DNA of 64,000 nucleotides from Eunapius fragilis (taxonomy: Eukaryota; Porifera; Demospongiae; Spongillida; Spongillidae): the NCBI GenBank assembly GCA_963681505.1, contig OY811990.1, forward strand, positions 4,045,165 to 4,109,164, read 5' to 3'. The translations under genes and the position numbers were made by a program. Under the pieces are notes generated by a model that was not told the origin of the DNA, ran no database searches, and was given only the letters and a program-made list of their open reading frames with translations. Below are positions 1-64,000 of this stretch, piece after piece. How positions within the stretch are numbered: the first letter of the stretch is position 1; the number at the start of each line of letters is the position of its first letter.

Positions 1-367
1 AACCATCCAAGAATCAGCCTGCAGTTCACACTGAGCCAGAGGAATACCCTGAACCTAAAGTCTCAATGGCAGCGGCTCCTTGGTCTGGTCAGGTAACAGA
101 AACGCAGGCTCCAGTGACTTCTAATGATAGAGCTACTACCACTACTAGCACTAATCTGCTACCAGTCAAGGAAGTGGTCAGTTTGGGTTTGGGTCCTGAG
201 CAAGGTGCAGGGGCCTCAATGGTACCAAGTGACCAGCCTGGGGGTGACCGATGGTGCAGGTTCCCCGAAGAAGAGACCTAGTGCCATCAGCCGTAGTACC
301 TACTACAACTAGGAGTGGTCGGGTGTTTCGCAAGCCAGAGCGATATAAGGATTTTGTGAAGATTTGA
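1..367 (+). pseudogene. Ty3/gypsy-type pol C-terminal tail, frameshifted
   Basis: The sequence reads as the end of a retrotransposon polyprotein. The last stretch (about 290-367) encodes a basic tail containing TRSGRVFRKPERYKDFV followed by TGA, a typical ending of gypsy polyproteins. The upstream part is open in a different frame (from base 3 to the TAG at 279-281), and a third frame is open in between, so at least one or two indels have broken the gene. A purine-rich tract (about 384-404) and an LTR-like start follow directly, supporting the reading as the 3' end of a + strand gypsy copy. The rest of the element lies outside the window. Confidence 0.6.
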
Positions 368-383
368 AGAAACCAGTGAACTT

Positions 384-540
384 GAAAAAAAAAAAAAAGA
401 GGGATGTTTATGAATGATGTAATTGGTGTGTGATGTAATGATTGGGGGTCACGTGATTGGGTAGTTATTGAGTGCGTTTGTTCTTGTGTGTTGGATTTTG
501 TGTCACAAGAGATCAGTTTGCATCCTATTTGGTGACATCT
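384..540 (+). mobile_element. Polypurine tract and truncated gypsy LTR
   Basis: An A-rich then G-rich tract (384-404) sits just after the pol stop. It is followed by TGTTTATGAATG at 405, the expected polypurine-tract/LTR arrangement. The LTR-like stretch is cut off near 540, where an oppositely oriented reverse transcriptase fragment begins. The LTR end itself is not seen, so the assignment is inferred from position. Confidence 0.45.
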
Positions 541-891
541 TTAAGGAGGGCCCACGCTCCGAAACACCATCAAACGTTGTAATGTTGCAGGAGCATCTTT
601 CAGGCCAAAGGGCATCACCTGAAATTGATACAAGCCAAAGAGCATAGTGAGTGCCGTCAAGTGTATGGCTCCTTCCGCCATTGGCACCTGCCAGTAACCT
701 CGAGAGAGAGAGAGATCCAATGTTGTAGTAAACTTGGCTTTACCTAGTCCATCGATGAGATCCTCAATTCTGGGCATGGGGTAGCCATCCGACAAAGATA
801 AAGCATTCAGCCTCCTGTAGTCCACACACACATACACATGGTACTGTCCTTTTTGTTCACGAGGACAATGCACAACATGATGGCAGCACAC
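541..891 (-). pseudogene. Ty3/gypsy reverse transcriptase fragment
   Basis: A - strand frame of 116 codons matches the fingers/palm part of a gypsy reverse transcriptase, with motifs [23 protein letters not shown] and MPFGL. It is the same family as the longer copies at 14.1-16.9 kb and 41.2-42.3 kb. A CT-dinucleotide expansion (about 703-714) adds two residues between TTLDLS and RGYWQVP. The YxDD catalytic box and everything downstream are missing. On the low-coordinate side the reading frame stops within a few codons; on the high side it runs straight into the flank of a TIL exon (about 882 on), so this is a rearranged fragment. Confidence 0.75.
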
Positions 892-1036
892 ACATGTGAG
901 AACATGTACATATGAATACCAATTTTAGTCAAATATGAACTGCATTATTAAAATTCCAACAGTTCAAGGAACAAATCAAATAGCTTACAATTTACTAATA
1001 TCTTTCTCTCTCCCTCTCCCTAATAACTAACTCATA
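882..1036. other. Flank shared with unit 3 (27.18-27.31 kb)
   Basis: The stretch beginning ACATGATGGCAGCACACAC is nearly the same as the sequence that follows the TIL-A exon at about 27177-27300, and begins like the one at 56177. It marks a former unit boundary from which the exon has been lost. No gene is seen in it. Confidence 0.6.
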
Positions 1037-2060
1037 CGCTTGGAACTCCACATCAACTTTCAGAAGTGTGAACTCTTCAGTAGAAGTGGTAACGCACTAT
1101 CTCCAATGGTGGTGAAGTCTTCCCTTCTCCCTAACTTGGACATTCTTGGGGCCCCAATTGGAGACTTTTTGCACTGTTCTCACTTCATTGCAGAGAAGAA
1201 ATGTGCATTTTCTAAGACCTTGCTAGAGGCTCTTGTGGATGTCTCAGCCATAGACCTTCATGTGGCGTTTACCTTTCTTCGCATGTATGGAGGTTTCTGT
1301 AAGCTGGTACACTTGGCTAGAACAACACCACCTAGCCATTGCACTGACTCCTTAAAGTTCTTCGATGCAGAAGTAAGGATTTGTTTTATTTCCTGCATGG
1401 GGGTTGATCATTCATGTTCCTGATCGTAATTGGAAGCAAGCACAACACAACCAAAGTTTTGGTGGTCTAGACCTCCGTTCCCTTGCTGAATACTCGTGTG
1501 CTGTGTTTATCTCCTCCATGACTTCTTCAGGTCAGTGTAGCCCTGATGACAGACACATGATGCAGGCTGTCACTTGCTTTAAGAGCCAGGTCCCTCTGCA
1601 TGAGTCAATCACGGTTGAGGCTGTTCTGGCTTCTCCTTCTCCACAGAAGTACCTACATGTATCTAAAAGGTTGCACAGTGAAGCCTTTCAATCCTTGCTG
1701 TCTTCATCCTCCCCAGTGAAAAAGGCTCCAATCCTTTCTGTCTCTGCCCCCCATGCGGGTGCCTGGATCTCTGCCATCCCTTCCACTGGTCTAGCTCTAC
1801 ATCTTGAGAATCTCATCGGAGTGTCAGGTTGCTCTTAGGTGGTGGTTGGGTCTTGATACATCAGGAGGTTCCCTGTGATCCCTTTGTCCCAACATTGTTC
1901 TTGACCCTCTAGGTCATCACGCTGCCAGACGTGGTGGGGATGTGGTTATAAGGCACAACGTGACATCTTTGCTGATATTGGTCGTCGTACCCATCAATCA
2001 GTGAGAGTTGAAGTGGGGTATGGTCTATCAAGGAACCAGTCACCCTCACTGTTCTACATA
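1037..2060 (+). pseudogene. Non-LTR retrotransposon fragment (family 2), RT C-terminal part to nuclease region
   Basis: The first frame (1040-1420) has LHINFQKCELFS, LDILGAPIGDF and GGFCKLVHLARTTPPS. This is the part that follows the YxDD box in a reverse transcriptase family also seen at 30.3-31.0 kb. The second frame (1404-1838) continues with GGLDLRSLAEY and HAGAWISAIPSTGLALHLE, and the remainder drifts out of frame (RGGDVVIRHN near 1930-1955). A near-identical shorter copy lies at 56.5-57.1 kb, and the opposite-strand copy at 31.86-32.72 kb shows the continuation. The catalytic part of the RT is absent and there are at least two frameshifts, so it is dead. It runs directly into a 23-bp satellite array. 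Confidence 0.7.
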
Positions 2061-2071
2061 CCACTATCCAT

Positions 2072-2830
2072 GGGTACATGAGGGGACTAGCCAATGATAC
2101 ATGAGGGGACTAGCCAATGATACATGAGGGGGCTAGCCAATGATACATGAGGGGGCTAGCTAATGATACATGAGGGGGCTAGCCAATGATACATGAGGGG
2201 GCTAGTCAATGATACATGAGGGGGCTAGCCAATGATACATGAGGGGGCTAGCCAATGATACATGAGGGGGCTAGCCAATGATACATAAGGGGGCTAGCCA
2301 ATGATACATGAGGGGGCTAGCCAATGATACATGAGGGGGTTAGCCAATGATACATGAGGGGGCTAGCCAATGATACATGAGGGGGCTAGCCAATGATACA
2401 TGAGGGGACTAGCCAATGATACATGAGGGGGCTAGCCAATGATACATGAGGGGGCTAGCCAATGATACATGAGGGGGCTAGCCAATGATACATGAGGGGG
2501 CTAGCCAATGATACATGAGGGGGCTAGCCGATGATATGTGAGGGGGCTAGCCGATGATATGTGAGGGGGCTAGTTAATGATACATGAGGGGGCTAGCCAA
2601 TGATACATGACGGGGCTGGCCAATGATACATGAGGGGGCTAGTCAATGATACATGAGGGGGCTAGCCAACGATACATGAGGGGGCTAGTCAATGATACAT
2701 GAGGGGGCTAGCCAATGATACATGACGGGGCTAGCCAATGATACATGAGGGGGGCTAGCCAATGATACATGAGGGGAGCTAGCCAATGATACATGAGGGG
2801 GCTAGTCAATGATACATGAGGGGGCTAGCT
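2072..2830. repeat. 23-bp satellite array A (about 33 units)
   Basis: Tandem copies of a 23-bp unit that starts AATGATACATGAG and ends GGCTAGCC. Most units differ by 0-2 bases; variants include CTAGTC, CTGGCC and a GATATGTGAG form near 2530-2570. The unit contains the palindrome GCTAGC. The length is not a multiple of three, so the long reading frames across it carry no meaning. The same array occurs at 12307-13315 and 57137-57920. Confidence 0.95.
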
Positions 2831-3045
2831 GAGGCATAAGGATATGCAGTCACTGGTACTGTTACCCAACATGGAGTGTGATTGGTCAGGATACCATACA
2901 GATGTATGACCATCACCACATGCACCTTCACTCACTCCTCAAAGCCAAGTCACAGCTGTACCAAATGACCACAATGGCTGCTGCAGGTTCACTTATGGCT
3001 GAGGGCTTGGGGGTAAGGCATACACAGAAGAATGACCCACCAGTG
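2831..3045. other. Recurring unit block 1 with His-rich reading frame
   Basis: This block follows satellite A and recurs at 13316-13660, 22480-22755 and 40540-40850. On the + strand it encodes a frame starting MYDHHHMHLHSLLKAKSQLYQ, preceded by an AG (CCATACAG) and followed by a GTAAGG after GGCTTGGG, so it could be an exon. The - strand is also partly open. I do not recognise the product. Here the downstream half has been replaced by a 45-bp minisatellite. Confidence 0.45.
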
Positions 3046-3243
3046 ATGGCTGTACCACTCACCCTATGGACCCCTCCCTCCCCCATGGTGATGGCTGTAC
3101 CACTCACCCTATGGACGCCTCCCTCCCCCATGGTGATGGCTGTACCACTCACCCTATGGACCCCTCCCTCCCTCATGGTGATGGCTGTACCACTCACCCT
3201 ATGGACCCCTCCCTCCCCCATGGTGATGGCTGTACCACTCACC
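3046..3243. repeat. 45-bp minisatellite, 4 units plus a partial
   Basis: Units begin at 3046, 3091, 3136, 3181 and 3226 (partial). Each reads ATGGCTGTACCACTCACCCT followed by a C-rich tail. 45 is a multiple of three, so both strands stay open (15 codons per unit), but this is a local expansion inside the block that is single-copy in its other occurrences. Two units of the same repeat lie on the opposite strand at 12057-12146. Confidence 0.9.
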
Positions 3244-3301
3244 ACCTGGTCTGCCATCTTTAACAATGACGACACCTCCAACATCACCTCAACCAATGTC
3301 A

Positions 3302-5705
3302 GAATGTATGACTCCTGCAGGAGTCAAGTTCAGTATATATGACACCTGCAGGAGTCAAGTATCTCAATGCATGACTCCTGCAGGAGTCAAGTATCTCAAT
3401 GTATTACTCCTGCAGGAGTCATGTATGTCATTTTTTATGACTCCAGCAGGAGTCAAGTATCTCTATGCATGACTCCTGCGGGATTCAAGTGTGTCAATAT
3501 GTATGACTCCTGCAGGAGTCAAGTATCTCCATGTATGACTCCTACAGGACTCAAGTATGCCATTATGTATGACTCCTGCAGGAGTCAAGTATGTCAGTAT
3601 GTATGACTCCTGCAGGAGTCAAGTGTCTCAATGTATGACTCCTGCAGGAGTCAAGTAAGTCAGTATGTCCGACACCTGCTGGAGTCAAGTATCTCTATGC
3701 ATGACTCCTGCGGGATTCAAGTGTGTCAATATGTATGACTCCAGCAGGAGTCAAGTATGTCATTATGTATGACTCCTGCAGGAGTCGAGTATCTCTATGC
3801 ATGACTCCTGCAGGAGTCAAGTATGTCAGTAAGTATGACTCCTGCAGAAGTCAAGTGTCTCAATGTATGACTCCTGCAGGAGTCAAGTAAGTCAGTATGT
3901 CTGACACCTGCAGGAGTCAAGTATCTCAATGCATGACTCCTGAAGGAGTAAAGTATCTCCATGTATGACTCCTGCAGGAGTCAAGTATGTCATTATGTAT
4001 GACTCCTGCAGGAGTCGAGTAACCCTATGCATGACTCCTGCAGGAGTCAAATATGTCAGTATGTATGACTCCTGCAGAAGTCAAGTGTCTCAATGTATGA
4101 CTCCTGCAGGAGTCAAGTAAGTCAGTATGTCTGACACTGCAGGAGTCAAGTATCTCAATGCATGACTCCTGCAGGAGTAAAGTATCTCCATGTATGACTC
4201 CTGCAGGAGTCAAGTATGTCATTATGTATGACTCCTGCAGGAGTCGAGTAACCCTATGCATGACTCCTGCAGGAGTCAAATATGTCAATATGTATGACTC
4301 CTGCAGGAGTCATGTATCTCAATGTATGACTCCTGCAGGATTGAACTATTTCCATGTATGACTCCTGCAGGAGTCAAGTATGTCAGTATGTATGACTCCT
4401 GCAGGAGTCAAGTATCTCAATGTATGACTCCTGCAGGTGTCAAGTATGTCAGTGTGTATGACTCCTGCAGGAGTCAAGAATCTCAACGTATGACTCATGC
4501 AGGAGTCAATGTATGACTCCCGCAGGTGTCAATGTATGACTCCTGCAGGTGTCAAGTATCTCTATGCATGACTCCTGCAGGAGTCAAGTACGTCAATATG
4601 TATGAGTCCTGCAGGAGTGAACGAACTATCTCCATGGTATGACTTATGCAGGAGTCAAGTATGTCAGTATGTATGACTCCTGAAGGAGTCAAGTGTGTGT
4701 CATGACGTATGACTCCTGTAGGAGTCTAGTATCTCTATGCTTGACTCCTGCAGGAGTCAAGTATGTCATTATTTATGACTCCTGCAGTAGTCAAGTATCT
4801 CTATGCATGACTCCTGCAGGAGTCAAGTATGTCATTATGTATGACTCCTGCAGGAGTCAAGTATCTCCATGTATGACACCTGCAGGAGTGAACTATCTCC
4901 ATGTATGACTCCTGGAGGAGTCAAGTATGTCAGTAAGTATGACTCCTGCTGGAGTCAAGTATCTCAATGCATGACTCCTGCAGGAGTCAAGTACGTCAGT
5001 ATGTATAACTCCTGCTGGAGTCAAGTATCTCAATGTATGACTCCTGCAGGAGTCAAGTACGTCAGTATGTATGACACCTGCAGGAGTCAAGTATCTCAAT
5101 GCATGACTCCTGCAGGAGTCAAATATGTCATGAGGTACGTCTCCTGCAGGATTCAAGTATCTCTATGCATGACTCCGGCAGGATTCAAGTATCTCAATGT
5201 ATTACTCCTGCAGGAGTCATGTATGTCATTTTGTATGACTCCTGCAGGAGTCAAGTATCTCTATGCATGACTCCTGCAGGAGTCAAGTGTGTTAATATGT
5301 ATGACTCCTTCAGGAGTCAAGTATATCCATGTATGACTCCTGCAGGAGTCAAGTATGTCATTATGTATGACTCCTGCAGGAGTCGAGTATCTCTATGCAT
5401 GACTCCTGCAGGAGTCAAGTATGTCAGTATGTATGACTCCTGAAGGAGTCAAGTATCTCAATGCATGACTCCTGCAGGAGTAAAGTATCTCCATGTATGA
5501 CTCCAGCTGGAGTCAAGTATGTCATTATGTATGACTCCTGCAAGAGTCGAGTATCCCTATATGTCAATATGTATGACTCCTGCCGGAGTCAAGTCTCTCC
5601 ATGTATGACACCTGCAGGATTGAACTATTTCCATGTACGACTCCTGCAGGAGTCAAGTATCTCAATGTATGACTCCTGCTGGAGTCAAGTATGTCATGAT
5701 GTATG
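3302..5705. repeat. Palindromic minisatellite, 32-35 bp unit, about 70 units
   Basis: The array is built on the 16-bp perfect palindrome GACTCCTGCAGGAGTC followed by AAGTATCTCAATGTAT or AAGTATGTCAGTATGTAT, giving alternating unit lengths near 32 and 34-35. Nearly every unit keeps both palindrome halves, even when one base is changed. It interrupts the recurring block at the point where other copies read CCAATGGTAGAG, and on the right it joins the conserved TRIM upstream flank (ACCTACCATCATATGAG). The many short reading frames with YDSCRSQVS and TPAGVKY are by-products of the repeat on both strands. Confidence 0.95.
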
Positions 5706-5800
5706 AGTTTTACCTACCATCATATGAGATTAACTTGATACAGAATCCTTGGGTTGAATGGCTTATAATTATTTGTAACGTGCACAATCATATTATTACA
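5706..5800. other. TRIM-unit upstream flank, interrupted
   Basis: The segment from TTTTACCTACCATC to CATATTATTACA matches 17175-17270, 23185-23270 and 42525-42615, so it belongs to the conserved upstream flank of the TRIM copies. In this unit it is broken at about 5801 by a 1.5-kb single-copy insertion and resumes near 7329. Confidence 0.7.
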
Positions 5801-6557
5801 CAAGTAAAGCGGAGCGTTAATTACTACCAGGTGAGCAACTGGTCAGCGCCGACGGTCGATGGAAAGTGGTTTTCCAGACTGACGGTATACAATCTTGACT
5901 CAGGTAGGAACATTGGAGTCACCAATTCCTCGCCCGCGGTAGAGCTGCAATGCAGGGGGATGGAAATTTCCGCCTCTGTACTCAAACTGGTGAAGGGTAC
6001 TATTGCACCTACATGCATGGAAAAGGGATAGGCCCTTACTACAAGATGGTTATGCATGCATGATGATTGCATCCATGACAGCTTCAATCGCAACATTTGG
6101 GAAACAGCTATAGGCACCGCACCGCGCCCAATCGCCTCTGCATGGCTAGCAATGCATGCATCGAACGATTCGTGAAATCGCTAGAAATGTGTTTGCTCTG
6201 CATGAAATACTTAGTGTGTATATAATATTATATACATGCATATACGTATATTTTTGTGTCATGTTATATGCTTTCCCATGATCGACATGTATGCACTAGT
6301 ATGCTGCTTATCGTTACTCCATTGGAACTGTAGCGACAAGTCCAGCTCCATGCAATGGCTTAAATATATATGACGTAAACATTAATCATGACGTAGTATG
6401 CAGTCTGGTATGTTCTACAAAAACATGCATGCCAATGAGTCCGTGCATTAGCGATTGGACGGAAAAGGATTACCTAGATCCATATTGTTTTTCAGCCCTG
6501 TAACTTATACTAAAAGACACAAGGAGGCTATATGAATAACGATGGCAAGCCATGTTA

Positions 6558-6587
6558 CCCTAACCCTAACCCTAACCCTAACCCTAA
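6558..6587. repeat. Interstitial telomere repeat (CCCTAA)x5
   Basis: Five perfect head-to-tail CCCTAA units, the C-strand of the TTAGGG repeat used at most animal telomeres. They sit inside the 1.5-kb single-copy insertion rather than at a contig end. Confidence 0.95.
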
Positions 6588-6754
6588 ACTTTTATACACA
6601 TTCAAGAAGGGAACAACACACTCTTGTCAACGGTAATAAAAGCTGGATAGAGCAGGCTAGTGGTAGTACTCAACGATCAAGAAACAGACTATTCTCGCGA
6701 GGCTGTGGGCGCTCGCCGTTCTTTTGCGAATAAATTCACATTCCCTTCGAAAAA

Positions 6755-7081
6755 ATGCAGGTTGTCAACCAAACGCGTGGTGCACATCACTATACTTGGA
6801 CGCTAAAATGTAAGGAATGTGCTACAAGCCAGTATAGGTTTTATAGTACTAGCTTGCATAGCAATGACTACACTGTCCCACAAGATTTGCATACTCGATA
6901 TGTTATACGGGTGGTTCTGAGCGCGTTATTGGCAAAACAAGAATGGCACGCTAAAATACAACCATTTTTAAGTAGGGGTAACGGATTTCAGAAAGAACAA
7001 CCCGTCGATTCACTAGATACTGTCCCACAAAGAAGAGCGCACCCAACATTGGAATTTTTCGCTGAACTTGGACAAAAATAA
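6755..7081 (+). CDS. Hypothetical reading frame, 108 codons
   Basis: The frame starts with ATG, contains LKCKECATSQYRFYSTSLHS and ends with TAA. It lies in the single-copy insertion and has no counterpart elsewhere in the window. One CxxC pair is visible and no family is recognised. A second frame (7068-7343) overlaps its end in another phase. It may be an exon of a gene or TE carried by the insertion, or chance. Confidence 0.2.
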   Translation: MQVVNQTRGAHHYTWTLKCKECATSQYRFYSTSLHSNDYTVPQDLHTRYVIRVVLSALLAKQEWHAKIQPFLSRGNGFQKEQPVDSLDTVPQRRAHPTLEFFAELGQK

Positions 7082-7328
7082 AATGACGCGGAGAACTCTC
7101 GATCCTGAAAAACGTGTTAAAATACACATATACAATAACCTGCTTGCGTACTACAGTGAAACGTGCTTATCCATCTTTGATCCAAAACGCCAGCGAATTT
7201 TCGTACCCCTTTCACACTTCGATGTACGTGTGATTCACAGCAGGTCGGATGGCACACATAAAATTGCAAATATCTATGGCTCACGTGACGCGTTGCCAAT
7301 CCCTCTATATATTATCTCTGGTAATGCC

Positions 7329-7516
7329 GACACTGGGTGTTGATACATTACATCATTCGCTGCAATAGCACGCAAAGGCAGGCACAGAAGTGATAAATGA
7401 CAGCGACCACGAGGGCTTGAATATTCCTGTTTAGAACCAGATTAAAACCGGATTTCTATTGTTCCAGTATATAAATACACGTCTAATTTGAAATTTACCC
7501 GCAAAGTTCTTTAGTG
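7329..7516 (+). promoter_or_regulatory. TRIM copy 1 proximal promoter with TATA box
   Basis: A block of about 190 bp from ACTGGGTGTTGATACATTAC to the start codon is conserved upstream of copies 1, 3 and 6, and in the detached promoter at 42.80-42.97 kb. It contains CAGCGACCACGAGG and CTGTTTAGAACCAGATTAAAA. A TATATAAAT box at 7468-7476 lies about 41 bp before the ATG at 7517, implying a very short 5' leader. The same spacing is kept in copies 2, 3, 4 and 6. Confidence 0.6.
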
Positions 7517-10040
7517 ATGTCAACCCAAGTTCAACACAACAGCATGTTATCTGTACAGCGACCGACGTGTGTGCTGTGCCATAATGATCTCGATCCTGGT
7601 GAACCACTTTGTGACGAGTGTGGAGCAGACCAAAAATCGGGCCGAGTGACGTTGAAATCGTCCAAGCACGATGACACGTGTAGTAGCAGGTAAAGCACGA
7701 ACACACATATACCGGCCGTGTTTTTATTATTAAATTAGTACGCTACTAAAACACATAGCGGTTATACTGCAGATTAGATACCCCCCTCGCTCCCAGGGCG
7801 ATCAGCAATAGACACATCATATGTGTACATGTATTGCCTAGTAGATCTTTCTCGAACGTCCATTATTCTTCCACAGGTCTGGCCTCTTTCCGCCACACAC
7901 CATATGTCAGCTGTGCTCTAAGCCCTACACAGACCCTAGGATCCTTCCATGTCTACACTCTTTCTGTGGGCAGTGTCTGCATATGGAGATAGAGAGGTCT
8001 GGGGACAAGCAGAAGATGGAGTGTCCTACCTGTCAGAGAAGTATCACCATACCAGAGGGTGGAGTCAATGCTATACCTCAGAACCTCCATCTTGGCTTTG
8101 AGGTGGAGGTGGCTGGGTACATGTCCAAGATTGGCAGTGGTGGTGAAAAGTCATGTGATGCTTGTATTGATGGGGGCAAGGGGCCTGCAGTGGTGTTCTG
8201 TTGTACATGTGGTCAGTTCCTCTGTACCTTATGTCATGAACACCACAAACACAATAAGATATTCCATCATCACCAGATGGTAGGACTAGACCAGGAGTCT
8301 GTCAGACTACTTCCATCCATCATGACTTCAACTGAACAGCATCATCATGAAACAAAAATCTATTGTGAGACCTGCCAGTGTCTGGTCAACAGAGACTGTG
8401 CCCCAGTTCTTCATAACCAACACAGGTTTGCTGATGTGTGTAATATTGCAAAGGTCTACAGAGATGAAATGAGAGAAGCACTTGTGTGTGCACAAGAAAT
8501 GACCTCAAAGCTGACCAGTGCCATTGGTAATAAAGACAAGATGGCAGAACAGGTTGAGACTTCCAGAGAGAATGCCACACTGCTCATTAACCAAGCCTTT
8601 GAACAGCTCCACCAAGCCATAGAGGAAAGGAAGAAGACACTGTTGTCAGAGATGGAGGTCATTACACTTTCTAAGACGACAGCTATGTCCCTTCAGAAGG
8701 AACAGTTAGTGAAGATACAAGATGAGATTGGTCGCTACACTGAGATGACCTCCCACATCCTCCAGACCCACACTGACCATGAGATGTTAGCTCTTGGAGA
8801 TCTTCTACCCACTGAACTGAAGGCCACCCTGAAGAAGGTTGAGGGAGTCTCCCTCTCTACCAGTGACATACATGTGACCCTACAAACTGATATTCTGATG
8901 AAGGAACTGGCCATATTTGGTCATGTAATGGCCTCACCTCCATCTCCATCACAAAGCACATGGTCATCTAAGTCAGCAGCCAGGATGGACATGATGTATA
9001 GTGTAAAAGTGGAGACCAAGAGCTCAGAGGGAGAGAGGTACCCATATGGTGGTCTGCAGGTGAAGGCTGAGCTGAGGCCCAAGTCACATGATGGAGCAGT
9101 TGTCCCAGGAAAGGTGGAGGACCATGGAGATGGTTCCTACACCATCACCCTCACCCCTCAGGCTGCTGGTCCTCACCAGCTCCTTATCACAATGGATGGT
9201 GAACATGTACAGGGCAGTCCTCATGACCTAAATGTGAGGCCTAGCTACAGCACCTTATATAACCCCCAGCAAGTTATCAGTTGTAGGGATTGTCCAGATG
9301 GTATAGCCATCCATTGCAGTGGAGACATCTATGTAACCTGTTGGGTTGACGACCGTATTCGTGTGTTTGACCAAGGTGGTTATGAGAAGAGAACCATAGG
9401 TTGTCTTGGGAGTGGTGATGGTCAATTCAGCGGACCACATGGTATATCCATCAAGGGAGATGTGATGTATGTTGCTGATCAGGGCAATCATCGCATTCAG
9501 AAGCTGACAACAGGAGGACAGTTCCTACAAAAGTTTGGCCAACATGGATCAGGTCAGGGACAGTTTTATGGACCAACATCAGTTATTGTTGACCAAAGAG
9601 ATAGGATGATTGTTGCTGACAGTGACAACCATAGGGTAGTGATATTGGATCAAAATGGCAGCTGGTTATTGACCATAAATGGTAATGTCTCTGGTGCTCA
9701 GGGTTTTAAGGATCCATGGGGTCTTGCTTTGGACCCTCAAGGGAACATCCATGTTGCAGCCTTTGGTTCTAACACCATCATTGTCTTCACACCAGAGGGG
9801 ACCTATGTCAGATCATATGGAGCTGTTAAGGATCCAACTGGAATAGCAATTGATGAAGAAGGTTACAGCCTTGTCTGTGAGTGCAGAGGCAATTGTCTCT
9901 CCATCTTTGATCCTCAGGGAAACAAGATCTACACAGTTGGCAATCTCAATGCACCCCGTGGTATTGCTCTGGATCCTATAAGTGGTAGTCTGTATGTAGC
10001 CAACTGTGGTGCTAACACTGTATTGAAGTATTCCGTGTAG
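7517..10040 (+). CDS. TRIM-NHL protein, copy 1 (two exons, intact)
   Basis: Exon 1 is 7517-7689 and exon 2 is 7877-10040, joined by a 187-bp GT-AG intron that splits an Arg codon, giving 778 residues. Order: CxxC...CxxC cluster (C18, C21, C32, C35); RING C3HC4 (C68, C71, C83, H85, C88, C91, C107, C110); B-box 1 (about 151-190); B-box 2 (about 211-242, Cys kept at 232); coiled coil (about 250-380); filamin/ABP280 repeat (about 430-512); six NHL blades (523-778). Such proteins are usually RING E3 ligases whose NHL propeller binds RNA or protein. The start is supported by the conserved TATA spacing and by exon 1 being 173 nt in copies 1-5. Blade residues at the binding face differ from the other copies. 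Confidence 0.9.
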
Positions 10041-10400
10041 TGATGATGCAATGATGATGTAGTGTTAATACATAACATGAATGTTGCTATGGCAACAGAG
10101 GAGGGTTTTATCATGATGTATGTTCAGTCCACATGACCTAGGCCTAGCTATGTAACCCCCTGCAAGTGATGATGTAATGATGATGTAGTTTACATAAGGC
10201 ATGAGGTGTGGGTATGCAAGGTTTGGATCATGTGTTGCTATGGCAACAGAAGATGATTTGAAGCTCTGGTCAGATGTAACCTTTTGAGTAAATCAGTCTG
10301 TAAGGAAGCAAAACGTATTGAAGTCCCAGTCTGCCCCAAGGAAGCCAGCTGATCAATATCATACAACACCAGACAGTCCACAGCAGAGGGGTGTGACCTG
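10041..10400. other. TRIM copy 1 3' flank with coding relic and X-box-like palindromes
   Basis: Two GTTGCTATGGCAAC palindromes (10083-10096 and 10234-10247) resemble the RFX X-box. Between them, about 10120-10165 matches the coding junction of the filamin and NHL regions (CACATGACCTAGGCCTAGCTATGTAACCCCC), so it is a relic of a second partial TRIM copy. The same layout follows copies 4, 5 and 6. Confidence 0.55.
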
Positions 10401-10525
10401 GCTAACCAAATGTCCCCTGCAGTGTCACTGCCTGCACACAACCCCCACACAACCCTAAGTACCAGTGGTATAAAGATTGAGTTCCCAGTCTGTTCCTGTG
10501 ATATCATGGTTGGTGGTCCCTACAG

Positions 10526-10987
10526 AAGGTGGCCCCGCCCAACACCAGGGTACAGGCAGTCCACCACAAAGAGGGGTGTGGCCTGGCCAAGCACATGTCC
10601 CTCTCCATGTTAGCACCATACACCATTGCTAAGATTGTCCAGTCCCCAGTCCACCATGAGACACCCAAGCCAAAGTAGTGCCTGTCCCTACCCAAGAGGT
10701 CCTATAGCAGCTGTCCTCCTCCCCCTCCCCACAGCCCCCTAGAGTCCCCTGTGGTACCACACCTCCTCCCCACTGAGTCATGATGGAACCCCCTCCCCCC
10801 TCAGTGTTACACCTCCTGACTCTCCTACGGGACCAATGATAAGGACGTGACCCTTCAAGTATCTGTGATCAAGTACCAGAAGGTTGGCTTCAAGGCTGAG
10901 AGCTACTGCCTGGACTTCTATGAGAAATACTTCCCACCCAACCACCACCTGTCTAAGTATGACTATCATATGAGGTTAAAGAAGTAA
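10526..10987 (+). pseudogene. Unrecognised + strand gene, unit 1 remnant
   Basis: After a CTACAG acceptor the frame reads KVAPPNTRVQAVHHKEGCGL and on to HETPKPK, then a TAG where copies 4 and 6 have CAG. A second part ends ESYCLDFYEK and KYDYHMRLKK before TAA (10985-10987). The same pieces follow TRIM copies 2, 4, 5 and 6 (only the last piece after copy 3). Conservation of the frame, a stable acceptor and a shared stop show that a real multi-exon gene was duplicated with the TRIM gene. No domain is recognised. It converges with the - strand Kunitz gene about 70 bp away. Confidence 0.5.
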
Positions 10988-11059
10988 CCATATGCTCACA
11001 TCAGTAAATCATCTCAGTAAACCAATGGTGCTGTACATAAGTCTTGTTTGGGTGTGCTT

Positions 11060-11222
11060 TTATGTAGAGCATGTGTCCAGGCAGGATTTCTCTGTGGTAA
11101 ACCTGTTGTCATTGCTAAGGCAACCTCCATACATGAATACATCACACTGCGATGTGGTAGGGTTGTAAGTGAACATTCTGATCTCAACACTGCATGGACC
11201 AGGGTCCTGTTTCAGATGGCAG

Positions 11223-11224
<2 letters not shown>
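11060..11224 (-). CDS. Kunitz/BPTI domain, last exon of - strand gene (unit 1)
   Basis: The exon encodes one Kunitz domain with all six cysteines (FCHLKQDPGPC, SQCDVF, GGC, KSCLDTC) and ends CST then TAA (complement at 11060-11062). Kunitz domains inhibit serine proteases; the P1-like position follows PGPC. The splice acceptor is the AG at the end of a (CA)n tract (11225-11300), so a microsatellite abuts the exon. Upstream on this strand is the TIL-B exon at 11349-11596. The complete gene in unit 5 shows the order TIL, Ig, TIL, Kunitz. Confidence 0.75.
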
Positions 11225-11284
<60 letters not shown>

Positions 11285-11300
11285 TGTGTGTGTGTGTGTG
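11225..11300. repeat. (TG)n microsatellite at the Kunitz splice acceptor
   Basis: About 28 TG dinucleotides, then a TAG interruption and about 9 more. On the - strand this is (CA)n followed directly by the AG acceptor of the Kunitz exon. Equivalent tracts lie at 22120-22172, 38519-38587, 54621-54708 and 62174-62231. Confidence 0.95.
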
Positions 11301-11348
11301 ATAAAAGTATTCACAGCCCGTCAATGGAGACATGTGTATGTCACTTAC

Positions 11349-11596
11349 GAGGTTGTGCTAGCAGCACCAGTGGTGAGGAGTTGGAGTCCCTGCACTTCTC
11401 AGGGTGCACACACTGCCCACCATCCTCCACTAGCCCATAGGGGCAGAAGCACCCAGCCACACACACCTCTATGCAGGCCAAGGCTTTGCCCACAAAGGTG
11501 GGGGGGCAGGCACTGCCAAACCCCTTGAAGACCCTCCCCGGGGGGCAGCTTGGTGGAGGGATGGTAGGAGGGTTGGGGGTGGTGGAGGTGGGTTTG
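11349..11596 (-). pseudogene. TIL-B exon (trypsin-inhibitor-like), unit 1, cysteines lost
   Basis: The exon has a donor (GTAAGT, complement of 11343-11348) and an acceptor (CTCCCAG) and codes for a Pro-rich linker followed by a TIL domain. Compared with the intact exon at 54761-55015, KECGSACPPTCVGK has become KGFGSACPPTFVGK, so two of the ten cysteines are Phe. The frame is 248 nt rather than 255, which breaks the 1-1 phase. It is probably decayed. Confidence 0.6.
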
Positions 11597-11679
11597 CTGG
11601 GAGGTAGGTGTTATGTTGTGAGTAGTATCTGGTGGGGTGTGGCTTGGTCAATCCACGCCCCTTTGTAAATGTCCTACAT

Positions 11680-11960
11680 TGTGACAACTCCAGCTGAACT
11701 CCTACACATAACGGAAAACAGAGAAGATATCAATATTAGTAAACAATCACAACACACAAACTAACAATGGAGGTAGCAACAGGTTCACACGCTAAAGAGG
11801 GACAGCTACCAGTGCTGTTGTTGCAGGTCCACAGAGAGTCAGAGAGAGATGTCTGGAGAGTTCTTTTATAGTAGCAAGCATTCCAACTGTGCATGTCCCT
11901 TGTACCCTGAACTTCTAGAAGCTTCTACATGTGACACCTACAAGTCATATTGTACTAACA
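11680..11960 (-). mobile_element. LTR-like insertion with TATA box, copy 1
   Basis: This 281-bp segment is also present at 38984-39267 but absent from the same place in units 3 and 5 (22325 and 55091). Read on the - strand it starts TGTTAGTACAATATG, has a TATAAAAG about 90 bp in and ends GTTGTCACA, so it looks like a solo LTR (TG...CA). I could not find a clean 5-bp target duplication. The extra DNA may extend a few bases on each side. Confidence 0.35.
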
Positions 11961-11999
11961 CATCAGTCAATTACTACATACATCATCAGAATTGTTTGG

Positions 12000-12306
12000 C
12001 CTAACATTCAGGTCAGTTACAGAAGTTGCCCATAGACCTATCTCACAGGGAGAGTGGGTGAGTGGTACAGCCATCACCATGGGGGAGGGAGGGGTCCATA
12101 GGGTGAGTGTTACAGCCATCACCATGGGGGAGCGAGGGGTCCATAGGGTACCATGGCTTCTCTCTATGCTAATGCTCAGGTAAGAAACACAGACACCATT
12201 ATCACTTTGGAGGCTTGTAGTAAATGAGGAAGTCCTGCTGACCTGGATGGTCTGATTGGTCCACAATGTGCCAGTCACCCTCACTGGTCTCCACACCACT
12301 ACCCAT
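12000..12306. other. Unit flank with inverted 45-bp minisatellite
   Basis: 12057-12146 holds two units of the same 45-bp repeat seen at 3046-3243, but on the other strand. The stretch 12250-12306 (CAGTCACCCTCACTGGTCTC to CCCATGGGG) is the left border of the 23-bp satellite and is shared with the borders at 2035-2071 and 57100-57136. The - strand of 12190-12330 is open and could be an old exon, but no family is recognised. Confidence 0.45.
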
Positions 12307-13315
12307 GGGGACATGAGGGGGCTAGCCAATGATACATGAGGGGGCTAGCCAATGATACATGAGGGGGCTAGCTGATGATACATGAGGGGGCTAGCCAATG
12401 ATACATGAGGGGGCCTAGCCAATGATACATGAGGGGGCTAGCCAATGATACATAAGGGGGCTAGCCAATGATACATGAGGGGGCTAGCCAATGATACATG
12501 AGGGGGCTAGCCAATGATACATGAGGGGGCTAGCCAATGATACATGAGGGGGCTAGCCAATGATACATGAGGGGACTAGCCAATGATACATGAGGGGGCT
12601 AGCCAATGATGCATGAGGGGGCTAGCCAATGATACATGAGGGGGCTAGCCAATGATACATGAGGGGGCTAGCCAATGATACATGAGGGGGCTAGCCAATG
12701 ATACATGAGGGGGCTAGCCAATGATACATGAGGGGGCTAGCTAATGATACATGAGGGGGCTAGCCAATGATACATAGGGGGCCTAGCCAATGATACATGA
12801 GGGGGCTAGCCAATGATACATGAGGGGGCTAGCCAATGATACATGAGGGGGCTAGCCAATGATACATGAGGGGGCTAGCCAATGATACATGAGGGGGCTA
12901 GCCAATGATACATGAGGGGGCTAGCCAATGATACATGAGGGGGCTAGCCAATGATACATGAGGGGGCTAGCCAATGATACATGAGGGGGCTAGCCAATGA
13001 TACATGAGGGGGCTAGCCAATGATACATGAGGGGGCTAGCCAATGATACATGAGGGAGCTAGCCAATGATACATGAGGGGACTAGCCAATGATACATGAG
13101 GGGGCTAGCCAATGATACATGAGGGGGCTAGCCAATGATACATGAGGGAGCTAGCCAATGATACATGAGGGGGCTAGCCAATGATACATGAGGGGACTAG
13201 CCAATGATACATGAGGGGACTAGCCAATGATACATGAGGGGGCTAGCCAATGATACATGATTGGACTAGCCAATGATACATGAGGGGGCTAGCCAATGAT
13301 ACATGAGGGGGCTAG
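12307..13315. repeat. 23-bp satellite array B (about 44 units)
   Basis: The same 23-bp repeat as array A, with the longest run and highest uniformity of the three arrays; most units are identical. Occasional variants are GGGGACTAGCC, GGGAGCTAGCC and a TGATTGGACTAG near 13258. Confidence 0.95.
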
Positions 13316-13660
13316 CTGAGGCATAAGGATATGAAGTCACTGGTACTGTTACCCACAGTTACCCAACATGGAGTGTGATTGGTCAGGATACCATACAGAT
13401 GAATGACCATCACCACATGCACCTTCACTCACTCCTCAAAGCCAAGTCACAGCTGTACCAAATGACCACAATGGCTGCTGCTGGTTCACTTATGGCTGAG
13501 GGCTTGGGGGTAAGGCATACACAGAAGAATGGCCCACCACCTGGTCTGCCATCTTTAACCATGGCAACACCTCCAACATCACCTCAACCAATGGTAGAGA
13601 TATTTCCAATCTGCTATCATAGGCACAACTCTGTTTGCTTTTATAGAAGCACAGAGAGAC
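13316..13660 (+). other. Recurring unit block 2 (MYDHHH frame)
   Basis: This matches the blocks at 2831, 22480 and 40540. The + strand frame continues through MAAAGSLMAEGLG and PTSPQPM. A possible donor (GTAGAG) follows CCAATG. The frame is kept in copies 2 and 4, which favours a former exon, but no family is recognised and the - strand is also open. Confidence 0.4.
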
Positions 13661-13750
13661 ATTGAAACCATGAAGACAAAGGACATCTTATGAGGAGACA
13701 CTAACACACACATGCATACATAACAAAACCAACCACCACTAGCCTCATAC

Positions 13751-13902
13751 TGTTACGGGCCACCTACGCGATGACTGACACACTCGAGAGGAATATGACC
13801 CTAAGTTTCATTCAAAGGTCATCCCACATCACTATGCATGCACACATAGATTTGCATACACATGAATAGGCCGGCTGACCTAGAGGTCAGGCCGCCGTAA
13901 CA
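13751..13902 (-). mobile_element. LTR of a Gmr1-like gypsy element, copy A
   Basis: A 152-bp segment begins TGTTACGGGCC and ends GCCGTAACA, so its ends are short inverted repeats (TGTTACGG/CCGTAACA) of TG...CA type. A matching one lies at 40927-41076. It sits just beyond the RNase H end of a - strand gypsy pol, so it is the 3' LTR. No partner 5' LTR is seen near 17 kb. Confidence 0.6.
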
Positions 13903-14065
13903 ATAGGAGCCGCACTGCATACAGGTAATTGAGTCCCCAGTCCATCACATCCCCTCACCCTTCTTCTCAACAAAATCTAATTTGTCCTAGACCTGGACAG
14001 GGAATCGGCATTTCCATTTTCCTTTCCAGGCCGGTGTTGCACTTGGAATTGGAAGGGCTGTAGAG

Positions 14066-16961
14066 CTAGACTCCATCTTGAGAGCTTGGCTCACGTAGCT
14101 TGTCGAGCCACTCGAGTGCTCTATGATCAGTTTGTGTCACAAAAGGTCTGCCCAGGAGGTATACCCTAAACACCTGCGTGGACAGCTTTGTGGCCAAGCA
14201 CTCATTCTCAACTGTAGTGTATCTCTGCTCTCTTGGGAGGAGTTTCTTACTGTAATAGGCGACTGGGTGGTCTGACCCTGTGTCGTCTATTTGGCTCAGA
14301 ACTGCACCAACACCAAACTCAGATGCATCCGTTTGCAAAGATAAACTCTTTCACAAGGTCTGGACTCCGTTATACCGGGTTAGCACACAGCAAGGCTTTC
14401 AACCTCTGGAACGCTTCTTTGCACTCCTGGGTCCACACAACTTTGTTAAGGATACATTTCCTGAGTAGGTTAGTGAGAGGTGTAGCAAGACTGGCATAGT
14501 AGGGAATAAACTTTCGATAGTAGCCTGTTAGGCCAAGGAAACACTGCATTTGAGTTTTGGTGGTTGGGGTAGGAAAGGATTCCACACTTTGAAGCTTACT
14601 CCTCTCTGGTTGTATCACTCCATTGCCCACTACATACCCTAGGCAAACACACTTGTCCATGCCAAACTGGCAATTTTTGGGTTTGGTCGTGAGACCTGCT
14701 TCCCGTAGACGTTGTAACACTGTTCTCACATGCTGTAAGTGGTTATCCCAAGAGTCACTGTGGATTGCCAGGTCGTCTATGTAAGCCGCTGAGAAACCTT
14801 GTAGACCTTCCAGTACTGTGTCCATCAAACGTTGTAATGTTGCTGGACAACCTGTCAGGCCAAAGGGCATCACTCGAAATTGATACAAGCCAAAGAGCAT
14901 AGTGAGTGACGTCAAGTGTCTGGCTCCTTCTGCCATTGGCACCTGCCAGTAACCTCGAGAGAGATCCAATGTTGTGATAAACTTGGCTTTGCCTAGTCCA
15001 TCGATGAGATCCTCAATTCTGGGCATGGGGTAGCCATCCGACAAAGAAGCAGCATTCAGCCTCCTGTACTCCACACACACATACACATGGTACTGTCCTT
15101 TTTGTTCACAAGGACAATGGGAGCAGTCCATTCACTCCTTGATGGTTCGATAATACCTGCTACCTGTATATCATCGATTTCCTTCCTCACCAATTCACAG
15201 TAGGCATGTTGAAGTCTGTAAAGAGCGAGCCTGATGGGTTTGGAATCTGTAGGCCTGACATTGTGTTCTGCCATGGTTGTGCGTCCTGGTGCACTGTTCA
15301 TGACATCTCGGAACTCGTGTAGCAGTCCCAGCAGTTGTTCCAATTGTGCCACTGCTACCCATTCTGGATTCACCGACCTCCCCTCCTCTCCATTCAGGGA
15401 TATCTTCCTCTTCAGCCTCTTCCTCCACACCTCCTGCTGAGAAATATGCTCTGATATGAACTGGTGTACATGTAGAAGTTGATAAATCTCAAACAATAGC
15501 TGGGACATAAAGTTGCTGTCTTGGTCTGTGAGGATTTTTTCAGGTATCCCCACCCTCGCAAAGATTTGCACCAGTTCCTCGGCAATGCACTCTGCGTCTA
15601 TGGCTTTCACTGCCACCACTTCTGAATATCTCATGGCATAGTCACACAGCACTAGGATGTACCTCTTCCCAGAAGTCGTCCTCGGCAATGGTACAACGAT
15701 ATCCAATGCCACCCTTCGAAATGGTTCTGTGACAATTGGAAGTGGGATGACAGGGCCCAAGTCACCCTATCCTTTGAAGACTTTTGACACTTTCGGCAAC
15801 ACCTACAAAATTCTTCCACGTCTTTGTACAGAGTCGGCCAGTAGAACCTTTGAGTGATCTGTTTGGCAGTTTTGTGCTTCCCCAAATGTCTAGCCATCGG
15901 CACCTCATGTGCCAACTGTAACACGGCCTTCCGGCATTTAGTGGGTATAACCGAGTTGATCCACTGCATACTCTGGTCCACGATCCTGGGGGATCCATCT
16001 CCGATACAACAGACCTTTGTCTAAGGAGTAGTGTGTATTGCTGCTGTCTGTTCCTGTGGTTATCAGGCTCTACTGAGAAGGATCTGAATTAAGCAACTGC
16101 TTCAATTCACCAGCAGACATGTCCAATGGGCCACCACTTAGACACTTGGCTTCTAAGGATCCACGTAAGTTTATGACTTGCCCGACCTCCAGCAAACAGA
16201 TCGTTATCCATGTTGTAGAGATAGGTTCAGAGCTCTGCTGCCCCACAACCTTCTCTTCACAGAGAGGTAACCTCCTTTTGTCGGCAAAGCTCCTCTTCTT
16301 GCTACCTAGTGCCAGCTCTCATCACCACCATCATCGCTCCATGTCTACCATTCTCTCCAAACGTTGGTGATTTAACTGCTACACTAGCAGTCTTCCAAGT
16401 TTAGGGACTTCGGTCCCTAACAAATCGGATACTGGCAGACACTGCTGCTTTTACCGACACTGGGACACCATCAACCTCCAGTTTAAGGTCAGCGACATAT
16501 ATGGTAAAGCAGTGTCCCCATGATCACAATGAATTGTAGCAACCTCTCCAGATCACACCTTGCGTTCTGGAACCAGTTTGTGATGGACAAGGGTCTTTGA
16601 ACATCCCATATCCAAAAGGATGTCTTTGACGTACTTCCCTTCTACCCCACCGCTCCTTTCCAACGTTGAGTCATGTGCATCCTCAGCCCGCAGTACAATG
16701 CCTTGTTTGAACACCTCGACGTGATGTGGCCACGATTGTTGCAGTTGTAACATGTCACGTGTGAATCTTCACTCCTCCATCTCTGCCCTTGTTTACGGCT
16801 GTCCTTGTTGCTCTTCCTTTCACTGGTTGAACCTCATCTGGGGTTGGTGTACTTGACTTTCCCGTGATGGGTCTGGTACGTAGATGTGATGTGGGCATGG
16901 AGACACTTGTAAATAATCCTTTAAACAAAAGGTTCACCTTTAATATAAAAGACATCATCAT
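14066..16961 (-). pseudogene. Gypsy-like retrotransposon with integrase before RT (Gmr1-like), copy A
   Basis: Read on the - strand the order is: gag with a CCHC knuckle (about 16690-16760), protease (about 16610-16650, where the catalytic DTG is DMG), integrase zinc finger (15980-15850, H/H/C/C), integrase core (15760-15460), reverse transcriptase (about 15400-14370, with AAYIDDLAIHS) and RNase H (14338-14066, QTDASEFGVGAVLSQ). Integrase and the start of RT lie in one uninterrupted frame (15760-15056), so INT precedes RT. That order is known for Gmr1-type gypsy elements, whereas ordinary gypsy elements have RT-RH-INT. The integrase lacks its third acidic residue through an internal deletion, and there are several frameshifts. 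The copy is dead. Confidence 0.8.
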
Positions 16962-17065
16962 TAAACTAGTATTAAAAGGAGTAGATATATTGATAGGGGT
17001 AAGGGGTCTGCAGTGGTGTTCTGTTGTACAAGTGGTCAGTTCCTTTGTTCCTTTGTACCTTCAGA
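16865..17065. other. Gag relic joined to TRIM B-box relic (unit 2 upstream)
   Basis: 16865-16945 is part of the gypsy gag frame on the - strand (GGGTCTGGTACGTAGATGTG and beyond). It is followed by about 80 bp (16985-17065) that match TRIM exon 2 across B-box 1 (GGTCTGCAGTGGTGTTCTGT). The same pair occurs at 22933-23095, 34505-34690, 42235-42425 and, with only the TRIM part, 57965-58045. It is a fossil of an older truncated TRIM copy carried along in each duplication. Confidence 0.7.
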
Positions 17066-17347
17066 GTACCACTAGAGAAGTAACAGTCCAGGTGAGACCA
17101 AGACATGGAGTCACACGCAGTACATTGTATGTCTACTTTATATAGAATTTTTAGACCTGCTTAATCAGGTACTAATTTTACCTGCCATCATGATTAACTT
17201 GATACAGAATCCTTGGGTTGAATGGCTTATAATTATTTGTAACGTGCACAATCATATTATTACATACCTTCTCCACAGCCTCATTCTTGATCTACACTGA
17301 CACATCTGCACACGACTTCATACGTTATCAGTATACTAACATGCTAG

Positions 17348-17419
17348 TCTCGTCCCCAGACCAATGTTACGCAGCAGTGGATGCTGTTCGCGTAGCGCCA
17401 TCCGGTGCTGCGTAACATG
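17348..17419. mobile_element. Small MITE, truncated copy
   Basis: This matches the complete element at 42688-42789: CGTCCCCAGACCAATGTTAC, then GGATGCTGTTCGCGTAGCG, then the start of the right arm TGCTGCGTAACATG. The last bases of the right arm are missing. It is in the same position within the upstream flank as the full copy. Confidence 0.6.
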
Positions 17420-17434
17420 TTTTCGTTAGTTCCC

Positions 17435-17441
17435 TATATAA
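17435..17441 (+). promoter_or_regulatory. TATA box of TRIM copy 2
   Basis: TATATAA lies about 47 bp before the ATG at 17488, in the same relative place as in copy 1. The surrounding sequence (CCCTATATAACATTTTAAAA) is of the type also found in the detached promoter at 42.94 kb, not the CCAGTATATAAA type of copies 1, 3 and 4. Confidence 0.5.
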
Positions 17442-17487
17442 CATTTTAAAAACTCATCTGTGAATTTACCCGCGAAGTTCTTTAGTG

Positions 17488-19975
17488 ATGTCAACCCAAG
17501 TACAACACAACAGCATGTTACATGTACAGCGACCAACGTGTGGGCTGTGCCAAAACGATCTCGATCCTGGTGAACCACTTTGTGACGAGTGTGGAGCGAA
17601 CGAAAAATCGGGCCGAGTGACGTTGAAATCGTCCAAACACGATGACATGTGTAGTAGCAGGTAAAGCACGAACACACATACACCGGCCGCGGGTTTTTAT
17701 TATTAAATTAGTACGCTACTTAAACACATAGCACGCTCCCAGGGCGATCAGCATATGTGTACATGTATTGCCTAGGCAGTAGATCTTTCTCAAACGTCCA
17801 TTATTCTTCCACAGGTCTGGGCTCTTCCCTCCACACACCATTTGTCAGCTGTGCTCTAAGCCCTACACAGACCCTAGGATCCTTCCATGTCTACACTCTT
17901 TCTGTGGGCAGTGTCTGCATTTGAGGATAGAGAGGTCTGGGGACAAGCAGAAGATGGAGTGTCCTACCTGTCAGAGAAGTATCACCATTCCAGAGGGTGG
18001 AGTCAATGCTATACCTCAGAACCTCCATCTTGGCTTTGAGGTAGAGGTGGCTGGGTACATGTCCAAGATTGGCAGTGGTAGTGAAAAGTCATGTGATGCT
18101 TGTATTGATGGGGGCAAGGGGCCTGAAGTGGTGTTCTGTTGTACATGTGGTCAGTTCCTCTGCACCTTCTGTCATGAGCACCACAAACGCAATAAGATAC
18201 TCCATCATCACCAGATGGTAGGTTTAGACCAGGAGTCTGTCAGACTACTTCCATCCATCATGACATCAACTGAACAACATCATCATGAAAAAAAAATCTA
18301 TAGTGAGACCTGCCAGTGTCTGGTCAACAGAGACTGTGCCCCAGTTATTCATAACCAACACAAGTTTGCTGACATTTGTAATATTGCAAAGGTCCGCAGA
18401 GATGAAATGAGAGAAGCACTTGTGTGTGCACAAGAAATGGCCTCTAAGCTGACCAATGCCATTGGTGACAAAGACAAGATGGCAGAACAGGTTGAGACTT
18501 CCAGACAGAATGCCACACTGCTCATAAATCAAGCCTTTGAACAGTTCCACCAAGCCATAGAGGAAAGGAAGAAGACACTGTTGTCAGAGATGGGGGCCTT
18601 TTCACTTTCCAAGACAACAGCTATGTCCCTCCAGAAGGAACAGTTAGTGAAGATACAAGATGAGATTGGTCGCTACACTGAGATGACCTCCCACATCCTC
18701 CAGACCCATACAGACCATGAGGTGGTAGCTCTTGGAGATCTGCTACCCACTGAACTGAAGGCCACCCTGAAGAAGGTTGGGGGGGTCTCCCTCTCTACCA
18801 GTGACATACATGTGACCATACAAACTGATTCTCTGATGAGGGAACTCTCCATATTTGGTCATGTAATGGCCTCACCTACATCTCCATCACAAAGCACATG
18901 GTCTTCTAAGTCAGCAGCCAGGATGGACATGGTGTATAGTGTAAAAGTGGAGACCAAAAGCTCAGAGGGAGAGAGGTACCCATATGGTGGTCTGCAGGTG
19001 AAGGCTGAGCTGAGGCCCAAGTCACATGATGGAGCAGTTGTCCCAGGAAAGGTGGAGGACCATGGAGATGGTACCTACACCATCACCCTCACCCCTCAGG
19101 CTGCTGGTCCTCACCAGCTCCTTATCACAATGGATGGTGAACATGTACAGGGCAGTCCTCATGACCTTGATGTGAGGCCTAGCTACAGCACCTTATGTAA
19201 CCCCCAGCAAGTTATCAGTTGTAGTGGTGGTTCGAAAGGAATAGCCATCCATGACAGTGGAGACATCTATGTAGCCTGTGGTGATAACAGTATTCATGTG
19301 TATGACCAAGGTGGTCATGAGAAGAGAACCATAGGTAGTGGTGGGAGTGGTGACGGTCAATTCATTGGACCACATGGTATATCCATCAAGGGAGATGTGA
19401 TGTATGTTGCTGACTATGGCAATGATCGCATTCAGAAGCTGACAACAGGAGGACAGTTCCTACAAAAGTTTGGCCAACATGGATCAGGTCAGGGACAGTT
19501 TGATGGACCAAGATCAGTTATTGTTGACCAAAGAGATAGGATGATTGTTGCTGATAGTGGCAATGACAGGGTAGTAGTATTGGATCAAAATGGCAGCTGG
19601 CTATTGACCATAAATGGTAATGTCTCTGGTGCTCAGAGTTTTAAGAATCCACGGGGTCTTGCCTTGGACCTTCAAGGGAACATCCATGTTGCAACCTTTG
19701 GTTCTAACACCATCAAAGTCTTCACACCAGAGGGGACCTATGTCAGATCATATGGAGATGTAAAGGGTCCATCTGGAATAGCAATTGATGAAGAAGGTTG
19801 CAGCCTTGTCTGTGAGCACAGAGGCAATTATCTCTCCATCTTTGATCCTCAGAGAAACAAGATCCACACAGTTGACAATCTCAGTGTACCCTGTGATGTT
19901 GCTCTGGATCCTATAAGTGGTAGTCTGTATGTAGCCAACTATGGTGCTAAGACTGTATTGAAATATTCTATGTAA
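17488..19975 (+). CDS. TRIM-NHL protein, copy 2 (two exons, intact)
   Basis: Exon 1 is 17488-17660 and exon 2 is 17815-19975 (intron 154 bp, same phase as copy 1), giving 777 residues. The CxxC cluster, RING, both B-boxes (Cys kept in B-box 2), coiled coil, filamin repeat and six NHL blades are all present. CLHM of the RING region reads CLHL here, which confirms that the true start is in exon 1. At the NHL face this copy is distinctive: GSKGI in blade 1, DGPRS in blade 3, FKNPR in blade 4 and VPCDV in blade 6. It ends KYSM, where the other copies have KYSV. Confidence 0.9.
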
Positions 19976-20059
19976 TGATGATGTAGTGTTAATACATAAG
20001 ACCATTTTAAAGGTGTTGGGATGCATGGATGGGAACGAATGTTGCTATGGCAACAGGAG

Positions 20060-20561
20060 GGTTTTATCATGAAGAGGCTGTCACAGGTGAGATGCCAACC
20101 AAGTCCCCAGACCTACAGGTTCTGCTACAAATGACTTTGTAACTAACAATTGTCCCTGCAGAAGATAGCTCCGCCCAATACCAGGGTCCAGGCAGTCCAC
20201 CACAAAGAGGGGTGCGGCCTGGCCAAGCACATGTTCCTCTCCATGTTAGCGCCAGAGACAATTCCAGTCCCCAGTCCTACTTTAGGGGGCTAGCCAATGG
20301 GGAGCCAAGCGGTCCAGTCCCAGTACCTGCCCGAGGTCCAGTACAGCTGTCCTCCTCCCCATTCCCACAGCCCCCCCCCCCCCCCTCCCCCCACAAAGTG
20401 CTGCTCCCCAAGAGAGCGGTGGTAAGGACGTGACCCTCATGATCCTGTACCAGAAGTTTGGCTTCAAGGCTGAGAGCTACTGCCTGGACTTCTATGAGAA
20501 GTACTTTCCACCCAACCACCACCTGTCTAAGTATGACTATCACATGAGGTTAAGGAAGTAA
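20060..20561 (+). pseudogene. Unrecognised + strand gene, unit 2 remnant
   Basis: After a CCCTGCAG acceptor (20153-20160) the frame reads KIAPPNTRVQAVHHKEGCGL and then shortens compared with copy 4 (LAPETIPVPSP). After a CCCACAG near 20369 a proline run leads without a stop through ESGGKDVTLMILYQKFGF to AESYCLDFYEK and MRLRK, TAA at 20559-20561. This copy shows the final exon best. Function unknown. A GTTGCTATGGCAAC palindrome precedes it (20041-20054). Confidence 0.5.
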
Positions 20562-20651
20562 TCATATGCTCACATCAGTAAATCATCTCAGTAAACCAAT
20601 GGTGCTGTAGTTTGTTACTTGCAGCTACATAAGTCTTGTTTGGGTGTGCTT

Positions 20652-20800
20652 TTATGTAGAGCACGTGTCCAGGCAGGATTTCTCTGTGGTAAACCTGTTG
20701 TCGTTGCCTAGGCAACCTCCATACATGAGCACATCACACTGCGATGTGGTAGGGTTGTAAGTGAACATTCTGATCTCATCATTGCATGGACCAGGGTCCT
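20652..20800 (-). pseudogene. Kunitz exon, unit 2, 5' end lost
   Basis: The - strand reads DPGPCNDEIRMFTYNPTTSQ to KSCLDTCST and a stop, with five Kunitz cysteines. The first cysteine and the (CA)n acceptor are gone; the sequence before DPGPC is unrelated. A complete second Kunitz exon lies at 21954-22120 in this unit. Confidence 0.6.
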
Positions 20801-20829
20801 GTCTCAGAGCTCAGAATGCAGAGCTGTGT

Positions 20830-21130
20830 TGTGTGACACTTTCATAGCCCGTCAATGGAGGCATGTGTATGTCACTTTGACAATGTTTGATTTGGCCACG
20901 ATCCAAGAATAAACATGCCAGGTTTTAAAGTAATCAGTAAAGAATGAAGTTACATCTGCCCATGAATATTATACGACTGAACAAACGTTCTTTTTAAAAT
21001 AGAGTCATGTACACACACGCACAATTATATATGTTATACACACACATGGCTATAATTCTTCAAACATAGCATGCACACACCCTCAGAACCCCCCACCTCC
21101 CCCACCTCCCCCACATGCACATACACAGGG
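20830..21130. other. Unit 2 spacer without recognised gene
   Basis: About 300 bp that contain short AC-rich and C-rich stretches (21008-21020, 21085-21115) but no open frame with a recognisable match. It replaces the TIL-B exon present at this place in other units. Confidence 0.5.
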
Positions 21131-21192
21131 CACTGTGACACATGAGGGGGCAAGCCGGGGGTATAGCCAATGGTACATTAGGGGGCTAGCCA

Positions 21193-21545
21193 ATGAAATT
21201 GGGTATGGATGTACTGGGCACCACGAGTTGTATGGTGTCAACAGCTGGTATGGGGAGCTCTTGCATGTTTCTGATCACTGCTCTTGGGTTGATGAGCTGT
21301 GTGTACCAATGGATGCTTCCTTCAGGGCTTTGTTCAACCAGTGGAGAGCAGTCATTTGGTATAGCACACCTCACATCTGAAGGACACCTGGAGGGAAATG
21401 GGTATGGATGTACTGGGCACCACCAGTTGTATGGTGTCAACAGCTGGTATGGGGAGCTCTTGCATGTTTCTGATCACTGCTCTTGGGTTCATGAGCTGTG
21501 TGTACCAATGGATGCTTCCTTCAGGGCTTATTTCAACCAGTGAGA
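21193..21545 (-). pseudogene. Ig-domain exon, two tandem partial copies (unit 2)
   Basis: The segment around ACTGGGCACCACNAGTTGTA occurs twice about 200 bp apart (21214 and 21416), each encoding on the - strand SIHWYTQLINPRAVIRNMQE and VDTIQLVVPSTSIP of the Ig domain seen complete at 55349-55645. Both lack the full exon borders, so the tandem copy is a local duplication of a broken exon. Confidence 0.65.
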
Positions 21546-21577
21546 ACACAGTACACAATTGTCATTTCCCCTGTCAC

Positions 21578-21865
21578 CTACACCCTCCCACACCCTAACC
21601 ATGATTTCATATGAAGAATCAGAGGCATAGTTGGTTGCCATGGTGATGGTAGGTCTAGGAGGAGGGGGAGGGTGGAGATGGTGCAGTTGGATGCCATGAT
21701 GCAGTCTCTGTTATACTCCACCATGTTGGGGGGACAGAAGTATCCCTGTATCCCTGTAAGCATTGTTGGCACATGTTGGTCGACAGACTGGGCCACACTC
21801 AGTGTAGAACTTCCCTTCAGGGCACACTGGAGGAGAGACCAGACCACATCATGATGGCCATACAC
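21578..21865 (-). pseudogene. TIL-A exon, unit 2, internally deleted
   Basis: The - strand keeps GKFYTECGPVCRPTCAN and NMVEYNRDCIMASNC, but the middle of the TIL domain has been replaced (the GCPTQCVQGC part is missing) and the frame is shifted. It shows the ancestral GAG codon at the place where the unit 5 copy has TAG. Confidence 0.55.
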
Positions 21866-21953
21866 AATAATAAAAAAATGGCGTTACATTCAAAGGAACC
21901 TTACTTTGAAAAGCTATCCTTTATTAACAAGTTAATCAAGATTTGGTGTGCTT

Positions 21954-22120
21954 TTATGTAGAGCACGTGTCCAGGCAGGATTTCTCTGTGGTAAACCTGT
22001 TGTCGTTGCCTAGGCAACCTCCATACATGAATACATCACACTGGGATGTGGTAGGGTTGTAAGTGAACATTCTGATCTCATCACTGCATGGACCAGGGTC
22101 CTGTTTCAGCTGGCAGAACT
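21954..22120 (-). CDS. Kunitz exon, unit 2, complete second copy
   Basis: Complete Kunitz exon with six cysteines (EFCQLKQDPGPC at the start, KSCLDTCST and stop at the end). It is bounded by a (CA)n-AG acceptor on the high side. The exon contains GTTGCCTAGGCAAC (about 22004-22017), a perfect X-box-like palindrome that codes for part of GGCLGNDN. It is followed upstream by a truncated TIL-B exon (22180-22255), so the gene as a whole is broken in this unit. Confidence 0.6.
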
Positions 22121-22121
22121 C

Positions 22122-22152
<31 letters not shown>

Positions 22153-22179
22153 GAGTATGTGTGTGTGTGTATGTATGGA

Positions 22180-22255
22180 CCAGGGGGGCAGCTTGGTGGA
22201 GGGAAGGTGGGAGGAGGGAGGGTTGGGGGTGGTGGAGGTGGGATTGCTGGGAGGG
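22180..22255 (-). pseudogene. TIL-B exon fragment (Pro-rich linker only)
   Basis: Only the acceptor and Pro-rich linker of the TIL-B exon are left (GGGGGGCAGCTTGGTGGAGG to GATTGCTGGG). The cysteine part has been deleted and the linker is fused to the TG repeat of the Kunitz intron. Confidence 0.6.
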
Positions 22256-22479
22256 AGGGAAAAGTAAAATGTTAGGTTGTGAGTAGGATCTGGTATGGTG
22301 TGGCTAGATTAGTCCACACTCCTTTGTATTACATCATCAGAATTGTTTGGTCTAACAGTTGCTTCAGTTACAGTGGATACTACATTGGGTCGGGATGGCA
22401 CAGGACAGTGTTGTACTTCCGGACGTTTCGTTTGACAACTTGAACATGCGTGGAAAAGGTTTCGTCTCGCTGCAAGTAA

Positions 22480-22755
22480 CCACAGTTACATAACATGGAG
22501 TGTGATTGGTCAGGATACCATACAGATGTATGACCATCACCACATGCACCTTCACTCACTCCTCAAAGCCAAGTCACAACTGTACCAACCACAAAATGGC
22601 TGCTGCTTACAGAAGAATGACACACCACCTCGTCTGGCATCTTTAACCATGGCAACACCTCCAACATCACCTCAACCAATGGTAGAGATATTTCCAATCT
22701 GCTATCTTAGGCACAACTCTGTTTGCTTTTATGAAAGCAGAAAGTGGTATTGAAA
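22480..22755 (+). other. Recurring unit block 3, shortened
   Basis: It starts like the other blocks (MYDHHHMHLHSLLKAKSQLYQ) but has an internal deletion of about 45 bp that joins LYQ to PQNGCCLQK. The rest (MATPPTSPQPM) agrees with copies 2 and 4. Confidence 0.45.
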
Positions 22756-22784
22756 CCATGAAGGCAAAGGATATCTAATGAGGA

Positions 22785-22833
<49 letters not shown>

Positions 22834-22840
22834 ACACACA
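22785..22840. repeat. (AC)n microsatellite
   Basis: About 27 CA dinucleotides with one TC interruption, in a place where units 2 and 4 have only ACACTAACACACACAT or ACACTGACACACAC. It is a local expansion. Confidence 0.9.
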
Positions 22841-22932
22841 TGCGTACATGACAAAACCAACCACCACTAGCCTCATACCCAGACCCAAATTAGCAGTCGT
22901 GGATGGATTACATCACCACTACACAAGAAATG

Positions 22933-23270
22933 GGTCTGGTACGTAGATGTGATGTGGGCATGGAGACACTTGTAAATAATGCTTTAAACAAAGGGGTCAC
23001 CTTTAAGGTAAAAGACATCATCTAGTGGAGTAGATCTATATTTGGGCAAGGGGTGTTCAGTTGTACTTGTGGTCAGTTCCTCTGTACCTTCTCTAGAGCA
23101 GTAATAGTCCAGGTGAGACCAGGGCACACAGTACATTAGTGTGCCTACTTGGTATATAATTTCTAGACCTGCTTACTCAGGTACTAAATAATTTTACCTA
23201 CCATCATATGAGATTAACTTGATACAGAATCCTTCGGTTGAATGGCTTATAATTATTTGAAACGTGCACA
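22933..23270. other. Unit 3 upstream flank with gag and B-box relics
   Basis: The gag relic (22933-22990), B-box relic (about 23040-23095) and conserved flank (TACCATCATATGAGATTAAC) are in the same order as in units 2, 4 and 5. No promoter or gene is visible before 23290. Confidence 0.6.
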
Positions 23271-23425
23271 ATCCCAGCTATGGACCAGTTACTGGTCACT
23301 GGGTGTTGATACATTACATCATTCGCTGCAATAGCACGCAAAGGCAGGCACAGAAGTGATAAATGACAGGGCTTGAATATTCCTGCTTAGAACCGGAGAT
23401 TAAAACCGGTTTTCTATAGTTCCAG

Positions 23426-23434
23426 TATATAAAA
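23426..23434 (+). promoter_or_regulatory. TATA box of TRIM copy 3
   Basis: TATATAAAA lies about 41 bp before the ATG at 23475, within the conserved proximal block (CTGGGTGTTGATACATTAC at 23300 on). Confidence 0.55.
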
Positions 23435-23474
23435 ACACGTCTGATATGATATTTCTCCGCAAAGTTCTTTAGTG

Positions 23475-25989
23475 ATGTCAACCCAAGTACGACACAACAG
23501 CATGTTACCTGTACAGCGACTGACGTGTGTGCTGTGCCAAAATGATCTTGATCCTGGTGAACCAATTTGTGACGAGTGTGGAGCGGACCAAATACTAGGC
23601 CGAGTGTCGTTGAAATCATGCAAGCAAGATGACGCGTGTAGTAGCAGGTAAAGCACGAACACACATATTCAGGCCCCTTGCTTTTATTGTATTTTAAAAA
23701 AATTAAATGATTACTGCGCTACTTAAACACGTAGCACGCTCCCAGGGCGATCAGCAATAGACACCCATATGCGTATATATACATGTATTACCCATTCATC
23801 CATGTTTACTGTTCCACAGGTCTGGCCTCTTCCCTCCACACACCATATGTCAGCTGTGCTCTAAGCCCTACACAGACCCTAGGATCCTTCCATGTCTACA
23901 CTCTTTCTGTGGGCAGTGTCTGCATGTGGAGATAGAGAGGTCTGGGTCCGACAAGCACAAGATGGAGTGTCCTACCTGTCAGAGAAGTATCACCGTACCA
24001 GAGGGTGGAGTCAATGCTATACCTCAGAACCTCCATCTTGGCTTTGAGGTAGAGGTGGCTGGGTACATGTCCAAGATTGGCAGTGGTGGTGAAAAATCAT
24101 GTGATGCTTGTATTGATGGGGGCAAGGGGCCTGCAGTGGTGTTCTGTTGTACATGTGGTCAGTTCCTCTGTACCTTCTGTCATGAGTACCACAAACACAA
24201 TAAGATATTCCATCATCACCAGATGGTTGGACTAGACCAGGAGTCTGTCAGACTACTTCCATCCATCATGGCATCAACTGAACAACACCATCATGAAACT
24301 AAAATCTATTGTGAGACCTGCCAGTGTCTGGTCAACAGAGACAGTGCCCCAGTTCTTCATAACCAACACAGGTTTGCTGATGTGTGTAATATTGCAAAGG
24401 TCCGCAGAGATGAAATGAGAGATGCACTTGTGTGTGCACAAGAAATGACCTCAAAGCTGACCAGTGCCATTGGTGACAAAGACAAGATGGCAGAACAGGT
24501 TGAGACTTCCAGAGAGAATGCCACACTGCTCATTAACCAAGCCTTTGAACAGCTCCACCAAGCCATAGAGGAAAGGAAGAAGACACTGTTGTCAGAGATG
24601 GAGGCCATTTCACTTTCTAAGACAACAGCTCTGTCCCTCCAGAAGGAACAGTTAGTGAAAATACAAGATGAGATTGGTCGCTACTCTGAGATGACCTCCC
24701 ACATCCTCCAGACCCACACTGACCATGAGGTGGTAGCTCTTGGAGATCTGCTACCCACTGAACTGAAAGCCACCCTGAAGAAGGTTGAGGGAGTCTCCCT
24801 CTCTACCAGTGACATACATGTGACCCTACAAACTGATTCTCTGATGAAGGAATTCTCCAAATTTGGTCATGTAATGGCCTCACCTCCATCTCCATCACAA
24901 AGCACATGGTCTTCTAAGTCAGCTGCCAGAATGGACATGATGGTTAAAGTAAAAGTGGAGACCAAGAGCTCAGAGGGAGAGAGGTACCCATGTGGTGGTC
25001 TGCAGGTGAAGGCTGAGCTGAGGCCCAAGTCACATGATGGAACAGTTGTCCCAGGAAAGGTGGAGGACCATGGAGATGGTACCTACACCATCACCCTCAC
25101 CCCTCAGGCTGCTGGTCCTCACCAGCTCCTCATCACAATGGATGGTGAACATGTACAGGGCAGTCCTCATGACCTTGATGTGAGGCCTAGCTACAGCACC
25201 TTATGTAACCCCCAGCAAGTTATCAGTTGTAGGAGTGGTCCAAATGGTATAGCCATCCATGACAGTGGAGACATCTATGTAGCGTGTTTGGATGACTGTA
25301 TTCATGTGTTTGACCAAGGTGGTCATAAGAAGAGAACCATAGGTAGTGGTGGGAGTGGTGATGGTCAGTTCTGTGGACCATTTGGTATATCCATCAAGGG
25401 AGATGTGATGTATGTTGCTGACACTGGCAATGATCGCATTCAGAAGCTGACAACAGGAGGACAGTTCCTACAAAAGTTTGGCCAACATGGATCCTGTCAA
25501 GGACAGTTTAGTTATCCAGTATCAGTTATTATTGACCAAAGAGATAGGATGATTGTTGCTGACAATAAAAACCATAGGGTAGTAATATTGGATCAAAATG
25601 GCAGCTGGCTATTGACCATAAATGGTAATGTCTCTAATGCTCAGGGTTTTAAGGATCCAAGGGGTCTTGCCTTGGACTCTCAAGGGAACATCCATGTTGC
25701 AGCCTGGGGTTCTGACACCATCAAAGTCTTCACACCAGAGGGGACCTATGTCAGATCATATGGAGATGTAATGGGTCCATCTGGAATAGTAATTGATGAA
25801 GATGGTTACAGCCTTGTCTGTGAGAACAGTGGCAATGGTATCTCCATCTTTGATCCTCAGGGAAACCAGATCCACACAGTTGGCAATCTTAATGAACCCC
25901 ATGGTCTTGCTCTGGATCCTTTAAGTGGTAGTATGTATGTAGCCAACTGTGGTGATTACATTGTATTGAAGTATTCTGTGTTGTTGTGA
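23475..25989 (+). CDS. TRIM-NHL protein, copy 3 (two exons, intact)
   Basis: Exon 1 is 23475-23647 and exon 2 is 23820-25989 (intron 172 bp), giving 780 residues. All domains are present. B-box 2 has Ser in place of the Cys ligand (NRDSAPVLHN). A codon is added after ERSG (SDKHK). The stop of the other copies is read through by a TAG to TTG change, so the protein ends SVLL. NHL face residues include PNGI, CGPFG, SYPVS, NKNH, FKDPR, NSGNGI and NEPHG, which is the most divergent set of the six. Confidence 0.9.
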
Positions 25990-26097
25990 TATAATGTTGA
26001 TGTAATGATGATGTAGTGTTAATGCATTTTAAAGTGTGGTGATGCATGGATCGGAATGAATGTTGTTATGGCAACAGTGGAGGGTTTTATTATGATG

Positions 26098-26335
26098 TCA
26101 GGGCAGTCCTCATGACCTTGATGTGAGGCTTAGCTATAGCACCTTATGTAACCCCCAGTAAGTTATGATGATGTAATGTACATAAGAAGACCATTGGCTA
26201 CACCTCTCCCCTCCTATCCCCCTCACTCTTCTAACCTTCAAGGCTGAGAGCTACTGCCTGGACTTCTATGAGAAGTACTTCCCACCCAACCACCACCTGT
26301 CTAAGTATGACTATCACATGAGGGTAAGGAAGTAA
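26098..26335 (+). pseudogene. TRIM relic and last exon of unrecognised gene (unit 3)
   Basis: 26098-26165 repeats the filamin/NHL junction coding sequence (GGGCAGTCCTCATGACCTTG). After a deletion the last exon of the unrecognised gene follows, reading FKAESYCLDFYEK to MRVRK and TAA at 26333-26335. Other exons of that gene are missing in this unit. Confidence 0.55.
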
Positions 26336-26466
26336 CCATATGCTCACATCAGTAAATCATCTCAGTAAACCAATGGTGCTGTAGTTTGTTACTTGCAGAT
26401 ACGTAAGCCTTGTTTGGGTCTGCTGTCCAGGCAGGATTTCTCTGTGGCAAATCTGATGATTTAGTT

Positions 26467-26710
<244 letters not shown>

Positions 26711-26719
26711 TGTGAAGGT

Positions 26720-26965
26720 CAACTTACTGAGGACAGAGATGATGGAGTTGTTGCTCCAGCACTGTGACACTGTGCACACCTCACATCTGAAGGACACCTG
26801 GATGAAATTGGGTACGGATGTACTGGGCACCACCAATTGTATGGTGTCAACAGCTGGTATGGGGAGCTCTTGCATGTTTCACTGCTCATGGGTTGATGAG
26901 CTGTGTGTACCAATGGATGCTTCCTTCAGGGCTTTGTTCAACCCAGTGGAGAGTAGTCTATGGTG
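26720..26965 (-). pseudogene. Ig-domain exon, unit 3
   Basis: The - strand keeps VDTIQLVVPSTSVPNFIQ, VSFRCEVCTVSQCWSNN and MQELPIP, but about 10 bases are missing near 26880 (CATGTTTCACTGCTCATGG instead of CATGTTTCTGATCACTGC), which shifts the frame before the tryptophan strand. The low-coordinate border runs into the GA tract. Confidence 0.6.
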
Positions 26966-26999
26966 ATGTTCACTCCTTCATACACCCTTATGCAGGCTA

Positions 27000-27176
27000 G
27001 TAAACTGGGGAGGGGGGAGGGGGGGGACAGAAGCATCCCTGCACGCATTGTGTGGGACAGCCATCAGGGGGGGGGGGGGGGGGGGGGGGGGGTTGGCACA
27101 TGTTGGTTGGCAGACTGGGCCACACTCAAGAGTAGAACTTCCCTTCAGGGTACACTGGAGGAGAGACCAGACCACA
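27000..27176 (-). pseudogene. TIL-A exon, unit 3, split by a G26 run
   Basis: The - strand shows YPEGKFYS(stop) and CQPTCAN, then a run of about 26 C residues (27067-27092 as G on +) in place of the short CCCCCC of the Asn-Pro-Pro codons, then GCPTQCVQGCFC. Homopolymer growth inside the coding exon and a TGA in place of a Ser-Glu codon pair have destroyed the frame. Confidence 0.6.
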
Positions 27177-27319
27177 ACATGATGGTAGCACACACATGTG
27201 AGAATATGTACATATGAATACCAATTTTTGTCAAATATGAACTGCATTATTAGAATTTCAACAGTTCAAGGAACAAAATCAAGTAGCTTGCAATTTACTA
27301 AAAGTATGCATAATAATAT

Positions 27320-27760
27320 ACGTCCAGATAGAATACCTTTAAAAATACCACTAGTCCCATGGAAATGTGGGCAACTCCCACATGTTTGACATACCCTGAC
27401 ACATATGCTCCATCTTACACATCCATTGCAGTCGCTGAAGGAGAGGCAGTAGCGAACCAAGCAGAACACAACAAACAACAGAAGTATGTCTCTCTGGGCC
27501 CTGGCCATATCTTCACTCCTATAGCCATAGATCTTCAGGTGTGTTTGGCAAAGAGACTCTTAAATGTGTACAAGATCTTGGTCATCCCCTTAAATTGGCT
27601 TCTAGAGAGAACAGTGCACACCTCTTCCTCCTTCAAAGGCTCTCAGTAGCTATACAACAGAGAGATGCTGCATCTGTAATGGTTCTTTGGGCTCAGAGCA
27701 GATGGAGATCTTTTTTGTGTAACTTATGTCTATTTGTGCTTGGTGTAAGATTATGAATGA
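27320..27760 (+). pseudogene. Non-LTR retrotransposon (family 1), C-terminal nuclease fragment a
   Basis: The + strand reads VPWKCGQLPHV, then after a frameshift YPDTYAPSYTSIAVAEGEAV, NKQQKYVSLGPGHIFTPIAID, another shift (FGKETLKCVQDLG) and finally FLLQRLSVAIQQRDAASVM. This is the C-terminal domain of the element whose better copy is at 27795-29397. The motif equivalent to the catalytic WDATCPD has been lost. It is a dead fragment. Confidence 0.65.
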
Positions 27761-27784
27761 ATAAACCGATGAATTATTAAAACC

Positions 27785-29397
27785 TGATCAACCAAATTTT
27801 GTCTGCTCGGTTTTCTGGTGCTCCATACATGGCTGTTGATGCTGCTGTTATTAAGTGGAGAGAGGGTCACAACTATCCACCTCCTGTCTCTCCTTCATCT
27901 TCCAGACAAAAGGCATGGGACCTCCCTCACGTGGAAGAGACAGATGATTAGCTCCTACAGTGTGCCTCTGACTGCAGGTCTCATGCCAGGTTACTGGCAG
28001 CAGTCACTAAAGAGTCTGGGGCCTGGTTGAATGCCCTTCCTGCCTCTTCCCCAGGCCTGCGAATGGATGATCACACAACCAGGATAGCTGTTGGTCTCCG
28101 TCTGGGTACACCACTCTCTCAACCCCTCATCTGCCACCACTGTGAAGGTCATGTTGGTGCCCTTGCTACTCACGGGCTCAGCTGCCAAGGTCATTTTTCG
28201 AGGCATGCTGCTATCAATGCCATCATACATAGGTCACTAGCAGCAATAAATGTACCATCAACACTAGAGCCCATCGGTCTATGCAGATCAGATGGCAAGC
28301 GACCTGAAGGTTGTTCCATTGTCCCATGGAAGTCTGGCCACTGTCTTGTTCGGGACTTTACTTGTGTGGACACCTTTGCAGCCTCATACATATCTGATGC
28401 CACAAGGGAAGCTAGAGCAGTACCCACAGCTGCTGAAGCCAGGAAAGAGGAGAAATATTCTCTGCTGTCCAAATTCCACCATTTTGTACCAATTGCCATT
28501 GAGACCTCAGGTGCCCTTGGCCCTGATGAGGCCTCAGGTGCCCTTGGCCCTCATGAGACCTCAGGTGCCCTTGGCCCTCATGAGACCTCAGGTGCTCTTG
28601 GCCCTGATGAGACCTCAGGTGCCCTTGGCCCTGATGAGACCTCAGGTGCCCTTGGCCCTCATGAGATCTCAGGTGCCCTTGGCTCTCATGAGACCTCATG
28701 TATCCTTGGCCCTCATGAGACCTCAGGTGCCCTTAGCCCTGATGAGACCTCAGGTGCCCTTGGCCCTCATGAGACCTCAGGTGCCCTTGGCCCTCATGAG
28801 ACCTCAAGTGCCCTTGGCCCTCATGAGACCTCTGGTACCCTTGGTCCTGATGAGACCTCAGGTATTCTTGACCCTCATGAGACCTCAGGTACCCTTGGCC
28901 CTGATGAGACCTCAGGTGCTCTTGGCCCTGATGAAACCTCAGGTGCCCTTAGCCCTGATGAGACCTCAGGTGCCCTTGGCCCTGATGAGACCTCAGGTGC
29001 CCTTGGCCCTGATGAGACCTCAGGTGCCCTTGGCCCTGATGAGACCTCAGGTACCCTTGGCCCTCATGAGACCTCAGATACCCTTGGCCCTGATGAGACC
29101 TCAGGTGCTTTTGGCCCTGATGAAACCTCAGGTGCCCTTGGCCCTGAAGAGACCTCAGGTGCCCTTGGCCCTGATGAGACCTTAGGTACCCTTGGCCCTG
29201 ATGAGACCTCTGGTGCCTTTGGCCCTGATGAGACCTCTGGTACCCTTGGCCCTGATGCTCTCAGTTTGCTCACAGATATCAGCAGACGTCAGCAGAGCAT
29301 GACACATGATCACCAGTCCCTCCCATTCCTTCTCCCAGAGAGTGTCCATTGCACTACACTAAGGCAATGCTGCCTCTGTATTGGGCACCACAAGTAG
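27785..29397 (+). pseudogene. Non-LTR retrotransposon (family 1), C-terminal part with 28-fold expanded motif
   Basis: From INQILSARFSGAPYMAVDAA the frame runs to a TAG at about 27949 (CAG in the copy at 33.8 kb). It then continues open from 27952 to 29397. It has a CCHC-like knuckle (CHHC...H...C, about 28135-28190), RHAAINAIIHRSL, and RSDGKRPEGC followed by RDFTCVDTF. This layout (zinc knuckle, then a PD-(D/E)XK-like nuclease) resembles R2-type restriction-like endonuclease domains. The motif ETSGALGPD is then repeated 28 times in frame (28501-29256) before ALSLLTDISRR. The last 90 bp are frameshifted relative to the expected FLLQRVSIAL ending. Confidence 0.7.
28501..29256 (+). repeat. 27-bp in-frame minisatellite, exactly 28 units
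   Basis: Each unit is nine codons, mainly ETSGALGPD or ETSGALGPH. Units are in perfect 27-bp register from 28501 to 29256, and no unit contains a stop or an indel. Variants include EISGALGSH, ETSCILGPH and ETSGAFGPD. The single-copy ancestor is the IAIETSGxFGPxAL motif of the same nuclease domain. A second array of about 5-6 units lies at 33160-33308. Confidence 0.95.
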
Positions 29398-29468
29398 CAT
29401 GTAGTGTAACCCTGTGTATCCAGTACCATTTATACATCGTATGTCTCTTTCAATGAATCAGTTATTAT

Positions 29469-29765
29469 ACAAGTAAATAAAAACATTCTCTAACGAGAAA
29501 GTTGGTGGGCATATAGGATTGACAATGTTGGTGTAAAAAGCACGGAAACAAGTGTGACAGAAATGTTACTGGAAAATTGAAATAGGCCTATTTTTAGCCC
29601 ATTTTCTCAGGCGTGCGCTGCCTAAATGTGACTGGGCTAAATATAGGCCTATTTCAATTTTCCAGTAACATTTCTGTCACACTTGTTTCCGTGCTTTTTA
29701 CACCAACATTGTCAATCCTATATGCCCACCAACTTTCTCGTTAGAGAATGTTTTTATTTACTTGT
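29469..29765. mobile_element. Palindromic MITE with 133-bp arms
   Basis: The left arm (29469-29601) and right arm (29633-29765) are reverse complements with one mismatch (TTTTTAGCCC against GGGCTAAATA), and the loop is 31 bp. The ends are ACAAGTAAATAAAAACATTC and its complement. Related, more degraded copies lie at 39846-39970, 41590-41757 and 55736-55914. No target duplication is evident. It has no coding capacity. Confidence 0.85.
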
Positions 29766-30269
29766 TTCATAAGTTTTTTTTTCTTTTTTTTATTAAGAAC
29801 TTGCTAGAACTTGCTAGATGGCCATAGAACTTGCAACAAAATAGGGTCTTTCTCGCTGTAGTTTCTTTCTAGATGTGATATGTGTCCAAATGACATGCTA
29901 GGATAACGTGCCGGTAAATTCTGAAGAGATTGGTACTATTTTCGTTCTTTAAAACCGTTCGTAGCTCGAGTTATACCTTCCTAAGGAAGACGACGACGAC
30001 GACGACGACGAAGACGACGAACAATTTTTTTGGGAATGGGCACGAGAAGCAGGTTCTTTGTTTGTCTGGAAGCGCATAGTTTAATGACATGAAACTAGCA
30101 TGAAAACGTAGATCTTGGTGTTGTCGTTCGATTGCTGCAACGAGATAAGTGATCCGTTTCTCCGTTGTCCCTCCCGACGCGATTTAAAATTTTTAATGAC
30201 ATTCATCATTCCTCAATCAATCCTATATTGAACCTGCTGACGCAGGTTCAGATTATGTATAATACATAT
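29766..30269. other. AT-rich spacer with (GAC)n tract
   Basis: No gene is seen. It contains a T run (29772-29790) and a GACGAC tract (29989-30020) downstream of TTCGTAGCTCGAGTTATACC. It may be the 5' region of the family 1 element that starts near 30270. Confidence 0.4.
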
Positions 30270-31030
30270 AATGAAAATTGATCTACGTAACGCATTTAAT
30301 CTGGTGTCTAGGCAAGCTGTGCTGAATGCTGTTAATCTCCATTTTCCGGAACTGTTGTCATGGTCTACCTGGTGTTATGAGCAATACCCTATACTGTGGC
30401 ACACTCTTGGTTCCATTACATCTTAGTCAGGAGATCTCTTAGGCCCTCTGCTTTTTTGTCTGGTTTTACATCAAGTAGTTTGTGCCATTGATACTGACAG
30501 TGAGTGTGCCTCTCTGTTGTTTCATCGGTGGTACATAGATGATGGTGTTGTGGCCGGTCCCATCTCTGCTGTTTTACGTGTGCTTTCCATCGTAACAGAC
30601 TTGGGACCTCCTCTTGGCCTTCATATCAACCTGTCTAAATGTGAATTATTCAGTGTCAATGATCTCAGTAGGTTCCCAAATGAAATAAAAAAATCCAACA
30701 TGCCTCATTTCGATATACTAGGGGCCCCAATAGGAGATTTTTTTGTTCTGTGCCAAGTATATTGCTCAAAAGCGTACAGATGCCTCCAAGTTGCTCCAGC
30801 AATTGGCCCAGGTAGGTTCTTCAGATCCTCATCTTGCGATGCTTCTACTTCGTCAATGTGGAGGGTTTTGTAGGTTGATACATCTGGCTAGAACTATCCC
30901 ACCTTCTTTAGCTGGTGATGCCTTCAGTCTATTTGATGATGAGGTGCGGCAGTGTTTTGCGGTAGACACTTCTGACTCTGCATGGCAGCAGGTGCAACTT
31001 AGTTTAAGTCGAGGCGGTCTAGGCTTGTGA
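30270..31030 (+). pseudogene. Non-LTR retrotransposon (family 1), reverse transcriptase copy c
   Basis: The + strand shows the catalytic palm: KIDLRNAFN (motif A Asp, about 30278), a stop where the GxxQGDPLGPLLF region begins (ITS, TAG, SGDLLGPLLFCL), and YIDDG (motif C, about 30535). It then reads GLHINLSKCELFS and FDILGAPIGDF, a frameshift near 30750 and GGFCRLIHLARTIPPS to SLSRGGLGL. It is interrupted by one stop and at least one shift. The order of motifs and the lack of an attached gag-pol agree with a non-LTR-type reverse transcriptase. Confidence 0.75.
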
Positions 31031-31140
31031 CGTGACATTATACGTTCAATATTAAAGATTTGTACTACAGGAATAAGAATATTATATACACATGGGTACA
31101 ATCTTAAACATAGCCAATTGTTAATGTTAATTTAAAATAC

Positions 31141-31300
31141 ATCTGGTGAGGATGGCAGTGGCATTGGCCCTCACTAGATGGAGGTTGAGTCTGCCATAGA
31201 TGTCTCTAAGTACGGCTGACTTGGGCCTGCATGTAAGAGTGGCAAGCCGAGAAGCCAGCTGTGAGAAGGCTTCAACAGCTTTAATTCCCCATGCACCATA
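31141..31300 (-). pseudogene. Family 2 element, extreme C-terminal fragment
   Basis: The - strand encodes YGAWGIKAVEAFSQLASRLA and GRLNLHLVRANATAIL, matching the C-terminus at 31863-32050. It is cut off on its high side and followed by a family 1 tail in the opposite orientation. Confidence 0.6.
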
Positions 31301-31311
31301 ATAATAATAAT

Positions 31312-31391
31312 ACGTCTTTCAGTGGCTGTACAAAGGGGCAATGCTGCCTCCATCCTAGGAACACTTTTTTCACCTTATACTACTGATTTTT
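31312..31391 (+). pseudogene. Family 1 element, C-terminal tail
   Basis: The + strand reads RLSVAVQRGNAASILGTLFS and ends with TAA (about 31389-31391). It is the normal ending of the family 1 protein, and shows what the frameshifted endings at 27.7 and 29.3 kb should be. Confidence 0.6.
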
Positions 31392-31531
31392 AAGGTTATT
31401 ATAATAGTGATAATAAATGTGCATTTATTACTGTTTATGTATTGTTTTGCATTAACTTAATGAATTATTAGCATAATAATAATTATTATTATTGCTAATA
31501 TTTTAATCTAATAAACATATAAATAAACATA

Positions 31532-31774
31532 TGGGACAGTGTCCAGCAGAATCACCCTTCTGGCTAGTTTTTCAATTTTTTGATTTTCCTTGAACACCCA
31601 TGAGCTTCTATTAAATGGTCCTTACGCATCCTAAATCGGACTATCCATCACAAAGTTATTAGGCACTGAATTTATAATTAGCCATACGTTTCAATGCGAG
31701 CGTTACTTTTCTTTTGCTTGTCCTGGAAATTTTTATAAAGTACCATAAGGGTGATTTAGCTGGACACTGTCCCA
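31532..31774. mobile_element. MITE with TA target duplication
   Basis: The 243-bp element begins TGGGACAGTGTCCAGC and ends GCTGGACACTGTCCCA, flanked by TA on both sides. The terminal inverted repeats extend about 28 bp with a few mismatches (AGAATCACCCTT against AAGGGTGATTTA). Size and TA duplication suit a Tc1/mariner-type non-autonomous element. The interior is non-coding and AT-rich. Confidence 0.75.
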
Positions 31775-31862
31775 TATCAAGATACATATATATGTACATT
31801 ATATAGATGTATATACAGAGTATACACAATTATACAGCAGTAAGATAAATAAATGCACCCTA

Positions 31863-32715
31863 CTATAGGTAATAGTCAGGGACAAAACACCTGGAGAGAA
31901 TGGCTGTGGCATTGGCTCTAACTAGGTTGAGGTTCAGCCTCCCATATAAGGCAGTTAGGACCTCAGCCTTAGCCCTGTTGGAGCTAGTTGCAAGGTGAGA
32001 GGCCAGAAGAGAAAATGACTCCATTGCTTCTGTCCCCCAAGCACCATATGCCTCAACCACCATGGGGACGCAAACCCACCCTAGCTCCTTGCATTTGGCA
32101 TCATTTTCTTCATGCTTCCTTTCCTCGGTGGCTCTGGCAGCCTGACCTGCTCCGAATCCCGCTTCAAGTAAAATATTGGAGTTAAGCGGTGATGTCACAG
32201 ACAAGTTAAAGGCTGCTGGCTTACCCAAAGACCAGATAGGTACTAGGATGTCTGCAGGGCGAGTGTGGCTATGGTCTTTGGAGAGGTTACTTCCTGCCTC
32301 CACCTTAACACTCAGGTGGGCCCTGCGACAGGTCTCAGCAAGGGTGTCACGTTGTTTATTGTGGTGGGTTACTACACCACCACCACGCTTGCAGGTGAGT
32401 GCATGATGACCAAGGGGATCAAGTACTCTCCCAGGACACAGAGGACATATTGATCCACATGAGGTGTCCTAGGCCCAGCCACCACTTGATGGCCACCTGG
32501 AACTCTGAAGACTGGAGATGAAGGCCTAGCCCCTCGGAGGGAATGACTGACACCCAAGATGCAGCATGAGGGGGGGAGATAGAGAGAAGGTGTGCTCTAT
32601 TTGCGGCAGAAGATTGCTCATAGAGTATACTACAAGTGAATAACACACAAAACACACACAAGCAACTACAGAAGCTAATAAATACAAAAGAAACACGAGA
32701 AGCTGTGCTGAAACT
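31863..32715 (-). pseudogene. Non-LTR retrotransposon (family 2), C-terminal third
   Basis: Read on the - strand: HAASWVSVIPSEGLGLHLQS and VAIKWWLGLG (about 32620-32490), then VTHHN and RDTLAETCRRAHLSVKVEAG (about 32370-32290), then RPADILVPIWSLGKPAAFNL, VTSPLNSNILLEAG, NDAKCKELGWVCVPMVVEAY and LVRANATAIL to the end near 31866. The final part is an uninterrupted frame of 146 codons. There is one shift between the two halves. It resembles a restriction-like endonuclease C-terminus paralogous to that of family 1. Confidence 0.65.
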
Positions 32716-32718
32716 CAT

Positions 32719-32915
32719 TCTGGCAGGTATGTAAGCCCAGCTCCATCTTCAACCTCCATCCTTCTCCTCCATTTCACTCTACTGCCGCGAATGCACATAT
32801 TCGTAGCACACGAAGGATAGCAAAAAGCATTCTGGCACGCACATAGCCCAGCACTTCACAGATAGACTTCTGCCAAATTACAGCTATTTTGTCAGCCAAA
32901 TGACATGTAGGTTAG
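32719..32915. other. Spacer without recognised gene
   Basis: About 200 bp containing TGCCGCGAATGCACATATTC and AGCATTCTGGCACGCACATA. No open frame, RNA or repeat is recognised. Confidence 0.4.
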
Positions 32916-33155
32916 CTAGGACCACACCCTTGGCCTAATAGGAAGTGGTCCTGCAAGGCGAGAAGCCAGAAGAGAAAATGACTCAATTGCCGCTTCTGTT
33001 CCCCACAAGTACCATTTGCCTAAACCACCATGGAGACACACACCTGCCCCCAGCTCCTTGCATTTAGCATCATTTTCCTCTGCTCTGGCAGCCAGGTCTG
33101 CTGCCAGTCCTGCTTCAAGAAAGACATTGGAGTTAAGTGGTGACGTCACAGACAA
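32916..33155 (-). pseudogene. Family 2 element fragment
   Basis: The - strand encodes VTSPLNSNVFLEAGLAADLA, ENDAKCKELGAGVCLHGG and ESFSLLASRLA. It is a different, more diverged subfamily from the copy at 31.86 kb and is closest to 33983-34165. It abuts a short array of the 27-bp minisatellite. Confidence 0.6.
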
Positions 33156-33159
33156 CCCT

Positions 33160-33308
33160 TGGTCCTGATGAGACTTCAGGTACCCTTGGCCCTGATGAGA
33201 CCTCAGGTACCCTTGGCCCGCATGAGACCTCAGGTGCCCTTGGCCCTCATGAGACCTCAGGTGCCCTTGGCCCTCATGAGACCTCAGGTACCCTCATGAG
33301 ACTCTCAG
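33160..33308 (+). repeat. 27-bp minisatellite, about 5-6 units
   Basis: Same nine-codon unit (ETSGTLGPD, ETSGALGPH) as at 28501-29256. It is broken at the end (CATGAGACTCTCAGG). It sits between an antisense family 2 fragment and AT/G-rich spacer, so it was moved away from its parent frame. Confidence 0.9.
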
Positions 33309-33309
33309 G

Positions 33310-33485
33310 TTTAGGTAATGTTCAGGGTTAGAGATTGGTGAGATCTTGTTTTGCGGTTTGCGTGGTGTTTGAGGAGGGGGAGGAGGGAAAAGTGGCGTGG
33401 TAGGGGCTTTTAGTGTGGGGTTATGCGGGTTAGTTTAGGTTAGGTTCAGGGTAAGGTGTTATTTTGGGCTTGTGTGGGGTTGGCA
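33310..33485. other. G/T-rich spacer
   Basis: A G/T-rich stretch (GGTTTAGGTAATG, GAGGAGGGGGAGGAGGG, GGTTAGTTTAGGTTAGG). No gene seen. It contains loosely telomere-like GGTTAG words but no tandem TTAGGG. Confidence 0.4.
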
Positions 33486-33945
33486 CTTCAAAAGCTCTCA
33501 GTAGCTATACAACAGGGAGATGCTGCATCTGTAATGGGTTCTTTAGACTCAGAGCAGATGGAGATCTTTTTTGTTTCACTTATGTCTATTTGTAAGATTA
33601 TACATGAGTAAACTGATGAATTATTAAAAACTCATCAACCATATTTTGTCTGCTCGGTTTTCTGGTGCTCCATACATGGCTGTTGATGCTGCTGTTATTA
33701 AGTGGAGAGAGGGTCACAACTATCCACCTCCTGTCTCTCCTTCATCTTCCAGACAAAAGGCATGGGACCTCCCTCACGTAGAAGAGACATATGATCAGCT
33801 CCTACAGGGTGCCTCTGACTGCAGGTCTCGTGCCAGGTTACTGGCAGCAGTCACTAAAGAGTCTGGGGCCTGGTTGAATGCCCTTCCTGTCTCTTCCCCA
33901 GGCCTGCGAATGGATGATCACACAACTAGGATAACTATGTATTGT
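33486..33945 (+). pseudogene. Family 1 element fragments (tail, then middle region)
   Basis: 33490-33602 reads ALSVAIQQGDAASVMGSLDS to a stop, the C-terminal tail. 33640-33945 then reads ARFSGAPYMAVDAAVIKW, EETYDQLLQGASDCRSRARL and SGAWLNALPVSSPGLRMDDH without a stop, ending in AT-rich DNA near 33950. Tail before middle means two different insertions or a rearrangement. The intact CAG at about 33795 shows that the TAG at 27949 is a nonsense mutation. Confidence 0.65.
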
Positions 33946-33982
33946 ATAATAATTATAAATTTCATTGACAGTACGCTTTTCA

Positions 33983-34400
33983 TTAATGACAACACTGGAG
34001 AATGCATGAATCTGTTCCCCACAAGTACCATTTGCCTAAACCACCATGGGGACACACACCTGCCCCCAGCTCCTTGCATTTAGCATCATTTTCCTCTGCT
34101 CTGGCAGCCAGGTCTGCTGCCAGTCCTGCTTCAAGAAAGACATTGGAGTTTAGCCGTGATGTCACAGACAGGTACGTTGAAGGCTACTGGCTTACCCAAA
34201 ACCCAGTTAGGTACAAGGATGTGGTGAGGTCACTTCCTGCCTCCACCATAACATTCTGATGGGTCCTGCAACAGGTTTCAGTAACGGTGTTGTGGCGGGT
34301 TACTACACCACCACCACACTTGCAAGTGATGAGTGCATGATGGCCAAAGGGATCAAGTACTCTCCCAGGACACAGAGGACAAATTGAGCCACCTGAGGTG
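33983..34400 (-). pseudogene. Family 2 element fragment
   Basis: The - strand encodes NSNVFLEAGLAADLAARAEE and KCKELGAGVCPHGGLGKW, preceded (at higher coordinates) by diverged zinc-finger and VMVEAG sequence near 34220-34330. It is frameshifted and truncated at both ends. Confidence 0.55.
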
Positions 34401-34504
34401 TCTAACCACCACTTGAAAACTCAGAGGGCTGGAGTTGGGGGGAAAAGTAAAATGTTAGGTTTAGGATTGCTCCATTTAGCCCCCCTCACCACTATACAAG
34501 AAAT

Positions 34505-34788
34505 GGGTCTGGTACATAGATGTGATGTGGGCGTGTAAATAATCCTTTAAACAAAGGGGTCACCTTTCTAATAAAAGACATCGTCATTAAACTAGTATTA
34601 AAGGAGTAGATCTATTGATGGGGGTAAAGGGCCTGCAGGGGTGTTCTGTTGTACATGTGGTCAGTTCCTCTGTACCTTAAGAGTACCACTAGAGCAGTAA
34701 TAGTCCAGTAATAGTATCAAGGCATTTTTTTTACCTACCATCATATGAGATTAACTTGTTTAAAACCCGTTTTCTACTATTGTTCCAG
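34505..34788. other. Unit 4 upstream flank with gag and B-box relics
   Basis: Gag relic (34505-34560), B-box relic (34620-34690) and a short piece of the conserved flank (ACCTACCATCATATGAG) lead directly to the TATA box. The proximal block with CTGGGTGTTGATAC has been deleted in this unit, so only the core promoter is left. Confidence 0.6.
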
Positions 34789-34797
34789 TATATAAAA
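34789..34797 (+). promoter_or_regulatory. TATA box of TRIM copy 4
   Basis: TATATAAAA about 41 bp before the ATG at 34838, within TTCCAGTATATAAAAACACG as in copy 3. Confidence 0.5.
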
Positions 34798-34837
34798 ACA
34801 CGTCAAATATGAAATTTACCCGCAAAGTTCTTTAGTG

Positions 34838-37323
34838 ATGTCAACCCAAGTACAACACAACAGCATGTTACCTGTACAGCGACCGACGTGTGTACTGTGC
34901 CAAAATGATCTCGATCCTGGTGAACCATTTTGTGACGAGTGTGGAGCGGACCAAAAATCGGGCCGAGTGACGTTGAAATCGTCCAAGCACGATGACACGT
35001 GTAGTAGCAGGTAAAGCACGAACACACATATACCGGCCGTGTTTTTATTATTAAATTAGTACGCTACTAAAACACATAGCACGCTCCCAGGGCGATCAGC
35101 AATAGACCATCATATGTGTACATGTATTGCCTAGTAGACCTTTCTCAAACGTCCATTATTCTTCCACAGGTCTGGGCTCTTCCCTTCACACACCATATGT
35201 CAGCTGTGTTCTAAGCCCTACACAGACCCTAGGATCCTTCCATGTCTACACTCTTTCTGTGGGCAGTGTCTGCATATGGAGATAGAGAGGTCTGGGGACA
35301 AGCAGAAGATGGAGTGTCCTACCTGTCAGAGAAGTATCACCATACCAGAGGGTGGAGTCAATGCTATACCTCAGAACCTCCATCTTAGCTTTGAGGTGGA
35401 GGTGGCTGGGTACATGTCCAAGATTGGCAGTGGTAGTGAAAAGTCATGTGATGCTTGTATTGATGGGGGCAAGGGGCCTGCAGTGGTGTTCTGTTGTACA
35501 TGTGGTCAGTTCCTCTGTACCTTCTGTCATGAGTACCACAAGAGCAGTAAAATATTCCATCATCATCAGATGGTTGGACTAGACCAGGAGTCTGTCAGAC
35601 TACTTCCATCCATCATGACATCAACTGAACAACATCATCATGAAACTAAAATCTATTGTGAGACCTGCCAGTGTCTGGTCAACAGAGACAGTGCCGCAGT
35701 TCTTCATAACCAACTGACGTGTGTAATATTGCAAAGGTCCACAGACATGAAATGAGAGAAGCACTTGTGTGTGCACAAGAAATGGCCTCAAAGCTGGCCA
35801 GAGCCATTGGTGACAAAGACAAGATGGCTGAACAGGTTGAGACTTCCAGAGAGAATGCCACACTGCTCATTAACCAAGCCTTTGAACAGTTCCACCAAGC
35901 CATAGAGGAAAGGAAGAAGACACTGTTGTCAGAGATGGAGGCCATTTCACTTTCCAAGACGATAGCTCTGTCCCTCCTGAAGGAACAGTTAGTGAAGATA
36001 CAAGATGAGATTGGTCGCTACACTGAGATGACCTCCCATATCCTCCTGACCCACACTGACCATGAGGTGGTAGCACTTGGAGATCTGCTACCCACTGAAC
36101 TGAAGGCCACCTTGAAGAAGGTTGAGGGAGTCTCCATCTCTACCAGTGACATACATGTGACCCTACAAACTGATTCTCTGATGAAGGAACTCTCCAAATT
36201 TGGTCATGTAATGGCCTCACCTCCATCTCCATCACAAAGCACATGGTCTTCTAAGTCAGCAGCCAGGATGGACATGGTGTATAGTGTAAAAGTGGAGACC
36301 AAGGACTCAGAGGGAGAGAGGTACCCATATGGTGGTCTGCAGGTGAAGGCTGAGCTGAGGCCCAAGTCACATGATGGAACAGTTGTCCCAGGAAAGGTGG
36401 AGGACCATGGAGATGGTACCTACACCATCACCCTCACCCCTCAGGCTGCTGGTCCTCACCAGCTCCTCATCACAATGGATGGTGAACATGTACAGGGCAG
36501 TCCTCATGACCTTGATGTGAGGCCTAGCTACAGCACCTTATGTAACTCCCAGCAAGTTATCAGTTGTAGGGGTGGTCCAAAAGGTATAGCCATCCATGAC
36601 AGTGGAGACACCTATGTAGCCTGTTGGAAAGATGACTGTATTCGTGTGTTTGACCAAGGTGGTCATGAGAAGAGAACCATAGGTAGTCGTGGGAGTGGTG
36701 ATGGTCAGTTCAGAGGACCATATGGTATATCCATCAAGGGAGATGTGATGTATGTTGCTGACTTTGGCAATCATCGCATTCAGAAGCTGACAACAGGAGG
36801 ACAGTTCCTACAAACGTTTGGCCAACATGGATCAGATCAGGGACAGTTTAATTTACCAATATCAGTTTCTGTTGACCAAAGAGATAGGATGATTGTTGCT
36901 GACAGTGACAACCATAGGGTAGTGATATTGGATCAAAATGGCAGCTGGCTATTGACCATGAATGGTAATGTCTCTGATGCTCAGGGTTTTAAGGATCCAT
37001 GGGGTCTTGCCTTGGACCCGCAAGGGAACATCCATGTTGCAGCCTGGGGTTCTAACACCATCAAAGTCTTCACACCAGAGGGGACCTATGTCAGATCATA
37101 TGGAGATGTAAAGGGTCCAACTGGAATAGCAATTGATGAAGAAGGTTACAGCCATGTCTGTGAGGGCAGAGGCAATTGTCTCTCCATCTTTGATCCTGAG
37201 GGAAGCAAGATCCACACAGTTGGCAATCTTAATGAACCCTGTGGTCTTGCTCTGGCTCCTATAAGTGGTAGTCTGTATGTAGCCAGCTATGGTACTGACA
37301 CTGTATTGAAGTATTCTGTGTAG
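34838..37323 (+). pseudogene. TRIM-NHL copy 4, broken by a 10-bp deletion
   Basis: Exon 1 is 34838-35010 and exon 2 is 35170-37323, both with normal splice sites. Near 35716 ten bases are missing: where copy 3 has CATAACCAACACAGGTTTGC this copy reads CATAACCAACTGACG. The frame shifts inside B-box 2 and stops at 35753-35755. The distal frame is open from 35719 to the normal stop. Without the deletion the protein would have all domains, and the NHL face has its own residues (RGPYG, NLPIS, NEPCG). It may be a recent pseudogene or an assembly error. A truncated RING/B-box protein is possible. Confidence 0.8.
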
Positions 37324-37860
37324 TGGTGATGTAATGATGATGTAGTGTTAATACATAACAGGAATGTCGCTATGACAACAGAGGAGGGTTTTATCATGAT
37401 GTATGTTATACTGGGCAGTCCACATGACCTAGGCCTAGCTATGTAACCCCCTGCAAGTGATGATGTAATGATGATGTAAGGCATGAAGTGTGGGGGGATG
37501 TATGGTTGGGATCATGTGTTGCTATGGCAACAGAGGATGATTTGAAGCTCTAGCAGTTGCTGGTCAGATGGAAACTGACCTTATGAATAAATAAAGTAAA
37601 TTACAGTCTGTAAGGAAGCAAAACATATTGCAAAACATATTGAGTTCCCAGTCTGCCCCAAGGAAGCCAGGTGATATCATAGAAACCCAACACCAGGCAG
37701 TCCACAGCTAAGAGGTGTGGCCTGGCTAACCAAATGTCCCCTGCAGTGCCACACCTTCCCCTTCACACAGCCTCCACACACCCTGACTCCCCTAGGTACC
37801 AGTGGTATAAAATATCGAGTTCCCAGTCTGTTCCTGTGATATCATGGTTGGTGGTCCCTA
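37324..37860. other. TRIM copy 4 3' flank
   Basis: It holds a filamin/NHL coding relic (37425-37465), a GTTGCTATGGCAAC palindrome (37518-37531) and a short duplicate of the unrecognised gene exon (37685-37735). No complete gene. Confidence 0.5.
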
Positions 37861-37863
37861 CAG

Positions 37864-38305
37864 AAGGTGGACCCGCCCAACACCAGGGTCCAGGCAGTCC
37901 ACAGCAAAGAGGGGTGTGGCCTGGCTTTGCACATGTTCCTCTCCATGTTAGCACCATAGACCATTGCTAAGATTGTCCAGTCCCCAGTCCTCCCCGAGAC
38001 ACCCAAGCCAAAGCAGTGCCTGTCCCTACCCAAGAGGTCCTATAGCAGCTGTCCTCCTCCCCCTCCCCACAGCCCCCTGGAGTTCCCTGTGGTGCCACAC
38101 CACCTTCCCCCCCTCCCCACAGCCCGCACCCTCCTGACTCTCCTAAGGGACCAGTGGTAAGGACATGACCCTTCAAGTATCTGTGATCAAGCTCCAGAAG
38201 TTTGGCTTCAAGGCTGAGAGCTACTGCCTGGACTTCTATGAGAAGTACTTCCCACCCAACCACCACCTGTCTAAGTATGACTATCACATGAGGTTAAGGA
38301 AGTAA
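37864..38305 (+). pseudogene. Unrecognised + strand gene, unit 4 (best first part)
   Basis: After CCCTACAG the frame reads KVDPPNTRVQAVHSKEGCGL and then MLAPYTIAKIVQSPVLPETP, PKPKQCLSLPKRSYSS without a stop and into a proline run. The last part ends AESYCLDFYEK, MRLRK and TAA (38303-38305). The two parts are in different frames with stops between, so an intron or a lost exon separates them. No family recognised. Confidence 0.5.
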
Positions 38306-38384
38306 CCATATGCTCACATCAGTAAATCATCTCAGTAGAACAATTTGTTACTTGCAGCTACATAAGTCTTGTTTGGGTGTGCTT

Positions 38385-38519
38385 TTATGTAGAGCATGTG
38401 TCCAGGCAGGATTTCCCTGTGTTGCCGTTGCCTAGGCAACCTCTATAGTGGTAGGGTTGTAAGTGAACATTCTAATTTCATCACTGCATGGACCAGGGTC
38501 CTGTTTCAGCTGGCAGAAC
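38385..38519 (-). pseudogene. Kunitz exon, unit 4, internally deleted
   Basis: The - strand keeps the start and the stop of the Kunitz exon, but two internal pieces (around GGCLGNDN and VFMYGG) are missing, so the fold is lost. The (TG)n tract still abuts the acceptor (38519-38587). Confidence 0.6.
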
Positions 38520-38555
38520 TGTGTGTGTGTGTGTGTATGTGTGTGTGTGCGTGTG

Positions 38556-38587
<32 letters not shown>

Positions 38588-38640
38588 AGGATAACACAGA
38601 ATTCACAGCCCGTCAATGGAGACATGTGTATGTCACTTAC

Positions 38641-38896
38641 GAGGTTGTGCTAGCAGCACCAGTGGTGAGGAGTTGGAGTCCCTGCACTTCTCAGGGTGCA
38701 CACACTGCCCACCATCCTCCACTAGCCCACTGGGGCAGAAGCACCCAGCCACACACACCTCTATGCAGACCAAGGCTTTGCCCACACAGGTGGGGGGGGC
38801 AGGCACTGCCACACTCCTTGAAGACCCTCCCCGGGGGGCAGCTTGGTGGAGGGAAGATGGGAGGAGGGAGGGTTGGGGGTGGTGGAGGTGGGATTG
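38641..38896 (-). pseudogene. TIL-B exon, unit 4, one-base frameshift
   Basis: Normal donor and acceptor as at 54761-55015, but the length is 256 instead of 255 because the G run near 38791-38798 has one extra base. The distal half reads PPTCVGKALVCIEVCVAGCF and CVHPEKC. The frameshift lies in the same homopolymer region as other decay events in this gene. Confidence 0.65.
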
Positions 38897-38983
38897 CTGG
38901 GAGGGAGGGAAAAGTAAAATGTGAGTAGGATCTGGATGGGTGTAGCTTAGATTAGTCCACACCACTTTGTAAATGTCCTACAT

Positions 38984-39267
38984 TGTGATAACTCCAGCTG
39001 AACTCCTACACGTAACGAAAAACAGAGAAGATATCAATATTAGCAAACAATCACAACACACAACCTAACAATGGAGGTAGCAACAGGTTCACACGCTGAA
39101 GAAGAGGGACAGCTACCAGTGCTGTTGTTGCAGGTCCACAGAGAGTCAGAGAGAGAAGTCTGGAGAGTTCTTATATAGTAGCAAGCATTCCAACTGTGCA
39201 TGTCCCTTGCACCCTGAACTTCTGGAAGCTTCTACATGTGACACCTACAAGTCATATTGTACTAACA
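38984..39267 (-). mobile_element. LTR-like insertion with TATA box, copy 2
   Basis: Same element as 11680-11960, about 284 bp and highly similar, with TATATAAG in place of TATAAAAG on the - strand. It is in the same relative place, so it predates the duplication of these two units. Confidence 0.35.
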
Positions 39268-39358
39268 CATCAGTCAATTACCACATACATCATCAGAATT
39301 GTTTGGCCTAACAGTCAGGTCAGTTACTGATAAAGAAGGGGAGCTGAGCTAGTTATTA

Positions 39359-39372
39359 GGGAGAGGGAGAGG

Positions 39373-39467
<95 letters not shown>

Positions 39468-39475
39468 AGAGAGAA
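39359..39475. repeat. (GA)n microsatellite
   Basis: About 115 bp of GA with GGGA ends, beside the donor side of the Ig exon, as in units 3 and 5. Confidence 0.95.
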
Positions 39476-39489
39476 AGTGGTGAAGGTCA

Positions 39490-39755
39490 ACTTACTCACA
39501 ACAGAGATGATGGAGTTGTTGCTCCAGCTCTGTGACACTGTGCACACCTTGGATGTACCGGGCACCACCAGTTGTATGGTGTCAACAGCTGGTATGGGAG
39601 CTCTTGCATGTTTCTGATCACTGCTCTTGGGTTGATGAGCTGTGTGTACCAATGGATGCTTACTTCAGGGCTTTGTTCAACCATTGGAGAGCAGTCTATG
39701 GTGATGTTCACTCCTTCATACACCCTTATGTCGTAACCAATGGTGACAGGGACCT
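39490..39755 (-). pseudogene. Ig-domain exon, unit 4, frameshifted
   Basis: The - strand reads GVNITIDCSPMVEQSPEVSI and HWYTQLINPRAVIRNMQELP, then loses one base (CTCCCATACC) and about 40 bases before the second cysteine. The Ig fold cannot form. Confidence 0.65.
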
Positions 39756-39845
39756 CACTGATGTGACCAGGAACAGGATAAGCTATCAGTACTGCACCCC
39801 TCCACTCATCCTCACACTAATACCCTCACCCCTCCCCTCATCGTC

Positions 39846-39970
39846 ATCATAAATAAAATCTTTCTCAAACAAGAAAGTTGGTGGGATATAGGAATTGGGT
39901 GATGGCTAAAGGGAACAAGGTTTTGAGGGAGACAGAATATTTTGTACACGTGTACACGTGAAAATGTAAT
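39846..39970. mobile_element. Palindromic MITE remnant
   Basis: The stretch AAGAAAGTTGGTGGGATATA and its flanks match the left arm of the 29469 element with several changes. The right arm is not clear, so only one arm and part of the loop remain. Confidence 0.5.
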
Positions 39971-40077
39971 ATTTGTTTGATTTTGTAAATTTCTTTTCCC
40001 CAAAACCTTCCATTTTACACCACCTCTGCCTCCAATATTCCATCTACACACATGTACGCACACAACACACAACACAC

Positions 40078-40278
40078 CTGGAGCCACACAATCTGTAGGC
40101 ACAGAGGCTCCAAATGATGCTGTGTTGGTGTTGGGAGGACATTGTACACATGAGCTGTAGTCCAAGCCAGCCTTCCTCCACGTCCCCAGGGGGCAGGGCT
40201 GACATCGCAATGATGTCATTGATGGAAAGTAGAGACCGTCACCACATTTGTCGCATTGGAGGGGACAGTCTGGGGAGG
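40078..40278 (-). CDS. GCC2/GCC3 (ephrin-receptor-like) exon of - strand gene
   Basis: A 201-nt exon with a good acceptor (CCTCCCCAG) and donor (GTGTGT). It encodes CPLQCDKCGDGLYFP, CQPCPLGTWRKAG, CVQCPPNTNTASFGA and DCVAP, the pattern of the GCC2/GCC3 domain found in extracellular proteins. It starts with two and ends with one base of a codon, i.e. phase 1-1 like the Ig, TIL-B and Kunitz exons, so it could be spliced to them. It is present only in unit 4 and lies upstream of the Ig exon on that strand. It is intact although neighbouring exons are broken. Confidence 0.65.
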
Positions 40279-40344
40279 CTGGGGAGGAGGAACCTTGTAA
40301 AGGGGTGAAGGATTTGGGATGAGAGGAGATTGGGTGGGATGGAT

Positions 40345-40545
40345 GGGGAGGTGTGCATGAGGGTAGGTGTGCATGAGGGTACGTGTGCATGAGGTGTAGG
40401 TATGCATGAGGTGAGGTGTGCATGAGGGGAGGTGTGCATGAGGGGAGGTGTGCATGAGGGGACGTGTGCATGAGGTGAGGTGTGCATGACTTGAGGGGAG
40501 GTGTACATGAAGGTAGGTGTGCATGAGGTATAGGCATGCATAACA
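40345..40545. repeat. Short minisatellite (GTGTGCATGAGG)n
   Basis: About 12 units of 14-19 bp, each with GTGTGCATGAGG or a close variant. Antisense frames full of HTSPHAHLPSC come from this repeat. It lies between the GCC2/GCC3 exon and the recurring block. Confidence 0.85.
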
Positions 40546-40850
40546 TGGAGTGTGACTGGCCAGGATACCATACAGATGTATGACCATCACCACATGCACC
40601 TTCACTCACTCCTCAAAGCCAAGTCACAGCTGTACCAAATGACCACAATGGCTGCTGCTGGTTCACTTATGGCTGAGGGCTTGGGGGTAAGGCATACACA
40701 GAAGAATGGCCCACCACCTGGTCTGCCATCTTTAACCATGGCAACACCTCCAACATCACCTCATCCAATGGTAGAGATATTTCCAATCTGCTATCTTAGG
40801 CACAACTCTGTTTGCTTTTATGAAAGCAACTGAAACCATAAAACTATGAA
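40540..40850 (+). other. Recurring unit block 4 (MYDHHH frame)
   Basis: Same block as at 13316-13660, with an open + strand frame through MAAAGSLMAEGLG and PTSPHPM. It is not preceded by a 23-bp satellite here. Confidence 0.4.
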
Positions 40851-40926
40851 GGCAAAGGACATCTTATGAGGAGACACTGACACACACTTGCATACATAAT
40901 AAAACCAACCACCACTAGCCACATAC

Positions 40927-41076
40927 TGTAACAGGCCACCCACGCGATGACTGACACACTCGAGAGGAATATGACCCTAAGTTTCATTCAAAGGTCATCC
41001 CACATCACTATGCATGCACATATATTCGCATACACATGAATAGGCCGGCTGACCTAGAGGTCAGGCCGCCGTAACA
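40927..41076 (-). mobile_element. LTR of the Gmr1-like gypsy element, copy B
   Basis: 150 bp starting TGTAACAGGCC and ending GCCGTAACA, about 95 percent the same as 13751-13902 by eye. It precedes (low side) the RNase H of the - strand element. Confidence 0.6.
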
Positions 41077-41150
41077 ATAGGAGCCGCACTGCGTACAGGT
41101 AATTGAGTCCCCAGTCCATCACATCCCCTCACCCTTCTCCTCAACAAAAT

Positions 41151-42331
41151 CTATTTTGTCATAGACCAGGACAGGGAATCGGCATTTCCGTTTTCCTTTC
41201 CAGGCCGGTGTTGCACTTGGAATTGGAAGGGCTGTAGAGCTAGACTCCATCTTGAGAGCTTGGCATTATTCTCACGTAGCTTGTCGAGCCACTCAAGTGC
41301 TCTATGATCAGTTTGTGTCACAAAAGGTCTGCCCAGGAGGTATACCCTAAACACCTGTGTGGCCAGCTTTGTGGCCAAGCACTCCTTCTCAACTGTAGAG
41401 TATCTCTGCTCTCTTGGGAGGAGTTTCTTACTGTAATAGGCGACTGGGTGGTCTGACCCTGTGTTGTCTATTTGGCTCAGAACTGCACCAACACCAAACT
41501 CAGATGCATCCGTTTGCAAAGATAAACTCTTTCACAAGGTCTGGGCTTCGTAACACCCGGTTGGCACACAGCAAGGCTTTCAACCTCCTACATTTAGCAC
41601 AGAAACAATATATGCCTACAATGTGCTGTAATTATAGGACTATTACATTTTCCCTTCTGATAAGACCTTGTTTCCTTGCTTTTTACACCACCAATTGCCT
41701 GCAAATCAAATATCCCACCAACTTTCTCGTAGAGAATGTTTTTATTTACATGTCTTCCTCTTCAGCATCTTCCTCCATAACCTCCTGCTGAGAAATATGC
41801 TCTGATATGAACTGGTGTACATGTAGAAGTTGATAAATCTCAAACAATAGCTGAGACATGAAGTTGCTGCCTTGGTCTGTGAGGATTTCTTCAGGTATCA
41901 ATTAATTGTAGCAACCTCTCCAGATCACACCTTGCGTTCTGGAACCAGTTTGTGATGGACAAGAGTCTTTGAACATCCCGTATCCAAAAGGATGTCTTTG
42001 ACGTACTTCCCTTCCACCCCAACGCTCCTTTCCAACGTTGAGTCATGTACATCCTCAGCCCGCAGTACAATGCCTTGTTTGGACACCTCAACGTGATGTG
42101 GCCACGCTTGTTGCAGTTGTAACATGTCACGTGTGAATCTTCACTCCTCCATCTCTGCCCTTGGTTACGGCTGTCCTTGTTGCCTCCTTTCACTGGTTCA
42201 ACCTCATCTGGGGTTGGTGTACTTGACTTTCCCGTGATGGGTCTGGTACATAGATGTGATGTGGGCATGGAGACACTTGTAAATAATCCTTTAAACAAAG
42301 GGGTCACCTTGAAGATAAAACACATCATCAT
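41151..42331 (-). pseudogene. Gmr1-like gypsy element, copy B, mostly deleted
   Basis: RNase H (41519-41151: QTDASEFGVGAVLSQ, TDHRALEWLDKLREN, NADSLSWS) is followed at higher coordinates by a MITE arm (41590-41757), a scrap of integrase-region sequence (about 41756-41895), the protease (DILLDTGCSKTLVHHKL, catalytic DTG intact here) and gag with a CCHC knuckle (CYNCNKRGHITLRC). Reverse transcriptase and most of the integrase are gone. Confidence 0.75.
41590..41757. mobile_element. Palindromic MITE remnant inside gypsy copy B
   Basis: The right arm of the 29469-type element (CACCAACTTTCTCGTAGAGA and ATGTTTTTATTTACATG) replaces the reverse transcriptase segment of the gypsy copy. The left arm is weak. 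Confidence 0.55.
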
Positions 42332-42344
42332 ATAACTAGAGGAG

Positions 42345-42425
42345 TAGATCTATTGATGGGGGCAAGGGGCCTGCAGTGGTGTTCTGTTGTACATGTGGTC
42401 AGTTCCTCTGTACCTTCTGTGTACC
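42345..42425 (+). pseudogene. TRIM B-box 1 relic (unit 5 upstream)
   Basis: About 80 bp identical to TRIM exon 2 across GGGGCAAGGGGCCTGCAGTG to TGTACCTTCTGT, without the rest of the gene. It follows the gag relic, as in the other units. Confidence 0.75.
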
Positions 42426-42687
42426 ACCAGAGCTGTTGTTACCAAGACATGGAGTCACACACAGTACATTGTATGTCTACTTTATATAGAATTTTTAGAC
42501 CTGCTTAATCAGGTACTAATTTTACCTACAATCATATGAGATTAACTTGATACAGAATCCTTGGGTTGAATGGCTTATAATTATTTGTAACGTGCACAAT
42601 CATATTATTACATACCTTCTCCACAGCCTCATTCTTGATCTACACTGACACATCTGCACACACCTTCATACGTTATCTGTATACTAA

Positions 42688-42789
42688 CATGTTAGTCTCG
42701 TCCCCAGACCAATGTTACGCAGCAGTGGATGCCGTTCGCGTAGCGGTGATGAAATCCATCCGGTGCTGCGTAACATGGGTCTGGGGACG
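42688..42789. mobile_element. Small MITE with 26-bp inverted repeats
   Basis: A 102-bp element whose ends CGTCCCCAGACCAATGTTAC and GTAACATGGGTCTGGGGACG are reverse complements with one mismatch; the match runs 26 bp inward to CGCAGCA/TGCTGCG. The interior is only about 50 bp. A truncated copy lies at 17348-17419. Confidence 0.75.
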
Positions 42790-42799
42790 TAACCAGCTA

Positions 42800-42974
42800 C
42801 TGGTCACTGGGTGTTGATACATTACATCATTCGCTGCAATGGCACGCAAAGGCAGGCACAGAAGTGATAAATGACAGCGACCACGAGGGCTTGAATATTC
42901 CTGTTTAGAACCAGATTAAAACCTGTTTTCAATAGTTCCCTATATAACATTTAAAAAACTCATCTGTGAATTTA
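42800..42974 (+). promoter_or_regulatory. Detached promoter of TRIM copy 5
   Basis: The conserved proximal block (CTGGGTGTTGATACATTACA, CAGCGACCACGAGG, TTTAGAACCAGATTAAAA) and a TATATAAC box (42941-42948) are present and end in GTGAATTTA, exactly where copy 2 continues into CCCGCGAAGTTC and its ATG. Here a transposon begins instead, and the coding part resumes at 51044. Confidence 0.7.
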
Positions 42975-42985
42975 CACAGCCAAAT

Positions 42986-43700
42986 CTTTACGATCTGTAT
43001 CAGATATGTTAAAGCTTACAATCTGTACCAAAAGCGTATATCATTCTGTTTCAGGTCTGTTGAGTATTATCATTCTGATTCAGAATATTCCTTAAATATG
43101 TAAGGAACTGTAACGAATATCTGATTCAGGTTGTAGAACAACTGGGATCAGATATGTAATCATATCTGTACCAATCTGACAACATGTCTGAACCAGACAA
43201 TTGGGGTAACTTACGAAGGTAAGCTACTATGTTAAAGTCAAACGCATCCATCGTCTGGAGGTCGTTTTAACACCACAAAGTGTCTCTACATATGCGCAGC
43301 GTACCATCGATATCGTTATACAGTTTTCAACACCTCTTGTTTGCTCCACCCTCGCCTCTCTGAAGAAAATACGCGAAGAGTTTCAAGTTATAACGAGGTT
43401 TGTGTCATAACTTTGGTAGTATTTTCAATCGAACAGACAACCAAAAACGCTGTCAATCTATACAGGTGTACCGATCGTAATAGTTGTACTGAGGCCGCAG
43501 CAGGTCATTTTCTGTTAATTCGAGGGGGAAGCGATCAAATAAGCCCTACCAGGCATGTAAAGTGGTGATTCTTGCGTGGGTAGTATAGCCCTCTCTATAC
43601 TATCTCTGGTATAGCGGATGAATATTGATGAAACCTTATCGACGACATGTTTACAAAAAAGCAAACCACGTGACACGTGACACGTGACACGTTTTGTGAA
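42986..43700. other. Subterminal region of the transposon
   Basis: 42990-43200 has at least six variants of ATCTG(T/A)(A/T)(C/T)CAG in both orientations, the kind of subterminal repeat that transposases bind in CACTA elements. 43341-43568 is an open frame of 75 codons with no recognised family. TGACACGTGACACGTGACACG at 43669-43689 is a short tandem repeat of an E-box-like word. Confidence 0.45.
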
Positions 43701-43773
43701 AGATGGCGACGCGTAAGTGCTCTAATACTATTACCATAGATATTCTACACAGAATATCTATGCATGTATACTC

Positions 43774-44206
43774 AGGGACGGATACAGGATTTTCCAAAAG
43801 GGGGGGTTGGGACCCGAGATACGAAAAGCGGTGTGGGAGGGGGCTGTCCGCTTCAGGCCCGAGACGAAAAGGGAGGGGGGAGGGGTGCTATCCGCTTTAG
43901 GCCCGACACGAAAAGCGGGGGGGGGGGGGGGGGGGGGGGGGGGGGTGGGCTGCTGTCCGCTTCAGGCCCGATACAAAAAGCGGGGTGTGTGTGTGTGTGT
44001 GGGGGGGGTGATGCTGTCTACTTAAGGCCCGCAATACGAAAAGCGGAGGTGGGGGTGCTGTCCGGCGCTTCAGTCCCGATACAAAAAGCGGGGTGGGGGG
44101 GGGCTGCTTAGCAGAAGAGGGGGAGGTACCTTATATGAATGGGGGGTTGTAACCCCCAAACCCCCCCCCCCCCCCCCCCCCCCCCCCGGATCCGCCTTTG
44201 ATACTC
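43774..44206. mobile_element. G-rich MITE with internal tandem repeat
   Basis: The ends CAGGGACGGATACAGG and (reverse complement of the right end) CAAAGGCGGATCCGGG are imperfect inverted repeats, flanked by ATACT on both sides. The interior has about five units of roughly 50-70 bp around GCCCGATACGAAAAGCGGGG with G runs up to about 28. A related end starts at 63878. It inserted into the DNA transposon. Confidence 0.55.
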
Positions 44207-44279
44207 GTAACAATGCACGCATGTTAATGAGCTGAAATTCTGCTCACAGCAGGCTTTTATTGTGAGCCTTGTGCTGAAA

Positions 44280-45184
44280 CGTTTCCGTATAAAAGTCTAT
44301 ACACGTGAACTCAGAATCCTCATGATCTGTGAGAGGCGCACGAAGGCCAAAGTTTGCAGCAAGTTGCAGAGATCGTGGCGCAGTCAACTGAACAGGCCAA
44401 AACAGAGATGCGCAAGCAGTATGGGTTGAGGGAGATGGAAAATCCTTTGTTTTCAATTCCAGCCAATTTATTTAGGTAAGCATCGCAGTTGGGATCCTCT
44501 AGCTTATTTGCTTGTCTTTTGTACAACATTAGGTATATGCCTGTAGAAGTATTGCACACTAAACTGCTTGGTACTTGTAAGTATGTACTAAAGGAAGTAA
44601 TGTCATGGCTGTCAATAAGGCAAAAAAGTGAAGTTCTAGCAAGAGTCAAGGCTTTTAACACCTCTGGGTTTAAAAAAAAAAATGTTTGCCGGCACTCCAA
44701 GTCATGGGGATTTTAAAGGATGGACCCAGATAGCAATATTTATTGTGGGGCCATATCTATCAGAAGGACAGAAGAAAGTATATTTGTCATTATCCAAAGT
44801 AAGCAACTTTTGTTGACTTCATGCCATAATTTTTATAGGTTATTCAAATAGTTTACAGTGAATTCTTTACCACCTCACTGTACAATGAGTGGCAGAGACG
44901 TTGTCAAGATTTTGTTGATGCCATAAAGGAGCACATGCCAGCACTGTTAAAGAAACCAAAGACCATTCGAGATTATGGACCATGCTCTGCATTCTCTACT
45001 GAACGGTACTGTTACATGCTATATATACAAGTGTGCAATATTTAACAGTATTTTTGGTACATATAGGTTTGAATCTTTCAACTCAGTGGTTCGAGGCTAC
45101 AATATATTTGGTACTTGGCTAGCCCCAAGTCGGGACATAACACCTGCACTATATTTGTAATGATGGCACACATAGTACTGAAAG
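44280..45184 (+). pseudogene. Plavaka-like transposase, first exons
   Basis: Exon a (ends 44474) encodes KTEMRKQYGLREMENPLFSI. Exon b (about 44530-44800) encodes YMPVEVLHTKLLGTCKYVLK and KSEVLARVKAFNTSGF, the motif near the middle of Plavaka transposases. Exon c (about 44840-45006) encodes NEWQRRCQDFVDAIKEHMPA and YGPCSAFSTER. Exon d (45066-45184) encodes RFESFNSVVRGYNIFGTWLA and PSRDI, then VMMAHIVLK after one frameshift. Introns have GT-AG ends. Exon b has at least one shift after SGFKKKN. Such transposases cut and paste the element. This copy is inactive from indels and the gypsy insertion. Confidence 0.6.
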
Positions 45185-45188
45185 GTAC

Positions 45189-45407
45189 TGTCGTGTTTCT
45201 GAACACCACACGTAGGATTCACAAATTGATACAATCACGGCAGCAACGAACACACGTGAACAGAGAACAAACACAACGCACACCAAGAACTGATAAGACT
45301 GAATTGCACGTGTTCCTAAGCACCTTATAAGGAAATAGGTAAAAGGAATGTTCTAGAAGGTACAAAGTACACGATCTATGAATACGATTATAACTAAGAC
45401 CACAACA
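45189..45407 (-). repeat. 3' LTR of the intact gypsy element
   Basis: 219 bp, starting TGTCGTGTTTCTGAACACC on the + strand and ending AAGACCACAACA. Next to it on the inner side is CCTCCCTGCC, the complement of the polypurine tract GGCAGGGAGG. Confidence 0.9.
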
Positions 45408-45453
45408 CCTCCCTGCCAGCCTTGAGGTTCCCAGACCGATAAAGGCATAAGCT

Positions 45454-48400
45454 TCACTTGTGACATCTCACTGATCTTCTGGGATTCCCTGGACCATACT
45501 CTGTGCCGGTTGGCATGCGGGGGTTTCGAGTAGATTTCTTTGGCAGACCTTGAGGTAAGGAAGGGATCGGAAGTTCTGGGTCTGCAGCCTTTGCTCCCTC
45601 TTCTGACTGTGCTGTATTCTCTGAGGGCTGGTTACCGGTTTCCAGTGTGGGTGAGGATGTTGGAGGTTCCCCAGGGTCGGTATCTTCATTTGCACCATAC
45701 CTTGGCCTGAGCTGTTCGATATGACGTCGCCATGTACCCCCTTTTGGAAATACTCGAACATTCACACTGCGGGTCCCAAACACTTTGGTGACAACAGCTG
45801 GCACCCATCTAGGGTCCTTGTCCCTTCGTGGACCACAGTACAGCGCATAGCATGGGCTTCCGACCTTGTAAATGTGATGAACTGTTGCCTGGTTACTGAT
45901 CTCCTCTGCCTGTGATTTTGTGGCTTCCCTGGCTTGCCTCCCTTGAAAGATATGTGCCGGTGAAGGGAGGAGAATGTCAATTTTGCTCCTTATTTGACGC
46001 CCATTGAGGAACTCGCTCGGGGAATATCCCACTGCCAGAGGGGTCCGACGGTACTGCATGAGAAACTCTTGAAGTGCAGTCTTAGGTGGGAGTGAGGACT
46101 TAACAAGAGCTTGTTTGAAAGTCTGCACGAGACGCTCGGCTGCTCCATTTGTGGCTGGGTGGTAGGGTGCACCTGTGAGGTGAATAATGCCCCTCTCCCG
46201 ACACCATGCTTGAAACTCCTCCGAAGAGAATGATGTAGCATTGTCTGAGACGATTGTGTGCGGGTACCCAAAATGAGCGAAGTCCTGTTCCAGCAAGTCT
46301 GTGGTGGCTTTGGTTGACGTTGAAGTAGTAGGATGGATACATGGGTATTTGGAATAGGCGTCCACCAGTACCAACCAGTTGGTTCCCAGAAAATTAACTG
46401 CATGATCCACATGGATTCGGCTCCACGGCTTCTCTGGTAGCATCCAAGGGTGATTAGCAGGTTTGGCTGGTTTGGTTTGGTGTTCTGCACAGGTTTGGCA
46501 CCGATGACATTGGTTTGTAATGTCTGTGTCAATCCGTGGCCAGTATACTGCTGTGCGGGCCAGTTGTTTCATCCTTTGGATTCCAAAATGACCCAAATGA
46601 AGGAGTTCCAGGACTTGTGGCTGAAGACTGGGTGGGATGACAACTCTATTCCCATGAAGAAGACATCCATGCACTGTAGAAAGTGACATTGCAAGCTTCC
46701 TGAACTGTTCCACCGAGTAGTCCTTTGCTTGGTCATCTGGTTTGACTTTTGCTGGCCATCCTTCTCTGCAGTACCGCATCACACTTGAAATTACTGGGTC
46801 CTTGGCAGACTCTTTCGCCAAAACACCTGGATCAGATGGGTTTAACTGAAGACTGATGACTCTGATAGTGCATACCGTGTCAATGTCTGCCTCACTTTCC
46901 TCCCCATCAAAAGTGTGGTCTGGCCCAGCTGGAAGGCGACTGAGTACATCTGCATTACCATGGTCTGCAGTTCTTCTGTACTCGATGGAATAGTCGTATT
47001 GGCTGAGCATCAGCGCCCATCTTGCTAATCTGTTTGCAGCCAGTGCTGGAGTTGCTTTAGAGGGACCAAATAACGCTATCAGAGGCCTGTGATCGGTCAC
47101 CAGGATGAAATGTCGACCATAGAGAAATTGGTGGAATATCTTGAGGGCGAAGATGATAGCCAGGGCTTCCTTTTGAATCTGGCTATATCGACGCTGAGTG
47201 TCTGTAAGAGTCTTAGAAATGTTGGCGATTGGACGTTCACTATCATCTGCATAGCGGTGGAATAGAACTGCTCCAAGACCAACTTCTGAAGCATCACAGG
47301 ATACCCCGACAGGGAGTGACGGGTCAAAGTGGGCAAGAACTGTATCAGCACAGAGCATGTCCTTCAGCTTCTGGAATGTTGCCTGTTCTTCCGCACCCCA
47401 TTTCCATTGGATTTCCTTCTTGGTTAACCGGTAAAATGGTTCCGTGGTGGTGGCCAGATTGGGTAGGAACTTATTGTAGAACTGGACAGATCCAAGAAAA
47501 GAGCGTAGAGTTGTGACATCTGTAGGAGGTGGCATCCTCACAATTGCGTCAACTTTGTGTCCCTTTGCAATACCTTGGTTAGAGATCATGAATCCCAGGT
47601 ACTCAACAGATGGTTGTGCAAAAGAACATTTCTCTAAGCGACACCTCAGCCCTTTTTCTTGCAGTCGTGAAAACAGTGCCCGAAGGTTTTGGAGATGGTC
47701 TGAAGCGGAGGCACCACTGACAAGAATGTCATCCAGGTAGACAATGACACCCTGAAGGTCTGCTGTCAGTTTGTCCATGACTTCCTGAAAAAACCCTGGA
47801 GCAGAGCTGATGCCAAAAGGAAGTCGACATTGCAGCAACACACCTCTATGAGTGCTGAGAGCTAGTCGTTTCTGACTTTCTGGGCCCAACTTGATTTGGT
47901 TATACGCGTCTGCCAGATCCACCTTTGAAAATCCGTAGCCACCAGACAGCTTCCGCATTAAATCCTCAGGAAGAGGCATAGGATAGCGGTGAGTCTCCAG
48001 TTGTGAATTGACAGTCACTGAGTAGTCTCCACACACTCGTATCTTTGCTGGCTGACCCGGGGCACTTTTCTTCCGAATTGGAACAACTGGTGTACCGTAA
48101 TCATTGAACTGAACGGGCTTCCACACTCCTTTAGCAATTCCTGCGTCATAAGCTTGGTTCAGGTCGTCCTGAATTGCGAATGGAACTGGACGTGGCTTAC
48201 GGAAGATTGGTGCAGCATCTTCCTTGAATTTCACTTCCAGTTCGAAACCTTCCAAACACCCTAGTTCTTGTTTGAAGAGATCCGGAAATTCTTCGCAGAG
48301 TCCTTTACATGCCATTTGAAGAGCTACATCTGGCTTGAGGTTGTCGAAGATAGGTTCGACCACTTTGTGGTCATCTTGCCTGTCCTTCGAAGGGACTCGT

Positions 48401-49689
48401 GCAAGTAGAAGGGCTTGAACGTTGATACCAAGCTTGACAATGGCATCCCGGCCTAATAAGTTCAGTCGTGGAGAATTGGTGACAGTGAAAATGAGTGTGG
48501 TGTCCTTTGAATCTTCTCCCTGCAGTGAGGTGACTGCTTCAAAGGTACCCAGGGTGTGCAGAGGCTGGCCGTTGGCCACTTCATAGCGACATGTGGGCGG
48601 CTTGAGGGACGGTTTCCCAAGTTTCCCCCAGAAGTCTTCAGAGCAGAAATTGTCTGCCGCACCAGTATCCACTTCAAAGATGAAGACCTGGCCCTGGATC
48701 CAAACCTGCTGTTCAAGTTGCGGAACTGAACTGATACTATTCACTGTCTTGAACTCCCGTCTGGTGATGATCTTCACTGGTTGAGTACCCTTTCTCTTCT
48801 GGAGACATGCACTCTCAATATGCCCCAGTTTCTGACAGAAGTGACAGGTGCTGGTCTTGAATGGACAGTCCTTTGATGCATGTTCTGTCTTGCCACACCT
48901 GGGACAGGTTCCCTTTGGAAAATCTCTTTTTCTGTGACTACCAAACTTGGAACTCGGGTTTGGATTGGCTGGATAAGGCTTCTTAGTAGCTTGGATCTTA
49001 TGAACAGCTGTCTGCTTAGCCCCATATACCGTCTCCTTTGCAACCCTGGCAGCGTCTTCAGTCTCTACTGCGGTTGAAATAGCCTTGGCAAAAGTGAGCT
49101 CACTGTCCTTCACTTTGAAGAGAGCCTTGAGAACTGCTTCGTTATTGACCGAGCACATGAAACGCGTGCGCATGGCTTCATCAAGAGGGTCTGTGATTGA
49201 AGGAAAATCGCACGTCACAGCGTCTTGGCGAATTCTCGCGGCGAGTTCGTGTATCGTCTCCCCGGGCTTACGCTGCATCTCGGACCAGAATTTGAAGCGT
49301 TCTCTGACTATGTACCTTGAAGGATCGAATTGGCTCTTCATGAAGTCTGTGATTTCGTCGATTGTGAGGTCGTTGATGCCTTTTGATGGCGACTGTTGCG
49401 AAGCGAGGTTACACAGCAACTTGTAGGTTACCTTAGATTGGCTCGTAAGGAAAACCTGCGCGGTTTTGTCTTCCGGTACCGAGTTTGCCCCAATGAACGT
49501 ATGGAACCGTGCCAGATAGTCCGTCCATAGCTCCGATGTCGAGTCGAATGGTGGGAAGGTAGGGAAGGAAGTTGCGGGCATGGGCTTACTCAGTCCTTTA
49601 GCGATTGCTGCGACGAGCGCTTCTGTTTGTTCTCGCTGTGAGTCCATCTGCCGCTGGAAGAGCTTGATAAGTTCGCTTAGTTCTGCCAT
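45454..49689 (-). CDS. Gag-pol polyprotein of the intact gypsy element, 1411 residues
   Basis: A single unbroken frame. Gag occupies about residues 1-240, with two CCHC zinc knuckles (CPRCGKTEHASKDC at 262-275 and CHFCQKLGHIESAC at 282-295). The protease has EVDTGAADNF (DTG at 341-343). Reverse transcriptase follows with VYLDDILVSG, then RNase H with VTDHRPLIALFG, then integrase with an HHCC finger (HLGHFGIQRMKQLA ... CHRCQTCAEH) and the acidic triad in HVDHAVNF, IVSDNATSF and NGAAERLVQTF. The order PR-RT-RH-INT is that of ordinary gypsy elements. Gag and pol are fused without frameshift. All visible catalytic residues are present, so the element is likely functional. Confidence 0.95.
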   Translation of the reverse strand: MAELSELIKLFQRQMDSQREQTEALVAAIAKGLSKPMPATSFPTFPPFDSTSELWTDYLARFHTFIGANSVPEDKTAQVFLTSQSKVTYKLLCNLASQQSPSKGINDLTIDEITDFMKSQFDPSRYIVRERFKFWSEMQRKPGETIHELAARIRQDAVTCDFPSITDPLDEAMRTRFMCSVNNEAVLKALFKVKDSELTFAKAISTAVETEDAARVAKETVYGAKQTAVHKIQATKKPYPANPNPSSKFGSHRKRDFPKGTCPRCGKTEHASKDCPFKTSTCHFCQKLGHIESACLQKRKGTQPVKIITRREFKTVNSISSVPQLEQQVWIQGQVFIFEVDTGAADNFCSEDFWGKLGKPSLKPPTCRYEVANGQPLHTLGTFEAVTSLQGEDSKDTTLIFTVTNSPRLNLLGRDAIVKLGINVQALLLARVPSKDRQDDHKVVEPIFDNLKPDVALQMACKGLCEEFPDLFKQELGCLEGFELEVKFKEDAAPIFRKPRPVPFAIQDDLNQAYDAGIAKGVWKPVQFNDYGTPVVPIRKKSAPGQPAKIRVCGDYSVTVNSQLETHRYPMPLPEDLMRKLSGGYGFSKVDLADAYNQIKLGPESQKRLALSTHRGVLLQCRLPFGISSAPGFFQEVMDKLTADLQGVIVYLDDILVSGASASDHLQNLRALFSRLQEKGLRCRLEKCSFAQPSVEYLGFMISNQGIAKGHKVDAIVRMPPPTDVTTLRSFLGSVQFYNKFLPNLATTTEPFYRLTKKEIQWKWGAEEQATFQKLKDMLCADTVLAHFDPSLPVGVSCDASEVGLGAVLFHRYADDSERPIANISKTLTDTQRRYSQIQKEALAIIFALKIFHQFLYGRHFILVTDHRPLIALFGPSKATPALAANRLARWALMLSQYDYSIEYRRTADHGNADVLSRLPAGPDHTFDGEESEADIDTVCTIRVISLQLNPSDPGVLAKESAKDPVISSVMRYCREGWPAKVKPDDQAKDYSVEQFRKLAMSLSTVHGCLLHGNRVVIPPSLQPQVLELLHLGHFGIQRMKQLARTAVYWPRIDTDITNQCHRCQTCAEHQTKPAKPANHPWMLPEKPWSRIHVDHAVNFLGTNWLVLVDAYSKYPCIHPTTSTSTKATTDLLEQDFAHFGYPHTIVSDNATSFSSEEFQAWCRERGIIHLTGAPYHPATNGAAERLVQTFKQALVKSSLPPKTALQEFLMQYRRTPLAVGYSPSEFLNGRQIRSKIDILLPSPAHIFQGRQAREATKSQAEEISNQATVHHIYKVGSPCYALYCGPRRDKDPRWVPAVVTKVFGTRSVNVRVFPKGGTWRRHIEQLRPRYGANEDTDPGEPPTSSPTLETGNQPSENTAQSEEGAKAADPELPIPSLPQGLPKKSTRNPRMPTGTEYGPGNPRRSVRCHK

Positions 49690-49697
49690 GATAGTTG

Positions 49698-49715
49698 ATC
49701 CTGCCGACTACGCCA
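49698..49715 (-). promoter_or_regulatory. Primer binding site matching tRNA-Ser
   Basis: On the - strand, eight bases inside the 5' LTR, lies TGGCGTAGTCGGCAGGAT. It is the reverse complement of an 18-nt 3' end ATCCTGCCGACTACG plus CCA. That is the end I know for animal tRNA-Ser (AGA type), whose acceptor stem begins GTAGTCG. The match ends after 18 bases. It primes minus-strand cDNA synthesis. Confidence 0.8.
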
Positions 49716-49723
49716 ATAAATCC

Positions 49724-49942
49724 TGTCGTGTTTCTGAACACCACACGTAGGATTCACAAATTGATACAATCACGGCAGCAACGAACACACGTGAACAGAG
49801 AACAAACACAACGCACACCAAGAACTGATAAGACTGAATTGCACGTGTTCCTAAGCACCTTATAAGGAAATAGGTAAAAGGAATGTTCTAGAAGGTACAA
49901 AGTACACGATCTATGAATACGATTATAACTAAGACCACAACA
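49724..49942 (-). repeat. 5' LTR of the intact gypsy element
   Basis: 219 bp, same sequence as the LTR at 45189-45407. It drives transcription toward lower coordinates. Confidence 0.9.
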
Positions 49943-50560
49943 GGTACAAAAACTTTATGCATTTCTGAATTAATTGTTGTATTTATAATTTATTCTAGAT
50001 GTGGAAATGGTACAAAGGAGTTTTTTTTTTCACCTTGTATGCAACATTTAATGTGCGGCATACCAATGATGGAACTGAATCAAGACCGTGATTTATACAA
50101 AGTCGGAGCACCTCAAAAGGTATATTTTATTGTATTTGTGAAGCATTTCATGACTACATTATATTTTTAGGCAATACGACAAAAGTGCACTCTATCAACA
50201 TTACCACTAAAAACTATTCTCGACAGTCCAACTACTACACTTGGTGCTCTTCAGCATGATTCCCAGTTTGAGATCAGGCTTGAGGGGCTGGCTACCAGTG
50301 ATACAGTAGAAGAGTTCAAGGCTGTCATTTCCAAGGATTCAACTCTTGTAAATCTGGGAGAATTCTTCGAACTATTCACCCCCTATGACCAGGTACATGC
50401 AGTGGCTGCAACAATACTGGTGGAGCTGAATAACATGTTGCACAAACTTTCAGATGCAGCATGGACTTCTTCTAGCTACTTTCAACACACTCTCTGGCAC
50501 CACACATTGTCTTGTTCAGGGCTTTCACTCTTGTGAGTCCACAGATGGTCAGCCCATTGC
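49943..50560 (+). pseudogene. Plavaka-like transposase, last exons
   Basis: After the gypsy element an intron end (TTCTAG at about 50000) leads to RCGNGTKEFFFSPCMQHLM and DLYKVGAPQK. After a second intron (to 50171) comes QKCTLSTLPLKTILDSPTTT, EFKAVISKDSTLVNLGEFFE and FTPYDQVHAVAATILVELNN up to a stop near 50537. A T10 run (50022-50031) in the first exon may have shifted the frame. Exon order continues that of 44.3-45.18 kb, so both belong to one gene split by the gypsy insertion. Confidence 0.55.
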
Positions 50561-51030
50561 TGAACGAATACGACTGTCCCTTGTTGACACTGAGCAAGAC
50601 AGTTTTCTGCATATCAAGTTCCAACGTCTTGAGATCAGTTTCAGTGGTTGACGAGTGCACAGAGTCATGCAATTTTAAGACTGCAAGAGTGTGCTCAAAG
50701 AGTGGAAAGACAGGACACTGTGTGCAATACATTGATGTATTGTCATGATTGTATTTTGTGTTTATTAAAATTAATTTATTAATTCTGTTATAAACACGTA
50801 TACTAGTAGTGGATAAACATTTCCTTATAAGGTGTACATATTTTATGATACATGTATGTAACATATATGAGCTACAGATATGTAAGAACATTATGTCCCA
50901 AAATGTAAGTACATAGTTGTGACATAAAATTTGTTAACAGGGTATGTAACAGATTGTGTTGACATAGTTGAGACATACTCTGTTTACATATATGTGCCAC
51001 TTATGTTACGTAACTGTATCATAAAATACA
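50561..51030. other. Right subterminal region of the transposon
   Basis: AT-rich DNA with repeated words TATGTAAC, ACATATATG and TACATAGTTGTGACATA. No gene of its own. It ends with an ATG at 51003 that is in frame with TRIM copy 5. Confidence 0.5.
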
Positions 51031-51062
51031 ATTTGGCTGTGTACACGCGAAGTTCTTTAGTG

Positions 51063-53569
51063 ATATCAACCCAAGTACAACACAACAGCATGTTACCTGT
51101 ACAGCGACTGACGTGTGTGCTGTGCCAAAATGATCTCGATCCTGGTGAACCACTTTGTGACGAGTGTGGAGCAGACCAAAAATCGGGCCGAGTGACGTTG
51201 AAATCATCCAAGCACGATGACGCGTGTAGCAACAGGTAAAGCACGAACAAAGATATAGTATATACCGGCCGCGTGTTTTTATTGTTAAATTAGCGCACTA
51301 CTAAAACACATAGCACGCTCCCAGGGATCAGCACTAGACACATCATATGTGTACATGTGTTGCCTAGTAGATCTTTCTCGAACGTCCATTATTCTTCCAC
51401 AGGTCTGGCCTCTTCCCTCCACACACCATATGTCAGCTGTGCTCTAAGCCCTACACAGACCCTAAGATCCTTCCATGTCTACACTCTTTCTGTGGGCAGT
51501 GTCTGCATATGGAGATAGAAAGGTCTGGGGACAAGCAGAAGATGGAGTGTCCTACCTGTCAGAGAAGTATCACCATTCCAGAGGGTGGAGTCAATGCTAT
51601 ACCTCAGAACCTCCATCTTGGCTTTGAGGTGGAGGTGGCTGGGTACATGTCCAAGATTGGCAGTGGTGGTGAAAAGTCATGTGATGCTTGTGTTGATGGG
51701 GGCAAGGGGCCTGCAGTGGTGTTCTGTTGTACATGTGGTCAGTTCCTCTGTACCTTCTGTCAGGAGTGCCACAAGAGAAATAAAATATTCTATCATCACC
51801 AGATGGTTGGACTAGACCAGGAGTCTGTCAGACTACTTCCATCCATCATGGCATCAACTGAACAACATCATCATGAAAGTAAAATCTATTGTGAGACCTG
51901 CCAATGTCTGGTCAACAGAGACAGTGCCCCAGTTCTTCATAACCAACACAGGTTTGCTGATGTGTGTAATATTGCAAAGGTCCGCAGAGATGAAATGAGA
52001 GAGTCACTTGTGTGTGCACAAGAAATGACCTCTAAGCTGACCAGTGCCATTGGTGACAAAGACAAGATGGCAGAACAGGTTGAGACTTCCAGAGAGAATG
52101 CCACACTGCTCATAAACCAAGCCTTTGAACAGCTCCACCAAGCCATAGAGGAAAGGAAGAAGACACTGTTGTCAGAGATGGAGGCCATTTCACTTTCCAA
52201 GACAACAGCTATGTCCCTCCAGAAGGAACAGTTAGTGAAGATACAAGATGAGATTAGTCGCTACACTGAGATGACCTCCCACATCCTCCAGACCCACACT
52301 GACCATGAGGTGGTAGCTCTTGGAGATCTGCTACCCACTGAACTTAAGGCCACCCTGAAGAAGGTTGAGGGAGTCTCCCTCTCTACCAGTGACATACATG
52401 TGACCTTACAAACTGATTCTCTGATAAAGGAACTCTCCATATTTGGTCATGTTATCAACTCACCTCCATCACAAAGCACATGGTCTTCTAAGTCAGCAGC
52501 CAGGATGGACATGGTGTATAGTGTAAAAGTGGAGACCAAGAGCTCAGAGGGAGAGAGGTACCCATATGGTGGTCTGCAGGTGAAGGCTGAGCTGAGGCCC
52601 AAGTCACATGATGGAGCAGTTGTCCCAGGAAAGGTGGAGGACCATGGAGATGGTACCTACACCCTCACCCTCACCCCTCAGGCTGCTGGTCCTCACCAGC
52701 TCCTCATCACAATGGATGGTGAACATGTACAAGGCAGTCCTCATGACCTTGATGTGAGGCCTAGCTACAGCACCTTATGCAACCCCCAGCAAGTTATCAG
52801 TTGTAGGGGTGGTCCAAAAGGTATAGCCATCCATGACAGTGGAGACATCTATGTATCCAGTTGGAATGATAACTGTATTCATGTGTTTGACCAAGGTGGT
52901 CATGAGAAGAGAACCATAGGTAGTCTTGGGAGTGGTGATGGTCAGTTCAGTGAACCATGTGGTATATCCATCAAGGGAGATGTGATGTATGTTGCTGAAT
53001 ACGGCAATGATCGCATTCAGAAGCTGACAACAGGAGGACAGTTCCTACAAAAGTTTGGCCAACATGGATCAGGTCAGGGACAGTTTAATGGACCAGCATC
53101 TGTTATTGTTGACCAAAGAGATAGGATGATTGTTGCTGACAGTGACAACCATAGGGTAGTGATATTGGATCAAAATAGCAGCTGGCTATTGACCATAAAT
53201 GGTAATGTTTCTGGTGCTCAGGGTTTTAAGGGTTTTAAGGATCCATGGGGTCTTGCCTTGGACCCTCAAGGGAACATCCATGTTGCAGCCTATGGTTCTG
53301 ACACCATCAAAGTCTTCACACCAGAGGGGACGTATGTCAGATCATATGGAGATGTAAAGGGTCCAACTGGAATAGCAATTGATGAAGAAGGTTACAGCCT
53401 TGTCTGTGAGCACAGAGGCAATTGTCTCTCCATCTTTGATCCTCAGGGAAACAAGATCCACACAGTTGGCAATCTCAATACACCCCGTGGTATTGCTCTG
53501 GATCCTATAAGTGGTAGTCTGTATGTAGCCAACCGTGGTGCTAACACTGTATTGAAGTATTCTGTGTAG
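51063..53569 (+). CDS. TRIM-NHL protein, copy 5 (normal ATG lost, promoter displaced)
   Basis: Exon 1 is 51063-51235 and exon 2 is 51403-53569 (intron 167 bp). The codon in the start position is ATA instead of ATG. The frame upstream is open into the transposon end and has an ATG at 51003; the next internal ATG is Met10 (51090). Either would keep the CxxC cluster. RING, B-boxes (Ser in B-box 2, HEHHK changed to QECHK in B-box 1), coiled coil, filamin repeat and six NHL blades are intact, about 779 residues from the ATA. A 6-bp deletion removes two residues before the filamin repeat, and a 9-bp tandem duplication (GFKGFK) lies in blade 4. The native promoter is 8 kb away, so expression is doubtful. 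Confidence 0.75.
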
Positions 53570-54060
53570 TGGTGATGTAATGATGGTGTAGTGTTAATAC
53601 ATGACATGAATGTTGCTATGGCAACAGAGGAGGGTTTTATCATGATGTGTATGTTGTATAGGTCAGTCCACACGACCTAGGCCTAGCTATGTAACCCCTG
53701 ATGTAATGATGATATGTAACCCCAGCAAGATGTAAGGCATCAGATGTGGGGGTGCAAGGTTGGGATTGTGTGTTGCTATGGCAACAGAGGATGATTCGCT
53801 CAGATGAAAACTGAACTTTTGAGTAAATTACAGTCTGTAAGAAAGCAATACATATTGAGTTCCCAGTCTGCCCCAAGGAAGTCGATTGATATCATAGAAA
53901 CCCAACACCAGGCAGTCCACAGCTAAGGGGTGTGGTCTGGCTAACCAAATGTCCCGTGTAGTGCCACACCTTTTCCTTCACACAGCCCCCACACATCCCT
54001 GACTCCCCTAGGTACCAGTGGTATAAAATATCGAGTTCCCAGTCTGTTCCTGTGATATCA
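53570..54060. other. TRIM copy 5 3' flank
   Basis: Contains two GTTGCTATGGCAAC palindromes (53612-53625 and 53772-53785), a filamin/NHL relic (53663-53700) and a short duplicate of the unrecognised gene exon (53900-53950). No complete gene. Confidence 0.5.
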
Positions 54061-54074
54061 TGATTGGTGGTCCC

Positions 54075-54408
54075 TTACAGAAGGTAGCACCAGGGTCCAG
54101 GCAGTCCACAGCAAAGAGGGGTGTGGCCTGGCTAAGCACATGTTCCTCTCCATGTTAGCACCATACACCATAGCTAAGATTGTCCAGTCCCCAGTCCTCC
54201 CAGAGACACCCAAGCCAAAGTAGTGCCTGTCCCTACCCAAGAGGTCCTCTAGCAGCTGTCCTCCTCCCCCTCCCCACAGCCCCCCTGGAGTCCCCCGTAG
54301 TGCCACACCTCCTCCCTCCCCTCCTAAAGCCTGGACTTCTATGAGAAGTACTTCCCACCCAACCACCACCTGTCTAAGCATGACTATCACATGAGGTTAA
54401 GGAAGTAA
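54075..54408 (+). pseudogene. Unrecognised + strand gene, unit 5 remnant
   Basis: The first exon has lost its start (CTTACAGAAGGTAGCACCAG) and has TAG in place of CAG after PKPK, as in unit 1. The final part is shortened (LDFYEKYFPPNHHL to MRLRK, TAA at 54406-54408). It is not functional. Confidence 0.5.
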
Positions 54409-54620
54409 CTATTTGTTACTTGCAGCTACAGAGGTTTTGTTTGGGTGTGCTTTTATGTAGAGCATGTGTCCAGGCAGGATTTCTCTGTGGTAAACCTGTT
54501 GTCGTTGCCTAGGCAACCTCCATACATGAATACATCACACTGGGATGTGGTAGGGTTGTAAGTGAACATTCTGATCTCATCACTGCATAGACCAGGGTCC
54601 TGTTTCAGCTGGCAGAACTC

Positions 54621-54626
54621 TGTGTG

Positions 54627-54685
<59 letters not shown>

Positions 54686-54708
54686 TGTGTGTGAGTGTGT
54701 GTGTGTGA
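54621..54708. repeat. (TG)n microsatellite at the Kunitz acceptor, unit 5
   Basis: About 88 bp of TG with TTTT and GAG interruptions, directly next to the AG of the Kunitz exon on the - strand. Confidence 0.95.
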
Positions 54709-55187
54709 GGATAACACAGTATTCATAGCCCGTCAATGGAGACATGTGTATGTCACTTACGAGATTGTGCTAGCAGCACCAGTGGTGAGGAGTTGAAGTC
54801 CCTGCACTTCTCAGGGTGCACACACTGCCCGCCATCCTCCACTAGCCCACTGGGGCAGAAGCACCCAGCCACACACACCTCTATGCAGGCCAAGGCTTTG
54901 CCCACACAGGTGGGGGGGCAGGCACTGCCACACTCCTTGAAGACCCTCCCCGGGGGGCAGCTTGGTGGAGGGAAGGTGGGAGGAGAGAGGGTTGGGGGTG
55001 GTGGAGGTGGGATTGCTGGGAGGGAGGGAAAAGTAAAATGTTTGTTTGTGAGTAGGATCTGGTGGGGTGTGGCTTGGTCAGACCTTTGTGTTACATCATC
55101 AGAATTGTTTGGCCTAACAGTTACGTCAGTTACAGTTATTTAGTCCAAAGGAAGAAAAGAGGTGAGATGAGTTAGCTATTAGGGAGA

Positions 55188-55234
55188 GGGAGAGAGAGAG
55201 AGAGAGAAAGAGAGAGAGTGAGAGAGAGAGAGAA

Positions 55235-55327
<93 letters not shown>
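55188..55327. repeat. (GA)n microsatellite, unit 5
   Basis: About 140 bp of GA with GAAA and GTGA interruptions, in the intron between the Ig and TIL-B exons, 20 bp from the Ig donor. Confidence 0.95.
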
Positions 55328-55330
<3 letters not shown>

Positions 55331-55735
55331 TGGTGAAGGTCACCTTACTGACAACAGAGATGATGGAGTTGTTGCTCCAGCACTGTGACACTGTGCACAC
55401 CTCACATCTGAAGGACACCTGGAGGAAATTGGGTATGGATGTACTGGGCACCACCAGTTGTATGGTGTCAACAGCTGGTATGGGGAGCTCTTGCATGTTT
55501 CTGATCACTGCTCTTGGGTTGATGAGCTGTGTGTACCAATGGATGCTTCCTTCAGGGCTTTGTTCAACCAGTGGAGAGCAGTCTATGCTGATGTTCACTC
55601 CTTTATACACCCTTATGTCATAACCAATGGTGACAGGGACCTCACCTGATGTGACCAGGAACAGGATAAGCTACCACTCCCTTACCCTCTCCTCATCCTC
55701 ACACTAACACCCTCACCCCTCCCCTTTTCTAATCA

Positions 55736-55914
55736 TAAATAAAATCTTTCTCTAAACAAGAAAGTTGGTGGGATATAGGAATTGGGTGATGGCTATAGGG
55801 AACAAGGTTTTGGGGAGACAGAATATTTTGCAGATGTACAGTGTAAATGTAATAGTCCTATATTTAATATGCCACAAATGTGCTATAAATATAGGACTAT
55901 TACATTTTCAGTAA
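55736..55914. mobile_element. Palindromic MITE, diverged full-length copy
   Basis: The left arm (ACAAGAAAGTTGGTGGGATA) and the right part (TATAGGACTATTACATTTTC, complementary to AAATGTAATAGTCCTATAT at 55849-55867) form a shorter hairpin. It sits in the intron between TIL-A and Ig. Confidence 0.5.
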
Positions 55915-56255
55915 CTAACCAGATGTGAAGTTGGTTGCCACGATGATGGGAGGTCTGGGAGGAGGGGGGAGGGTGGAGATGGTGCAGTTGGATGCCATGA
56001 TGCAGTCTCCGTTATACTACACCATGTTTGGGGGACAGAAGCATCCCTGCACGCATTGTGTGGGACAGCCATCGGGGGGGGGGGGGGGGGGGGGTTGGCA
56101 CATGTTGGTCGGCAGTCTGGGTCACACTCAGAGTAGAACTTCCCTTCAGGGTACACTGGGGGAGAGACCAGACCACAACATGATGGCAGCACACACATGT
56201 GAGAACATGTGTGTGTGCTTTGCATTTTTGCATTGCAGTTCCAACTTCAGGGTTA

Positions 56256-56496
56256 TCGCTGCCATTGTGAGCCTGTTATGCACAGGCTCACAATGACAGC
56301 GAGCGGTTAGCCATTATCGTACAGATAGCGCCAGTCATAGCGAGAGTAGTTTTGCGGGGGCGGATACTTCCCCAAACTAAATTTCCTAATGTAAACGATT
56401 CAATGTACGTGCAAAGGCATAGGTTGCTTAAAGGGAGGGGGGGGGGGGGGGGGGGGGGCGCCATTATTGCATTATGTCCAACAACCACACTACGCC
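56256..56496. mobile_element. Hairpin and MITE-like end with G run
   Basis: CATTGTGAGCCTG and CAGGCTCACAATG (56265-56299) form a 13-bp inverted repeat. A G run (about 56436-56458) follows. Read on the - strand from 56500, CAGTGGCGTAGTGTGG is the kind of end seen in hAT-like invertebrate MITEs. The borders are not proven. Confidence 0.35.
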
Positions 56497-57136
56497 ACTG
56501 GGTTGATGTTCCTGATGGTAATTGGAAGGAAGCACAACCAAAGTTTTGGTGGTCTAGACCTCCGTTCCCTTGCTGAACACTCGTGTGCTGTGTTTATCTC
56601 CTCCATGACTTCTTCAGGTCAGTGTAGCCCTGATGACAGACACATGATGCAGGCTGTCACTTGCTTTAAGAGCCAGGTCCCTCTGCATGAGTCAATCACG
56701 GTTGAGGCTGTTCTGGCTTCTCCTTCTCCACAGAAGTACCTACATGTATCTAAAAGGTTGCACAGTGAAGCCTTCCAATCCTTGCTGTCTTCATCCTCCC
56801 CAGTGAATAAGGCTCCAATCCTCTCTGTCTTTGCCCCTCATGCGGGTTCATGGATCTCTGCCATCCCTTCCACTGGTCTAGCTCTACATCTTGAGCCTGC
56901 GGAGTGTCAGGTTGCTCTTAGGTGGTGGTTGGGTCTTGATACATCAGGAGGATCCCTGTGATCCCTTTGTCCCAACATCATCACGCTGCCAGACGTGGTG
57001 GGGATGTGGTTATAAAGCACAACGTGACATCTCTGCTGATTTTGGTCATCGTACCCATCTATCTGTGATGGTTGAAGTGGGGTATGGTCTAACAAGGAAC
57101 CAGTCACCCTCACTGGTCTACATACCACTATCCATG
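56497..57136 (+). pseudogene. Non-LTR retrotransposon fragment (family 2), second + strand copy
   Basis: Nearly identical to 1404-2071 (GGLDLRSLAEHSCAVF, QAVTCFKSQVPLHESITV, HAGSWISAIPSTGLALHLE, CQVALRWWLGLDTSGGS). The last part (DISADFGHRTHLSVMVEVGY) is in another frame. It also ends exactly at a 23-bp satellite array, so fragment plus array were copied together. Confidence 0.7.
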
Positions 57137-57920
57137 GGTACATGAGGGGGCTAGCCAATGATACATGAGGGGGCTAGCCAATGATACATGAGGGGGCTAG
57201 TCAATGATACATGAGGGGGCTAGCCAATGATACATGAGGGGGCTAGCCAATGATACATGAGGGGGCTAGTCAATGATACATGAGGGGGGCTAGCCAATGA
57301 TACATGAGGGGGCTAGCCAATGATACATGAGGGGGCTAGTCAATGATACATGAGGGGGCTAGCCAATGATACATGAGGGGGGTAGCCAATGATACATGAG
57401 GGGGCTAGCCAATGATACATGAGGGGGCTAGCCAATGATACATGAGGGGGGCTAGCCAATGATACATGAGGGGGGTAGCCAATGATACATGAGGGGGCTA
57501 GCCAATGATACATGAGGGGGCTAGCCAATGATACATGAGGGGGGTAGCCAATGATACATGAGGGGGCTAGCCAATGATACATGAGGAGGCTAGCCAATGA
57601 TACATGAGGGGGTTAGCCAATGATACATGAGGGGGCTAGCCAATGATACATGAGGGGGCTAGCCAATGATACATGAGGGGGCTAGCCAATGATACATGAG
57701 GGGGCTAGCCAATGATACATGAGGGGGCTAGCCAATGATACATGAGGGGGTTAGCCAAGTTAGCCAATGATACATGAGGGGGCTAGCCAATGATACATGA
57801 GGGGGCTAGCCAATGATACATGAGGGGGCTAGCCAATGATACATGAGGGGACTAGCCAATGATACATGAGGGGGCTAGTCAATGATACATGAGGGGGTTA
57901 GCCAATGATACTTGAGGGGG
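57137..57920. repeat. 23-bp satellite array C (about 34 units)
   Basis: Same unit as arrays A and B, with several GGGGGGTAGCC variants and a partial unit (TTAGCCAAG near 57751-57759). It ends in TTATTATTATATATC and goes directly into the TRIM upstream flank, without the recurring block or gypsy copy. Confidence 0.95.
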
Positions 57921-57944
57921 TTATTATTATATATCAAGACATCA

Positions 57945-58260
57945 TCATTTAACTAGTATTAAGAAGGAGTAGATCTATTGATGGGGGTAAGGGGCCTGCA
58001 GTGGTGTTCTGTTGTACATGTGGTCAGTTCCTCTGCACCTTCTGAGTACCACTGGAGCAGTAATAGTCCAGGTGAGACCAAGGCAAGGAGTCACACACAG
58101 TACATTAGTAAGACTTGTGAGCCTACTTGGTACTTAATTTCTAGACCTGCTTACTCAGGTACTAATTTTACCTACCATCATATGAGATTAACTTGATACA
58201 GAATTCTTGGGTTGAATGGCTTATAATTATTTGAAACGTGCACAATCCCAGCTATGGACC
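57945..58260. other. Unit 6 upstream flank with B-box relic
   Basis: The B-box 1 relic (about 57975-58045) and the conserved flank (TTTTACCTACCATCATATGA) precede the proximal promoter block at 58262 on. Confidence 0.65.
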
Positions 58261-58393
58261 AGTTACTGGTCACTGGGTGTTGATACATTACATCATTCGC
58301 TGCAATAGCACGCGCACAGAAGTGATAAATGGACAGGGCTTGAATATACCTGTTTAGAACCAATTTAAAACCGGTTTTTCTATTTTTCCAGGG

Positions 58394-58400
58394 TATAAAA
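58394..58400 (+). promoter_or_regulatory. TATA box of TRIM copy 6
   Basis: TATAAAA about 41 bp before the ATG at 58441, inside the conserved proximal block (CTGGGTGTTGATACATTACA to GGTTTTTC). Confidence 0.55.
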
Positions 58401-58440
58401 ACACGTCTAATATGAAATTTATCCGCAAAGTTCTTTAGTG

Positions 58441-60934
58441 ATGTCAACCAAAGTACAACACAACAGCATGTTACCTGTACAGCGACTGACGTGTGTGCTG
58501 TGCCAAAATGATCTCGATCCTGGTGAACCACTTTGTGACGAAGACCAAAAATCGGGCCGAGTGACGATATCATCCAAACACGATGACACGTGTAGTAGCA
58601 GGTAAAGCACGAACACACATATACCGGCCGTGTTTTTATTATTAAATTAGTACGCTACTAAAACACATAGCACGCTCCCAGGGCGATCAGCAATAGACAC
58701 ATCATATGTGTACATGTATTGCCTAGTAGACCTTTCTCGAACGTCCATTATTGTTCCACAGGTCTGACCTCTTCCCTCCACACACCATATGTCAGCTGTG
58801 CTCTAAGCCCTACACAGACCCTAGGATCCTTCCATGTCTACACTCTTTCTGTGGGCAGTGTCTACATATGGAGATAGAGAGGTCTGGGGACAAGCAGAAG
58901 ATGGAGTGTCCTACCTGTCAGAGAAGTATCACCATACCAGAGGGTGGAGTCAATGCTATACCTCAGAACCTCCATCTTGGCTTTGAGGTGGAGGTGGCTG
59001 GGTACATGTCCAAGATTGGCAGTGGTGATGAAAAGTCATGTGATGCTTGTATTGATGGGGGCAAGGGGCCTGCAGTGGTGTTCTGTTGTACATGTGGTCA
59101 GTTCCTCTGTACCTTCTGTCATGAGCACCACAAACACAATAAGATACTCCATCATCACCAGATGATAGGTTTAGACCAGGAGTCTGTCAGACTACTTCCA
59201 TACATCATGACATCAACTGAAGAACACCATCATGAAACTAAAATCTATTGTGAGACCTGCCAGTGTCTGGTCAACAGTGACAGTGCCCCAGTTCTTCATA
59301 ACCACCACAGGTTTGCTGATGCGCGTAATATTGCAAAGGTCCACAGAGATGAAATGAGAGAAGCACTTGTGTGTGCTCAAGAAATGGCCTCAAAGCTGAC
59401 CAGTGCCATTGGTGACAAAGACAAGATGGCAGAACAGGCTGAGACTTCCAGAGAGAATGCCACACTGCTCATAAACCAAGCCTTTGAACAGCTCCACCAA
59501 GCCATAGAGGAAAGGAAGAAGACACTGTTGTCAGAGATGGAGGCCATTTCACTTTCCAAGACAACAGTCCTGTCCCTCCAGAAGGAACAGTTAGTGAAGA
59601 TACAAGATGAGATTAGTGGCTACACTGAGATGACCTCCCACATCCTCCAGACCCACACTGACCATGAGGTGGTAGCTCTTGGAGATCTGCTACCCACTGA
59701 ACTGAAGGCCACCCTGAAGAAGGTTGAGGGAGTCTCCCTCTCTACCAGTGACATACATGTGACCTTACAAACTGATTCTCTGATAAAGGAACTCTCCAAA
59801 TTTGGTCATGTAATGGCCTCATCTCCATCTCCATCACAAAGCACATGGTCTTCTAAGTCAGCAGCCAGGATGGACATGGTGTGTAGTGCAAAAGTGGAGA
59901 CCAAGAGCTCAGAGGGAGAGAGGTACCCATGTGGTGGTCTGCAGGTGAAGGCTGAGCTGAGGCCCAAGTCACATGATGGAGCAGTTGTCCCAGGAAAGGT
60001 GAAGGACCATGGAGATGGTACCTACACCATCACCCTCACCCCTCAGGCTGCTGGTCCTCACCAGCTCCTCATCACAATGGATGGTGAACATGTACAGGGC
60101 AGTCCTCATGACCTTGATGTGAGGCCTAGCTACAGCACCTTATGTAACCCCCAGCAAGTTATCAGTTGTAGGTGTGGTCCAAGAGGTATAGCCATCCATG
60201 ACGGTGGAGACATCTATGTAGCCTGTTGGGATGACGACCGTATTCATGTGTTTGACCAAGGTGGTCATGAGAAGAGAACCATAGGTAGTTATGGGAGTGG
60301 TGATGGTCAGTTCAGTGATCCACTTGGCATATCCATCAAGGGAGATGTGATGTATGTTGCTGATCGGGGCAATGATCGCATTCAGAAGCTGACAACAGGA
60401 GGAAAATTCCTACAAAAGTTTGGCCAAAGTGGATCAGGTCAGGGACAGTTTAATGGACCAAGATCAGTTATTGTTGACCAAAGAGATAGGATGATTGTTG
60501 CTGACAGTAAAAACCATAGGGTAGTAATATTGGATCAAAATGGCAGCTGGCTATTGACCATGAATGGTAATGTCTCTGGTGCTCAGGGTTTTAAGGGTTT
60601 TAAGGATCCATGGGGTCTTACCTTGGACCCTCAAGGGAACATCCATGTTGCAGCCTGGGGTTCTGACACCATCAAAGTCTTCACACCAGAGGGGACCTAT
60701 GTCAGATCATATGGAGATGTAAAGGGTCCAACTGGAATAGCAATTGATGAAGAAGGTTACAGCCTTGTCTGTGAGCGCAGTGGCAATTGTCTCTCCATCT
60801 TTGATCCTCAGGGAAACAAGATCCACACAGTTGGCAATCGCAATGAACCCTGTGGTATTGCTCTGGATCCTACAAGTGGTAGTCTGTATGTAGCCAACCG
60901 TTGTGCTGACACTGTATTGAAGTATTCTGTGTAG
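58441..60934 (+). CDS. TRIM-NHL protein, copy 6 (two exons, intact; N-terminal cluster damaged)
   Basis: Exon 1 is 58441-58601 (161 nt, 12 shorter than the others, frame kept) and exon 2 is 58762-60934 (intron 160 bp), giving 777 residues. The 12 missing bases are a 9-bp and a 3-bp deletion; the first removes the last Cys of the CxxC...CxxC cluster (CDECGADQ becomes CDEDQ). RING, coiled coil, filamin repeat and six NHL blades are intact. B-box 2 has Ser in place of Cys (NSDSAPVLHN). It shares the 9-bp GFKGFK duplication with copy 5. NHL face residues include PRGI, SDPLG, NGPRS, SKNH, RSGNC and NEPCG. Confidence 0.9.
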
Positions 60935-61490
60935 TGGTGATGTAATGATAATGTAGTGTTAATGCATAAGACCATTTTAATGGATGGAAAGAATGTTGCT
61001 ATGGCAAGAGAGGAGGGTTTTATCTTGTACAGGGCAGTCATGATGTGTATGTTGTACAGGTCAGTCCACATGACCTAGGCCTAGCTATGTAACCCCCAGC
61101 AAGTGATGATGTAATGATGATGTAGTTTACATAAGGCATGAGGTGTGGAGGTTGGGATTGTGTGTTGCTATGGCGCAGAGGATGATTTGAAGCTCTAGCA
61201 GTTGCTGGTCAGATGGAAACTGACCTTATGAGTAAATCAGGCATGCAAGGGAGCAAAAACATATTGATAAGGAAGAAAAACATATTGAGTTCCCAGTCTG
61301 CCCCAAGGAAGTCAGTTGATCTAAGAAACCCAACATCAGGCAGTCCACAGCTAAGGGGTGTGGCCTGGCTAACCAAATGTCCCCTGCAGTGTCACACCTT
61401 TCCCTTCACACCCCTGACTCCCCTAGGTACCAGTGGTATAAAATATTGAGTTCCCAGTCTGTTCCTGGGATATCATGGTTGGTGGTTGGT
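60935..61490. other. TRIM copy 6 3' flank
   Basis: Contains decayed X-box-like palindromes (GTTGCTATGGCAAG near 60997 and GTTGCTATGGCGCA near 61165), a filamin/NHL relic (61060-61100) and a short duplicate of the unrecognised gene exon (61330-61375). Confidence 0.5.
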
Positions 61491-61501
61491 GGTCCGTACA
61501 G

Positions 61502-61920
61502 AAGGTGGCCCAGCCCAACACCAGGGTCCAGGCAGTCCACCGCAAAGAGGGGTGTGGCCTGGCTAAATACATGTCCCTCTCCATGTTAGCACTATAGACA
61601 TTGTCCAGTCCCCAGTCCTCTCCGAGACACCCAAGCCAAAGCAGTGCCTGTCCCTACCCAAGAGGTCCTATAGCAGCTGTCCTCCCCCCCTCCCCTCCTA
61701 GTCAAGGTGGAACCCCCCCCCCCCCCCCTCTCACAGTGCTACACCTCCTGACTCTCCTAAGGGACCAGTGGTAAGGATGTGACCCTTCATGCATCATGTG
61801 ATCAAGGACCAGAAGTTTGGCTTCAAGGCTGAGAGCTACTGCCTGGACTTCTATAAGAAGTACTTCCCACCCAACCACCACCTGTCTAAGCATGACTATC
61901 ACATGAGGTTAAGGAAGTAA
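61502..61920 (+). pseudogene. Unrecognised + strand gene, unit 6 remnant
   Basis: After CCGTACAG: KVAQPNTRVQAVHRKEGCGL; CAG is kept after PKPK, but LAPYTIAKI is shortened (LALXTLSSPQS). The final part reads AESYCLDFYKK to MRLRK, TAA at 61918-61920. A C run at 61711-61725 lies between the two parts. Confidence 0.5.
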
Positions 61921-62009
61921 TCATATGCTCACATCAGTAAATCATCTCAGTAAACCAATGGTGCTGTAGTTTGTTACTTGCAGCTACATAAGTCTTGTTT
62001 GGGTGTGCT

Positions 62010-62165
62010 TTTATGAAGAGCATGTGTCCCTTCTCTGTGTTGTCGTTGCCTAGGCAACCTCCATACATGAACACTTCACACTGGGATGTGGTAGGGTTGC
62101 AAGTGAATATTCTGATCTCATCACTGCATGGACCAGGGTCCTGTTTCAGCTTGCAAATCACTATG
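62010..62165 (-). pseudogene. Kunitz exon, unit 6, truncated
   Basis: The - strand reads ICKLKQDPGPCSDEIRIFTC and QCEVFMYGGCLGNDN, then a deletion removes the RFTTEKSCLDTC part and the frame runs on into unrelated codons. The (TG)n tract (62174-62231) is no longer directly next to an AG acceptor. Confidence 0.6.
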
Positions 62166-62169
62166 TGTT

Positions 62170-62232
<63 letters not shown>

Positions 62233-62239
62233 TCCTTCA

Positions 62240-62640
62240 TTTAATTTATACTGATTATAAATTAAATATCAAGTAGTTATCTCATAATAGCGTGGGCTAA
62301 CATGTTAATAACTTACTATTGACCTTAGTAACATCAACTCAGTGTATAATCAGATCTGCACGACTAGTTATCTTGAATATTTTGATTTATGAGAGATTTG
62401 ATATAATTAGTTAACCACTTAAAAATAAAGTATTTGGCTAACTACTGCAACATATGAAATTAAGCAGTAAATGAATTTCATAAGTTATAGTGAGTTGCGT
62501 TGTTTGGTAAATGTACAAGACATTGTACACACATTGGCACACTTCCACACCTCCACACGTGGCTCCACAACACACCTTGAAGACACACAGTGACCACAAT
62601 AACATAGGAAACACAAACATGAAGGCAAACATGAAGGCAA
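62240..62640. other. AT-rich spacer, no gene seen
   Basis: 400 bp, AT-rich on the left and moderately AC-rich on the right. Short antisense frames overlap but have no recognisable features. It joins the unit flank (ATGAAGGCAAAGGACATC) near 62630. Confidence 0.4.
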
Positions 62641-62885
62641 AGGACATCTAATGAAGACACTGACACACATATGCAGACATGACAAAACCAACCACCACTA
62701 GCCTCATACCCAGACCCACATTAGCAGCTGCGGATGGATTACATCACCGCTATGCAAGAAATGGGTCTGGTACGTAGATGTGATGTGGGCATGGAGATAC
62801 TTAATCCAATGCCAGTGGGTGGAGACATCAATGTAGCCAATTGGTATGATAATTGTATTAGTGTGTTTGACCAAGGTGGTCTAAG
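62640..62885 (+). pseudogene. Unit flank with gag and NHL blade relics
   Basis: 62640-62800 matches 22755-22985 (gag relic included). 62815-62881 then matches TRIM exon 2 at blade 1 (GGAGACATCAATGTAGCC to GTGTTTGACCAAGGTGGTC). It is a different piece of the TRIM gene from the B-box relic seen in the other units. Confidence 0.65.
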
Positions 62886-63643
62886 ATAGTCAAAAATTTC
62901 CCATAGAAATGTACGGGTGGGAACCTACTTTTGAATCGCTTGTTAAACCCATACAGAAGCAGCTATGCTCGGGGTGGCATCAAAATAAGATAGAGGTGTG
63001 GTCACTGCTATCTTCCATGTATGCAGTGGTTTGTTCATATTACAAGTCTCACCAACATGTCGACGCTAAGATAGTCAAAAATTTCACATAGAAATGTATG
63101 GGTGGGAACCTACTTTTGAATCGCTTGTTAAACCCATACTGAAGCATGTATGCTTGAGGTGGCATCAAAAAGAGATAGAGGTGTGGTCACTGCTATCTTC
63201 CATGTATGCAGTGGTTTGCTCATATTACAAGTCTCACCAACACCTATTTGCTAAGATAGTCATAAATTTCCCATAGAAATGTATGGGTGGGAACCTACTT
63301 TTGAATCGCTTGTTAAACCCATACTAAAGCAGATATGCTCAGGATGGCATCAAAATAAGATAGAGGTGTGGTCACTGCTATCTTTCATGTATGCAGTGGT
63401 TTGCTCATATTACAAGACTCATCAATACCTTGATGCTAAGATAGTCAAAATTTCCCATAGAGATGTATGGGTGGGAACCTACTTTTGAATCGCTTGTTAA
63501 ACCCATACTGAAGCAGGTATGCTCGGGGTGGCATCAAAAAGAGATAGAGGTGTGGTCACTGTTATCTTCCATGTATGCAGTGGTTTGCTCATATTACAAG
63601 TCTCATCAACACCTCTTTGCTAAGATAGTCAAAAATTTCCCGC
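62881..63643. repeat. 185-bp tandem repeat, four units
   Basis: Units start at the word CTAAGATAGTCA near 62881, 63066, 63251 and 63436 and end with a partial word at about 63619-63643. Each unit carries TATGGGTGGGAACCTACTTT and GAGGTGTGGTCACTG, with few differences. The length is not a multiple of three, so the 60-codon frames (MYGWEPTFESLVKP) restart in each unit and are not one gene. The first unit is fused to the NHL relic at GGTGGTC. Confidence 0.9.
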
Positions 63644-63876
63644 TTGGAACTGTGACAGTTGTTTAGCTGCATCACAAGGCAAAATACACCATAACTATAG
63701 GAAGGATCATTAATGCTAAAAACAAGCATTTGATGGTTTGTTTGACATATGTAACTGAGAGTTTGTGAAATGTATGTGTGCATGAGTGTTTGAAAGTTCA
63801 AATATGTACCTAAGTTTAATCTGAGGTATCTCATAGTTGCAAGTTCTCTACATGCATATGTATGTCCCCACACTCC
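63644..63876. other. Spacer, no gene seen
   Basis: About 230 bp of ordinary base composition with no recognised feature. Confidence 0.4.
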
Positions 63877-63877
63877 A

Positions 63878-64000
63878 GCGGCGGATCCAGGGGGGGGGGG
63901 GGGGGGGGGGGCGCTCGGGGCACGTCCCCCCCCTCCCCCCTTTCCACATTTAAATTCAGAACTTTTCGGGCCGTATTTTATAATAATAATAGCTGCACGC
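63878..64000. mobile_element. MITE end, related to the 43.8-kb G-rich element, cut by the window end
   Basis: CAGCGGCGGATCCAGG followed by about 23 G, then CGCTCGGGGCACG and C runs. The first 16 bases are close to the right end of the element at 43774-44206 read in reverse (CAAAGGCGGATCCGGG). The other end lies outside the window. Confidence 0.5.

Follow-up and report, generated by a model that had tools for sequence, protein, structure and literature searches.

Tandem TRIM-NHL genes of the sponge Eunapius fragilis are diversified by positive selection at the top face of the NHL propeller

Positively selected TRIM repertoires are known on the B30.2 domain (fish finTRIM, TRIM5alpha). The NHL scaffold is best known for developmental RNA regulation, and TRIM71/LIN-41, Brat and Mei-P26 are single developmental regulators. 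To our knowledge, TRIM56 is likewise a single gene with no repertoire. SRCR proteins are mostly extracellular or membrane receptors. Positively selected sites of finTRIM (teleost TRIM-B30.2) and primate TRIM5alpha are reported to cluster in loops of the C-terminal ligand domain (PMC2657112); 11 of the 15 residues with which Brat binds RNA are not conserved in Mei-P26, such that top-face change between family members has already been noted (PMC9070667); TRIM56 is antiviral, and its action on Zika virus reportedly requires RNA binding (PMC6623546); and SRCR is reported to have expanded greatly in sponge and sea urchin (PMC10855680).

Six TRIM-NHL genes are present in the window, the 64,000-nucleotide stretch of Eunapius fragilis DNA analysed here:

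7517..7689, + strand: copy 1 exon 1, with the ATG and a zinc-ribbon-like CxxC...CxxC (Pfam DZR E=0.0012, under its cut-off)
7877..10040, + strand: copy 1 exon 2, with RING, B-box-like stretch, presumed coiled coil, filamin and six-bladed NHL
9276..10037, + strand: copy 1 NHL propeller, family positions 461-714
17488..19975, + strand: copy 2, intact (exon 1 17488-17660, exon 2 17815-19975)
23475..25989, + strand: copy 3, intact (exon 1 23475-23647, exon 2 23820-25989), near-identical to L071 on the same chromosome
34838..37323, + strand: copy 4, frame broken, NHL part still open
51063..53569, + strand: copy 5 (exon 1 51063-51235, exon 2 51403-53569)
58441..60934, + strand: copy 6 (exon 1 58441-58601, exon 2 58762-60934)

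The span originally given for the locus, 7517..60934, is correct, running from the exon 1 ATG of copy 1 to the end of copy 6. At 35713, copy 4 lacks 10 bp relative to copy 1, and this deletion causes a frameshift upstream of the NHL; this copy is either a pseudogene or the product of a sequence error. The exon 1 ATG of the other five window copies reads ATA in copy 5, and exon 1 of copy 6 is shorter by 12 nt than that of any other window copy. Retroelement open reading frames (ORFs) are found between the window copies.

The original prediction described a locus of six genes, but the family is much larger: the Eunapius fragilis genome has 142 whole or partial matching places, 121 of them on the same chromosome. 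A tandem array at 3.40-5.95 Mb of one chromosome (~2.5 Mb) accounts for 120 of the 142. A full ORF is absent in 22 of the 86 copies read, and the compared set consists of the 64 intact copies. SRCR is also abundant in this genome, with at least 162 matches. It is extremely improbable that the family has been inflated by the assembly of both haplotypes or of misjoined copies: a few near-identical copies do lie ~55-280 kb apart (L033/L038, L044/L048 and L071/copy 3), but the 64 intact copies have 60 distinct 36-residue faces and 1904 of 2016 copy pairs are 3-8% apart in the scaffold, and such divergence among many tandem copies is unlike that of two haplotypes.

TRIM class VII combines RING, B-box, coiled coil, filamin and NHL. 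Of these, Pfam zf-C3HC4 (RING), Filamin (47.5-52.5 bits against a cut-off of 26.9) and NHL are above cut-off in all six window copies, with copy 4 split in two for the scan. The B-box-like stretch of copy 1 gives matches under the curated cut-offs to zf-B_box (E=0.00094) and to ANCHR-like_BBOX (E=0.00055), and a coiled coil is presumed, as its position fits. The C-terminus of the window copies is filamin-NHL, and no B30.2/SPRY match in them reaches E<=0.01. All eight RING zinc ligands are intact in 64/64 intact copies (selection of these copies already required a near match to a motif holding two of the eight), in agreement with the shared E3-ligase scaffold that had been proposed.

The residues by which the copies were said to differ are all present in the sequence (copies 1-6, in order): SGPHG, IGPHG, CGPFG, RGPYG, SEPCG and SDPLG in blade 2; ADQGNH, ADYGND, ADTGND, ADFGNH, AEYGND and ADRGND in the loop that follows; YGPTS, DGPRS, SYPVS, NLPIS, NGPAS and NGPRS in blade 3; F, F, W, W, Y and W in blade 4; and NAPRG, SVPCD, NEPHG, NEPCG, NTPRG and NEPCG in blade 6. 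Hypervariability is found at matching positions of the d-a and b-c loops in all six NHL blades, and this pattern exceeds chance. In copy 1 these loops are as follows:

9288..9299, + strand: blade 1 d-a loop, positions 465-468
9342..9353, + strand: blade 1 b-c loop, positions 483-486
9429..9440, + strand: blade 2 d-a loop, positions 512-515, SGPH
9480..9491, + strand: blade 2 b-c loop, positions 529-532, QGNH
9567..9578, + strand: blade 3 d-a loop, positions 558-561, YGPT (site 558 not test-positive)
9621..9632, + strand: blade 3 b-c loop, positions 576-579, SDNH (site 579 not test-positive)
9708..9719, + strand: blade 4 d-a loop, positions 605-608, KDPW
9762..9773, + strand: blade 4 b-c loop, positions 623-626, FGSN
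9828..9839, + strand: blade 5 d-a loop, positions 645-648
9882..9893, + strand: blade 5 b-c loop, positions 663-666, CRGN
9948..9959, + strand: blade 6 d-a loop, positions 685-688, NAPR
10005..10016, + strand: blade 6 b-c loop, positions 704-707, CGAN

As had been predicted, it is the top, binding face that carries the variable sites, in six of six blades. They are neither scattered nor on the bottom face: the lower-face loops are conserved, with pN of 0.036 (a-b) and 0.041 (c-d) versus 0.267 for the b-c loops. For the tests below, a set of 36 codons was used (three d-a and three b-c residues per blade in six blades), chosen after both the finding and a listing of variability had been seen. 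Among the five intact window copies, pN at these codons is 0.312. Silent change between the copies, originally described as almost nil, is low but not absent (pS of 0.070 at positions 1-460, 0.067 at other NHL codons and 0.098 at the 36 hypervariable codons). In another cluster, three NHL-TRIM copies (L002-L004) compared by eye retain their top-face residues in blades 2-3, so top-face variability is not general to duplicated NHL genes.

The model of the copy 1 NHL has 24 strands (pLDDT 91.7), and the closest solved structure is LIN41 with RNA (6fq3; TM-score 0.90 by query length). Fourteen RNA-contact residues of LIN41 are named in the available part of its description (PMC5908797), and 14/14 fall in the hypervariable position classes, none of them at x3. 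These classes cover 39 of 254 residues, and the comparison is less dependent on site choice. Summed over the 36 residues, net charge lies between -4 and +8 (mean 2.2), with LIN41 at +5 when counted alike. The basic top face with conserved contact residues of RNA-binding NHL domains of the LIN41/Brat type is not observed, as the residues at the contact positions vary. RNA would be a putative ligand only, in view of this charge range and because the LIN41 contact residues themselves are not kept.

At the 36 top-face codons dN/dS is ~5, versus ~0.7 in the remaining NHL. On whole-gene, scaffold-only and other-NHL-codon trees, beta/alpha at these codons is 4.7, 5 and 5, with 2dlnL of 183, 156 and 134, respectively. 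FEL-type tests (p<0.05) on the whole-gene tree identify as positive 21/36 top-face, 8/218 other NHL and 14/458 scaffold sites; on the other two trees, 20/36 top-face sites are positive on both, along with 11 and 9 of 218 and 14 and 21 of 458. When the site set is shifted by 1-6 residues, these positives fall from 21 to 0-11. The FEL-type enrichment is partly circular because of how the set was chosen. Tree-free counts of nonsynonymous to silent single-base codon differences in 23 disjoint close pairs are 133:10 (top face), 213:102 (other NHL) and 511:234 (scaffold); restriction to the 12 closest pairs gives a path-averaged pN/pS of just 1.95 versus 0.90. The expected dN/dS above 1 is upheld by several methods for the top-face codons as a class and is not near or below 1, although only nine single sites, eight of them among the 36, survive false-discovery control at 5% with the whole-gene tree. 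Under a laxer empirical-Bayes rule 29/36 pass, but 31, 47 and 53 sites elsewhere also pass on the respective trees. Of the 36, positions 558 and 579 test in the opposite direction.

These values also bear on whether the genes belong to a dying tandem family, in which duplicates drift and unconstrained loops vary. Copy 4 is broken and copy 5 is without the usual start codon. Scaffold dN/dS is between 0.5 and 1, depending on the method; together with the 22/86 copies that lack a full ORF, this indicates that scaffold constraint is moderate. Relaxation, however, raises dN/dS to 1 at most rather than to the ~4-5 found, and the ~0.7 of the remaining NHL, the retained RING zinc ligands and the conserved lower-face loops also make such decay quite improbable.

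Linkage between sites decays from a mean r2 of 0.19 under 10 bp to ~0.05 past 200 bp, and divergence jumps at the NHL start in 3/6 pairs (hand-picked for similar scaffolds). Recombination without positive selection does not reproduce the top-face signal: in 60 simulated data sets beta/alpha is at most 1.5 and the likelihood ratio at most 8.1, versus 3.0 and 110 observed on the 30 gap-free codons. In 19 close pairs, two- or three-base changes make up 67/171 codon differences at the top face versus 11/220 elsewhere in the NHL, as could be expected if codon hypermutation or template-directed codon exchange made the diversity, with selection secondary. The fitted silent rate at the 36 codons is also raised (1.5-2x other NHL codons, 2-3x scaffold), and silent differences at twofold codons are doubled (0.106 versus 0.053; all residues, 0.070 versus 0.060), which leaves room for some extra mutation or older tracts. 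Targeted mutation as the main source is nevertheless improbable: relative to other NHL codons the replacement rate is up 9-13x and the silent rate only 1.5-2x, residue-altering changes also occur at third positions (TGG/TAT, AAA/AAT), and inspection by eye shows no signature of one base, for example change confined to adenine. Furthermore, 70/105 multi-base differences use codons found in other copies, and conversion between paralogues suffices for those 70.

We consider it probable (roughly 0.6) that the window genes belong to a repertoire of intracellular TRIM-type E3 ligases that is encoded in the germline, is under positive selection and most likely serves defence. To the observed anatomy, copy number, site and direction of selection, linkage decay and LIN41 coincidence we would attach the following mechanism. 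Members with zinc-ribbon-like, RING, B-box-like, presumed coiled-coil, filamin and NHL parts keep the RING-to-filamin scaffold and propeller frame similar between copies; positive selection diversifies a ring of ~36 top-face residues, and gene conversion would shuffle the variants between paralogues. Each top face would bind a different ligand, leading to its ubiquitination or sequestration; with less confidence, the ligands may be products of viruses or intracellular microbes, the array then serving defence. The diversifying recognition array of the original prediction is retained in part, as top-face diversification under selection on an E3 scaffold, with RNA as a putative ligand and defence or self-recognition as putative roles.

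The same diversifying selection could instead serve endogenous work: allorecognition, self-marking, the sorting of microbial symbionts, or a large regulon whose copies each follow one host RNA or protein, transposon RNA included, as it evolves. This is possible, if on balance unlikely. The selection evidence is identical and names no ligand, LIN41 binds host RNA via these positions in the part of its description available, and the retroelement ORFs between copies fit as well; but developmental TRIM-NHL genes in other animals are few and conserved, and more than 100 copies with a constant effector part would resemble arms-race families. Doubtful, too, is an extension of the defence reading in which the top face is a modular reading head, with one recognition unit per blade and blade-sized conversion between paralogues; the array would then constitute a heritable collection of ubiquitin-ligase-linked proteins that read foreign or transposon RNA by its sequence, with a PUF/PPR-like code set on a propeller and serving immunity in an early-branching animal.

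A repertoire of this kind would mean that the NHL scaffold, best known from developmental RNA regulation, can act as a variable recognition domain, and that a sponge, an animal without adaptive immunity, has a large intracellular recognition library. The array is also a natural mutagenesis series, constant in frame and variable in face, for NHL ligand choice. No earlier report of an NHL-propeller repertoire was found among the listed matches, a minority of the total, of searches of mostly open-access literature.

The array shares large expansion with SRCR and other expanded invertebrate recognition families, but its products are predicted intracellular E3 ligases. TRIM56, an antiviral TRIM with a reported RNA-binding dependence, would parallel the proposed defence role; it is a single gene, whereas the sponge family is a probable repertoire of tandem copies. 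TRIM71/LIN-41, Brat and Mei-P26 have the same fold, TRIM71 has the same RING-filamin-NHL order, and the LIN41 contact residues occupy the variable loop positions of the array; in contrast to these regulators, the array has positively selected variation at these positions among tandem copies within a single genome, and any RNA binding by it is putative. Like finTRIM and TRIM5alpha, large or fast-evolving TRIMs selected in ligand-domain loops, the array has many tandem paralogues and, as a class, positively selected ligand-domain loops. The variable domain is B30.2/PRYSPRY in finTRIM and TRIM5alpha and filamin-NHL in the sponge, with six blades diversified at matching positions. The array is thus akin to finTRIM/TRIM5 in its diversification, with an NHL propeller as the domain concerned.

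Six two-exon TRIM-NHL genes (copies 1-6) stand in tandem on the + strand of the window, which spans 4.045-4.109 Mb of contig C20; the genome totals 219 Mb and comprises 24 contigs. Exon 1 is 173 nt long in five copies and 161 nt in copy 6. In copy 1 it encodes a CxxC...CxxC segment that resembles a zinc ribbon, with a Pfam DZR score (E=0.0012) below the cut-off, and the exon-1 pattern was located in at least 37 of 64 intact family copies. A segment of this kind preceding the RING is unusual among TRIM2/3/71-type proteins. The exon 2 product consists, in order, of a RING, a B-box-like region that scores below Pfam cut-offs, a putative coiled coil, one filamin repeat and finally the NHL propeller. 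Relative to copy 1, copy 4 has a 10-bp deletion at 35713 that breaks the frame, and copy 5 has ATA in place of the start codon. Annotated features of the window are as follows.

1921-2890: tandem repeat, unit 23 bp
3301-5400: tandem repeat, unit approximately 66 bp
7517-7689, + strand: exon 1 of copy 1, an extra N-terminal zinc-ribbon-like segment ahead of the RING
14370-15766, - strand: putative second retroelement, overlapping ORFs that by eye resemble reverse transcriptase and integrase pieces
28365-29390: tandem repeat, unit 27 bp, an open array coding for a 9-residue repeat (GALGPDETS-like)
45454-49707, - strand: retroelement of the Ty3/gypsy type, located between copies 4 and 5, a long open ORF with aspartyl protease, reverse transcriptase, RNase H and integrase matches

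With the copy 1 NHL domain as query, at least 144 matches were obtained across the genome; subtracting two second pieces of genes already counted gives 142 places, whole or partial, as a lower bound. C20 carries 121 of the 142, with 120 of these at 3.40-5.95 Mb and a median spacing of approximately 10 kb. Sequences were taken for the six window copies and for 80 of the other 136 places, those with the best scores (86 of the 142 in total), and the 64 with a full ORF and a RING start were kept (22 were dropped for lacking one or the other). Near-identical copies are found approximately 55-280 kb apart on C20 (family members L033/L038, L044/L048 and L071/window copy 3), a likeness that suggests either that segments were duplicated recently or that two haplotypes were assembled one after the other. 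On contig C11, a separate NHL-TRIM subfamily is represented by three genes in tandem (L002, L003 and L004), whose blades 2-3 appear by eye nearly identical, including the top face, in contrast to the C20 array. Elsewhere in the assembly, SRCR domains are very numerous (at least 162 matches), and C24 is the mitochondrial record, in which COX1 reads TGA as tryptophan and long spacers adjoin genes. Taken together, the TGA codons, the SRCR abundance and the appearance of the mitochondrial spacers would point to a demosponge, possibly one from fresh water.

All of the NHL loop motifs listed in the original prediction were found in the window sequence. In the 64-copy alignment, residue diversity peaks in every NHL blade at two places: next to the conserved proline with which strand a begins, and in the AD-x-x-N-x-R loop that follows strand b. 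We set 36 positions by register, P-2, P-1 and P+1 (d-a loop) and x1, x2 and x3 (b-c loop) in each of six blades; this set was picked after the finding and the variability listing were known, but ahead of the LIN41 contact list discussed below. When all codons of the protein are ranked by replacement difference, 25 of the top 36 belong to the set. Its positions hold a mean of 7.5 residue types, compared to 2.6 at the other NHL positions, with at least seven types at 22 of the 36, and 60 of the 64 copies have distinct 36-residue strings.

An AlphaFold2 model of the copy 1 NHL domain, for which the input alignment consisted of the six NHL domains of the window, has a pLDDT of 91.7 and 24 strands. 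Its closest match among solved chains is zebrafish LIN41 in complex with RNA (6fq3; TM-score 0.90, normalized by query length). As had been predicted, variation is concentrated on the binding (top) face. The bottom-face loops are conserved: replacement difference is 0.267 in the b-c loops, 0.137 in the d-a loops and 0.124 in strand a, where P+1 lies, versus 0.036 in the a-b loops and 0.041 in the c-d loops of the opposite face. The available part of PMC5908797 names 14 RNA-contacting residues of LIN41; by sequence register, all 14 share the position classes of the 36-set, with none at x3. These classes cover 39 of 254 residues in the comparison, three of them stemming from one extra proline caught by the pattern (hypergeometric 4e-13), so the variable face corresponds to a known ligand face. 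The LIN41 contact residues themselves are not kept in the 64 aligned copies, and their 36 top-face residues carry net charges from -4 to +8 (LIN41, +5); RNA binding is thus possible for some copies but is not indicated for all. Mei-P26, likewise, binds RNA though it lacks 11 of the 15 residues with which Brat does so, according to the accessible portion of PMC9070667.

The expectation that dN/dS would exceed 1 at the top-face codons was borne out by class tests on three trees (whole gene, scaffold only, and NHL codons other than the 36) and by tree-free counts. In a custom-script codon model, alpha/beta for the 36 codons is 1.5/7, 3/15 and 2/10 on these trees, with 2dlnL against neutrality of 183, 156 and 134; beta/alpha of the remaining codon classes is 0.67-1. 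Among single-base codon differences in 23 disjoint close pairs, the ratio of replacement to silent changes is 133:10 at the 36 codons, 213:102 in the rest of the NHL domain and 511:234 in the scaffold. Pairwise pN/pS for the 36 codons, the rest of the NHL domain and positions 1-460 (the scaffold) is 3.18, 0.67 and 0.48 among five intact window copies, and 1.79, 0.61 and 0.62 over all 64. Path-averaged pN/pS is weaker (1.95-2.07 versus 0.63-0.90 for pairs up to 0.04 apart; 1.79 versus 0.60 up to 0.06). A dN/dS well above 1 leads us to reject relaxed constraint.

On the whole-gene tree, codons positive at p<0.05 comprise 21 of 36 top-face, 8 of 218 other NHL and 14 of 458 scaffold codons; if the set is shifted by 1-6 residues, it contains 0-11 positive sites. 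Only nine sites, eight of them inside the 36, survive 5% false-discovery control, so single-site calls are weak and the class signal is strong. An empirical-Bayes rule is passed by 29 of the 36 (positions 558 and 579 are among those that fail) and also by 31 to 53 outside sites, depending on the tree. We also reject a recombination artefact in the class test: the signal was not reproduced in 60 data sets simulated without positive selection and with each blade on its own tree, where maxima are 1.5 for beta/alpha and 8.1 for LR, compared to 3.0 and 110 observed on 30 gap-free codons. Among 20 neutral high-rate sets, two gave a weak false positive, with LR no higher than 8.1.

Where two copies share a residue, the probability that they encode it by different codons is 0.070 in the 36-set versus 0.060 in the rest (0.106 versus 0.053 for twofold codons only). 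This modest silent rise is real, but it is far smaller than the replacement excess, and by eye the codon tables have no adenine-only pattern; we therefore reject targeted hypermutation of the kind driven by diversity-generating retroelements.

Linkage between variable bases is short-ranged: r2 falls from 0.19 within 10 bp to approximately 0.05 beyond 200 bp, a trend above that of 200/200 permutations. After background correction, top-face residues are most strongly associated with others of their own blade (means 0.12 to 1.33), and association between blades is mostly low, except for blades 4-5 (0.44); an apparent coupling of the ring-adjacent blades 1 and 6 disappeared after this correction. 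Six pairs, chosen from among those most alike in scaffold, were inspected. In three (L021/copy 6, L047/L051 and L018/L036), difference leaps where the NHL domain (positions 461-714) begins, from approximately 0-3% to 3-12%, and the rise persists without the 36 codons (2.6-5.4% versus 1.1-1.4%); in the other three it is partial or absent. Linkage decay, within-blade association and these jumps are consistent with gene conversion among paralogues, which would mix NHL pieces. Two- or three-base changes account for 67 of 171 top-face codon differences versus 11 of 220 elsewhere in the NHL domain (19 close pairs), and 70 of 105 multi-base top-face changes in the 23-pair set use codons present in other copies.

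The combination of a constant ligase and frame, a variable ligand face, high copy number, conversion and positive selection is the signature of a recognition repertoire, and we interpret the array in this way. By analogy, its most likely use would be defence against viruses or intracellular microbes; the main rival is an endogenous or self-recognition use. Our literature search, which covered a minority of the matching papers, found no positively selected NHL-domain TRIM repertoire, and nothing on TRIM-NHL arrays was found in the available parts of PMC9798719 or PMC8242945. Expanded NHL-repeat orthogroups in merulinid corals (PMC11639872) and tandem TRIM expansions in general (PMC3503706) are described in the portions of those papers available to us. 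For finTRIM and TRIM5alpha, the available text of PMC2657112 describes such a signature in the B30.2 domain. The array resembles these systems in its recognition-repertoire signature, but their variable domain is B30.2, whereas here it is the NHL propeller.
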